Assembly: GCA_015143295.1 (NCBI GenBank)
Contig: CM026563.1
Location: 6,806,531 to 6,870,530 of the forward strand
DNA from: Tetracentron sinense
Lineage: Eukaryota > Streptophyta > Magnoliopsida > Trochodendrales > Trochodendraceae
DNA: 64,000 nt
Direction: 5' to 3'
Shown: in pieces, positions 1 to 64,000 of the stretch
Position numbering within the stretch: the stretch's first letter is position 1
How the letters are laid out: each line of letters opens with the position of its first letter
Made by a program: the position numbers and the translations under genes
Notes under the pieces: generated by a model
Databases searched by the model: none
What the model was told of the DNA's origin: nothing
The model's input: the letters and a program-made list of their open reading frames with translations, nothing else

Positions 1-78
1 CAACCCAATCTGAGATATTTCAAATATCTCTCATAAAGTTTATTTAATGCAGGTATATAAAAAAGTTAAAATTCAGCC

Positions 79-1020
79 TATATATGAAGCTTATCCCTTG
101 AATAACCCTTCATCTATCCATATCATTTTTTTCTTCATTTGCTTGATTTGCTCGACTTTTGTGCTTTTCTTTTTCTGATGAACCTATGGGTTGCTATAGG
201 GTATTTCCTTAGTCAACCTCACGAATCCAATCACTAGGTATTTTACAAAATGGGTACAACCAGCCGAAGTCTTGTGTTATGGTTCTATTTATATAATCAG
301 AATAGACTCAGCCAATGATCAATTCAAGAGTTGTTTCACCCCTTTTAACCATTCAAACTCTTCTCCCTCGGAGTTTCTTTTTCCTTTCTCTTTCCAGTTT
401 AAATACAATGCGAGCTATGCTTGAAGGGTTGAATCCGAGCTCCCCTGTATAGTGTATGGAGGTGGTAATCTTGTAATTATGGAGAAAAAATGTTTTACAA
501 AACTACCTTTACCTCTATGCATAATTACAAAAGTGTCATCACCATACACTAAAAAGGGAACTCTAGTTTAATGCCCAGAGCTCCATCTCAAAATTAGTCT
601 CTTTTTTTGTAGTACTTCTCATATTTATTTCTTTTTCTTTTTCATAAAAAATGAAGGGAAACTTTTTCTTATCCTAGTTTATTTTATTTTCAATTTTTAT
701 TTGCTAATTTACGGATCCGATTTGTAGGTGTACATGACTACAATAACCTTCGCTCTCAATGGATTCCAACCATGGGCTCTAATGAGAAGAGTCAATTATC
801 TCCCTACCGGCTAAGGTTGTTCTCTTTTCCTTGTTCACATTATGCACCCTGTTACATGTAACTTTTTTTGTTGGTTAAATGTTACATGTACTTCAAGAAC
901 TAAGTAGAGTAGAAAAGGGACTATTAATAACGCAAAACAAACAAATAAAAAAACATCAACTAACTTTGAAATTATTGATGCAGGTGTACGCAAGAAGTTC
1001 AAATCCCACGGTGGAAATAA
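79..1020 (+). pseudogene. Array unit A: TATA block and three mini-exons of an unknown short gene, decayed
   Basis: This is the first visible copy of a unit repeated on the same strand through the left 39 kb. A TATA-like block (TATATATGAA, 79-88) is followed by three exon-like blocks at about 178-237, 728-815 and 984-1020. The second block is bounded by a TTGTAG acceptor and an AG|GTTG donor and is 88 nt long, exactly as in copies B, C and D. The third block begins after GATGCAG and ends at TAA (1018-1020), giving a C-terminus QEVQIPRWK. In the frame linking the exons (phases 1 and 2), exon 2 is open and contains YNNLRSQWIPT, but exon 1 has an in-frame TAG at 210-212. I do not recognise the product. 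The copy is probably no longer coding, or is a non-coding transcript unit. The window edge cuts off its upstream part. Confidence 0.45.
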
Positions 1021-1080
1021 GAAATTCCACGGAAGATCTCCTTGCCAAGATTACTAAGATACTATGATGAGGACGAGTAG

Positions 1081-1654
1081 GGGTAATTAGGGGCGGAGCC
1101 AAGGGGCAAGGGAGGTAGCTGTCCCCGAACTGTTGAAGAATTAATCTCTATAACCTATAGATTCATGACAAGTTGAAATAAAATGGTTGTGATTTCTCGT
1201 TTTGGTTTCCATATCCTTAGAAGATCATATATACAATAGAAGAAATTTCAGCCAACCCTCAGATCACCAAAGGAGAAAATTCTAATATAACTCAAATGGG
1301 TAGCTAACATTAGCTCAATTCACTCTTGCTTCAACCAAGTCCATGCAGCCAAATAGCCTTCGCATAATTGAAGCAAAGGGTATGGTTTTCATTCCTGAAG
1401 TACCCGTTTGGTCAGTGTTAATAGCTCGTTCATCTATTATTGATCAGCTTATTGCATTAACAAACTACGAAACATCCGGAAGCAAATCGCCTGTGCTCTT
1501 CCTTCCCGTGGCCATGAGTTTTTAAAGGCTGGGATCAAATTGGCTGTACGGATTTAACAACTTTAAACAACTGTAAAAGAGATTCTGGCCTTCAAACACT
1601 ACGGCCACAGGGAAGAAAACAAAGGATTTTGTTTTGAAATATTCACCTACATCC
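1081..1654. other. Gene-free spacer with a hAT-end fragment
   Basis: No gene is supported here. Around 1090-1130 there is a stretch resembling the GGGGCGGAGCC end of the hAT-type elements at 2504-3446 and 61,621-62,185, but I found no matching second end. The short open frame at 1343-1525 has no recognisable features. Confidence 0.4.
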
Positions 1655-2142
1655 ACATGGGAACCATATCCTCCCTGTGGCCAGAGTGTTTAAAGGTTGA
1701 GTTCATTTGGCTTTTACGGATTTAACAGCTGTAGACTTCACTGTGACCAAGGAGTTTAAAGGCTGAGATCACTTGTTTAAACACCCTGGCCACAGTGAAG
1801 TCTACAGCTAAATCCGTACAAGCCAATTGATCTCACTCCTGACCAGTGTTGTCAGAACCGGACCGGGCATTGAACTAGTAGAGTGGCCATTCCCAGTTCC
1901 ACCGGTCCAGTTCAACCGTGTACTTTTTGCCCAAAAAAAAAAACATTTTTTGTTCATTTTTTCCTAAGTTTTCCCCGGGTCTGACCGGTTCTAGCTGGTT
2001 CTTAAATAATACTAGATTTGAGGGTTTTGGGAACCGTCGAGAGGGCCGGTTCCCGGTTCCACTGGCCGGTCCGGTCCTGTTCTGATAACAGTGCCCCTGA
2101 CCACAGTGAAGGCCACAGGGAACAACACATGATATGGTTCCA
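1655..2142. repeat. Palindromic MITE, split by a later hAT MITE
   Basis: GGGAACCATATCCTCCCTGT near 1659 is matched in inverse near 2110-2142 (CACAGGGAACA then ATATGGTTCC). The inner arms repeat GTGGCC, CAGAGTGTTTAAAGG and the inverse of GACTTCACTGTG. A fragment of the same family lies at about 52,100-52,180. The element is interrupted by the 250-bp hAT MITE at 1844-2093, so it is the older of the two. Confidence 0.55.
1844..2093. mobile_element. Non-autonomous hAT MITE, 250 bp
   Basis: The ends are CAGTGTTGTCAGAACCGGAC and its near inverse, finishing GTTCTGATAACAGTG. The flanks are CTCCTGAC (1836-1843) and CCCCTGAC (2094-2101), a 7-of-8 match to an 8-bp target duplication as expected for hAT. 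The interior is rich in CCGGTCC/GGACCGG self-complementary blocks and has no transposase. Confidence 0.75.
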
Positions 2143-2503
2143 TAAGCATGCAACTGCACGCCTTCCCAATCCATATGATTGCTCAACACTGAATTCTAAT
2201 AGAAGGAACAGAAACACACAAATGCCCTTCTCTACAAAAGGAAAAATGAAAGAACTAAAACGGAAGCCGTGAAACATCCATGCATGCTGACATGCTGTAA
2301 ATGCTCGCATGAAGGAAATCTTCAAAGTTGATCTCCTGGTTCATGTTAGAACACGATTCCCCCAAGATCTAGGAGACAACCAAACAACCACTAAGATCCC
2401 AGTCGTTGGTGTGCCCTCTAGAAGCCTGAGTAGGTATAGCATGGTCCTATATGTCTTCTCAGGTACCAGCATAATCCTCCTTGACCATTGTGATCCCTAC
2501 GCA
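2143..2503. other. Gene-free spacer
   Basis: No gene, RNA gene or repeat boundary could be supported in this stretch. The open frames over it are short and without motifs. Confidence 0.35.
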
Positions 2504-3446
2504 CAGGAGTGGAGCCATGATTTTATTGTAGGGGGCACACAATGATTAATTGAATGTGTCATTTTGGTGAATTTGTGGAAAATAATTACACGGGTACAAA
2601 ATATTTAGGTAGGGGATTGAGGGGTTTGGGATGTAGTCCCCGATTTTTTTTTGACAACTAGATTTGTAGGTCATTTCGTCTACGGGTTTTGTTTCTCATT
2701 AGTTACGGGTATCTATCCTCATACCCTATGACTACCCCCTATTAAATAATTAAACAATATAGTAGAAAATATATATTTTGTTTTCAACAGTGTAGGGCCC
2801 CTTGCCGAATGGCTATGCCGTATTAAATAATATAACATATGTTTTCAAAAGTTTAGTAGGGGTAATTGTCAATCTTGTCAATGACTATGTTCTATTAAAT
2901 AATTAACGACATTGTATAAAAGATATATATATTTTTTATAAGGTCAAGGAGATTGGATTATAGTTCATTGAGATTGAACCTTCCCCAAGTTCAATCACAC
3001 CCAAAAGTCAACACGTGTCTCTTTTAACTCTTATTAATTGTGGTTAAGAGTCACTAATCCTTGAGGTTCAACAATATAACCTTTATTTTTTATAAATTAT
3101 ATAAAAAAGCACTTAACATTGACTAAGAATTTTTAACCCTTAGGGTTATTTTTTTTAAAAAAATTCTTCAAAAAACCAAGGTTATAGTGTTGAACTCCAA
3201 AGGTTAATGAATCTTAATCACAATTAATAGGGATTAAAAGAGACATATGTTGAAGTGTGGCAGTTGCTCCATGCCCCCATTGCTCAACTATAAATTTTTT
3301 ATTGTATTTTATTCAAAAGTTTAAGGGGGGCACTTAGCCTCAAGCCCCAAATATTAGAATTTAAAATTTTTTAAGAAAAACCCTTATTTTTCAAAAGTTG
3401 AGGGAGGGACAGGAGTGCCCCCCCTAGGCATCTGGCTTTACCCCTA
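2504..3446. mobile_element. Old hAT-type non-autonomous element with a nested MITE
   Basis: The left end CAGGAGTGGAGCC pairs with a right end GGCTTTACCCCTA, whose inverse is TAGGGGTAAAGCC. The flanks CCTACGCA (2496-2503) and CCTGCATA (3447-3454) agree at five of eight positions, the mismatches being transitions, which fits an aged 8-bp duplication. The interior repeats phrases such as GGGGGCAC, TGCCCC and TTCAAAAGTT, also present in the better-preserved relative at 61,621-62,185. No transposase is visible. Confidence 0.55.
2940..3260. repeat. Palindromic AT-rich MITE nested in the hAT element
   Basis: The left arm (ACACGTGTCTCTTTTAACTC, then TTAATTGTGGTTAAGA) is matched in inverse by the right arm (CTTAATCACAATTAATAGGG, then TTAAAAGAGACA). 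The centre is T/A rich. This is one member of a family with copies at about 33.54-33.70, 46.99-47.36 kb and elsewhere, sharing the AGGTTCAAC and GTGGTTAAGA motifs. Confidence 0.55.
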
Positions 3447-3636
3447 CCTGCATAAATCTTAAACGGGATACCCCAGAATATATCAATTAAATAAGGGTAA
3501 ATTACACGACTTCCCCTGATGTTTGGTGAAAATTCAGAAGTCTCCCCTCTTGTTTATGAAATTACGCTGACCTCCCTAGTCAAGCTCGTCAAGTTAACAC
3601 CGTTAACAATAATATTCTTTTACAATTTTACACGTT

Positions 3637-5552
3637 GTTACGGCTTGGTTTGAAAGCTCAATCAAAGAAAAACATAAACGTCCCAAACATTCAGTGGGAA
3701 CATAACAGAGAAAATGATAATTTTTCTAGGGTTTTTAGAAAAATAACTAAATAATACTAATCTGAGGTTAATTATGCTTAACCATGGTTAAAGGGGCTCT
3801 ACAAACCGCCCCGTGTCCCAATAACGCCAACCATAACTATGGTTAAGATTCACTCATGCCTAGGGTTCATTCATCTAACCTTGGTTTTTAGAAACAAAAT
3901 AACCTTAGGTTGATTATTGTCTAACCACAATTAAAGAAGGCTCTACAAGCTGCTACATGTCCCTTTTAGCACCTACTAACTGTGGTTAAGATTCACTCAC
4001 CCCTAGGATTCATCCATCTAACCTTGGTTTTAAGAAATAAAAGTATTAACCTTAGGTTATTTATATAAGTCGCCATGTGTCCCTTTTAATACCCACTAAC
4101 TTTAATATATAATACCTTAAGACTTATAATAACTTAAGAAGTTAAGCTTTACTTTGTGTATGTTTAAATACTGACACTCTAGTATAGTATCTTAATAATA
4201 TAGTAAATGTAATGTTTTTCTTTCTTTTTGGAAAAATATGCTAATACATACTATCATACAATGTGTATGTGTAACAAATTAATAGTGTTGTTTATTTTCA
4301 AAATGTTTTAATGTTACTACTTGTAAGTTGTACCCTTTTTTATTTTATAATATAATGATACTAATACTAATACTAATAATTTAACTAGCGGTACCAATTG
4401 GGGGTGAACTAATACTAATAATCTAGGTACTTAAACTCTGTTGTATTGCTCTTTGAGTGGCATCGTTCATCACCGACCCAAATGATGAAGAAAGGTTGTA
4501 TATCAAGTTGACAATCAACGTAGAAAAAGTTGCTAAAACATGATATATTTTTTTGGAAAATGCTAGTGAGATCGCAAAGGGCCGAGACCACACCGAGACC
4601 GTGCAAGTGATACACGGACCTCAAATTTTCAAAAACAGATTTAATGAAATTTTGAGATCCATGCATCACAAGCACAGTCTTGGTGTGGTCTCGGCCCTTC
4701 GTGGTCTCAGTAGCAAAGTTATATATTTTTATTATCATTCTTTCGGCCCTGGCCCTTGAGGGCTCCATTACTTGAGGAAATACTTTACGGCTTGGTTTGA
4801 AAGCTCATTCAAAGAAAAACATAAATGTCTCAAACATTCAACGGAAACATAACAGAGAAAATGATAAATTCTCTAGGGTTTTAGAAAAATAACTAAAAAA
4901 ATACTAATCTTAGGTTAATTATGCTTAACCATGGTTAAAGGGGCTCTACAAGCTGCCTCATGTCCCTACAACGCCAACCATAACTATGGTTAAGATTCAC
5001 TCACGCCTAGGGTTCATCGATCTAACCTTGGTTTTTAGAAACAAAAAAATCTTAGGTTGATTATGTCTAACCACAATTAAAGAAAGCTCTACAAGCCACC
5101 ACATGTCCCTTTTAGCACCCACAAACTGTGGTTAAGATTCACTCCTATAGATTCACTCACCCCTAGGATTCATCCATCTAACCTTGGTTTTAAGAAATAA
5201 AAATATTAACCTTAGGTTAATTATATAAGCCGCCATGTGTCCCTTTTACTACCCACTAACTTTAATATATAATACCTTAAGACTTATAATAAGTTAAGAA
5301 GCTAAGCTTTACTTTGTCTATGTTTAAATACTAACACTGTAGTATATATCTTTCTAATATAGTTAATGTAATGTATATCTTTCTTTTTGGAGAAATATCT
5401 AATAGAGGCTAATACATACTATCATACTATGTGTATGTGTAACAAATTAATAGTGTCGTATATTTTCAAAATATTTTAATGTTACTACTTATAAGTTGTA
5501 CCCTTTTTTTCTTTTGTAATATAATGATACTAATACTAATAATTTAATTAGC
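3637..5552. repeat. Direct duplication of a MITE-rich block, about 1.15 kb apart
   Basis: The block starting ACGGCTTGGTTTGAAAGCTC at about 3640 recurs at about 4787 in the same order. Both copies run through an AACCATGGTTAAAGGGGCTC arm, CTAACCTTGGTTTT, and a closing AATGATACTAATACTAATA tract at about 4355 and 5523. Each copy contains palindromic MITE arms (CCATAACTATGGTTAAGATT). No gene is present. A third partial copy of the following spacer lies at 7078-7222. Confidence 0.6.
4553..4720. mobile_element. MITE with long terminal inverted repeats (GGGCCGAGACCAC family)
   Basis: TGCTAGTGAGATCGCAAAGG then GCCGAGACCACAC is matched at the other end by the inverse of GTGTGGTCTCGGCCCTTCGT then GGTCTCAGTAGCA, with few mismatches over about 33 bp. 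The flanks share ATATATTTT (4543-4551 and 4721-4729). The paralogous spacer at 7190-7222 lacks the insert, so the empty site is known. Relatives lie at 33,708-33,745 (fragment) and 54,107-54,228. Confidence 0.75.
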
Positions 5553-5557
5553 GGTAC

Positions 5558-6804
5558 TGATCTATTAAGATTATTACCCCGTTACTACACTAAATTTAAA
5601 GAATAGTAGCAAGTATAGAGGGTGTCGACCCACGAAGATTGTGTTGGTTATATTGCTTAATTTCAAGGATGAATAATTTTAATTTGAAAGGCGAACAAAT
5701 GGGTTTTGGTTTAAAAGTCCTAAAATTATCCTAAAATTCAAAATCAATTAAAAGTGATTAGGAATCTGGAGAAAGAAGTATAGGGTATTGAATTCACCGC
5801 TTGCCTCCTAACTTTGATTAACTATATTCAATTCAAGATTATTATTTGTAATTGATTTTAAGTAATTGAACTACAAGTCTCAATTAGATTCTTTCAAAAA
5901 ATCAAGTATAAGAATCCTAGTTATATATGATCTATCTTTGGTTGGCACGGATCGTCTACATTATATTAAGTAACCTAAGGTTATAGTAATGATCCATCTT
6001 TCCGTAGGTATAGATCATCTTAGAATTCTCATACTTGTATATTAAACACCATTACATGACATCTATAAATAAAATCACAGAAATTAATTATGGATTGAAT
6101 CTCAATCAAATCAAAGTTAATTCCTAAGACAAGGAAAGCTTTATTAAGATTGAAGATTGAACAATAGAATCGATTGTCTAAGAAATCCTCGAGTAATGCA
6201 ATTTCTATTACAAATAATGAAACCCTAGAAATAAATATAGAAAATATAACGTTACTCAGCTAGGGTTTCATCAAAACCCTAGATAGAAGCTTAGTTGCTC
6301 ATGGTGGATGGAGTGACTGCCATTAACGATGAAGACTCCATGATCTTCATGCTTCACTCCCAATGAGTTTTCCTCTCCAATTCCGAATCCTAGGTAAGGC
6401 CTTAGGGTCTTCTATTTATAGGCTTCCAAAAATCGCATTAGGGTTCAATTTCCCAAGTCGTACACGCATCCCGAGGTGTCAAAATCAGATAACCGATCGA
6501 TCGGAGGAGTAAGTATCGATTGATCGGACCCTACTAGAATTGGCTGATCGATCGGTCTGGTGGGTCCAATCAATCGGTCTGCTTTGGTCTTCACTCCCTA
6601 AGTCCTTTTTGGCTTGTTTTACTTGTTTAAGACCCTTCCAGCTTCCTCACTTGGAGTAAATCTTCAAGTTTATTCCCTTTTGCTCTCAAATACCTGAAAT
6701 ACAAGAATCATACCAAGTGAAGCATAATAGGAACAAAAAGAATATTTAAATACATAACAAGTCTAGTTTTGAGATATGCAATTGTGCACAATTACGCCCA
6801 ATCA
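5558..6804. mobile_element. Probable solo LTR (fossil), 1.25 kb
   Basis: The segment starts TGATCTATTAAG and ends GCCCAATCA, so it has TG...CA termini. It splits a target that is intact in the duplicated copy at about 4387-4405 (GCGGTACCAATTGGGGG); the flanks GGTAC and AGTAA fit an aged 5-bp duplication. It has no open reading frame of note and contains a run of CGATCGATCGG-like motifs near 6490-6580. Its family is not recognised with certainty. Confidence 0.45.
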
Positions 6805-7369
6805 AGTAACAATTGGGGGTGTCAAAGTTGTCATGCCAGAATGGTGTCTGCACAAGCCCTATAATGAGCTACGAAACTAGAGTAGGGGTGATAATTTCTT
6901 ATCCAACCACATGTTACGCTTAAGATATTTGAATGCAGTGAGTTTTTTTTTAATTATTTCAAGATCTATGGCTAGGCCGCAACCATGGGTAGTAACGTTA
7001 GTATCTGTTCTAGTTCAGCAGATGGGTGCATCACACCTCTCGTTCCTTGATCCGGATCAATCGAGTGGTGGCATACTAATACTAATAATCTAGGTACTTA
7101 AACTTCGTTGTATTGCTCTTTGAGTGGCATTGTTCATCACTCAAATAAAGGAGAAAGTTTGTATATCAAGTTGACAATCAACGTAGAAACATTTGCTAAA
7201 ACATGATATAATTTTATTATCATCTTTCGGCCCTGTCCCTTGAGGGTAAGGCTTGGGCCTAGACAGTTTAAGCCCTCTGAGGGCTAGGGCCTCACTCCGA
7301 TGAATGAGGGTCGGGCCTAATAAGACCTAGGCCCTGTCCTAATCCTGCCCTTTGACAGCCCTACTTGTT
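6805..7369. other. Gene-free spacer with repeat fragments
   Basis: 7078-7222 repeats the spacer at 4406-4550 without the MITE found there. 7225-7370 is a fragment of a GGGCC-rich hAT-like MITE ending TTGACAGCCCTAC. The open frame at 6911-7093 shows no motifs. No gene is supported. Confidence 0.45.
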
Positions 7370-7413
7370 GTGCATGTGATAAGGAGTGGCGATGGATGGG
7401 ATGGGTTGTGTCG

Positions 7414-7893
7414 TAGGGCTATCAATGGATCAGATCAGGATCCGGATCTGATCCGATTAGCTGGACTTTGGACCCTATATGTGATCTGTCGGATCGAATT
7501 CGGATCAGATCGGTAGAATCTGATTATAATCAGATCGGATATGGATATAGGGTGATCTGATCTGATTAAAATCCGATCCGATTATAATAAATTTTTTTAA
7601 ATCATTTTAATATATTAAATAGATTTTCTATACATATAAAGTATATTTTAAAAAAATTAACATTAATTAGAGTTAATTAAGGTACTATTATATTTTTATA
7701 TTATTAAAATAGAGTTTTTTTTTTAATTAACCTTAATCGGATCGGATTCGGATCTTAAAAATATAATCGGATTCGGATTGATTAATTCATGATCCATAGG
7801 ATCTGGGATCGGATTCTGATCTGTCGGATTCTTAATCAAATCGGATTTGAATCTAGGCAGTTCCGATCCGAATCCGACCCATTGACAGCCCTA
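7414..7893. mobile_element. hAT-type MITE, 480 bp, rich in GGATCGGAT motifs
   Basis: The ends are TAGGGCTATCAATGG and the inverse of CCCATTGACAGCCCTA. The flanks TTGTGTCG (7406-7413) and CTATGTCG (7894-7901) match at six of eight positions. The paralogous site in unit C near 12,330 (TGTTGTCGGGTCAATTTGG) lacks the insert. The interior alternates GATCGGAT and ATCCGATC blocks, so the transcript could fold on itself. It is non-coding. Confidence 0.75.
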
Positions 7894-9674
7894 CTATGTC
7901 GGGTCAGTTTGGGGTTTATAATATCTTTGGAACAAACCAAATTTAAAATGGGTTAAAAGAAGTCAAATCCGAGCTCAATCTAATAAGTTCCTTTTAAGCC
8001 CGACCACCTAATCCAATATAATAGATAACTAATATCAATTAATTCTAGTTTACAGCAGAGTTTAACTATGAACAGGATAGTTGGTTCAAAATATACTAGA
8101 GATTGATCATTACATGCGTAATTTCTTGGAAAAGTGCTACCCCACTCTCTCCTGTTTGAGGCAAGAAGACAAAGATTTTGTGTCCTTACTTGTAGTTTCC
8201 ACTACAAAAATCCTTACTATTTTTGCTCCAAAAGGAAAGAATGCAATATAGAGAGAGAGGGCTAACAAAATTCTTGCAAAGTATTTTGAAAATATTTAAA
8301 TATGATGTGGAGTCCCAGAAAAGATTGTTATGTGCGATGTGGAAAATAAAAGATTTCCAAAGCTCCCATTTTGAGTGTAAATTGTGACAATTTTGTAATT
8401 GTTGGGGGAAAAAATCTTTGTAAATATGTAAATATGATAATAATTACAAAAATGTCATCCTGTTGGACCTGTTCACATTAAAAATGACATGGATATCTTT
8501 TTTCTCCGAGCTTGCATCATATGAAAACTATCATTTTGGGAAATAATCTTTAATTTGTGTATTTACCAAAACACTTCAGTGGTTAGTGGGCTTCTCCGAA
8601 TATCTTTTGAATCAGAGCTCCTATTCATAGTTAAATTATTTGCACTATTTTTGCTTGTCCCATTGATGTGTGTGCATAAGCACCACATGTTAGGTCCGGG
8701 ATATAATCATGTGAGGGTGTGTATGGTTAATTTCTTCACCCTTAGGAACATATACTAACCCTACTAACTAACGAGTTAAATAAATAAATACATAATAACA
8801 TTTAAACTCGAAGTTAGCATTTAATATTTAATAAATTGTTTATTTGCATCCATGCACATTCATGCACTGGCATGTATAAAGCAAGATTTGAAATCTCAAA
8901 AATTTTGGTCCCTCCATCGAAACTGAAATTTTGAATAACTCAACGAAATTTAAGATAAATTATTTTTAAAATATTTATTGGAACAAAATATCTACATAAT
9001 TAGATAATTTTATTATTTTACATAAATATCATTATTTTAGTTTTAAAAATATTTTTTCAGAAATTTCACTAAATATATCGTAAATTTCAAATATTGTTGA
9101 AAATATCAATATTTTATTAAACATTTATTGAAAATTATTTAAAATAAATATACAAACTTCGAATGAAGCCATGCAACCCAAGATCATAGTCATTTCAGTT
9201 TTGGAGGAGGGAACGAGGCCGAAATTTCACCATATGGATCCAAAATTTCAAGCCATGGTACAAAGAGCCATCAAAATATCTTTGATGATGATACTATAGT
9301 GATGTAATGAAGTTGTATACATGATAGCTAGACACTCATGTATTGTAAGTCGTATCATATATCAAATTATATTATCCCTTCTAAATTAAATCAAAAGCCG
9401 AGCAACTCAGTATGTATAAACAAGCATTCCCTCTTTGTGTCATTTATAGAAAGAACAATCTAAATATAGCAAAAGGGTGACATAAATAGCAAATACAATT
9501 GAAAATCCATTTCATTTCAGGTTGCAACATTCAATGAAAATGATTCTCATAATCCTCAATTGTTATATTATTTAATTCCATATATGCACTCACCAACCCA
9601 ATGAGAGATCTTTCAAAATTTCTCTCATAAAGTTATTACTTAAAGCGGGTGAACTTAAACTCTAGAGCTCAGCC

Positions 9675-10448
9675 TATATATGATTATATATTATAGGAAG
9701 CATGGCCCTTGAATATAACTTCATGTCTCCATGTATTCCTTTTTTTCATTTGCTTCAGTTTTTTAAATGTTAGTTCGTATGTTGCTGCCAAGCTGATGCA
9801 CAGACTCGCTTGTTAGAAGATAATTAAAGAGTGGAAGAATTAACTGAGCTTTTCAGATGAACCCGTGGGTTGCCTCAGGGCGTTTCCCTGATCAATCGGG
9901 CAGGTTGAATAACCAGGTATTTTACAAAACAGAAATGAGTACAACCATAACTAGCCGATTTTTGAATTTTTTTTTTTTTTTTTGAGGGAGAGTTATCTAG
10001 GAAAGAGAATGAAAATTGTTTTTAGTAGCTTGTTTTTTTCAGTTTTTGTTTACTAATTAATAAATCCTTATTTTGCAGTTGCATATGGCTACAATAACCT
10101 TCCCTCTCAATGGATACCCACCATCGCCTATAATGAAGAGATTCATCTCTCTTCCTATCGTCTAAGGTTTTTCTCTTTTTCTTGTTGACATTACACGCCG
10201 TTAGTGAGTACTTCTTTTAGCAATTTTTAAATTAATATTAATCTCTCTTTTCTAAATTTCTTATTGTGGTATTTCTAGTTCCTAGAATCTTTAATTATCA
10301 TGATAGGTTACATGTACTTCAAGAACTAATAGAGTAGAAATTAAGGGGACTATAAATACCGTAAATCAAATAAAAGAAAAGCAACAACTAACTTAGAAAT
10401 TAATGATGCAGGTGCAATCAAGGAGTTCAAATCCCACGGTGGAAATAA
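9675..10448 (+). pseudogene. Array unit B gene-like region: TATA block and three mini-exons
   Basis: TATATATGA at 9675-9683 precedes exon-like blocks 9857-9916 (60 nt), 10,079-10,166 (88 nt) and 10,412-10,448 (37 nt). The acceptors are TTTTCAG, TTTTGCAG and GATGCAG; the donors are CCAG|GTATTT and CTAAG|GTTTTT. In the linking frame, exon 2 reads through GYNNLPSQWIPT and exon 3 ends VQIPRWK and TAA, but exon 1 has a TGA where copy C has TGG. Read from the ATG at the start of exon 1 in another frame, the chain is open until a TAA at the exon 2 donor, so the true frame is not certain. The product is unknown. Confidence 0.45.
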
Positions 10449-10524
10449 TATATTCCGTGGAAGATCTCCGTGCCATGATTACTAGAGATAATATGAAGCG
10501 ACCGAGTGGGAATAATATCCAGGT

Positions 10525-10628
10525 GTATGCACACGCGCGTTTTACAAATACCCTCTTCTTTTGTTGGCATATGCACATGCGCGTTTTACAAATACCCTCT
10601 TCTTTTGTTGGCGTATGCACATGCGCGT
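10525..10628. repeat. 44-bp tandem repeat, about 2.4 copies
   Basis: Units start at 10,525, 10,569 and 10,613 with RTATGCACAYGCGCG, followed by TTTTACAAATACCCTCTTCT. The period of 44 is not a multiple of three, so the open frames over it are unlikely to be meaningful. It lies just downstream of mini-exon 3 of unit B and is not seen in the other copies. Confidence 0.8.
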
Positions 10629-10838
10629 CCTTACAGTTTTTAAGGGATTATATAATTATACGAGGAATATGTTTCAAGTTAGGTTTCTGATCGAGTACTG
10701 AGAACAAGTTTGTATAAGAGTCTAGTCTGTGAGAGAGTGAGCTCTGTAATCTCCTTGTTTTGAACTAGCAAAGAAGACGACTTCTCTGTAGACGTAACCC
10801 ACATCGAGTGAATCATGTAAATTCTGTGTGTGTGTGTG

Positions 10839-11003
10839 TTTTTTTTTTATAACTCGGGGTGTACTTAATTAAACCCTTCAAGTCAGGACTGATCCTCAAG
10901 GGTGTAATGAAGGCCCATAATCTGCCACACCAGGAAAGTCCGCAAAAATCCCGAATGGAGCTGACCCGAAAGAGGGAGTGAGAAGTCGAACTCAAGACCT
11001 TTG
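10839..11003 (-). mobile_element. SINE, 5'-truncated, minus strand
   Basis: Read on the minus strand it has a box-B-like GAGTTCGACTT, then CTCACTCCCTCTTTCGGGTC, GATCAGTCCTGAC and CACCCCGAGT before an A-rich tail (T run 10,839-10,848 on the plus strand). The same order of blocks occurs in the plus-strand SINE at 49,421-49,608, which identifies the family. The box A end is absent. Confidence 0.65.
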
Positions 11004-11009
11004 TGTGTT

Positions 11010-11420
11010 TCTACTTTCTTTTTACAATTTATTTGATGACATATGTAGCATTCGATGAAAATGATTTCATCCTTGCTGTTTACTGTTTTCATAATATATA
11101 TGCAACCACCTTAGTAATTATGAATCAGTTAGGTTGTTAGGGGTTAGTGTTGGGCAGGGGAGTTCTTGTAACTCATACCCGAGAGGATTCGATCCCTACA
11201 CTTCCCACCCTAGGAGGCCACACCCCCAACCACTGGCGCAAGACAGCCGGGTGTAGGTGAGGTCTTTCAAAAAGGTTTATTTAGAGCAAGTGAAAAGAAT
11301 TATTTAGAGAAGAACTAAATGTAAAAAGTGCAGCTTATATATGAAGCATCACCCTTGAACATGTCTACATGAATAATTGTGTGATCTTTTTTTTACTCTT
11401 CGGTTGTCTTTCCTAAATTT
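11010..11420 (+). repeat. Array unit B2: promoter block only
   Basis: This partial copy carries the GCATTCGATGAAAATGATTT segment, the GGTCTTTCAAAAAGG segment and a TATATATGAAGC block (about 11,336-11,347) in the array order. A SINE at 11,135-11,262 has been inserted between the first two. No mini-exons follow it. Confidence 0.55.
11135..11262 (-). mobile_element. tRNA-derived SINE, minus strand
   Basis: On the minus strand it shows a box-A-like TTGCGCCAGTGGTTGGG followed by a box-B-like GGATCGAATCC about 45 bp later, the spacing of an RNA polymerase III promoter. It is a different family from the SINE at 10,839-11,003. The exact ends were not resolved. Confidence 0.55.
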
Positions 11421-12300
11421 TTTAAAAAAAAAAACAAAATATAAGTAATGGAACCTACAAAAAGGTGTCATACTATTTTGTCTTCTTCTTATATAAAAAT
11501 TGTATGAAAATTGGAGAGAATGGACAACCGGAAAGTGGACTTAACATTGCTCTTTTTTTTTGTTTTTTTTAATCTTCTTAGTACTAGCTAAGACTGTCTG
11601 CCATGCATGGGATGAAATCCAGAAAAGAAGAAGAAAAAAGGCTGACAAAATAGTAAAATGTGTCCTCATTTATGTCATATATAAAATTATATATAATATT
11701 CAATCAAATTTTAACAAATACTAACTTCGTTTATTCGAAAGAAAAGATCTATTTTATTTTTTTGGTAAACTCAATCATACCACAAGGCAATGACTGAAGG
11801 CAATGACAAGGGAATACTCAGATCTATTTTATTCAATCATCTAGAAAATGGGAAGCACCTACATGAAAATTGGTCCCAACATCCGGCTTGTTCCCCCTTG
11901 AAGACCCTTTACGTAGGAAAAAAAATTTTGATTGCATTATTGTTTGAATTTTTTCATACACACTTTATCACCAATATCTTATTGAAGTAGTGGCATAAAA
12001 TAATGCAATAATTTCTATCAATCTCTCTTAGGAGGGGGGAAATATATATATATATATATTAAACCCCGCAATTGTGATTTGCCTATGTTGATCTCATATA
12101 TGATTAATTATGTGAGAGAAAAAAAATTGCAAGGGTAAAAAAATTTCCATCCTGGAGAACTCATATATATGCGAAAAACTGACAGATCCAGAGATGGTAA
12201 CTATTTGTTTGCTAATCATCAAAAAAAAAAAAAAAAAAAAACTAATTGTTTGCTACAAGCCTACAACCCTTTCCTATATAAAGCGTCTCGAGGGAGACTC
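11420..12300. other. Gene-free AT-rich spacer
   Basis: This stretch holds homopolymer runs (A run near 12,222-12,240) and a short TA run (about 12,044-12,058). No open frame has recognisable features and no repeat boundary was found. Confidence 0.5.
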
Positions 12301-13367
12301 GTTGAGCATGTGATTAGGAGTGGCGATGGTATGGGCTGTTGTCGGGTCAATTTGGGGGTTATTAATACCATTGGATCAAACCAAATCTGTTTTAAAATGG
12401 CATGAAAAAAATCCGAGCTCAATCTAATAATAATAATATTGACCTTTTAACCCAACCACCTAATCCAATATATAATAGATAAATAATATTAATAAACTCT
12501 AGTTTGAATTAGACTTTAACAATGAACAGGATCCCGGATCGCTAGTTCAAAATATACTCAGAGCTCGGTCAATACTGCATAATTTCCTAGAAAAGTGCTA
12601 GCCCCACTCTCCCCTCTTTCAGGCAAGTGGACAAAGATTTTGTGTCAGGCAGTTGTAGTTTCCGCTACAAAATCTTTATTTTCTTGCCCCAAAAAGGGAA
12701 GAGTGCAATTGTGAGGTAAGGGGTAACAAAACCCTTGCAAAGTATTTTGGAAGTGGTTAAGTATGATGAGGAGCCCAGGCCCAACATGTTTAAAAGAGGG
12801 TTTAGAGGCCTGAATTTCGCCCATTGGCCATTGACACCCCTCTGTATGATGTGGAAAATAAAAGATTTCCAAAGCTCTCATTTTGAATGGAAATCGTGAT
12901 AATTTTATAATGGTTGAAAAAAAAACCTTTAACAGTAAGTACGATCAATAATTACAAAAATATCACCATGTTCACATTAAAATAACATCACTAGCTATCT
13001 TTTTTCCTCTAGCTTGCATCATATTTTTTTTTATTGGTGATTAAGCATTTACATTAATAAAGAAAAAACTACAAAAACAGAAATTTCAATAAATATATAG
13101 TAAATTCTGGAATTTTTTTTTTATATATAAATATCAATATTTTATTAAAAATTTAAAAATAAATACAAATTTTCGGTCAAAATTTTAAAATTTCGCCAGA
13201 AATCATACAACCCGAGGTAATAGCCATTTTTATTTCGGAGGGGGAAACAAGACTGAAATTTTATTATATGGATTTGAAATTTCAAAACCCTGGTACAAAG
13301 CCATTAGAATAACTTTGATGATGAGACGAGTGATTTGATGAAGTTGTGTGCAAGATAGAGAGTCAAG
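12300..13367 (+). repeat. Array unit C, upstream block, interrupted by the Ogre/Tat element
   Basis: It matches unit B from GGAGTGGCGATGG through ACAAAGATTTTGTGTCAGGC and beyond. It stops at TCAAG (13,363-13,367) and resumes after the second TCAAG at 30,676 with the ATTGTCGTATCATAAACC segment that follows in the other units. This shows that the retrotransposon landed in an existing unit. Confidence 0.7.
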
Positions 13368-15527
13368 TGTGAACACCCCATTTTTACACCCCTAAAATCT
13401 CACTCACCTCTTATTTTATTTTATTTTATTATCTTATTTTGTTTTATTTAGTTTTTTTTTAATTTATTATTTTATTTTACTTTAATTTAGTTTTTTTTAT
13501 TATTATTATTTTATTTTATTTTTTTACAGTAGAGAGGAGAGGAGTTGAGAGAGAAGGACCCATCGTTCAGAGTCACCTAAATCACAAACCCATATATCCA
13601 AGCCCATATCTTGAACCCATTGGATAAAAACTATACAAGCCCAAATGCAACTAAGCCTAGCCCTCAAGGGTTTATACCCTAAAGGCTCAAGGCCCATAAC
13701 CCTAAAGGCCCATCACTGTTTCATATATAAAGAATAAGATAGGGTTAAAAAAAAAAAAAAAAACAAAAAAAAACCTCACTCGGTTCCAGCCAGGGAGTCT
13801 TCTCTCCTTCCCGATTTCCCTCCGGCGAGCTTTGATCACCATCTCCGGCGACAGCATCTCGAGCTCAGTTAGATCCTTGGATCTCGAGTTCCCCCACCAT
13901 CATCCAGACCATTTCGGTAGTTATGCAGCTCCCCCACTCTCTCTCCCTCTCCCGTTCTACTCTCTCTTGCTGACGAGGGCCCGATCATTAGGCTTCTCCG
14001 TACCTGAATCAGCCGGCGAACCAGTGTCACCGGTGAACTCCAAGTCGCGCCCGAGGGGAAGTAATTTCGTCTATGTTCGTCCCTTCCATTGGCTCCGTTC
14101 CGATCATCTTCTCCGGCAAGTCAAACCGGCATCATCTCTGCTCCTCAGTTGTAGTTGGACCTTCTCTCCGGCGAGTTACAGGCCTCTCCAACTCCGGCCG
14201 AAGTCACCATCACTCCTGTACACCATGCGAGCCACCTCTTGCTACTAATTGCTGGATTTCATTTTCAAAGAAAAAAAGAAGAGAGGCCAGCAGCTATGCT
14301 TATGATCCAGTCTTCTATTCTACTTTGTTTTTATTTTATTCTGGGTTTGTATATTTGAGTGATTGAGAGGGAAGGTTTTTTTGTCCGTGTTTCTCTCTCG
14401 GTTCAACGGAGCAGTCTCCAATATCGCATTCCCCATCAACCGCACGTAGGTACGTGTCTTCCATGCTTATTTATTTGTTTCATTTATTTATTCATTTATT
14501 ATCCATGTATGTGCAATAGGGATAGGCCGCGATTTTTCTTTTCCTATTTTGCCTACATTGGGCACTTAGATAGTTTTCATTTTTTTTATTAACCCTAAAT
14601 AAGTGGCCCACCCCGTTAGTTAGTCCTACAAAAAATCAAAAAATATAAAAAAGACTAAAATAACTTAAAGGTACTGGTCTATCCTCCCTTGGGACCTAGA
14701 GCAGGGTCCGTATTTAAACCATAGCCTCTTTTGGTTTAAGGCCGCTCGATCCGCCCTGCTCTTTGCCTTTAAGATAATTAAAATCATTTATACTTTATTT
14801 TCCTTTTGCCTACCTTGGGCACTTAGGATAGCCTTGACTAGTTAAAACTTGCCAAAATTAAAATACAAAAAAATCAAAAAATACAAAATAACAAAAACAT
14901 TCAAAAAAAAAATCTAAAATGAAAAAGAAATCTACCCTAATAAATGAACGCCCCCTAGAGCTCCCCCACGAGCACCTAGCTACGCGACCATCTCCCAGAA
15001 TGAGATTCATAAATCTCAATTCCACTTCCCCTCCCCCAACTCAAACACGAGTTGGAAGTGACCACACTCCGAAACGAGTATAAAAACAGTCACGGACCCC
15101 GAACTACTATTGAGGGTCTGATTCCGACTAACCGGATAAGTAGGCAGCCCAATCAGGGTTCGACCCCAACCAAAAATAAACTTTTTTTTTACCCCCCGTT
15201 CTGATTTGTATTCGATTAGCAAAATTAATAATTATTTAGGAAATGTTAAGTGATTTTTAAATGTTTGATTTGGACCTAATGAGTAGGTTACCATCATTGG
15301 ATGGAGGTCCTGGGGTGCCTAACCCCTTCCCCAGGACCTAAAGGGATCCCTTACCTAGACTATTTTGGACCGTAGACCCCCCTCATTTGGATTATTTCGG
15401 GATCCTACTTCCCCTAAGTAGGTGGCGACTCATAAAAATAAGTTTAGCGTCATTCCTCTACTCTCGGACCTTATTCCGATACCTAGAGTTGAGAGGGGAG
15501 GAAAGGCGGTAAATTTTGGCGTTTACA
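13368..15527 (+). repeat. 5' LTR of the Ogre/Tat element, 2.16 kb
   Basis: It starts TGTGAACACCCC and ends GGCGTTTACA. A TATA-like CATATATAAAG at about 13,724 could be the element's own promoter. Matching LTR sequence recurs at about 24.48-25.81 kb (inverse) and 29.87-30.68 kb (direct). Short open frames inside it are duplicated with the LTR and show no coding features. Confidence 0.9.
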
Positions 15528-15531
15528 GCTT

Positions 15532-15550
15532 TGGCGACTCTGCTGGGGAC
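15532..15550 (+). other. Primer binding site, tRNA-Arg type
   Basis: TGGCGACTCTGCTGGGGAC lies four bases after the LTR end. Its complement resembles the 3' end of plant tRNA-Arg (ending in GAGTCG plus CCA), which is the primer reported for Ogre elements. The tRNA match is from memory of the tRNA sequence. Confidence 0.75.
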
Positions 15551-16620
15551 TGTAGGATCCAACCTGAAAATTAGGTAAAAGCCAAACATTTTTTTTAAAT
15601 CCCTAATCATTTCCTAAAAACAATTATTCCTTTTGCTAATTCTTTCTTTTGTGGGTATGTTCTTATTTTCTCGTTCCTGTGCATATCATATTCATTGCAT
15701 TTTAGTGTAATCACCTTATAACCCATTAGTTGGATCTATGGGGCCTACGGCTGTTTGATACGTATCTTCAGTGCCAGGGGCTTTCTGATCTGTGGAGTTC
15801 AGCTGGATCACGCCTTATGGGTTGTACCCGTAGAAACGGATTCGGTTCTCCCACTTGCGCCAATCGTCCCATTTTGGGAGTCGCATATACGGCCAAGCGT
15901 CCCCCAACCACCTTAGGAACACCTTGCATTACCCCGGCATACGCATATAGATTAGGTTGTGATATAGTTTATAAGCAGTAGATTAGGATGGTTTCTCCCA
16001 ATCCTATCCTGCTTATAACCTATACCCGCCCTCCTTTTTGGTTGTATATTAGGGTATCTTTTTGTACCCATATGTTCATTCAAGAAAGAGGGCATGTGTG
16101 AACCATGTTTGATGAGCCATGTGTGATTGAATAAACCCCTTACCAGCTTCTTTAAATCATTACATCTGGGGGTCCTAACCTCAAATAATAAATGGGTATT
16201 CACTTATCCCTTTTTATTTTAAACTTAATGGGCTTTGGTTTCCAATAACCCAAGGTAGTAGGTTGGACCTCTATACCTACCCCATTGGTTTACATATGTC
16301 TTGACTAAAAATAAAAATAAAAAAAAATAAAAAAGAAAAATAAAAAAAATCTTTTGTGACACTACATATGGGATTCCTAATCCAGATATAAATGGATATC
16401 CCCTTATTCATTTATTACCTTAATCTAATAGGTCTTGGAAACCCAAGTTATTGGACTGGGCTTTTGTCCACCCATCCTGTTAGTTTACATATGTAATGCC
16501 ACATGAAAAAAAAATATAATAACAAAAAGAAAAAAAGAGAGGGAAAACGAAAACATTCTCTAAAGTTTTGCATCATCATGTAGCACTTGCGTAGGGTCTC
16601 ACTTGTGCACTATTGTTTAG
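15551..16620 (+). other. Leader of the Ogre/Tat element
   Basis: This is non-coding sequence between the primer site and the first ORF. It includes A-rich runs near 16,310-16,350 and 16,505-16,560. The short frames at 15,730 and 15,952 have no motifs. Confidence 0.6.
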
Positions 16621-18480
16621 ATGGCAGGCCCTTCAGGAATAATTAGGCCGGGAGGCCTAGGTCCTTCAATCAAATTGGAGATTCGTGCTATTTGTGATAC
16701 CAAACTCAGAGACACAGCTACAATTTTAGGTTCAGCTCAAGGCCTTAACTCTGCCCGTCGACTAGTTTGGATGCAGAGATACCATGTGGGAAATATTTTA
16801 GACCTTGCTTTGATCGATCCTGATTGGCGTTTAGTCAGGGCGGCGATTCTTTGTTGGGATCCTAAAAGTGTAGTTTTCCGTTTTGGAAAAAATGAAATGT
16901 GTCCAACAATCGAAGAAGTCGAACGCATCTTAGGGCTGGATATTGATGGTCCTGCTATTCTACCTCATTACAGAACAAATTACCAGCTTGAACTTGCGCA
17001 GTTCTTACATATCAAGCCTGACCGATTACCCAACAATGCCAAGGGTACTTACTCAAGGGTCGAAATGAACAAGTTGTGGGATATGTATAGACCTTCGTGG
17101 AACCCTAGTGCACCTGAAGCTGAATCCGAGTCAGCACTCAATGTTCTTACATGGATTGTTCTAGCTCAGCTTATCTTTCCAAAAAACCTCAGTATTGCCG
17201 AATCTATATTGGTGGGGGTAGTCAAAGATATGCGTAGTGGAGGGTCAGTCGTCCCGATGATCCTGGGAGAGCTTCTTAGGGGTCTTAAATATAGCAGTGA
17301 AAAAAGGAAAGGGACATTCAACGCCAGTGTATCTCTTTTACAGTTATGGTTGATCGAGCATTTACCATCAATGGTTACTGTGCCCTCAGAATTTGCTTAT
17401 GATGCTCGGAACATAGTGCGAAAATTTAGCCAGTCCCAATCCAAGCTTGTGTGTAAAAAAATGGAAGACTGTTACAGAGAGCTTCAGCAGTTATCAGAAG
17501 ACGAGATAATTTGGAAGTGTCGTTGGCTCGTAATCAACAAACGAAGGCTTCCTCTTTTAACTACCTTTGGAAGAAGATGCATAATTCTTGCTGGCCTAAC
17601 TGGATCGTCGCCCTACATTCCACTCAGAGTACTCCGACAGTTTGGATACCGACAGTTTATCCCAGTGATCGATGATTTAGCAGAAGACTATTGGGTTTTC
17701 TCTACTGCAGCTGAACTTCTAGAAAGGCGGTTCCAAACTGAATGGAGACGATGTAAAAGGGAAAAATTTCCAGATGACATAGTAGAACCTGGACCCGGGG
17801 AACCGTTGACTGAAGAAGAATATGATTTATGGTTGGAGAACCCGGACATACAATCAGAAATGCCAAAGCCAACAGAATTGCTCACCCCAGCTACAGCACC
17901 GTCCAGAGGAAGCCTTCCCCTTTCTGAGGTGGTAGTGCCGTGGAAAGATACTTTCCTAGGAAATCGTCTGAAGATATTAAGGGATACTAAGAAGCTCAAG
18001 TCAGCGCAACAGGCACACCGGCAACATGAAGCTGAGTTGAAAAGGGAACATCAGGCAGTCCGCAGGAAGGAGGAACAGTTAGAACAGATCCAACTCAAGA
18101 TTCTGAGAGATACCGAAGAATTGGAGAGAGCGCAACAGGTCCTCCGACAACAAGAAAGTGACCTGGGGAATCGACGTCAGTTTGCCTGTGATAAGGAACA
18201 TCAGCTAGAGCAAGCACTCCGAGAGTTTCAAAAGAGGAAAAGAGATGATGCTGAGGAGTCTTTCCAGTTTGAAATCCAGTTCCGTCAGAATCAAGAACAG
18301 TTGAAAGCAGTCAGACATCATGCTCAGGTCGAGGCTCTAGAGTTCGACTACAGAATTCAATGCGCATCAGGCACGGTGGACAGGCTAGAAAATGAGATTG
18401 CTATCCTTCATCAACAAGTGATAGACCTCGGGGGCAACCCCTTGCCTCCTGACTTTGTTATTCCTGAGAGACCTGTATAG
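16621..18480 (+). CDS. Ogre-type ORF1, upstream of gag (619 aa, fossil element)
   Basis: This long open frame starts MAGPSGIIRPGG and lies before gag, the position of the extra ORF that distinguishes Ogre from most Ty3/gypsy elements. Residues of roughly 30-270 resemble the plant-mobile-domain-like region (DUF7745 type) seen in such ORFs, with WDPKSVVFRFGKNEMCPTIE as the most family-like stretch. Residues of about 450-600 are rich in E, Q, R and K with heptad-like spacing, suggesting a coiled coil. Its role in the element is not known. The family assignment is from memory; a profile search would settle it. Confidence 0.7.
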   Translation: MAGPSGIIRPGGLGPSIKLEIRAICDTKLRDTATILGSAQGLNSARRLVWMQRYHVGNILDLALIDPDWRLVRAAILCWDPKSVVFRFGKNEMCPTIEEVERILGLDIDGPAILPHYRTNYQLELAQFLHIKPDRLPNNAKGTYSRVEMNKLWDMYRPSWNPSAPEAESESALNVLTWIVLAQLIFPKNLSIAESILVGVVKDMRSGGSVVPMILGELLRGLKYSSEKRKGTFNASVSLLQLWLIEHLPSMVTVPSEFAYDARNIVRKFSQSQSKLVCKKMEDCYRELQQLSEDEIIWKCRWLVINKRRLPLLTTFGRRCIILAGLTGSSPYIPLRVLRQFGYRQFIPVIDDLAEDYWVFSTAAELLERRFQTEWRRCKREKFPDDIVEPGPGEPLTEEEYDLWLENPDIQSEMPKPTELLTPATAPSRGSLPLSEVVVPWKDTFLGNRLKILRDTKKLKSAQQAHRQHEAELKREHQAVRRKEEQLEQIQLKILRDTEELERAQQVLRQQESDLGNRRQFACDKEHQLEQALREFQKRKRDDAEESFQFEIQFRQNQEQLKAVRHHAQVEALEFDYRIQCASGTVDRLENEIAILHQQVIDLGGNPLPPDFVIPERPV

Positions 18481-18660
18481 GGTTGGGTCATTTTTCTTTT
18501 TGTCTTTCTATTTGTCCTTTGTTGCTTTTTATTATTTTTCTTTTGGTTTAGTGTTGTCTTAGAATCACACAAACACATGCATATATAAAGAAGTGATTTT
18601 CATCTTTTTACTGTCAAATCGTGCATTCATGTTTAATCGCTACATCTTTCTCAGTGTTGC

Positions 18661-21600
18661 ATGAAACAGCGAATTGTTACTCGTTCCGTATCTCGTGCCC
18701 TTGCCCAAGCTGCGATAATAGATCTGGACAGTCCTAAAGTCGCAGATTGGTCCTCTCAAAGCTCAGCAGACATGGCTGCTCCCAACAATCGTTTGGATTC
18801 AAGTACAGACCAGCTTGTACAAGCACATGACCAGGAGATACATGGGATGAAAGCCCAATTGGACAGCATTCAGGAAACCTTGCAGGCTTTGATGGCTTTA
18901 CAGCTTAACAAACCTACTCACCAACCAGAAGCCGGGCCATTTCAATCCGAACAACCCAGAACTTCATTCCAGCCTGAAAGTTTTCAGCCAGACCCACCCG
19001 GAATTGGAACCTTTCGACATCAACCAGACCATTCAGGGTTTAGACCTTTCCAACCGGATCAACCTAGGGTTGAGATTCCTGCTCCAAACTTTACCTTTAT
19101 CAACCCTCTTCATGATCAACCGGGTGAGGATGGCGATTTTGATTACACCCGATTTGATGGAAAAACTGGCGAGGCTGTGCACTGCGACCATCACGATCCA
19201 AAAATGCCACAGGATTCTGAGCTATTGGTGTCTCTAAAGAACCAACAAGAAGAAATTCGTCAGCTGAAAGAAATGATGAAAAAAATGCAAGGGGCATCAT
19301 CCTCCTCTACAGGGATAACTCTGGATGACTTACTCTTCTCTTCTGATACTTTGGTTCCCTCTGACTTTCGAGTTCCAGAATTCACTAAATACGGGGGCAA
19401 AGGATGTCCGAAAGAGCATTTACAGTTGTATGTGGGGGATATGATGGCCTACAGAGATAAACCATCATATCTTATCCAATATTTCCAGAAAAGTCTGAAA
19501 GATGCCGCTCTCAGGTGGTGGCTTGCAATTGACAAGAAGCAAATTACCAGTTGGCAGGATGTGATCGATCTCTTCATCAATCAGTTTTCTTTTAACTTGG
19601 AGGTGCTCCCTCAAAAGAGCGATCTAGAGCAACTGTCCCAGAGGAATAATGAATCGTTTATTGAGTATGCCGCTAGGTGGAGAGAGATGGCATCAAGACT
19701 ATCAGTGCAGTTATCAAAGGAAGAAATGGCTTCTACCTTTTTGGGAACCCTAAAGCAACCATATTCAACACTGATGATAACTTTGCCGGCCACTGATTTC
19801 AAGGTAATCGTCGAAACAGGGGCAAGAATTGAAACTGCTGTAAAAAATGGTACCATACATGCCAGTCTTAGCCATACACCTCCAAGGTCAGGTGCTCCAT
19901 TTAACAGGAATAATGGGCAAAAGGATACCAGGAAAAGAGAAGAAGTTAATTGGATTGCACCCAGTGCACCCTTGATGTTGCCTGCTCCACCGATTCGACA
20001 ACCTCCTCAACCTCAAAATCCTCAGCCGATAAGGCAAAATCAGTATCAACAGGCGCGTCAGCCAGTGAGAAACCCTCAAAGAAATTTCACTCCCTTACCT
20101 TACTCTTTAAGCCAGCTTCTGACTTTCCTCCTCAAAAAGGATCTTGTAACTCTGAAGGGGCCGACTCCTCTCATCCCAGTTGAGAAGCAAAATCGAAATT
20201 ATCATGCAGATCATTATTGTGCATATCATCGAGGCCCGGGTCATGCCACAGATGTATGTTACACTCTTAGACATGATATTCAAGATCTCTTAGAGCAAGG
20301 CAAAGTTGAATTCGCCCCTGGGAATACTAGCATCATCCAAGCTCCTCTTCCCCCACATCAAGGGCAGATTAATTTCCTGAGCGGGGACGAGTCTGATGGT
20401 AGTATAGTAGAGATTGATGGGTTGTCAGAGACAGATGATGCTATCCGTCCTTCGTACCGAGTCCCTGTTCGAATCTCATATCCTCAGTCTTTGTCATCTC
20501 CCGAATCCCCTATTATTCAACCCCTCCAAATACCCCACATGTTGCCAGTCCATTCATCTACTATTCAATCCATTCAGCGCCCTATACAAATCCCTTTTAT
20601 TCCTGTTGAAGAAGAGAGGATCGTTTATATCATCCCTTGCCCTGTTGATTGGCCTACAACCCCAGTTATATCATCTCCACGACCCCTTGGTAAAGGTCCA
20701 GTTCAAATTCCATACATTCCAACACCAATCCATCCCCTCAATCGTTTACCGGCCCCTCCATCTCTCATTCTAGACAATGAAAACATTACTGCAATAACCA
20801 GGTCAGGAAGAGTTTACCAGCAACCAGAAATTGAGCTGCCTAAGTCCAAGGGCAAAGAGCAATGTCTAAATCCTGAGCAACAAAAAGAAGAAGATGCTGC
20901 ATTGTTGAAAATTTTGGAGAAAGCGAAGGAATATAATATTGCCCATCAACTCACAAAGCTCCCGGCTCAAATTTCAGTGATGGGATTACTCTTAACTTCA
21001 GAGCATCATCGGGAGCAATTGCTTAGGGTGTTCAATAATGCTCATGTCACAAAGGATATAACACCTGAGCGTTTGGGGCAACTGGTAGGTCAGATTCTGG
21101 AACCAAAGACCATTACCTTCAGTGAAGAGGAAATCCCGGACAGTGATAAGGAACATACCAGAGCTCTTTACATCTCAGTGCAGTGCAGGGGTAAAACACT
21201 TTCAGCAGTTTTGGTAGATAATGGGTCGGGTTTGAATGTCTGTACATTAACTACGTTGGAAGGTTTGGGAATGGACATCAGTCATGTCAAGAAAAGGCCT
21301 ATGACAATTAGAGCTTTCGACAATTCAACTCGACAAAATTTGGGAGATGTCGACTTAAACATTTCTATTGGACCATCAGAATTCTTGACAAATTTTCAAG
21401 TAGTTAATGTGCCAGCTTCTTTCACTCTTCTTCTTGGAAGGCCGTGGATCCACATGGCCGGAGCCATCCCGTCATCACTTCATCAGAGGATTAAGTTCAT
21501 TCAAGGTGATCAACTGATTGTGATTCCGACGGAGTCTTTGGCAAATTCCTTTGGGGATGTCCAAGAATTGGGACAAGGGGCAGCTTTTATGACTTATCAG

Positions 21601-22233
21601 TTTGAGGAGGTTACTTGTATTGCTCAGCTGGAAAGTAAGAAAAACGAATATATACCGGCAGCGGTGAGGATCATGGCTAAAATGAAGTACAGACCTGGTT
21701 TGGGTTTGGGCGCCCACCACCAAGGAATGAAGAAACGGTATGTAGCACCTCGCTACACACCTCGTTTCGGAATAGGGTACAAACCAGAGTTGGAAGATTT
21801 CATGAACAAGCTGACAAAAGGAAAATCATCAGTAAAGTCGGTGCCCCCACCTCCCCTATCTGTTACCTTTCCTACCAGTATTCCCAGACCTTCTGATTTT
21901 GAAATCTATAAAAACCTTCCTTTTGAGGAAACAGACCCAGAGCCAATTGCCAACCATGCACCCAAATCCCAGTCAAAGGACGATCCTGCAAGGTTTCTCG
22001 AAATGTTCAAAGTGGCTCAATTGTTTGAGGAACTCGCTGTTGAAGATGCAGCCCAGATTGATCACACGGCAGAGGAACAAGTGTGCACCCTCTCCAGTGC
22101 TTCGCAAGCATCATCCAGTTCTGTTCCACTCATACGAGCCAGTTCTTCTCCTCTCGTATGGTGGACCGATCCCATCACAGTAGAAGCAGCTAGAGGAAGG
22201 CAGGGAAAGAAGGTCGGACTAGTCAGACCATGA
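18661..22233 (+). CDS. Gag-protease polyprotein of the Ogre/Tat element (1190 aa, fossil element)
   Basis: The gag domain lies at about residues 235-390, with the typical KDAALRWWLAI and FIEYAARWREMASRL blocks. A short C-H-C-like motif (HYCAYHRGPGHATDVC) follows near residue 520. The aspartic protease core is near residue 855 (VLVDNGSGLNV), in the place of the usual D-S/T-G. A glycine-rich G-patch-like stretch (KYRPGLGLGAHHQG) follows, as seen in Tat-lineage elements. It is followed by a non-coding spacer before the reverse transcriptase frame. Confidence 0.85.
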   Translation: MKQRIVTRSVSRALAQAAIIDLDSPKVADWSSQSSADMAAPNNRLDSSTDQLVQAHDQEIHGMKAQLDSIQETLQALMALQLNKPTHQPEAGPFQSEQPRTSFQPESFQPDPPGIGTFRHQPDHSGFRPFQPDQPRVEIPAPNFTFINPLHDQPGEDGDFDYTRFDGKTGEAVHCDHHDPKMPQDSELLVSLKNQQEEIRQLKEMMKKMQGASSSSTGITLDDLLFSSDTLVPSDFRVPEFTKYGGKGCPKEHLQLYVGDMMAYRDKPSYLIQYFQKSLKDAALRWWLAIDKKQITSWQDVIDLFINQFSFNLEVLPQKSDLEQLSQRNNESFIEYAARWREMASRLSVQLSKEEMASTFLGTLKQPYSTLMITLPATDFKVIVETGARIETAVKNGTIHASLSHTPPRSGAPFNRNNGQKDTRKREEVNWIAPSAPLMLPAPPIRQPPQPQNPQPIRQNQYQQARQPVRNPQRNFTPLPYSLSQLLTFLLKKDLVTLKGPTPLIPVEKQNRNYHADHYCAYHRGPGHATDVCYTLRHDIQDLLEQGKVEFAPGNTSIIQAPLPPHQGQINFLSGDESDGSIVEIDGLSETDDAIRPSYRVPVRISYPQSLSSPESPIIQPLQIPHMLPVHSSTIQSIQRPIQIPFIPVEEERIVYIIPCPVDWPTTPVISSPRPLGKGPVQIPYIPTPIHPLNRLPAPPSLILDNENITAITRSGRVYQQPEIELPKSKGKEQCLNPEQQKEEDAALLKILEKAKEYNIAHQLTKLPAQISVMGLLLTSEHHREQLLRVFNNAHVTKDITPERLGQLVGQILEPKTITFSEEEIPDSDKEHTRALYISVQCRGKTLSAVLVDNGSGLNVCTLTTLEGLGMDISHVKKRPMTIRAFDNSTRQNLGDVDLNISIGPSEFLTNFQVVNVPASFTLLLGRPWIHMAGAIPSSLHQRIKFIQGDQLIVIPTESLANSFGDVQELGQGAAFMTYQFEEVTCIAQLESKKNEYIPAAVRIMAKMKYRPGLGLGAHHQGMKKRYVAPRYTPRFGIGYKPELEDFMNKLTKGKSSVKSVPPPPLSVTFPTSIPRPSDFEIYKNLPFEETDPEPIANHAPKSQSKDDPARFLEMFKVAQLFEELAVEDAAQIDHTAEEQVCTLSSASQASSSSVPLIRASSSPLVWWTDPITVEAARGRQGKKVGLVRP

Positions 22234-22582
22234 CCCAGTTTCTTTTCTTTATTTGTTCTTTTCATCTTTAGGTCAAAAAGAGAAAAACCAAAAATTTTAT
22301 TTTTCAGGCGGCGTTGTCAGTCATTTCAAAATAGTCAAGTCTTTTGCTTTACGCATCTTTGTAAATATTACAAAACATCAGAAAATCAATGAAATTCATT
22401 TTCCTTGTCTCAAGACTTGTTTCCTTTTGTGTTTCCTTTTGTATATACATAAAATACTGGCTCATGATGGTATGACCTAAGTCTCCAAAAAAGGCTTAGT
22501 GATCTGAAGTCACCAAAAAAAAAAAAAAAAAAAACACAAAAAAAAATAATAATAATAACACTTAAAATACTAAGACCGAGCT
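22234..22582 (+). other. Spacer between protease and reverse transcriptase, putative Ogre intron
   Basis: There is a 350-bp A/T-rich stretch with an A run near 22,517 between the two frames. Ogre elements are known to remove an intron in this position to express the downstream frame. Whether this copy did so cannot be told from the sequence. Confidence 0.5.
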
Positions 22583-24478
22583 TTGGTTTGTCAGGGAATT
22601 GCCCAAGATAAAGCTAACTCAAATCATGAAATCAATCTTGAACTTTTGGAAGTAGAGTATGACAAAGAGGAAGAAGGGGAACCTCCACAAGAGATCCTCG
22701 ACCTCCTTGAACAGTATGAAGGGATATGTAAAACTAATGAGGAGGACACCGAGACCATAAATCTCGGATCCGAAGATGATCCTAAGTGTGTGAAGATTGG
22801 CACTACAATGAGTCCTGAGCAAAGGAGCGCTATGATTGACTTCCTCAAAAGTTACATTGATGTATTTGCTTGGTCATATGCGGACATGCCCGGCCTTGAT
22901 CCAGAATTAGTAGTCCACAGATTGCCATTGAATTCAGGAGTAAAACCAGTTAAGCAGAAGCTCAGGCGATTAAGGCCAGAATGGTCTCAAAAGGTTAAAG
23001 AGGAGATTGAAAAGCAAATAAGTGCGGGTTTTCTGGCAGTGGCAACGTACCCAGAATGGCTGGCCAATATCGTACCAGTGCCTAAGAAAGATGGCAAAGT
23101 CAGAATGTGCATCGACTACAGAAACTTGAATAAGGCTAGTCCAAAAGATAATTTTCCGCTTCCTCACATAGATATCCTTGTCGACAATACAGCTGGACAT
23201 GAAACCTTATCTTTTATGGATGGGTTCTCAGGATACAATCAGATCAAAATGGCCGAAGAGGATATGGAAAAGACCGCGTTCATTACCCCATGGGGCACCT
23301 TCTGTTACAAGGTCATGCCATTTGGGCTCAAGAATGCAGGGGCAACATATCAAAGAGCAATGACAGCATTATTTCATGATATGATGCACAAGAGTACAGA
23401 GGTTTATGTAGACGACATGATTGTCAAATCCTTATTGGCTAAAGATCACCCAGAAGATTTGAAGAAATTATGTGACAGGCTCAGAGTCTTTGGTCTAAGA
23501 CTAAATCCGGCAAAATGTACGTTCGGAACAACGTCAGGAAAACTTCTTGGTTTCATTGTCAGTAAAAGAGGAATTGAAGTCGATCCAGCCAAAGCAAGAG
23601 CTATCATCGAGATGCCCGCACCTCAGACAGAAAAGGAAATTCGAGGATTTCTGGGTAGGATTCAGTATATCAGTCGTTTTATTGCACAGCTTACTCCGAT
23701 TTGTGAGCCGATTTTCAAATTGCTTAGAAAGAATGTGCCGACAGTCTGGTCAGATGAATGTCAACAGGCCTTTGATAAGATCAAGCAATATCTTCTCAAT
23801 CCACCCGTGCTTGTCCCTCCGACACCCGGACGACCACTTTTAATGTACATCTCCATCCAAAAAACTTCTATGGGTTGTGTACTAGCTCAGCATGATGAAT
23901 CAGGCAGAAAGGAACAGGCCATTTATTACATCAGCAAGCGTTTGCATGAATACGAAGAGAAGTACAATGCATTAGAGAGGACTTGTCTAGCATTGGTTTG
24001 GGCTACCCAGCGCTTACGACATTACTTATTGTCCTATCCTGTGATTTTGGTATCAAGAATGGATCCACTCAAGTACTTACTGGAGAAGCCTGCTACTTCA
24101 GGAAGAACAGCCAGATGGCTCATGATGTTATCAGAATTTGACATCACATACATGACGCAGAAATCAATCAAGGGGCAAGCAATTGCTGATCATTTGGCAT
24201 ATAACCCATCGTCCGACTATGTTTCAGTGCATGACCAGTTTCCGGATGAAGCTATTCTAAGTTTAGAACCAGAAGATCCTGATTATATTGGATGGGAAAT
24301 GTACTTTGATGGAGCCGCAAACCAACACGGGAATGGGGCAGGAGCAGTCTTAATCTCGCCAAGAGGAGCTCACCTTCCTATCTCAGTCAAGCTAAAGTTC
24401 AGATGTTCAAATAATACTGCAGAATACGAGGCATGTATAGCTGGACTCAGAGAAGCACATTGTATTGGCATAGAAGAA
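22583..24478 (+). CDS. Reverse transcriptase-RNase H part of pol (fossil element)
   Basis: The reverse transcriptase shows VPVPKKDGKVRMCIDYRNLN, a PFGLKNAGATYQRAM block and the YVDD catalytic motif (EVYVDDMIVKS, about residues 272-282). The RNase H connection follows (AIYYISKRLHEYEEKYNALE). A second, archaeal-like RNase H begins near residue 570 (MYFDGAANQHGNGAGAVL), typical of the Tat lineage. The frame ends where the element's opposite-strand portion begins. Confidence 0.85.
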
Positions 24479-24479
24479 C

Positions 24480-25813
24480 GGACCCTGCTCTAGGTCCCAA
24501 GGGAGGATAGACCAGTACCTTTAAGTTATTTTAGTCTTTTTTATATTTTTTGATTTTTTGTAGGACTAACTAACGGGGTGGGCCACTTATTTAGGGTTAA
24601 TAAAAAAAATGAAAACTATCTAAGTGCCCAATGTAGGCAAAATAGGAAAAGAAAAATCGCGGCCTATCCCTATTGCACATACATGGATAATAAATGAATA
24701 AATAAATGAAACAAATAAATAAGCATGGAAGACACGTACCTACGTGCGGTTGATGGGGAATGCGATATTGGAGACTGCTCCGTTGAACCGAGAGAGAAAC
24801 ACGGACAAAAAAACCTTCCCTCTCAATCACTCAAATATACAAACCCAGAATAAAATAAAAACAAAGTAGAATAGAAGACTGGATCATAAGCATAGCTGCT
24901 GGCCTCTCTTCTTTTTTTCTTTGAAAATGAAATCCAGCAATTAGTAGCAAGAGGTGGCTCGCATGGTGTACAGGAGTGATGGTGACTTCGGCCGGAGTTG
25001 GAGAGGCCTGTAACTCGCCGGAGAGAAGGTCCAACTACAACTGAGGAGCAGAGATGATGCCGGTTTGACTTGCCGGAGAAGATGATCGGAACGGAGCCAA
25101 TGGAAGGGACGAACAGAGACGAAATTACTTCCCCTCGGGCGCGACTTGGAGTTCACCGGTGACACTGGTTCGCCGGCTGATTCAGGTACGGAGAAGCCTA
25201 ATGATCGGGCCCTCGTCAGCAAGAGAGAGTAGAACGGGAGAGGGAGAGAGAGTGGGGGAGCTGCATAACTACCGAAATGGTCTGGATGATGGTGGGGGAA
25301 CTCGAGATCCAAGGATCTAACTGAGCTCGAGATGCTGTCGCCGGAGATGGTGATCAAAGCTCGCCGGAGGGAAATCGGGAAGGAGAGAAGACTCCCTGGC
25401 TGGAACCGAGTGAGGTTTTTTTTTGTTTTTTTTTTTTTTTTTAACCCTATCTTATTCTTTATATATGAAACAGTGATGGGCCTTTAGGGTTATGGGCCTT
25501 GAGCCTTTAGGGTATAAACCCTTGAGGGCTAGGCTTAGTTGCATTTGGGCTTCTATGGTTTTCATCAAATGGGTTCAAGATATGGGCTTGGGTACATGGG
25601 TTTGTGGTTTAGGATAACTTTGAACGATGGATCCTTCTCTCTCAATTCCCCTCCTCTCTACTGTAAAAAAAAATAAAATAAAATAAAATAATAAAAAAAC
25701 TAAATAAAGTAAAATAAAATAATAAAAAACTAAATAAAACAAAATAAGATAATAAAATAAAATAAAATAAGAGGTGAGTGAGATTTTAGGGGTGTAAAAA
25801 TGGGGTGTTCACA
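24480..25813 (-). repeat. LTR portion of the Ogre/Tat element, opposite orientation
   Basis: It matches the reverse complement of about 13,368-14,710 and ends at the inverse of TGTGAACACCCC. A purine-rich tract on the minus strand (AAAGAGGGGCAAC, about 25,814-25,826) abuts it, as expected of a polypurine tract next to a 3' LTR. Identity is near complete except for a patch described in the findings. Confidence 0.85.
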
Positions 25814-26104
25814 GTTGCCCCTCTTTGTTGGAGAGTGCTAGCAATTGAACGACAAAGACTGAAGAAACCGTCATTTTTACACACCTAAAACTTGTGAAGA
25901 CTTGTGAAAATCTAAGATAAGAAAAGAGAAAGCCTAGCTAAACTTGCCAAAAACAAAAAGATGGGGTGAAGGATAGTTTATAGCCTCATTACGGAGGACT
26001 GCTGGGGAAAATGGGTGTGCATGGACCATGGATTGACGGATTGCTGGGGAAAATGAATGTAAGTGACACATGGATTGAAGGGGGCTCGAAAACAATATGA
26101 TTAA

Positions 26105-26760
26105 TGGTGTGACAACACATTCGATTGTTAAACAGGCGAAAAGTGATGAATGACAACACATTCCTATGTCAAACAGATGAAAAGGAATGGATGACAACAA
26201 CACATTCTGATCTTAACCAAAAAGAAATGAATGAATGACAACACATTCCGAAGTCAAACAGAACGAGATAAATGCATGACAACACATTCCGATGTCAAGC
26301 AGATGAGATGAAATGGATGACAACACATTCCGATGTCAACCAAACCGAACTGAATGACAACACATTCCGATGTCAAACAGGTGGAAAGTGAAATGGATGA
26401 CAACACATTCCGATGTCAACCAAACTGAACTGAATGACAACACATTCCGATGTCAAACAGAGGAGATGAATGCATGACAACACATTTCGATGTCAGACAA
26501 AAGAGATAAACCGAATGACAACACATTCCGATGTCGAACAGGTCGAGATGAAATGGATGACAACACATTCCGATGTCAACCAAACAGAACTGAATGACAA
26601 CACATTCCGATGTCAAACAGGTGGAGATGAATGCATGACAACACATTCCGATGTCAAGTAGACGAGATGAGATGAACTGAGTGACAACACATTCCGATGT
26701 CAAACAGATGAGATGAAATGGATGACAACACGTTCCGATGTCAAACAGAAGAGACGAGAT
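26105..26760. repeat. Tandem array of about 16 copies of a roughly 41-bp unit
   Basis: Each unit carries ATGACAACACATTCCGATGT followed by a more variable CAAACAGATGAGATGAA-like part. Copies of ACAACACATTC recur about every 37-46 bp. The array lies within the element's 3' untranslated region. Confidence 0.85.
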
Positions 26761-27099
26761 AAATTGCTAGAGATGTACTTGCTTCCTTGCTAATCCACGA
26801 TCGCAAGAGACGTTGCTTGCCATGAGCGAAAGAAAACTGCCCTAGTCAGACCATGAAACCCAAATTTGAACAAAAATTTAGATTTTTTTCTTTTGAGAAT
26901 TGTAACTTTTATTTTGAAAAAAAATGGCTTTTGAAACCATGTGAAATACTATACTCTGCTTTCGAGTTTGCATGGGAATTGCCTTTTAGATGTAGCATTT
27001 GGAGATCATGAAAACATTTGATGTTTTCGAACAGTACAGTATGACCAAGAGAAAACAAGACTTTATTGATCATTATTGTCTAGGATAAGTAAAACTAAG

Positions 27100-27750
27100 T
27101 TTGGTCTCACCCTGTGCTAGATTGGCAATACAAAGAGTCCTGCGAACAAATGGATTGTTATGAAAATCTGATTGCTTGAGAGGTGAAGCCCGAATGGTCT
27201 TCTACAGATTTTGCTATTGAACTGTTTTTCAACTTTTTCCCTTTTTTGCCCTTGGAATGACCAAGTCACGGGTTTGCGTAATTTTTGCGCGATGAGGCCG
27301 TTTTCGGTTTTCACTCATGCCTGCGAAATTGATCAAATTATTTTCCCTCTTTTGCCCCTAGTCGCAAAACTAGAGCTGGGGTTTGCGTGATTTTTGCGCA
27401 ATGAGGCCGTTTCCGGTTTTCTCTCATGCCCGCGATTTATTTGAAGTACGATTTCTGCTCTGATTGCCTGAAAAACTGATGCACAAAGATTTTTGACAAA
27501 ACTCGCTGTTTGAACCACTTTCAACTTTTTTCCTTTTTTTTACCCTTGGAATGACCAAGTCACAGGGTTCGCATTATTTTTGCGCGATGAGGCCGTTTCC
27601 GGTTTTCACTCATGCCTGCGAAATTGATCAGGTTATTTTCCTTTTTTGCCCCTAGTCACAAGACTAGAGCTGGGATTCGCGTACTTTTTGCGCAGTGAGG
27701 CCGTTTCCGGTTTTCACTCATGCCCGCGATTTATTTCATATGGAGGCTTC
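27100..27750. repeat. Higher-order tandem repeat, about 300-bp period with two subunits
   Basis: GATGAGGCCGTTTYCGGTTT recurs near 27,290, 27,400, 27,586 and 27,697. The first and third copies are preceded by CTTGGAATGACCAAGTCAC, and the second and fourth by GCCCCTAGTC. This gives two copies of a roughly 300-bp unit, each made of two subunits. Confidence 0.75.
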
Positions 27751-28326
27751 TACTCCCTTCATTGCCTTGAATGCCGGTGTTCTACCTCGGATACTATTCT
27801 GATGACTGCTTGTACTCTTAGTCTCTAAGGGATCTAGGAGGACTTGAGATGGGACGAAACGTTGGCTGAGGGGACTGAAATTTGGGACTTCCTTTCTGCT
27901 TACCAGAATTCTGTCTTTTCTTTAAACACCTCTTGATTGATTTTTTTTTTTCTCTTTCAATCAACCTTTCTATTCCCTTTTTTTTTCTTTTTTTTGTTGG
28001 ATTTTTTTTTGTTTTTTTTTTTGTTTTTTCTTTTGAATTAGAGCTGCTTTGTCCAAATGGTTTGAAAATTTTGACCGCACCTGATTTCCAGGTTGCCTAC
28101 GTACCTTTTTCAGGATCAGGTCATGACGTAGTTCATAGCAGACTAAGTGCAGGGTGTCCCGGTAAAAGGTTTTTGAAAAAGAGGTTACTAGGCTCAAAGG
28201 GCTAACTAACGAACTTTATTGATATATTGTAGGTGTTACATGATTTATAGGGAGAGCAGGCACCAAATACGGCCTCCTATCATTTCCCAAAGAAGCTAAG
28301 AGTACAAGCAGTTATCAGATAGAATC

Positions 28327-29796
28327 CTAAGCATAATACTTCTTAACTTTATCTGTGTTGATTGGCTCAGGAAGGTCCTCATCATCCATACGTCCAAGTC
28401 GAAGGGCGCCTCCCGAGAACTTTTCTCTAACAATGTATGGGCCTTCGTAGTTTGGTGTAAATTTCCCTCTCGGATCTGGACGATTTGGCAACAATTTCCG
28501 GAGAACAAGGTCACCAACCTCAATATCTCTGGGCCTGACTTTCTTATTGAACGCCCTGGCCATACGCCTCTGATAGGCTTGAGAGTGATCTATGGCTTTC
28601 AGTCGCTTTTCTTCAATCAGATGCAACTGTTCATATCTGGCTTCTGCCCATTCTGATTCTTCAATTTCTGCTTCCATTAGCACTCGTAATGACGGAATTT
28701 CTACCTCAATAGGCAAGACAGCTTCCATACCGTACGCTAAGGAGAATGGTGTCGCACCAGTCGAAGTGCGAATCGATGTTCGATAGGCCATGAGTGCATA
28801 GGGGAGCATTTCATGCCAGGCAGAGTATCTAATTGCCATTTTCTCGATGATTCGTTTCATATTTTTGTTTGCGGCTTCGACTGCACCATTGGCTTGTGGT
28901 CTGTACGGTGTAGAATTATGATGCTGGATTTTGAATCTCTGGCAGAGTTCAGTCATACCTTTGTTGCAGAAATTGAGAGCATTATCTGTGACGATCTCAT
29001 ACGGAACCCCATATCTGTAAATGATATCTTTCTTGAAAAATCGTTGAACAACTGAGGCTGTGACATTAGCAAAAGAGGCCGCTTCAACCCATTTTGTGAA
29101 ATAATCAATTGCAACAAGAATAAACCGATGGCCGTTTGATGCTTTTGGCGTGATGGGCCCAATGACGTCTATGCCCCAAGCTGAGAAAGGCCAAGGTGCA
29201 GTAAGATTGTGCAACGTAGTAGGTGGTGCATTGATTCGGTCTGCGTAAATCTGGCATTGATGACATTTTTGAACATGACGACAGCAATCGGATTCCATAG
29301 TAGTCCAATAGTACCCCAATCTAAGAATCTTCTTTGACAGCATTAACCCGTTCATGTGGGGACCACAAACTCCTCCGTGAACCTCTTCAACCACTTGTGT
29401 TGCTTCCTTTTTATCAAGGCATCTCAACCAAATCAAATTGGGTGACCTCTTGTATAACACTCCTCCTGAGAGAACAAACTGAATAGAGAGTCTTCTGATT
29501 GCTCGACGATCTGTTTTGGTGGCTTCCAGAGGAAAAGTGCCATCATCCAAGTATTGCTTGATATCTGTGTACCATGGCTTGTCATCTGGGCGCTCTTCTA
29601 TAACTAGACAATAAGCTGGCTGGTCTTGTTGCTGAATCTCAATAGGCCAAATTAGACTCCCTTTAGGAAACTTAACCATTGCAGCTAAGGTCGCAAGAGC
29701 ATCGGCGAATCTGTTATGCGTCCTGCATCTGTGATTGAAAGTGATTCTCCTGAACTTAGTGATAAAAACATTAAGGCATGCCAGATACGGAATCAA
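28327..29796 (-). CDS. Integrase part of pol, opposite orientation (fossil element)
   Basis: The open frame begins in the end of the RNase H region (HNRFADALATLA). The integrase follows with an H-C zinc-binding segment (VHGGVCGPHMNG ... CHQCQ), then the DDE core: the first Asp in AWGIDVIGPI, the second in EIVTDNALNF, and the Glu in RPQANGAVEAANK. The C-terminal GKFTPNYEGPYIV block is the usual end of plant Ty3/gypsy integrases. No chromodomain follows, consistent with Tat. Confidence 0.85.
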   Translation of the reverse strand: MIPYLACLNVFITKFRRITFNHRCRTHNRFADALATLAAMVKFPKGSLIWPIEIQQQDQPAYCLVIEERPDDKPWYTDIKQYLDDGTFPLEATKTDRRAIRRLSIQFVLSGGVLYKRSPNLIWLRCLDKKEATQVVEEVHGGVCGPHMNGLMLSKKILRLGYYWTTMESDCCRHVQKCHQCQIYADRINAPPTTLHNLTAPWPFSAWGIDVIGPITPKASNGHRFILVAIDYFTKWVEAASFANVTASVVQRFFKKDIIYRYGVPYEIVTDNALNFCNKGMTELCQRFKIQHHNSTPYRPQANGAVEAANKNMKRIIEKMAIRYSAWHEMLPYALMAYRTSIRTSTGATPFSLAYGMEAVLPIEVEIPSLRVLMEAEIEESEWAEARYEQLHLIEEKRLKAIDHSQAYQRRMARAFNKKVRPRDIEVGDLVLRKLLPNRPDPRGKFTPNYEGPYIVREKFSGGALRLGRMDDEDLPEPINTDKVKKYYA

Positions 29797-29865
29797 CTTT
29801 TCTTCCTTGATTGCCCATGACTCATTAGCTTGACAAATTACCAGTGATGAATCACCATAAACAAA

Positions 29866-30675
29866 ACCATAGCCTCTTTTGGTTTAAGGCCGCTCGATCC
29901 GCCCTGCTCTTTGCCTTTAAGATAATTAAAATCATTTATACTTTATTTTCCTTTTGCCTACCTTGGGCACTTAGGATAGCCTTGACTAGTTAAAACTTGC
30001 CAAAATTAAAATACAAAAAAATCAAAAAATACAAAATAACAAAAACATTCAAAAAAAAAATCTAAAATGAAAAAGAAATCTACCCTAATAAATGAACGCC
30101 CCCTAGAGCTCCCCCACGAGCACCTAGCTACGCGACCATCTCCCAGAATGAGATTCATAAATCTCAATTCCACTTCCCCTCCCCCAACTCAAACACGAGT
30201 TGGAAGTGACCACACTCCGAAACGAGTATAAAAACAGTCACGGACCCCGAACTACTATTGAGGGTCTGATTCCGACTAACCGGATAAGTAGGCAGCCCAA
30301 TCAGGGTTCGACCCCAACCAAAAATAAACTTTTTTTTTACCCCCCGTTCTGATTTGTATTCGATTAGCAAAATTAATAATTATTTAGGAAATGTTAAGTG
30401 ATTTTTAAATGTTTGATTTGGACCTAATGAGTAGGTTACCATCATTGGATGGAGGTCCTGGGGTGCCTAACCCCTTCCCCAGGACCTAAAGGGATCCCTT
30501 ACCTAGACTATTTTGGACCGTAGACCCCCCTCATTTGGATTATTTCGGGATCCTACTTCCCCTAAGTAGGTGGCGACTCATAAAAATAAGTTTAGCGTCA
30601 TTCCTCTACTCTCGGACCTTATTCCGATACCTAGAGTTGAGAGGGGAGGAAAGGCGGTAAATTTTGGCGTTTACA
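29866..30675 (+). repeat. LTR portion of the Ogre/Tat element, direct orientation, 3' end
   Basis: It is essentially identical to about 14,718-15,527 and ends GGCGTTTACA before the second TCAAG. By eye no difference was found over about 800 bp, which supports a recent insertion. Confidence 0.9.
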
Positions 30676-31001
30676 TCAAGCATTGTCGTATCATAAACCA
30701 AATAATATTATCCCTTCTAAACAAAACCAAGTAAACCGATACTTATAAACAAGCATCCCCTCATGCATTGTGCCATTCATTGAAAGAACAATCTAAATAT
30801 AGTTAAAGGGTGACATATATATAGCAAATACAGATGAAGATCCATTTCAGGTTGCAATATTCATTGAAAATGATTATCAAAATCCTGAGTTTTTATTGTT
30901 TAATTTCATATATGCAATCACCAACCTAAGGAGAGATCTTTCAAATATTCCTTATAAAGTTATTGTTTAAAGTTGGTGAACTTAAACGCTAATGCCCAGC
31001 C

Positions 31002-31617
31002 TATATATGAATAACCTTCCGTATATCTCTCCATGTAGTCCTTTTTTTTTTATTTGCTTCAGTTTTTTTAATGTAAGTTGGTATGTTGCTACCAAGCTGA
31101 TGCAGGGACTCGCTTGTTAAAAGATAATTGAGTGGATGAAATAACTGAGTTTTTAGATGATTTTGTGGGTTGCCTCAAGGTGTTTCCCTGGTCAACCGGA
31201 CGAATTGAATCACCAGGTATTTTACAAAATGGGCTCAACAGGATGAAGTTTTTTTTTTGGGAAAAAAAGAAGAAAAATGTTATTTCTTTTCAGTTTTTGT
31301 ATACTTATAACTAAATTCTTGATTTGCAGGTGTACATGGCTACAATAATCTTCCCTCTCAATGGATACCCACTGTAGCCCATAATGAAGTGAGCCATCTC
31401 TCTCCCAGCCGTCGAAGGTCTTTCTCTTGTCCTTGTCCATATTATGCACCCTTGGTAACTGCATCCTGATCTGTTACATGTACTTCAAGAACCAAATAGA
31501 GTAGAAAATGGATTATAAATACCATAAATCAAATGAAAGAAAAGGCGCGCCACAACTAACTTTAGAAATTATCGATGCAGGTGTACACAAGAAGTTCAAA
31601 TCCCACGGTGGAAATAA
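31002..31617 (+). CDS. Array unit C: unknown short multi-exon gene, the only copy open in all three mini-exons
   Basis: TATATATGA at 31,002-31,010 is followed by a GTAAGT donor-like site near 31,073, suggesting a short first exon. Mini-exons lie at 31,157-31,216 (60 nt), 31,330-31,417 (88 nt) and 31,581-31,617 (37 nt). The acceptors are TTTTTAG, TTTGCAG and GATGCAG; the donors are CCAG|GTATTT and CGAAG|GTCTTT. With phases 1 and 2 the chain is open. It contains GCLKVFPWSTGRIESPG, then GYNNLPSQWIPT, and ends QEVQIPRWK and TAA, about 61 codons without a start. No start codon is certain; the ATG near 31,033 is followed directly by TAG. I do not recognise the family. A non-coding RNA is an equally fair reading. 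Confidence 0.4.
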
Positions 31618-31649
31618 AATGTTCCGTGGAAGATCTTACTCAAGATACT

Positions 31650-33450
31650 AGAGAGTGGATGAGTTCTGGGACTCAAGGAAAAATGTGATCTCCAGGCACT
31701 GAAGGGGGGCTCAAAACTGACATGGAAGGAGGCATGTAGTCATGGCTCATTGCAAGCATGAAACCCGCAGAAGCACTGCCCTAGACAGCGGCTATTATTT
31801 AGGGCAGTAAAATATGAAATCTTCGAGGAAATAGACATAGCCCCTTAGTTTGAGAGATTTTGGCCCAAGCAAGATCCTAGGCAAAGGATAAAAATGTTAA
31901 TGGGTTTATCTAACCTTGTAGCCTCTTCTCTTCTAATGTGACGCTATTATATGGGCCAATATTGTTCTTTTAAGCACGGCATTCTGGGAAGGGAAAATGA
32001 GGACAAGAAATGTAATTTTTTTTCATTTTTTTATTTTTCAATATTTTTCGAGATAGTGAAGCCAATTAATTAGGCCCAAAAACTCAATTTTTGCCAGAAC
32101 TAGAGCATTCATAAGAGAGGTGAGGTGGGAGTACTTGAAGGAGAAGGCCCCTACAGTCGTTAAGTGAGGTGGGATAAATGGGCTAACAGCTCGTAAGAAA
32201 GCAAACACACCACACTGTTTTTGTCTTTTTTTGATATTTTTGAACTAACTAAACACACTCAACACACACCCACAAGACACACACACACGCGCCCTACAAT
32301 CTCAACTTCAAGCCTATAACCACACACACCCCTCAAAAAAGAGGGGTGAGGTGGGAGTACTTGAAGGAGAAGGCCCCTACAGTCGTTAAGCGAGGTGTGT
32401 GTGGTTATAGGCTTGAAGTTGAGATTGTAGGGGGTGTGTGTGTCTTGTGGGTGTGTGTTGAGTGTGTTTAGTAACTTTAGTTAGTTCAAATATATCAAAA
32501 AAAGACAAAAACAGTGTGGTGTGTTTGCTCTCTTATGAGCTGTTAGCCCATTTATCCCACCTCGCTTAACGACTGTAGGGGCCTTCTCCTTCAAGTACTC
32601 CCACCTCACCCCTCTTTTTTTAGGGGTGTGTGTGGTTATAGGCTTGAAGTTGAGATTGTAGGGTGTGTCTGTGTGTCTTGTGGGTGTGTGTTGAGTGTGT
32701 TTAGTTAGTTCAAATATATCAAAAAAAGACAAAAACAGTGTGGTGTGTTTGCTCTCTTATGAGCTGTTAGCCCATTTATCCCACCTCGCTTAACGACTTT
32801 AGGGGCCTTCTCCTTCAAGTACTCCCACCTCACCCCTCTTTTTTGAGGGGTGTGTGTGGTTATAGGCTTGAAGTTGAGATTGTAGGGCGTGTGTGTGTGT
32901 CTTGTGGGTGTGTGTTGAGTGTGTTTGATTAGTTCAAATATATCAAAAAAAAAAGCATTCATAAACTTTGACCAATTGTTCTCACAAGGATCAAGTGAAA
33001 ACCCACTCAGACCTCATATAAGTATATAAATGTTGACAACCATCTCACAAGATACAAGTTATGTGAAGAGCTAATCTCTTTTTTTTTTTTGGTTAAGTGA
33101 AGAACTAATCTCATCAGATACATTTTCAGGTATGGTCAATGAACCAAGCTGCCTAAAAGAAGGCCAAAACTAAACATCAATCCGAGCTTGAGTTCGGATT
33201 GAAAGTTTAATTTAATTGAGTAAGATTATTAATTTCTGGTCAAAGCTAAAAGTCTTACCTATATGATAAATCATCATGCTAAGGATACAGAATCCATTAA
33301 TAATTTACGTTACCTGAAATATCACACCTTTATTCTTCAGTAACTTTTGTTACTTGCTTAACCTAACTAGTAACTACAGTTTCTGAATCCAGAATAAAAT
33401 CAGGAGGGTAAATAACACCAAGCAAACTGAACCTTTACATGAGATTGAAG
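31650..33450. repeat. Downstream block of array unit C, paralogous to 38,190-39,200
   Basis: Shared segments in order include TTCTTTTAAGCAC (31,965; 38,450), GTGAAAACCCACTCAGACCT (32,994; 38,640), AATGAACCAAGCTGCCTAAA (33,138; 38,754) and AACTAGTAACTACAGTTTCT (33,366; 39,112). The duplication therefore extends well past the mini-exons, to within about 250 bp of the stop codon of the zinc-knuckle gene. No gene is seen in it. Confidence 0.7.
32118..32950. repeat. Tandem array of a roughly 228-bp unit with an inverted first copy
   Basis: The block GTGGTTATAGGCTTGAAGTT starts at 32,401, 32,632 and 32,856 (periods 231 and 224), and its inverse lies at about 32,304-32,323. Other parts of the unit include GGGGCCTTCTCCTTCAAGTA and CCCATTTATCCCACCTCGC. 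One inverted unit plus an inverted partial unit precede three direct units. Two minus-strand frames of 83 and 85 codons follow the repeat and are probably incidental. The array is inserted in unit C; the paralogous place near 38,600 lacks it. Confidence 0.8.
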
Positions 33451-33519
33451 TCTCGCCGAACTAAATCTCGATTGGCATTGATTCAGTCTCGACGATATGG
33501 AATGGGTTGTGTCACTTCG

Positions 33520-33743
33520 TGGAGATCGAATAACAGTCAATTGCAATTGAACTGGATTGAACTCTCCCCAGTTCAATCGTGCCCACAGGTCAATACGTGT
33601 CCCTTGTCACTCCCTTTTAACCTCTATTATTTGCGGTTATGATTCACTAATGCTTGAGGTTCAACAGTAAAACCCTAGTTTTTTTTAATAAATTATAGGA
33701 TAAAGCTCAGTGGTCTCGGCCCTAAGGGGGTCTCAGTAGCAAA

Positions 33744-33745
<2 letters not shown>
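33520..33745. repeat. MITE fragments
   Basis: 33,540-33,680 resembles the palindromic family at 2940-3260 and 46,988-47,356 (CAGTTCAATCGTGCCCACAG, CACTAATGCTTGAGGTTCAA). 33,708-33,745 is one end of the GGTCTCGGCCCT family found at 4553-4720. Confidence 0.5.

Positions 33746-33746
<1 letters not shown>

Positions 33747-33798
<52 letters not shown>
33747..33798. repeat. (TA)n microsatellite
   Basis: About 26 uninterrupted TA units follow the MITE end. A second such run lies at 48,611-48,644 within a hAT element. Confidence 0.95.
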
Positions 33799-33800
<2 letters not shown>

Positions 33801-34184
33801 GGAAAAGCTAAAACTCACGCAGTGCGTGAATTCTGTATCTTTCATGTAGGCAAACAATGATGGCAATTTGGTAATTATAAAGAGGACTAAAGATAGTTTT
33901 AAAAACCAATGAATTGTTGACCCCCTAACATAAATGATGGCAATTCAGTAATTATAAAGAGAACTATCAAAAGTTTTGAAAAACAGTTTATTATTATAAT
34001 ATATCTCTTTTATATTATATTGTTTAATTATTTAACATGTCATAATCATTAGGCAATGAGATAGCTGCCCTATAAACAAAGAAAAATAATATCCAAAGGG
34101 TATGTACGAAGCGTATGGGCAAAATGACCCACAAATTCATCAATAATTACTGACATTTTCGATCAACCATCACTTGTCCCTATA

Positions 34185-36450
34185 AGAAAATCTTGGCCCT
34201 ACTAAGGAGTGCTACCCCACTTTCCATTTTTGAGGCAACAAGACAGACATTTTGTGTCAGGCAGACATTTTGTGTCAGGCAGTTGTGGTTTCCACCACAA
34301 AATCCTTGTTTTCTTGAAAGAAAAAAAAAAAAAAGGAAGAGTGCAATAGGTACAGCGGTGCTAACGAAATCCGTACAAAGTATTTAGGAAGTGTTTAAAT
34401 ATGATGTGGAGCAAAAGATTGTTTATTTATGATGTTGAAAATAAAAAATTTAAAATGCCCTCATTTTGAGTGTAAATAGTTACAAAATTGCTTTTAAAAA
34501 TTGGAAAAAAAGTTTGTGAAAATGTAATTATGCTAAATAATTACGTAAATGAAACTATGTTCACATTAAAAATGATATGGATGTCTTTTTTTTTTCCTCC
34601 GAGCATCATATCTATCATTTTGGAATATAGAGTTTTTTATTTGTGTATTTCTTGAAACACCTTTGCCATTAGTGTCTTTTGGGGCAGCTCCGAATATCAA
34701 TCAGAGCTCCTATTCATAGTTAAATTCTTTGCATTATATTGACACTTAAACTTTAAACTTGACATTTAATATTTAATAAACAGTTTTTTTGCATAATGCA
34801 CCGTCATGTACAAAGCAAGGTTTGAAATCTCACAAATATCGGCAATTTCAGTTTCTCAATCGAAATCGAAATTTGGGAAAATTGTAATATTTTATTAAAA
34901 CAAAATATTTTTACTATATATGCCAATATTTCACGAATTTTCAAAGTTTTTGAAAAAATATATAATCTCATTATTATTTTACATAAATTTCATTATTTTA
35001 GTTGTCGAAATCAAATTTTGAATTTTCATGAAATTTCAATAAATATATCATAAATTTTGAATTTTTTTTTAAATATCGGTGTTTATTTAACAATAATTTA
35101 AAAATAAATATGTAAAAATTCCACTCAAAGTTCTGAAATTCTGAAATTTTATACAAATCCATCCTGAGATAATAGCCATTTCAGTTTTAGGGGGTGAACG
35201 AGTGCAAAATTGCACTATATAGATCCAAAATTTCAAACCTTGACGCAAAAAGCCATTGAATAACTTTAATGATGAGACTATAGTGATTTGATGAAGTGTG
35301 CATGATAGATACTCATGCATTGTAAGTCATGTCATAAACCAAACAATATTATTCCTTCTAAATCAAAACCGAGTAATTCAGTACTTATAAACAAACATCC
35401 CCTCAATGTTCCATTTATAGAAAGAATAATCTAAAAATAACAAAAGGGGTGACATATATAGCAAATACACCTGAAGATCCATTTCAGGTTGCAACATTCA
35501 ATGTAAATAATTCTCATAATCCTCAGTTGTTATTGTTTAATTCCATATATGCACTCACCAACCCAATGAGAGATCTTTCAAAAATTTCCCTAATAAAGTT
35601 ATTACTTAAAGCAGGTGAACTTAAACGCTAAAGCCAGCCTATATATGAAGCATGCCCTTCAATATCCCTTCATCTCTCCATGTATTCCTTTCTTCATTTG
35701 CTTCAGTTTTTTTTTAGCTACCAAGCTGGTGTAAAGATTCGCTTCTTAAAAGATAATGGAGGAGTGGTAAAAATAACTGAGCTTTCTATATGAACCTGCT
35801 TTAAGTAGCCTCAAGAGTGTTTTCTTGGTCAATCGGGTGGGTTGAATCACCAGGTATTTATTTTACAAAATGGACTCAACCAGCCGAATATATATATATA
35901 TTGAAAAGAGAGAAAATTTTGTTTTTAACAACTTATTTCTTTTCAGTTTATGTCAACAAATTAATAAATTCTTAATTTGCAGGTTTGCATGGCTACAATA
36001 ACCTTCCCTCTCAATGAATACCCACCATGGTCCATAATGAAGAGAGTCATCTCTCACACTACCGTCTAAGGTTTTTCTCTTTTCCTTGTCCGACATTATG
36101 TGACCTTTAGTAACTACTTCTAATAGCAATTTTTGTAGTAATATGAATCTTTGTTTTCTAGGTTTCTTATTGTGGTATTTATAGTTAATAGAAGATTTAA
36201 GTATCTTGAGCTTTACATGTACTTCAAAGAACCAAATAGAGTAGAAAATGGACTATAAATACCGCAAATCAAACAAACAAAAAGCAAGAATTAACTTTTA
36301 AGTTATTCATGCAGATGCAAGCAAGAAGTTCAAATCCCACGGTGGAAATAAGATATTCCGTGAAGTTCAAATCCCACAGTGGAAATAAGATATTCCGTGG
36401 AAGATCTTTCTGCCATGATTAATCAAGACGCTAGGAACTGGTCGAGTGGG
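34185..36450 (+). repeat. Array unit D
   Basis: This copy repeats the unit order from the ACATTTTGTGTCAGGCAG segment (here internally duplicated, 20-bp period, near 34,240-34,280) through the CAGGTTGCAACATTCAATG segment at 35,486 to the mini-exons. Confidence 0.65.
35640..36351 (+). pseudogene. Array unit D gene-like region, decayed
   Basis: TATATATGA at 35,640-35,648 precedes exon-like blocks at about 35,790-35,853, 35,983-36,070 (88 nt) and 36,315-36,351 (37 nt). Exon 2 keeps GYNNLPSQ but then has TGA at 36,015-36,017 where the other copies have TGG. Exon 1 is four bases longer than in B and C. Exon 3 still ends QEVQIPRWK and TAA. A partial copy of exon 3 and its flank is duplicated immediately downstream (36,361-36,401). 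The first acceptor is weak (TCTATATG). Confidence 0.45.
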
Positions 36451-36499
36451 GTGATATATAGGCATTCTTTACATGGATTAACCTGTGGGAGTGTACAAT

Positions 36500-36595
36500 G
36501 AAGACAGCAGAATGTAGGCAAAATAAGGGAGAATTCAACATCATATTGAAGACAGCCAAATGTAGACAAAATAAGGGAGAATTCAACATCATATT
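36500..36595 (+). repeat. 48-bp tandem duplication
   Basis: Units start at 36,500 and 36,548 (GAAGACAGCMRAATGTAGRC). Because 48 is a multiple of three, the frame over it (36,498-36,692) carries a 16-residue peptide twice (ECRQNKGEFNIILK-like). No other evidence of coding exists. Confidence 0.7.
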
Positions 36596-36861
36596 GAAAG
36601 TGATAATATTAACCCATGAAAATCAACTGGAGCAACTCAATACTTGTAAACAAACATTGCCTCAATATGCCATTTATAGAAAGAACAATTAAGTAGTAAA
36701 AGGGGTGGTATAAATAGAAAATACACCTGAAGATCCATTTCAGATTACAACATTCAATGAAATGATTCTCATAATCCTCTTTTTTCCATATGTGCATTCA
36801 CCAACCAGAGGATAGATCTTTCAGATATATCCCACATTAAGATATTACCTAAAGCTCAGTC

Positions 36862-37690
36862 TATATATGAAGCCTAGCTCTTGAAGTCTTGAACATACCT
36901 CCATATACTCTCTTTTTTTCTTTCTTTTTCTTGAATTCCTTATGCAAGTTGGTAATGTTGCTGCCAAGCTGATGCACAATCTTGTCAAGATATAAGAGGA
37001 AGTGAGAGAAAACTGAATTTTTCCGATTAACCTGTGGGTTGCCTCGGGATGTTTCCGTCAACTGGTCGAGTTGAATCACTAAGTGTGTTCCAAAATCACT
37101 ACAAAAATCATTCTCATAACCAGTTAAAATTTTGTGTTCCAGTTCTGGATTTTATGATTGGAATTGACTCGACCAATTGCCAATTTTGGATTGTTTGACC
37201 TCTTTCAACAATTCCAATCCATTCCCTCTTATTTTATAATACTTTCTCATTTTCATTTTAATGTTTTCTTAAAAAAGTGAAGGAAATGTTTATTTTCTAT
37301 AGCTTTTTTTTTTTCCTGTTTTTGTTTACTACTTAATAAATCCTTGATATGTAGGCGAGTATGGCTACAATAACCTTCCCTCTCAATGGATACTCACAGG
37401 GAAAGAATACAGTAATCTCTCTCTCTCACACACACATTTTTTTGGGTGAAATACAGGTTCCCCAGACACTGACTTGGTCATGACCGTATACATGCCTATA
37501 CACAAACCTCATACATTGGTGAACAGTTTTCTTGAGAGTTGAAAGTAACTAAATTCTCAAGCAAGAAACTATAACAAAAATACTCAGGTAAATCACCTAA
37601 AATTTTGAGAAACTAAAAAAAATAAGAAACTTAGTAGCTATTCATGCAGCCTTCTCTGTGCAGGTAGTTGAAATATCGCGGTGGAAGTGA
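36862..37690 (+). pseudogene. Array unit E gene-like region, most degraded
   Basis: TATATATGA at 36,862-36,870 is followed by a degenerate exon 1 near 37,026-37,085 (in-frame TAA early), an exon 2 start at 37,355 that keeps GYNNLPSQWI before diverging, and an exon 3-like block at 37,664-37,690 ending SRWK and TGA. The third block is ten bases shorter than in the other copies. The upstream part matches units B and D from about 36,610. Confidence 0.4.
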
Positions 37691-39450
37691 GTGGTCATTC
37701 CAATTAACGTCGTCAACTATAGTCTCATATTTCCGTCTGACGGTTTGTTCCACAATGAAGATCTCATCCTCTGAGTCACTGAATTGTAATCTCACACTTC
37801 CAAGGCATCGAGAAGGGGCTGAACCGCGTTAACACCTCTCCCCTCCATAAATCTCTTTCACTGTATTTGGTTAAGATTTCTAGTTTGTTAATTTTCGGTA
37901 AAATTCATAACTAGTTGTTCATAATCATATCTGTGTTTTCTTATGGGGGCTCAAACTGGCATTTGTTGTGAATTGGCATTTGTTGTGAATTGGACATTTC
38001 AAATGACAGGTGTGATTTAGTCATTATCTTTTATGTAGAACATAACATGATGAACGATCCAAAACTGAAGTTTTTTTTTTTTTTGGGCTAAGAAAAAAAA
38101 AACTGGAGTAAGTATTGTAGGAATTTATTAAATGTAAAGGAAGGAAATACCCTGTTAATTATGTTGAAGAAAATATGCATAAATCAAGCACCCACCTTGC
38201 AAGAGAGGAGAGGGGAGGTGGCTATATAGCACCTACCTTACCCAGATGCTACTAGACTCCAGATTTTCTCAGGATCCTCCAGGTTTATCACCATTCTGAC
38301 ATTTGTCCCAACAGTCTGTACAATTTTCTAAAACCCATGTTGGGTAAGATACTACAGAAAGCAGGTGCATCACATTGTTACCTTAATTCATGAAATGTTG
38401 CACACTATTGCCGGATGATGTGGTATTATTATATGGACCAATTATGGTTCTTTTAAGCACATCATTCTTGGAAGGGAATATGAATATAAGAGAAGTAATT
38501 TCATTTTTATTTTTTTATTTTTTATTTTCAATTTTTGTGGCGATAGGGAAGCAAATTAATTAGGCCCAAAACTCTACGTTTTGCCAAAGTAGACAGTAAA
38601 GCATCCATAGGTTTTGGCCCATGTTCTCAATAGGATGAAGTGAAAACCCACTCAGACCTCATTATAAATAGAATGTTAACAACCATCTCACCAGATACGT
38701 GTTATCTGAACTGGATGAGGAACCAATCTCATCAGATACATTTTCAGGTAGTCAATGAACCAAGCTGCCTAAAAGAAGGGCAAAACCTGCACGATAAGGA
38801 TCATCCAAGTTATTTTAAGTTTTGAGCTGAGAGGAATTGACTTGATATTGACTCTCTTTTTTATTTTATTTTGAGGCTCGATAATCAAATCCAGATTCTC
38901 AGATTTTTCAAACTAAACATCAATCTGAGGCCTGAGCTTGAGTTCAGATTGAAATTTTAATTCAATTGAGTAGGATTATTAATTTCTGGTCAAAGCTAAA
39001 AAAACCTACCTCTCATAAATCACCGTGCAAATGATAAAGAATCCTTTAATAATTTGAAATATCAAAAAAAAAAAAAAAATCTTTAATAACTTTCGTTAGT
39101 TGCTTAACCTAACTAGTAACTACAGTTTCTGAATCTGGTATAATATCAAAAGGGTAGATAATACCAATCAAATTGAACCTTTAAAACTAGAAACAAAATC
39201 TCATGTAGACATTGCCATCCAGAATACAAGACCACAAGCCTGATATAATGAAGAATAACAGTCAGTTATAAAAGAAGAGATTAATATGATCATTAAAGAG
39301 AGTGCCATATTAGTATCCAAATGCACTTCAAATTCTAAAGAAGAAATATCACTATCATTCATAATCGATCAAGCCAGGATAAAAATGTATTAAGACTCGG
39401 AAATACTTTCTATGAATTATCCCACTAACCAGCTACATCATCACCCCAAG

Positions 39451-42400
39451 TCAGTACCTGCGAAAGCCACGGTCAAGCATCCGAACAGAGGGGCACTCAA
39501 AAGCTTGATGTCCGCGGCCACCACAATTGTTGCAGATGACAATGGCTACACAATCCCGACTGATGTGTCCTGGCTGACCGCAATTGCGGCAGATGATGTC
39601 ACGAAAGGGACCACCTACTATCTCTGATGCCAGACCTGACTTGGGGCACTGACGGGCCACATGACCTGACACATTGCAGACATTGCAGACAGGATCATTG
39701 GGGCACTCACGGGCCAGGTGGCCAGTCTTTCGGCAGTTGTTGCATGCCTTCTCGTTAGTGCAGTCAACAGCAATGTGTCCCGGTTTGTAGCAGTTGTTGC
39801 AGAGCCTCGGGTCATATGGGGGTAGTCCTGAGCCCGAGCACTCACGGGCCAGGTGCCCGGTCTTGCCGCATAGATGGCAGATGGGATCATTATTACACTC
39901 GCTCGCAATGTGACCAGACTCCTTACAGTTCCAACACATTGTTTTTGAGTTACATTCAGATGCAATGTGCCTAACAATAAAAAGACATTCAACAGTAGCA
40001 AAAGTCAGTTCATTTTTAAGGCAGATGCGAGGAATCATTGTTTACTGCACTTTCTATGAACTTCCAGGCATAATCAAAGCCTCTAGGACTAAGCGCCAAA
40101 TGACGACAAGGCAATAGCCTTAGGGGTTCCCTAGGCGAGGTATCTCCAAGGCATTGATTAGGCAATGCCTAAGAGCAACCAAAATTTCTTGGATTTACTA
40201 TAAATATTAAAACAAAGACAGTTACGTATTATTGAAAATAAAAAGAGGATAAATAAGACCAGAATGTCACTAAAAAGGATAAATAGTTTACTGCACTTTC
40301 TAGACACTGCTTTGTCCAGAAAAAAATATTTTCAAATATATATATTTTGAATTTATACATTCTTTATTCTTTTTGTAATAACATCTAACTTTATATGGGT
40401 CTCAGGCAATCGCCTTAATGATTAATTGCTGACCATTAGGCGCCACCACTAGACAACCCTCGTCTTAAAGAACACCGCCTAGACCCAAATGTAGGCACTA
40501 GGGGTTTTGGAAAGTGAAAGCGGTGAACCTAGGCATTGCATAGGCCCTAGTCGACACCTTGGCAAAATTGAACTTCCAAAGCCACCCTCTTTCTTCATCT
40601 TGAAAGGGGCTGAAAGAGGACATAACCAGTTCAATCCAGCAACCTAACCAATGCGCCCCACAAGAAATCATCTTCTATTGAAAGATGATAATTTATCAGG
40701 CTAATGAAGGGCTGGACTCTAGAGCAATCCAAAGGGGATTATAAATTTGATGAATGGACCTGCCTGCCCATGCTCCATGACAATGCCAAATGAGTGAAGT
40801 GGGTGTGTGAATCTTTACATGGACACCAAATAAATGGAATATATATTTTCACACCGCACCAAAATACGGAATTACGCCTGTCATAGTTATTCTTATTTTA
40901 TTTATTTTCTGATAAAAAAGGAAAAGGTGATTCAGCATAATCATGACTATTTAAATCATTTTCAGAACCGCATCTCTAAGAGTGATTTTAGTCATAAAAG
41001 TGAATTATGTGGGACTTGCATCATCTACAGTTATTTGATCTGTTGGGAATCATAATAATTTAAGAAAAGAAGTTTCTTAAAAAATAAACTCAAGTGAATA
41101 CCCTACAAGATAATCTTCTATGATGAAATCTGCTAAAAACTGCTTAGGTCGTGACAAAATTCTCAGCTTCCTTTTGGTGGAAAATGATTAAAACATTATA
41201 AATGCGGGAGTTCATCTTACCCAGGAAGGCCACAATTATTGCAGACACCCACATTTGGACAATCTCTAACATAATGCCCAGGTCGCTTGCAGTTCTTGCA
41301 CAAATAATCTTGCCTGGAAAATAACAGTGGTATAAGCTTGTAACTATTAAAACCCAAATATAACAATAGTGACAAAAGATCTTATTCTTTCTAAGAAAAG
41401 GAACATACACCAAATATAATTACTCATTTTCAAAGAGGAATTCACCAATCATGAATGCAAAATTAGACGCAACAGATCTCACCCATGTTTCCATGTGTTT
41501 TGATTTACTATAAGAAAAACAAAAAATAGTGCAGACTGAAGTCCAATTATGAAACTAAGGACAACCGACAATCCAAAACCAAATTAACTTGAGCATGTCT
41601 GCCCAAATAATGCTTCAAGAAGGGAGTACACATTGAGGTTTTCTGTTTTTTGACAAGCGGTACACATTTTGATTGAAAATATTACTTTCTATTGTTTCCA
41701 CTGACCAACCATCAGTGGTAATCTCTGCATTAGAACTCGGTGAGTAGACCCGAAATTGGCCGGATTGACCTGACTTGGCCAAGCTTGGGTCGAGTTTGAG
41801 GTAAAATTCGGAAGTAACACTAAAAACCGAGTAACTCGCCCGAGTTATGTACTTTTTTTTGTTATAACAAAAAATCGAGTAAACCAGACTACCCGAACAA
41901 AAGGGAGGTGTTTAGTATATATTGAATTATATATCTCATTTTAGGCATGTTTTATCATTAATTTTGAATTTATATTATATATATAGTATTAGAAAATATT
42001 TTATATGTTCGAGTTTTAGGTGTCATTACTCGGACTAGTTTTGTCCGAGTTTCCGAGTTGACTCATTAACTCCACTAGGCAAGGTTTCAAGTTAGAGTTG
42101 AGTTTTCGGCTTTAAAACACTTGTGGTGATAATCATCATAAGGGTGGGGAACAATAAAAAATAGTCGTAATTAAAATGAAAAATGATAGTATTTGATTCT
42201 CACGTCTTATCAATTGAAACAAGCTTTAAGATAATAAAATGAAGATGGTGATGGTGTTGGGACCCTGACCCGTGGATTAGTCTTGTCTTGTCTTGTCTCC
42301 TTTCTTTTTTTTGCTTTTGGGTTCATGAGCTTGTAAACTATATTTAGTTTTGCTCTTCTTGTTTTTATTTCTCTATTCATATATGGCTTGCTTGATTACC

Positions 42401-44154
42401 CATCAAAATAAATAAATGTTTTTCTACTTTTTTTTTAATCGATAATTGCTTTTCTACTTCTTACTATTTTCAAATATTTTACGATTTATACCTTGAAAAA
42501 AAACTGAAATAATATTCTAGACCTTTACACCATAATACAATGAGACAACAGCCGTTGCAATGGGAATAATGGTCAATAACAACCATCATTTGCAATTCAA
42601 CATAATTGTCTATGGCCCTAAGCAATTTTAGCGCCCTTATTAACAATTATAACAACCCTTGTTAAACCATTACTAATATGATGAAACACACATCCTCAGC
42701 TGGAAGGAACAAAGATTTACTTGACTACTTCTAATAGCTCAATGCTTAGTTAATTTACCAAATTTCCATCATCTTCAACACCAAGCATGTTCTTTTACAG
42801 AAATATTTGTGTCATAGAGTTCCTCCATCGATTGCCCAAAACATATGGATCCAAATGTGGAAAAGTTTAGAATTGAGGTATAAGACACACGCGCGCGCAC
42901 GCACAGAGAGACAGAGAGAGAGAGAGTTTGGAGGAAGCTTTCTCTTTGTCTGCATGACTCCGAGGACAACTCTCTCTCATCCATAGAACACGAATACTCA
43001 ACATTTTTTTTCCTATCTTTTCTTATTCTACTAGAAGCACTCCTCATAGCACCATCTTATAGAAGTGACAGAAATTTTCTTCGGAAAATTAGCAGTGACT
43101 GCTGACAAAAAATTTAAAAAAAAAAAACAGTCACATCTTAGGGGGTCCTTCTCTATGCCAATTGGTAAGATATATGGTTGGCTTCCCCTAAAGCGGTCTT
43201 TTAAGCTAAACATTAATAGATTTGTATTATTATAAACCAGGTACCGGGACAAGTAGAGCTGTCAGACAGTTAGAGACAGTGGAGACAGCACATTTGTTAG
43301 TCTATCCAAGCTGAGGGTGAGGCTAGCTCAAAATTAGCCGAGATGGTATCTCTTCAGTAAAATTATTCGTTTCTCTAGCACACTTGACTTTCCTTCCCTC
43401 ATTATTGAAGGTGATTCAAAGAATGCCATCAATTGGGCTGTGGGAAATAAGAGAGGCCTATGTTGGGACCCTGACCAATATTTACCATCATACACGAGAT
43501 GCTCATGTTCTTTTCTTTTTTTTGGTCAGTAATCTTGTTTGATGGTCTTATAAAATGCATATACAAAGAAAGCCTTATGACAATTTCTTGGTCCAGACCA
43601 AAATAATCTACCATATAAATTGCCCCCGACCCAATTAGGGGAATATAAGAGAAATGGAACCAATGGACCTAAGTTGAGCAACGATGGACAATGTCAAGAG
43701 ATCCAGCCCATGGGTGAAAGCTTCATCCATCTATACCAGACACATAACGGTCCCTACCATTCAATAGTCAAATGAAGAGTAGATACCTGACTATGTCTGG
43801 GCAACAGCTAGAGTCGTTACAATGTCGTTGGCTACAAAATCATTGGTGTCAACAATTTATTGGTAAGGAGAAAAGTGTATCTGAGCAAATACATAACCTG
43901 ATCTAAGTCAAGCAACCTGATAATGACTAGGATATCTTACAAACTGAAGCATTCAGGAAGAAAGGGTTTGAAGCCCCTAAGAAGAAGGTTCATGCAACCA
44001 TACGATGTAAAGAAAAAGAAAAAGACAAATCGGTAGCACTAGCAGACCTGTAACTATGGCGATCCCTGCGGTAAGGAGCACCGCGGTAAGATGTGCGCTC
44101 GCTGCTGCGGAACCGCCTGGCTCGTGGAGGGCTTCTGCTTCTACCCGGACTCAT
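39451..44154 (-). CDS. Zinc-knuckle (CCHC) protein, GIS2/CNBP-like, nine knuckles
   Basis: Three coding exons join on the minus strand: 44,154-44,048, 41,313-41,221 and 39,970-39,451, giving 239 codons plus stop. The junctions fall in an AGG Arg codon and a GGG Gly codon, both with GT-AG introns (2734 and 1250 bp). The N-terminus is an Arg/Ser-rich segment ([15 protein letters not shown]). Nine C-x2-C-x4-H-x4-C knuckles follow, from [14 protein letters not shown] to [14 protein letters not shown], and the protein ends RGFRRY. Such proteins bind single-stranded DNA or RNA and are linked to translation in yeast and animals; the plant role is less clear. The start was chosen at the first in-frame ATG. 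The order of knuckles and the RS-like N-terminus match the plant GIS2-like family as I remember it. Confidence 0.9.
40050..40590. repeat. Degenerate GCCTAGGCG-rich repeat in intron 2 of the zinc-knuckle gene
   Basis: The left part (GACTAAGCGCCAAATGACGA, CCCTAGGCGAGG, GGCAATGCCTAAG) and the right part (TTAGGCGCCACCACTAGACA, ACCGCCTAGACC, AACCTAGGCATTGCATAGGC) contain inversely related motifs. This looks like an old self-complementary MITE. Neither ends nor a target duplication were resolved. Confidence 0.35.
41735..42115. repeat. GACTCGG/CCGAGT-rich repeat in intron 1 of the zinc-knuckle gene
   Basis: Blocks such as CGAGTAACTCGCCCGAGTT, GTCCGAGTTTCCGAGTTGAC and CTCGGTGAGTAGACCCG alternate with an AT-rich centre (41,850-42,000). 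It is probably a non-autonomous DNA transposon, but the ends were not found. Confidence 0.35.
43318..43460 (+). pseudogene. LINE RNase H fragment in intron 1 of the zinc-knuckle gene
   Basis: One frame reads [20 protein letters not shown], the EGDS block typical of the RNase H domain of plant LINEs. Just upstream, in another frame, [11 protein letters not shown] resembles the preceding AE-containing helix. A frame change separates the two parts. The rest of the LINE is not visible. It lies antisense to the host gene. Confidence 0.5.
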
Positions 44155-45030
44155 ATTGGAAAAATCTCCCAAACAAACTACTCAGAGAACTGAAAACTAC
44201 AGATCCAAACCAACCACAAGCTCCAGAAATCACTAACCCAGAACCACCAAAAGCTCCTCCTCCTCCCTGACACATCACCACAAAACCAAACCACCAAAAT
44301 GAATTCAAGTTCATCTCCAATCACTCCAAACACGAATTCAGAAAACCCTAACCCGCCAGATTCTCGAACCCAACAGAATCAAAAAAACAACCAACAAAAT
44401 AAAGAAGAAAACACGGGAGACAGAGAGAGACACCAGCTGCAACAATCCCAGAAACCTAAACCCCAACTGCAATAACACCAAAGATGGTAATAAAAACCCT
44501 TCATCGCCAACCAAATTCTAAAAACCTAACCTCCTAGAAACCCAGCCTCGATATAATCTTAAACTTGATCCAGAATGGATCTTCAAAACCCCATTTCACC
44601 ATGAATAAGTCCAACTTTCCCAAATCTACATAAACCCTAACCCCACAATATCCTTCCATTTAACAGAAATCGAACCCCATTAAACGAAAACCCAACATAA
44701 GAAACCCGGGCAATAATCTACCTGAAAGAATACCAGAACTAGTCCATCAAACTCAAAAGCAAACAAATTTCAACCACTAAAAGGCAAATCATTAAAGAGA
44801 TTCCATTAATGCGTCAAACTAATTATTTTTTTTAGCATAATCCAAGAAATAATTTCTACCGTTAACCGAAAAATATAGATAACAAAGCAGCGAAAACATA
44901 AGCACAAGCACCGACCTTGCAACCGTTTCTCTGATGCCTAAATCCCTGAAAGATCGTGAAATGGTATTTCGTCTTCAGCTGTAAATGAATCAAAATAAGC
45001 GAGAAAAAAAAAGAAACCCTAGGAGATAGT
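44155..45030 (-). promoter_or_regulatory. 5' leader with probable leader intron, and promoter, of the zinc-knuckle gene
   Basis: On the minus strand, GCAAG|GTCGG (donor at 44,915) and GATCTGTAG (exon resuming at 44,196) could bound a leader intron of about 720 bp. AAACCCTA telo-box-like motifs are frequent (about 44,343, 44,632 and 45,014); such motifs are common in the promoters and leaders of plant translation-related genes. The transcription start is probably near 45,010-45,030. Confidence 0.35.
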
Positions 45031-45248
45031 GAGAAACGCCATGTAAATTCTAAAAATTTGGGAAATGCAATTTTTTAACTTTACTAAAACCACCCCTGCA
45101 AAATGTATTTATCGAATATGATATAATACTCCGCAGGAGAATTATGAGCATGCTCCCAATCCCTTGCTTCCTACACGTGCCCTTACCTTCAATATAGTCT
45201 ATAGAGGAGCAAATTTGATGAGTTTTTCCCGGCACCTATTCATCTCCA

Positions 45249-45588
45249 GTTGTAACCGGTTTTGCCAAAACCGGTTACACCCCTGAGGTGGCCACATGTC
45301 CCTTTTGAGACCTCTTAACTATGGTTAAGATTCACTCACCCCTAAGGTTCACCCACCTATCTTGGTTTTTTTTTTTAATATAAAAAAAATTTGTTAACCG
45401 TGGTTAAAATTTACCAACTCCTAGGGTTAATTTATTTTATACATTTTTTCTAAAAACCAAATATAGGTGGGTAAACACTAGGGGTAGGTGAATCTTAACC
45501 ACAGTTAACAGGTGTAAAAAAGGGACATTTGGTGACCACAGGAAGTAACCGGTTTTGTCAAAAACCGGTTATAACTAGAGAAGATCAC
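45249..45588. mobile_element. Palindromic MITE upstream of the zinc-knuckle gene
   Basis: AGTTGTAACCGGTTTTGCCA then AAACCGGTTACA is matched at the other end by GTAACCGGTTTTGTCAAAAA then CCGGTTATAACT. The inner arms are the ACTATGGTTAAGATTCACTC and CTAGGGTTAA motifs of the wider family. No clear target duplication was found. The element lies about 230 bp beyond the putative transcription start. Confidence 0.65.
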
Positions 45589-45599
45589 CCGTCGTTTTC

Positions 45600-46390
45600 C
45601 CCTATAAAAAATTGAGCATTTTTTATAATTCATTAGGAAGGTCTTAAATACTTTCCACACTACCACTTACACTTAAAAAAAACAAAAGAATTTCTTCTAA
45701 TTTTAAAAAAGTAATAAAAGCAAACAAGAGATTATGTCTCTCCATTGCCCTCATTTTCCAATTTTACGAAGCTCCTTGCTATAAATTTAATAAGAGTATT
45801 TAATGAAAAAAGATGAAACATTCACAAAATTTCGAGTTCTTATGAAGTTTTTGAGTGCATGATTGATATAGATGGAAACCAGTTGATACCCGTGTTTGAT
45901 TCACATGCTTGATACACATGGTTGATTTTAATCGATACACCAAGTTGATATGGCTGATACATATTGATATTATTGTCTGTACATGTATACATTATAAAAC
46001 ATAAATAAATAAATAAAAATACATGTAAAACTAATTAACATGAAAATTAAAGTTTAAAATCATACATGCAATGATTAAAAACTTTTTTTTAGGTTAATCA
46101 TGCATGTAATTATTTTAATTTTTAATTTTTTTAAATGATATCATGTAACTGACACACACTCTAAACACACAAAACCTTGCTAAGGTGTCATAAGGATAAG
46201 TTCAAGCAACCACTCTAAAAGGGCATGTCCTAAGGAGGGTTGATGGGATCACATTTGGAATGGCTCTAGCCAGAAGGCAGACCCAAATTTTTTGGAACTC
46301 CTGTTGCGGAAATTTTTTAATTTTTTTTCAGCATACTTACCCCCGCCAAACTTTTTTGTCCCTCAATCTTTCTGTCAAATATATAGTGGA
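45600..46390. other. Gene-free spacer between the zinc-knuckle and ATP synthase genes
   Basis: No gene was found. The stretch is AT-rich with a repeated GATTGATA/TTGATAC-like sequence at about 45,860-45,970. The frame at 46,260-46,442 has no motifs. Confidence 0.45.
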
Positions 46391-46680
46391 GCCCCCTAAT
46401 GCAGCCAGTTATGCCCTTTTGGTTGCCACATGTCCCTATTGATACCCCTTAACAATAATTAAGATTCACTCACTTTTAGGGTTCACCTATTTATCCTTGG
46501 TTTTTAGAAAAAATATTTTTTAAAAAAATTAGCCTTAAGAGTTAGTAAATTTTAACTAGGGTTTGAAAAAATTTTGATATAATTTTAAAAAAAATCAAGG
46601 ATAGGCGGGTGAATGTAAACCACAGTTAAGGAGTATCAATAGGAACACATGGTGGCTTCAAGGACATTACCGGAAAAAAA
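46390..46680. repeat. Palindromic MITE of the GTTAAGATTCACTC family
   Basis: GTTGCCACATGTCCCTATTG, then TAAGATTCACTCACTTTTAG, is matched in inverse by GTGAATGTAAACCACAGTTA, then CAATAGGAACACATGGTGGC. A further fragment with the same motifs lies at 46,790-46,915. Confidence 0.55.
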
Positions 46681-46987
46681 TTATCCCAAAAAATTTGTTC
46701 TGTCCTAAACCCCTAATGTCCATACCCTCAAATCAATTATTTTTGTGTACATATATTTTGCCATACATATATTGAATATTCGTTAAGAAGTTATAACTCC
46801 TAAGGTTAATTTTTGATTTTTTTTTTCTTTAAAAAATTAAGATTAGAAGATTAAACCTGTGGGTTAAGGAATCTTAACAAATGTTACAAGGGACACGTGC
46901 TAACCTGTGGGATGGGGCCAAACGGATTTGACCTAATTGACAGTCCCAAACTTTATATATCGGATGGGGACCGATGGTCAAAATATC

Positions 46988-47356
46988 GAGATTGGATCAC
47001 ATTGAAACACGGTTAAACTTGGGAAGAGTTCAATCTTTTTGGAAGAGTTCAATCTTACCCACAGTCAAGACATGTCTCTTTTAACTTTTATTAATTGTGA
47101 ATTAAGATTTACTAACTTTTACTATTGAACAATTTATAATTTTAGAAAATGAAGGTTCAACGATCTAACCTTTGTTATTTAAAATATATATATATTAAAA
47201 ATTTCTAACCCTAGATTGTTGAACCGAGGTTAGATTGTCGGATCTTAAATCTTAACCACAGTTAATAATAAAAGGATTAAAAGGGGCACGTAATAACCTG
47301 TGGGTGTGGGTGTGATTGGGGAAAAGTTCAATCCCGATTGACTGCGATTCGATCTC
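46988..47356. mobile_element. Palindromic MITE ending about 55 bp upstream of the ATP synthase start codon
   Basis: The left arm (GAGATTGGATCACATTGAAA, GGAAGAGTTCAATCTTACCC, ACATGTCTCTTTTAACTTTT) is matched in inverse by the right arm (AAGGATTAAAAGGGGCACGT, GGGGAAAAGTTCAATCCCGA, GATTCGATCTC). The element occupies the promoter-proximal sequence of the next gene. No clear target duplication was found. Confidence 0.6.
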
Positions 47357-47410
47357 CTAAATATAGGATCAAACTTGAAAGCGAGTAGGGAAGCAGAGAG
47401 AAAGAGAGAG

Positions 47411-48606
47411 ATGCCGAAATTCGATCCATGGTCCGTCTTCTTCAAGCGAGAGTGGAACCGGAACTGGCCGTTCTTGGTCGGATTCGCCGTCACCGGCGCC
47501 ATCATCACTAAGATGTCTCTTGGACTCACCGGTATCCCATCTTCCTCTTCTTTATTCATTCATTTGTTTATTAAGTCGTCAAACACTATTCCGATCATCT
47601 CTTTTTTGGAACCATTTGCAGAGGAGGATGCAAAGAACTCCCCATTCGTGCAGAGGCACAAGAGGTACGTCTCCAATCTTGCCCTAATTTCGTTATAGTA
47701 CTCAAAAACCCTAGAATCTGATGTTGTTTATGATTGATGCAATTCCAGATCTGTCTAAGTTTGGGGTTCCAGTCATTTGCTTAGGCATATGATTTGATGA
47801 TGCATATAGTCGTGCCGTTATTTGTTTTTGAAATGGGATGCCGAATCTATAGCTGTTTAAGGTTTTATTATGTTATTGGGGGTCTTTAAATGAAGGTAGT
47901 GCTGTAGAATGGAATGGCAGAACAGGAGTTGTGTTGCCGATCTCAAACTTTTGGAATAAGGCACTGTCAATGATTATTATTGTATTGAATGTAATTATGA
48001 GCACGATGCTTTTGTGTTAGGAAAAAGATGCAAAGACCGTGGTGGTGCAATTGTTGCTCAGGGTGTTATTTGTGGTGCAGGGCAAAAAAGCAGCCTTATA
48101 GGGTGAATTTATGCCCTAACTAGGGCACAATTAGGTTGCTTTTATTCCTTGTGCCGCAAATAACACCCTACACCACACTTAGGAGTGAGTATCGAGCCAA
48201 GTTTTTATCGAGCATGTAAATATTTCAAGGTGTTCAAGTTTGGATCAACTCATTTATAAACGAGCACAACTGAGCTTGAGCCGAGCTCAAGCCAAACACA
48301 ATCCGAGCTCTGTTAAAATATGATTAGTTTAAAAATATACATATAATATATGATTAGTTTAAAAAATAACCCTTTAATGAGATGAAATCATTTAAACTCA
48401 TGACCTTAATCTACGGTTTTTATGCGAAGTAACCTAGTACAACAAGCCTGAAGGCTGAATATCACCTATCTCGAAGATCACCTCTAAGGTTATAATCATC
48501 AGCTTTGTCCCTTAAGAATAGTGTTCTCTTTATTGCCCCTTAAGTATGTTTATTATGTACTGGACTTAAATAATTTCATAATATATAAATATTTCAAGTA
48601 TGTATA

Positions 48607-48646
<40 letters not shown>

Positions 48647-49799
48647 CGAGCTGAATAGGGTGTGTGTTCAAGCTCAGCTCGTTAACTAAACGAGATTGAG
48701 AATCAAGCTCGAGCTTGGCTTGTTTACTAAATAAATGAATGAACTTGAGCTTTTAACGAGCCGAGCTCGAATTGCTCAAGCATCTTGTTTGTTAATCACC
48801 CCTAGGCCCTAACCACACTTGCTCTTCTTTTCCCCTTGATTTTAATGTTTGAGTCGTTTAAAGCATGGAAGAACAGCTATCAAAAAGGTTAAAGCATATT
48901 GGGCATTTCTTTTGCTCTATACCTTTTAATATAAAAATGGAGGAAACATTATATTTGAAATTAGAACTTCAACTTAGTGGTTGAAAAGGGTGTTGGTTAT
49001 GTGTGATGGTTCTTGAGATTGAGCAAATGACATAATTTGTGTCTCTTTTGAGGCATTTTCATTTTTTTGCCTTTGATTTTGTGTGTTTTCAACAACTACT
49101 TGCCATATACGTTGAGGTTCTTTAAATTGTTATATGAAGTTTGTTGCACAGGTGAACGACCACTTGCATGATGTGGTAGATCTCCCTAAGGCCATTGCTA
49201 TGATGACCGCCTAACAATATATAATTTAGCCAAATTTCTCTCTCTATTTTGCTTCTATTAAAAGTAGCTATTGGAGGTGGAGAACCTTGCTGTGTTTTCT
49301 AAGTTCATTGCCATTAAATTATTATAGCCAAGTTATAAGCTATGCCTTGGATAAGTTCATCTCTTGGAATAGTGGTGTGTATATTCTGGTTTTGGGTATT
49401 ACTGTTACTTATCATTAAAGGGGTGGACCAGTGGGCCTTTCACCAAGTTGGAGGTCCTGGGTTCCATTTCTCACTCCCCCTTTGGGGCCAGTCCTGCACC
49501 GAGTTTACCCGGACTTACTTGGTGTGACGGGTTGCGGGCTCATGTCGCACCCTCGGGGATTAGTCCTGACCCAAAGGGTTGGGGACACCCCGAGTGCCAA
49601 AAAAAAAACTTGTTTTGATTCTTGTTTAATTAATAGCAGTAGTTAATTGTTTTGGATTATACAGGCATCTTATTGTTCATCCATTATAATTTAGAGTATG
49701 TTGGCAACACGGTTTCTTTTTTCTTATTTATTTATTTTTTCTATTCCTTACTGATGGTTTACAACCTTTAGTTTAATGCTTCTTGTCCTTTGCAGGTGA
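47411..49799 (+). CDS. Mitochondrial ATP synthase small subunit (plant 6 kDa type), 55 aa
   Basis: Exons 47,411-47,531, 47,622-47,664 and 49,796-49,799 give 55 residues: MPKFDPWSVFFKREWNRNWP, then FLVGFAVTGAIITKMSLGLT and EEDAKNSPFVQRHKR. This agrees in length and sequence with the plant ATP synthase 6 kDa subunit as I remember it. The protein has a basic-aromatic N-terminus, one hydrophobic segment (about residues 20-36) and a charged C-terminus, as expected for a small inner-membrane subunit of the F0 part. The last exon supplies only the third base of the final Arg codon plus TGA. Introns are 90 and 2131 bp; the second holds a MITE, a hAT element and a SINE. An alternative acceptor at 49,151/49,152 would give the same protein. 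A purine-rich run (AGAGAGAAAGAGAGAG) precedes the ATG. Confidence 0.92.
48060..48169. mobile_element. Short palindromic MITE in intron 2 of the ATP synthase gene
   Basis: AGGGTGTTATTTGTGGTGCA then GGGCAAAAAAGCAGCC is matched in inverse by GGTTGCTTTTATTCCTTGTG then CCGCAAATAACACCCT. Only about 40 bp separate the arms. Target duplication was not resolved. Confidence 0.65.
48181..48812. mobile_element. hAT-type non-autonomous element in intron 2 of the ATP synthase gene
   Basis: The element is flanked by a perfect 8-bp duplication CCACACTT (48,173-48,180 and 48,813-48,820). The ends are AGGAGTGAGTATCGAGCC and the inverse-type TGTTAATCACCCCTAGG. The interior is rich in GAGCTCGAGC/GCTCGAGCTT blocks and holds a TA microsatellite (48,611-48,644). 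No transposase is present. Confidence 0.75.
49421..49608 (+). mobile_element. SINE, plus strand, in intron 2 of the ATP synthase gene
   Basis: GGTGGACCAGTGGGCC resembles box A, and CCTGGGTTCCATTTC occupies the box B position about 35 bp later. The body reads CTCACTCCCCCTTTGGGGCC, GGGGATTAGTCCTGACCCAA and CACCCCGAGTGCC before a run of A. It shares its order of blocks with the minus-strand copy at 10,839-11,003. Confidence 0.65.
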
Positions 49800-49999
49800 A
49801 CTTCAAATGCTGAATGTAGAAGCCAGATCCGCACTTCGCTTCTTTCCATGGGAGAGGAATGTTTGGTTGTTTTTATTTCCATGTTCTCAAATAACAACAG
49901 AGATGCTTTAAATACTCCAACTTGAATTTTCTGTCAGCTGCAGTTGTTTTTTCAATAAGAAAGAATACTCTGATTGATTGGTGGAATTATGCTTTAATC

Positions 50000-51090
50000 C
50001 TTAACCCAACCTTGCTGAAAGACAAATACTAATGTAATGGGATACTACCAATTTAAACTTGACCATCCAGTTAATGAGCCACAAAGGGAATCTTTGGGTT
50101 CTAACAAGTCCAGTCCCATCATCATTGCCGTCTTCATTATCAATGCCTTATCCTGATTATTTATTTTTGGCAACACGAATTTAGGTATGTCATTCCATTT
50201 TAATAAGATTCGTAACTTCGGTTTAGTCGTGTGTTACTAAATTTGTCCTTGATAACTTTATTGATGCCACATTTTCTTCTCTATTAGAGCCTTTAATATG
50301 TATCAATTCACTTCTTATTGCAATCATTAGTTGTTCGCTTAACATGTTCAAACTTCAAACCATCTCAATTGACTTTGTTTTGTTTTATCACCTATTGGAT
50401 TTGTTCTTAGATTCTCTCAAATATTCTCATTTCTAATCTTATTTTTCATTTTCTTTCCACTCATTTATCCAAACATCTTCATCTTGGCTATATTAATTAA
50501 TATGGTGCTTCATAGTAATTTTGTTCCATAAAACATACTTGGTTTCTTGCTGTCAATTGACCCATTATCTCTAAGTTATATAGGGATCATTTTTCGTTAA
50601 ATTTGCACACAAACTGTCCAAATAACACAATTGGTAAACAATAGAGTTATCTGAATTGGATGGCTTCTAGATCATAAGCAATGTATAGGGTTGACTTCCT
50701 AGTATTGTACTTCCAGTACTCAAGTAGTATCATATTATTTTTTTCATGTCAAACTGAAGGTTTTGACAATAGCTTGTGTCCAGTGTTGAATCAGTGTAAC
50801 AAAACTCTTGACTTCATTGAATTCTTTACTAGCTGCTTATATGTGTTTCTTTGAATATTGATGCGGATCAATTTTGGCCATCAGTAGCGAGGATTACAGC
50901 TTCTTATATGATATTGCTGCCCACTACCCTTATTTTGGTAGGGTGGTTTATGATGTTTGAAATGAAAATGTTCAAGGGAAGAAACAGACACGTTTTAACT
51001 ATTGTGGATGGCATGAATTGGGAGACACCAGAGTGCTGTTTAAATTTTAAAGCACAGGGCCTTAAAATGCATTTGTGCTAACTAAATAGC
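50000..51090. other. Gene-free spacer downstream of the ATP synthase gene
   Basis: The transcript probably ends near 49,960-50,040. The 76-codon frame at 50,851-51,081 has a hydrophobic stretch (YMILLPTTLILVGWFMMF) but no known family, and no splice or promoter context supports it. No other feature was found. Confidence 0.4.
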
Positions 51091-52180
51091 CGTACGCCCT
51101 TTAATGGGATGACACATGTCCCTCTTTACACACCTTAATTGTGGTTAAGGTTCACTAGCTCATATGTAACCTTGATTTTAGGAAAATATCAACTATAGGA
51201 GTTAAAATTTCATAACCTGGGTTAGAAAGGCAGTTAAAGGGCTTAGTGAGTGGGCCAGACGGTTTTGGTCTGGCAAGGGGCAGACCAAATCGGATCCTCC
51301 GTAATGGGTTTAACCTTATGGGGTGCTGAACGAATGTTCGTGCAAGTGAACTCTTAGTTTTTAAGTAGTTCACTCGTGTGTGGGGCTCCTCTTTGAGAAG
51401 TGACCAATGCTTCAATGGGAGGTGGATTCGAAACATCATACACTCCCTAGAATCAAGTTGGATTCGAAACTACCTCAAATGCCTTTCCTAATTTTATACA
51501 AAAACGAAAATATTTTTTTTCCTATGTGCATAGTTTCCTAGTATTTGGTGTTAATGATTGAGTGAGTAATCCCACGATCAAATTACATAGTAATTTCAAC
51601 CCATTTTATAATTTCAACCCAGTCCCCAGTATCGTATCATTGAGGGGTACACACTTACCATACCTCCTAGAGTTCATATATATTGTAAACAGTGCATGCT
51701 AATCGGTACAGATTAAATTTGGAAAATGTAGCTTACGGCGGTTGCCATTATGTAACGAAATGGCCGGTCCTCATTGGTCCACGCCCCACTATTTAATGCT
51801 TACCAACTATTGTTAAGATTTACTCACCCTAGGATTAAGAAATCCAACCTTAGCTTTTAGAAAGGAAAAATAAATAAAAATATTGACTTTAATTTAGTTG
51901 AGCATAACCAAGGTTAAATGGGGGTTAAAAAGGACACGAGGACACAACGGTAACTTTAGTGGCTGACCTATGGTGGTAATTTAATTTAGTTAAGCTTAAC
52001 CAGGGTTAAATGAGGGTTAAAAGTGACACGACAGTAACTTTATCTCGATTGGTTGTTGTTAGTGGTGAAACTGAACCAGACCATTTTGAGATATGCTATG
52101 TCCATAGTGGAGGGAACCATATATTTTGTGTTCTTACCTGTGGCCTTCCCTGTGTGGCCAGGGTGTTTAAAAGTCAAAAT
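51090..52180. other. Intergenic MITE fragments and unassigned sequence
   Basis: 51,100-51,240 and 51,770-52,040 carry the GTGGTTAAGGTTCACT, CTAACC and ACCAGGGTTAAATGAGGGTT motifs of the palindromic family. 52,085-52,180 matches part of the MITE at 1655-2142 (GAGGGAACCATAT, CCTGTGGCCTTCCCTG). The rest (51,240-51,730) could not be assigned. Confidence 0.4.
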
Positions 52181-52439
52181 TACTTGTTGGAGGAGCCTAT
52201 AGATATGCAGACTTCTTGGCAAAATTTTGTAAATCTCGTGGAATTACCAAGAGTTTCCCTTTGGTTTGTGTAAAATCGCAGATGAGGAACAACAGGGGCT
52301 GCAAAGGAGCCGGGCTAGATCCAAGCTTATGCTCTAAAAAGCTTATCGAAATTTTCTTAATGCGCCTATTGGAGCCCCCATGCAATCAAAATGTGTGATC
52401 CAACTCAGACGCAGACCTGGGACTTACTTTGAAGGAGCT

Positions 52440-54060
52440 TTGTATTATCACAGAGTTCGTTTTTTCAAATTCTGCTCTAACTTGAGCTCAAATTGGAAGT
52501 CTGACTACACATGAAAATGAATAAAAGGCATTCTGCTTTCTTCATAACAAAAAGTAAAATATGCCATATCCGAAAAAACAATTCAATTGAAAGATGATGA
52601 TTATACCCTTTCATGTTTTAAGTTTTTTGGGCTCTTCCTTGCATACATGGCCACTTAGAAACACGGGCATAGATAATAATGAATAATTAATTAAGTAATT
52701 AATTAATTAAATGAATTATTATTGAGAATCACTTTGCTAAGAGACTGTACAAAGTCTTTTTTAAGATAACCAAAGTCTCTCATGTACAAGGGACGTGACA
52801 ACACTATCTCTAATATATAATTCAACTTGGATTCTCTTTGATCTTCTTTACGAGTTCGCACTATTCGGTAAAATACGAGATACTAATCTTCTTTTAGGAT
52901 ATCCTTAAAGATAAAATCTAAATAATATATTCCTTTATTTAGGGTTTGCTAATTATCTGTAATGGATAAAATTCGTAAAATTAATTTAGGGTTAGAGAAT
53001 GAGCAAGCTTTCGATGATATGTCAACGGATGGGAGACACATAGCCCAATAGAGAACTAAGTTATTCTCTTCAGGACAACAGACCTGTTGTCTGCATGATA
53101 ACGTATTCTTTGTTCGGAGGACGAACGTAACTGTCCTCTTTGGACAATGGATACTCTATCTGTGTTCGTATAGACAATGAGCCCGAGCTTAAGTCAACAA
53201 CGAGACCGACTCGCATGATGAAATAAATCAAGAGGTGATCATTTCATTATGTTGTTAGGTGAAAAACACTGTCTTAGCATTTAATGCATTTAATGTTAAT
53301 CATCTCAGCCGAGTTTCGACCCCAGACCGACCTTACAAATTGTAGGCTCACACGTGTGACACGTAAGACTCAAATTATGTCTGACATATTTGGTAATCAG
53401 TGTAAAGCAAGTGTCATGGTCATCCATGACTATCTATGAGCATGCAGAGCTAAACCTATCAATACCCCCAGAGACGCAGTGCATAAGGATCACGAAAATT
53501 CGTATTTCTCACTCTTATTGCTTTAGTTTTCTTACTGTTCATCATCTTCTTCAAATACTGACTTTGGCATCGAAGTGTGTTACAAGGTGCACACCCTTCT
53601 CTCTTTTACCTTATCAGCACTTGGAACTTTGCTATCTTCCTTCAACCAGTAAACTAGTCTTTGAAGCAGCTGCTGACGCATGGCTTTACCAAAAAATTCC
53701 CGCGCATTATCCATGTGTCCTAAAGTTTTTTTCCAATGTAGGTTGGGGTCTGCCTAACTCTACTTTTATCTTTTAACAAAAAAAAGGGGGAAAAAAAGGG
53801 CAAAGCAAATCAGCAAAGCTTTAAATATCATTAGCAGAGGAAGTGTTTGGGTGCAGTGATGATGTAGTGTGCCAATCTCTTTTGTTCCTGATATGTGGTC
53901 TGACTTCAACTCAAGTCTAATAGGGTTAATTATAAATCACAACCTATCTTATCTCAAAATGACATAGAGGTGCTTCCTTTAGTAAGAATTCTTTTTCCAG
54001 ACCTAACATTTTAAGCCTAACATTTTAAGATTTGGACAAATTGAGACCGGGCATCTAACT
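52440..54060. other. Intergenic, no supported gene
   Basis: The sequence from about 52,740 to 53,400 has the look of a fossil LTR (balanced composition, CTCAGCCGAGTTTCGACCCC), but no termini or target duplication were found. The 128-codon frame at 53,390-53,776 is the longest in the spacer and shows no motif that I recognise. Small AATTAATT-type repeats occur near 52,680-52,720. Confidence 0.35.
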
Positions 54061-54106
54061 CTCTTAACCAGCGTCATAGTGTAAATTGAAGGAATGAGAC
54101 CCCTGT

Positions 54107-54228
54107 AGGGTTGAGACCATCGAGACCATGCTCTTAGAGTACTGGATTTCAGGTGGGGCCCATTTCACATGGTAGGCCCCACCTGAAATCCCATACTCTT
54201 AGAGCATGGTCTCGGTGGTCTCGGCCCT
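54107..54228. mobile_element. Near-perfect palindromic MITE (GGTCTCGGCCCT family)
   Basis: The arms AGGGTTGAGACCATCGAGAC, CATGCTCTTAGAGTA and GATTTCAGGTGGGGCC are matched in inverse by GGCCCCACCTGAAATC, TACTCTTAGAGCATG and GTCTCGGTGGTCTCGGCCCT. The centre is only about a dozen bases, so the single strand would fold into one long hairpin. It is related at its ends to the MITE at 4553-4720. Confidence 0.75.
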
Positions 54229-54479
54229 GATGTCAAAAGCACCCTTACTATATAAGCTTTCTTCTCTTTCTAAGAAGGGGTTTTGCATATCAGCATCTAG
54301 GTTCTTCTCAATTTGCAAATACACTGTTACGTGTAACCATTTTGCAAATTTTAACTCATGGCTTTCCAATAGTTAGACCAACAACCTCAACCCTAGTCCC
54401 GATGAACTTTTGTTTGTAATTATTAGTAAATTGACTATTATATCCTTAATATATTTCATAATCTCATAAAGCTCCTTTA

Positions 54480-55449
54480 ACTGCCCTTGAACTATGGTTA
54501 ATAAGTTTTAACCCCTGTGATTAATTTGTCTCATTTTAACTAATTTAACGGTGGTTAAATTTATTAACCCTTAGGGTTGAAGCATCCAACCTTAGTTTTT
54601 AGAAAAAAAAATAAAATAAAAATTAACGCGTCCTCTTCTAACCTCCTTTAACAATGTTTAAGATTCAAATCCTTAGGGTTAAAGCTTGATTTTTATAAGA
54701 AAAATATTGAATATCTCTTTTAACTCCTTTAATTGTGGTTAAAATTCATTAACCCTTAGGGTTATACCATCTATTAGAAAAAATAAAAAATTAACGTGTC
54801 CCTTTTAACTTCTTATAATTGTGGCTAAGATTCCCTAACCCAGTTAGAACATCTAACTTTGTTTTTAGAAAAAATATGTGTCCCTTTTTAACTTCTTTAC
54901 TTGTAATTCAGATTTACTAACCTTAGGGTTAAGACATCTAACCTTGACTTTTAGAAGAATTTTTTTTTAAAAATAATGCGTCCCCTTTTAACTCCCTTTA
55001 ATTATGGTTAAAATTTATTAACCCATAGGGTTAAAGCATCTAACCTTGGCTTTTAGAAAAAATTAAAAAATGGCATGTCCCCTTTTAACTCCCTTTAACT
55101 ATGGTTAAAATTCACTATCCCTTAGGGTTAAAGAATCTAACCTCAGTTTTTTGAAGAAAAAAATTAATGGTGTCTCCTTTTAACTTCCTTCAATTTGGCT
55201 AAGATTTACTAACCCTTGAAGTTAAAACACTAACCTTGGTTTTTTAGAAAACAATTAATCTGTCCCATTTTTACTTCCTTTAACTGTGGTTAAGATTCAC
55301 CAACGCATCTAACCTTGATTTTAGAAGAAAAAATTTGAAATTTATGTGTCCTCTTTTAACTCCCTTGAACTATGGTTAAGATTCAATAACTCTTAAGTTT
55401 AAAGCATCTAACCATGATTTTTAGAAAAAAAATTAACCGTAAAGGTTCA

Positions 55450-55450
<1 letters not shown>
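54480..55450. repeat. Tandem array of about nine 80-100-bp MITE-derived units
   Basis: Each unit has TGTCCCCTTTTAACTCCCTT, then AATTGTGGTTAAGATTCACT, AACCCTTAGGGTTAAAGCAT and CTAACCTTGGTTTTTAGAAA. Units begin near 54,631, 54,711, 54,797, 54,887, 54,978, 55,074, 55,169, 55,259 and 55,346. The motif is the arm of the palindromic MITE family found singly elsewhere, so here one arm seems to have been amplified in direct orientation. Confidence 0.75.

Positions 55451-64000
<8,550 letters not shown>

What the first reader, a model, noticed from the sequence alone, without database searches (positions are those of the whole stretch)
1..39200. Same-strand tandem array of at least six TATA-driven gene-like units of unknown family
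Six copies of a TATATATGA block (79, 9675, 11,336, 31,002, 35,640, 36,862) occur in one orientation. Five are followed by the same order of small exon-like blocks and shared flanking segments. The blocks keep acceptor and donor sites while the intervals between them vary (exon 1 to exon 2 gap 490, 162, 113, 129 bp in A-D). This is what duplicated genes with introns look like, yet I recognise no protein family. It could be a lineage-specific short secreted or signalling peptide family, or a long non-coding RNA family. Direct from sequence: order, sizes and sites. Inference: that they are genes.
Basis: partly seen in the sequence, partly recalled or inferred. Interest (0 to 1): 0.72.

Follow-up and report, generated by a model that had tools for sequence, protein, structure and literature searches.

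The report
Tandem family of probably noncoding genes
A stretch of a plant chromosome carries five copies and one fragment of an old duplicated transcription unit that looks like a spliced gene but keeps no conserved protein; what it conserves best is one short stretch of exon 2 and pieces of its promoter, as a family of noncoding RNA genes, or of decaying gene fragments, would.

Summary
Five units (A-E, all +) align over about 1 kb; the sixth TATA site (11,336) is a promoter fragment. TATATATGA alone means little (13 in the window, 40,767 in the 1.16 Gb genome). The genome searches give at least 33 loci with exon 2, 20 of them within 5.4 Mb of this chromosome. A diverged copy lies on another chromosome beside a homologue of the zinc-knuckle gene that follows unit E, so the family predates a segmental or whole-genome duplication. 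Low copy number and variable ends argue against an ordinary transposon.

No reading frame shows purifying selection; 3 of 28 copies keep the 48-codon spliced frame; Pfam, NCBIfam and PDB gave nothing below E 0.1, Rfam nothing at its curated thresholds. The most conserved feature is a 24-base window in exon 2 (3.8% divergence against 22% on average), then promoter blocks, the TATA region and the exon 1 donor. 3' ends differ between branches. Best reading: an old, locally amplified family of TATA-driven spliced noncoding transcripts. Main rival: decaying 5' fragments of a lost protein gene. Transcription could not be tested here.

The parts
1..1080 (+). Unit A: TATA 79-87, exon 1 to 237, intron 238-727, exon 2 728-815, exon 3 from 984; lies at the window edge
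   Evidence: splice positions inferred from alignment, no transcript
9394..10520 (+). Unit B: TATA 9675-9683, exon 1 to 9916, intron 9917-10078, exon 2 10079-10166, exon 3 from 10412; the only unit in the window with the 48-codon spliced frame intact
11044..11393 (+). Promoter/TATA fragment (TATA 11336-11344) without exons
   Evidence: E 7e-14, profile positions 345-551 only; pairwise alignment with unit D
30727..31660 (+). Unit C: TATA 31002-31010, exon 1 to 31216, intron 31217-31329, exon 2 31330-31417, exon 3 from 31581
35365..36450 (+). Unit D: TATA 35640-35648, exon 1 to 35853, intron 35854-35982, exon 2 35983-36070, exon 3 from 36315 with a 37-base internal duplication (36325-36399)
36624..37720 (+). 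Unit E: TATA 36862-36870, exon 1 to 37082, intron 37083-37354, exon 2 from 37355, diverged exon 3 near 37664; nearest to the zinc-knuckle gene, on a basal branch with the C7 copy
10087..10113 (+). Most conserved element (exon 2 block) in unit B; also at 736-762, 31338-31364, 35991-36017, 37363-37389
39371..41425 (-). Flanking zinc-knuckle (CCHC) gene, not part of the family; its homologue flanks the diverged copy on C12

Best explanation
An old family of RNA polymerase II transcription units (TATA promoter, small exon 1, 88-base exon 2, variable 3' exons) that was amplified mainly by local duplication on one plant chromosome. Its products are most likely spliced noncoding RNAs. What is kept is the 5' module: promoter blocks, TATA region, splice sites and above all a 24-30 base element at the start of exon 2, which I infer acts at the RNA level, for example as a binding site for a small RNA or a protein. 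Shown: the family, its structure, its spread, its age relative to a duplication, the pattern of constraint, the lack of coding constraint. Inferred: that the units are transcribed and spliced, and what the exon 2 element does.
For: Exon 2 window GGCTACAATAACCTTCCCTCTCAA has 3.8% mean divergence against 22.4% for all columns; the lowest window in 2000 column shuffles was 8.9% (30 copies). The next best windows are two promoter blocks, the TATA region and the exon 1 donor region, all 9.6-11.2%. Two otherwise eroded copies keep the 30-base block unchanged: C24 (37.5% divergent outside) and C7 (32.8%). Exon 1 donor GT is kept in 25 of 28 copies (26 counting D, where the alignment hides an intact GT) and the exon 2 acceptor AG in 26 of 28, against a mean of 68% for all consensus dinucleotides. 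Between the window and the homologous C12 region, the stretches found by a sensitive search outside the zinc-knuckle gene region are exon 2 of units D and E (77% over 87 and 73% over 94 bases). No frame shows purifying selection and 3 of 28 copies keep the spliced frame.
Against: No transcript evidence at all. The splice dinucleotides are above average but not exceptional (85th and 91st percentile of dinucleotides; exon 2 donor 22 of 26, 76th). Several copies are as divergent inside the 30-base block as outside: C13_5.925 4 of 30 against 12.5%, C13_7.590 3 of 29 against 10.0%, C11 4 of 30 against 15.1%. The shuffle test treats columns as independent. No conserved RNA structure in exon 1, exon 2 or the promoter; exon 3 weak, z -2.2. 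Rfam nothing at gathering score. No candidate partner small RNA found.
Confidence: 0.5

Rival explanations
1. The units are decaying copies of the 5' end (promoter and first exons) of a lost or much diverged protein-coding gene; the exon 2 block is a remnant of past constraint or of gene conversion, and most copies do nothing.
For: Different 3' ends in different branches: exon 3 as in this window in at least 18 copies, another 3' part shared by C3 and C9 copies, a third shared by C12 and C7. Frameshifts and stops are frequent. In C12, exons 2 and 3 can be read in one open frame, and its last internal exon ends KSHLQ before an AAATAA exon, with 77 bases like the GARP exon of 12 of 12 sampled genes.
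Against: Strong conservation of a noncoding-looking block and of promoter blocks in old copies. No frame is favoured by synonymous change. The GARP-like resemblance does not extend to the first 59 bases of the exon (z -0.4 to 1.6 in 12 comparisons), and C7 has no 77-base exon there.
Confidence: 0.33
2. A lineage-specific short-peptide family, reading MNLWVASGCFPGQPGG... from exon 1 into exon 2 (48 codons).
For: The exon 1 ATG is present in 25 of 28 copies and 3 of 28 copies keep the whole frame.
Against: Observed synonymous share is at or below expectation in every frame: exon 1 frame 0 0.257 against 0.250, exon 2 frame 0 0.169 against 0.253. 25 of 28 copies have lost the frame. No signal of a known family.
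Confidence: 0.08
3. A non-autonomous transposable element of low copy number.
For: Single copies on several chromosomes (C4, C6, C7, C9, C11, C24).
Against: At least 33 exon 2 loci, 20 in one 5.4 Mb region; 5' ends of homology differ between copies and no common terminal repeat or target-site duplication was seen by eye; a conserved TATA promoter with splice sites.
Confidence: 0.06

Closest known systems
Plant lincRNA families (PMC9673970, passages seen)
   Same: Intergenic, spliced-looking, fast-evolving sequence with short conserved parts; families of duplicated loci exist (that paper sorts plant lincRNAs into 18,937 families)
   Different: No transcript evidence here; a dense single-chromosome cluster with a strongly conserved 24-30 base exon element is more specific than that general picture
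IPS1/At4 (miR399 target-mimic RNAs; recalled)
   Same: Works-like idea only: a noncoding transcript whose main conserved part is one motif of about 23 bases
   Different: The recalled miR399 motif is absent from the window at up to 3 mismatches, and no small RNA partner is known
TAS3 trans-acting siRNA genes (recalled)
   Same: Noncoding transcript with a short conserved block
   Different: The recalled tasiARF sequence is absent from the window at up to 3 mismatches; no phased small RNA data
Pseudogene-derived lncRNA pGhFAD2-1 of cotton (PMC13194438, search listing and start of abstract only)
   Same: A plant lncRNA that grew out of a broken protein gene, studied across a polyploid genome
   Different: The parent gene is not identified here, and this is a multi-copy cluster

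Membership tests
Long noncoding RNA gene family | No conserved reading frame | tested here: met
   no frame above expected synonymous share by more than 0.01; 3 of 28 keep the frame
Long noncoding RNA gene family | Transcribed and spliced | not testable with these tools
   No RNA data; only TATA, donor and acceptor sites
Long noncoding RNA gene family | Constraint on promoter, splice sites or short exon elements | tested here: met
   splice sites only moderately above background
Known structured RNA family | Match to an Rfam model | tested here: not met
   0 matches at gathering score in the window; (unit B only, E up to 5): two chance-level matches on the - strand
Short secreted peptide family | Frame under purifying selection across copies | tested here: not met
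IPS1/At4 target mimics | miR399-complementary motif (recalled letters) | tested here: not met
   0 matches up to 3 mismatches
TAS3 genes | tasiARF sequence (recalled letters) | tested here: not met
   0 matches up to 3 mismatches
MIR gene | Exon 2 block and its complement close together as a hairpin | tested here: not met
   among 95 places within 3 mismatches of the 21-base core, no opposite-strand pair closer than 1 kb (read from the list); RNAalifold finds no exon 2 structure
Transposable element | Hundreds of dispersed copies with fixed ends | tested here: not met
   the counts are lower bounds because the genome search scores only the best candidates
GARP (MYB-CC) gene remnant | 77-base exon ending KSHLQ, with homology along the exon | tested here: inconclusive
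   length and end agree in the C12 copy, first 59 bases not similar beyond chance; absent from the window copies

The most novel reading that the evidence does not exclude
A new family of plant noncoding RNA genes, older than a segmental or whole-genome duplication, built around a new 24-30 base exon 2 element that serves as a shared binding site (small RNA target, decoy or trigger of phased small RNAs), with many tandem copies tuning dosage and 3' ends free to change.
Probability: 0.2. Interest if true: 0.7.

Novelty: new member of a known kind. Interest (0 to 1): 0.42.

Why it matters
If the units are transcribed, they would be an unusually clear natural experiment on what a noncoding gene family must keep: some thirty paralogues of different ages share a promoter, splice sites and one short exon element while everything else drifts. 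The exon 2 block then gives a precise, testable site for a partner molecule. If they are not transcribed, they show how promoter-plus-first-exon fragments spread and can be mistaken for genes by annotation pipelines.

Tried and rejected
Protein readings: consensus peptides of several frames against Pfam, NCBIfam and PDB sequences. Best values were RRS1 E 0.15, PDB 5lsb E 0.66 and 9kls E 1.6: treated as chance. An eIF4E-binding-like string (YSVEDLL) read in exon 3 was dropped because that frame is broken in many copies.

GARP origin: tested by comparing the C12 exon with 12 sampled GARP exons; left as a weak lead.

Small RNA partner: 21-base core with up to 3 mismatches, 95 places against 32 for the reversed control. 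Besides the family, the extra places are largely recurrent look-alikes (for example CAAAAACCTTCCCTCTCAATC, two of them in the inverted retroelement arms of this window); no hairpin-like pair.

Conserved structure: four regions with RNAalifold and 100 shuffles each; only exon 3 is slightly below shuffles (z -2.2), not followed up.

Literature: six sequence strings in the paper library, 0 papers; searches for comparable families, 0, 1 and 79 papers (8 of the 79 listed).

Rows dropped: L011 and L024 (near-identical to L012 and L023) from all alignments; L010 and L017 (no homology upstream of exon 2) from the site, frame and tree counts but kept; L045 and L053 from the exon 3 alignment. The copy at C13:10939207 was found by pattern only and never aligned.
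Full report
What the window is. The window is C13:6806531-6870530 of a 1.16 Gb genome in 1,479 contigs.

The observation. TATATATGA occurs 13 times in the window, 8 on + and 5 on -, and 40,767 times in the genome against 37,956 for the reversed control, so the block by itself is not telling. The units are. Five stretches align over about 1 kb and a profile (built from an alignment that includes them) finds these five and one promoter fragment at 11044-11393, all on +.

Copies elsewhere. Searches with exon 2, exon 3, the promoter and a 30-base pattern were merged. Exon 2 is matched in 32 clusters; units D and E fell into one, so 33 loci. Twenty are on C13 between 5.61 and 10.96 Mb; four on C3 (38.30-38.32 Mb); two on the 36-kb scaffold C1057; one each on C4, C6, C7, C9, C11, C12 and C24. 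One C1057 copy is 98.9% identical to the C13 6.44 Mb copy over 3.1 kb and may be an alternative version of it. A promoter match accompanies 30 of the 33 (28 clusters, plus the second copy of the D/E cluster, plus unit A, whose promoter lies 0.8 kb off). Exon 3 is matched in 18 copies (19 rows, D twice). These are lower bounds, since the tool scores only the best candidates.

Age and place of origin. The 30-base pattern with 3 mismatches led to C12:36761860. That locus (L078) has a TATA-like CCTATAAATGG, exon 1 and exon 2 counterparts, and a minus-strand zinc-knuckle gene downstream that is 82.5% identical over 629 bases to the one that follows unit E. In a sensitive comparison of window 35,000-47,800 with the 8-kb C12 region, matches fall in the zinc-knuckle gene region and in exon 2 of units D (77%, 87 bases) and E (73%, 94 bases). 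The family is thus older than the duplication that made the two regions; one shared gene cannot tell a segmental from a whole-genome event. In a tree of 28 copies (root by midpoint, C12 on a very long branch) E pairs with the C7 copy (support 85/77) outside two large groups; A belongs to one (8 rows, 100/100), B, C and D to the other (15 rows, 98/98). The window therefore holds members of three deep branches, which fits an origin near here, but the rooting is unsure.

What is conserved. In 30 copies (28 loci plus C12 and C6) mean divergence from consensus is 22.4%. The best 24-base window is GGCTACAATAACCTTCCCTCTCAA in exon 2 (3.8%); in 2000 shuffles of columns the lowest window was 8.9%. Next come two promoter blocks (9.6%, 11.1%), the TATA region (11.2%), the exon 1 donor region (11.2%) and a further promoter block (11.9%). 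Old copies on C24 and C7 keep the 30-base block unchanged while 37.5% and 32.8% of other columns differ; C12 and C6 differ at 3 of 30 against 44.3% and 32.0%. Against this, C13_5.925, C13_7.590 and C11 are about as divergent inside the block as outside, and C3_38.3187 differs at 5 of 30 (24.1% outside). The shuffle ignores correlation between columns, and two rows without upstream homology (L010, L017) raise the mean. Splice dinucleotides: donor 1 25 of 28 (26 with unit D), acceptor 2 26 of 28, donor 2 22 of 26, against a mean of 68% for all consensus dinucleotides: better than 85%, 91% and 76% of them, so conserved but not outstanding. TATATATGA is exact in 16 of 28 aligned copies, and 5 more start with it but carry an insertion.

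Not a conserved protein. Synonymous shares against consensus, observed/expected, are 0.169/0.253, 0.248/0.279 and 0.216/0.238 for the three frames of exon 2 and 0.257/0.250, 0.282/0.298 and 0.184/0.281 for exon 1 (28 copies), and 0.150/0.241, 0.232/0.257 and 0.183/0.227 for exon 3 (17 copies). The 48-codon frame over exons 1 and 2 is intact in 3 of 28 copies, in the window only in unit B. Consensus readings found nothing below E 0.1 in Pfam, NCBIfam or PDB sequences. Rfam gave nothing at gathering score for the window.

Variable 3' ends. The window-type exon 3 is missing from the C3 and C9 copies, which share a different 3' stretch (78-86% over 500-600 bases in the C3 copies L023, L024 and L034; not in L031), and from C12 and C7, which share two short stretches (84% over 38 and 78% over 72 bases). 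In C12 that part reads ...GVVKSHLQ before AAATAA, in an exon of 77 bases, the length of the GARP exon in 12 of 12 sampled genes; but the first 59 bases are no more similar than shuffled ones (z -0.42 to 1.55). I keep this as a weak hint that a broken transcription-factor gene may lie at the root or have supplied a 3' end.

Mechanism. Shown: a promoter-like and splice-like module, duplicated, with constraint on short elements and none on a frame. Inferred: transcription from the TATA region, splicing of exon 1 to exon 2 and to varying 3' exons, and action of the exon 2 block as RNA. A search for a hairpin partner of the block was negative within its limits (95 places within 3 mismatches, no opposite-strand pair closer than 1 kb). 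RNAalifold gave no structure for exon 1, exon 2 or the promoter and a weak one for exon 3. The recalled miR399-mimic and tasiARF motifs are absent from the window at up to 3 mismatches.

Literature. PMC9673970 (passages seen) reports thousands of plant lincRNAs, grouped in 18,937 families and mostly fast-evolving, and cites short conserved regions in animal lncRNAs; PMC13194438 (listing and start of abstract only) describes a cotton lncRNA derived from a pseudogene. Neither describes this family. Sequence strings of the family were found in none of the held papers.

Verdict.

Noticed in passing
13351-30163: Gypsy-type retroelement between units B and C with a plant-mobile-domain/DUF7745 frame, gag and RT/RNaseH frames on + but integrase and RNaseH on -, 1136-base arms inverted (99%) and a 300-base direct repeat (100%): internally rearranged. 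Described only.
   Followed up: partly
26110-26749: Tandem array with units of about 41/80 bases around TGACAACACATTCCGATGTCAAACAG.
   Followed up: no
9780-9857 (unit B) and counterparts in C, D, E: Units B-E carry a leader segment of about 50-95 bases bounded in several copies by GTAAG... and ...TTTCAG just before the exon 1 ATG; unit A and the C3/C9 copies lack it. It could be an optional leader intron or an insertion (seen by eye).
   Followed up: no
L078 (C12:36758500-36766500): Diverged copy beside a duplicated zinc-knuckle gene; exons 2 and 3 can be joined in one open frame, and exon 1 opens with its own ATG frame, but the exon 1 donor seen in the family is lost.
   Followed up: partly
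C13:5608685, 5663785, 5666882, 5923769, 7589194; C7:7691903; C21:22476347: Extra promoter fragments without exons; five on C13 lie upstream of complete copies, C7 lies 7.7 kb from one, C21 is alone.
   Followed up: no
32113-32951: Dense cluster of 224-base tandem copies together with inverted partners.
   Followed up: no
56492-56953: Exon on + that matches the start of a class I (Met) tRNA synthetase model, E 6e-7.
   Followed up: no
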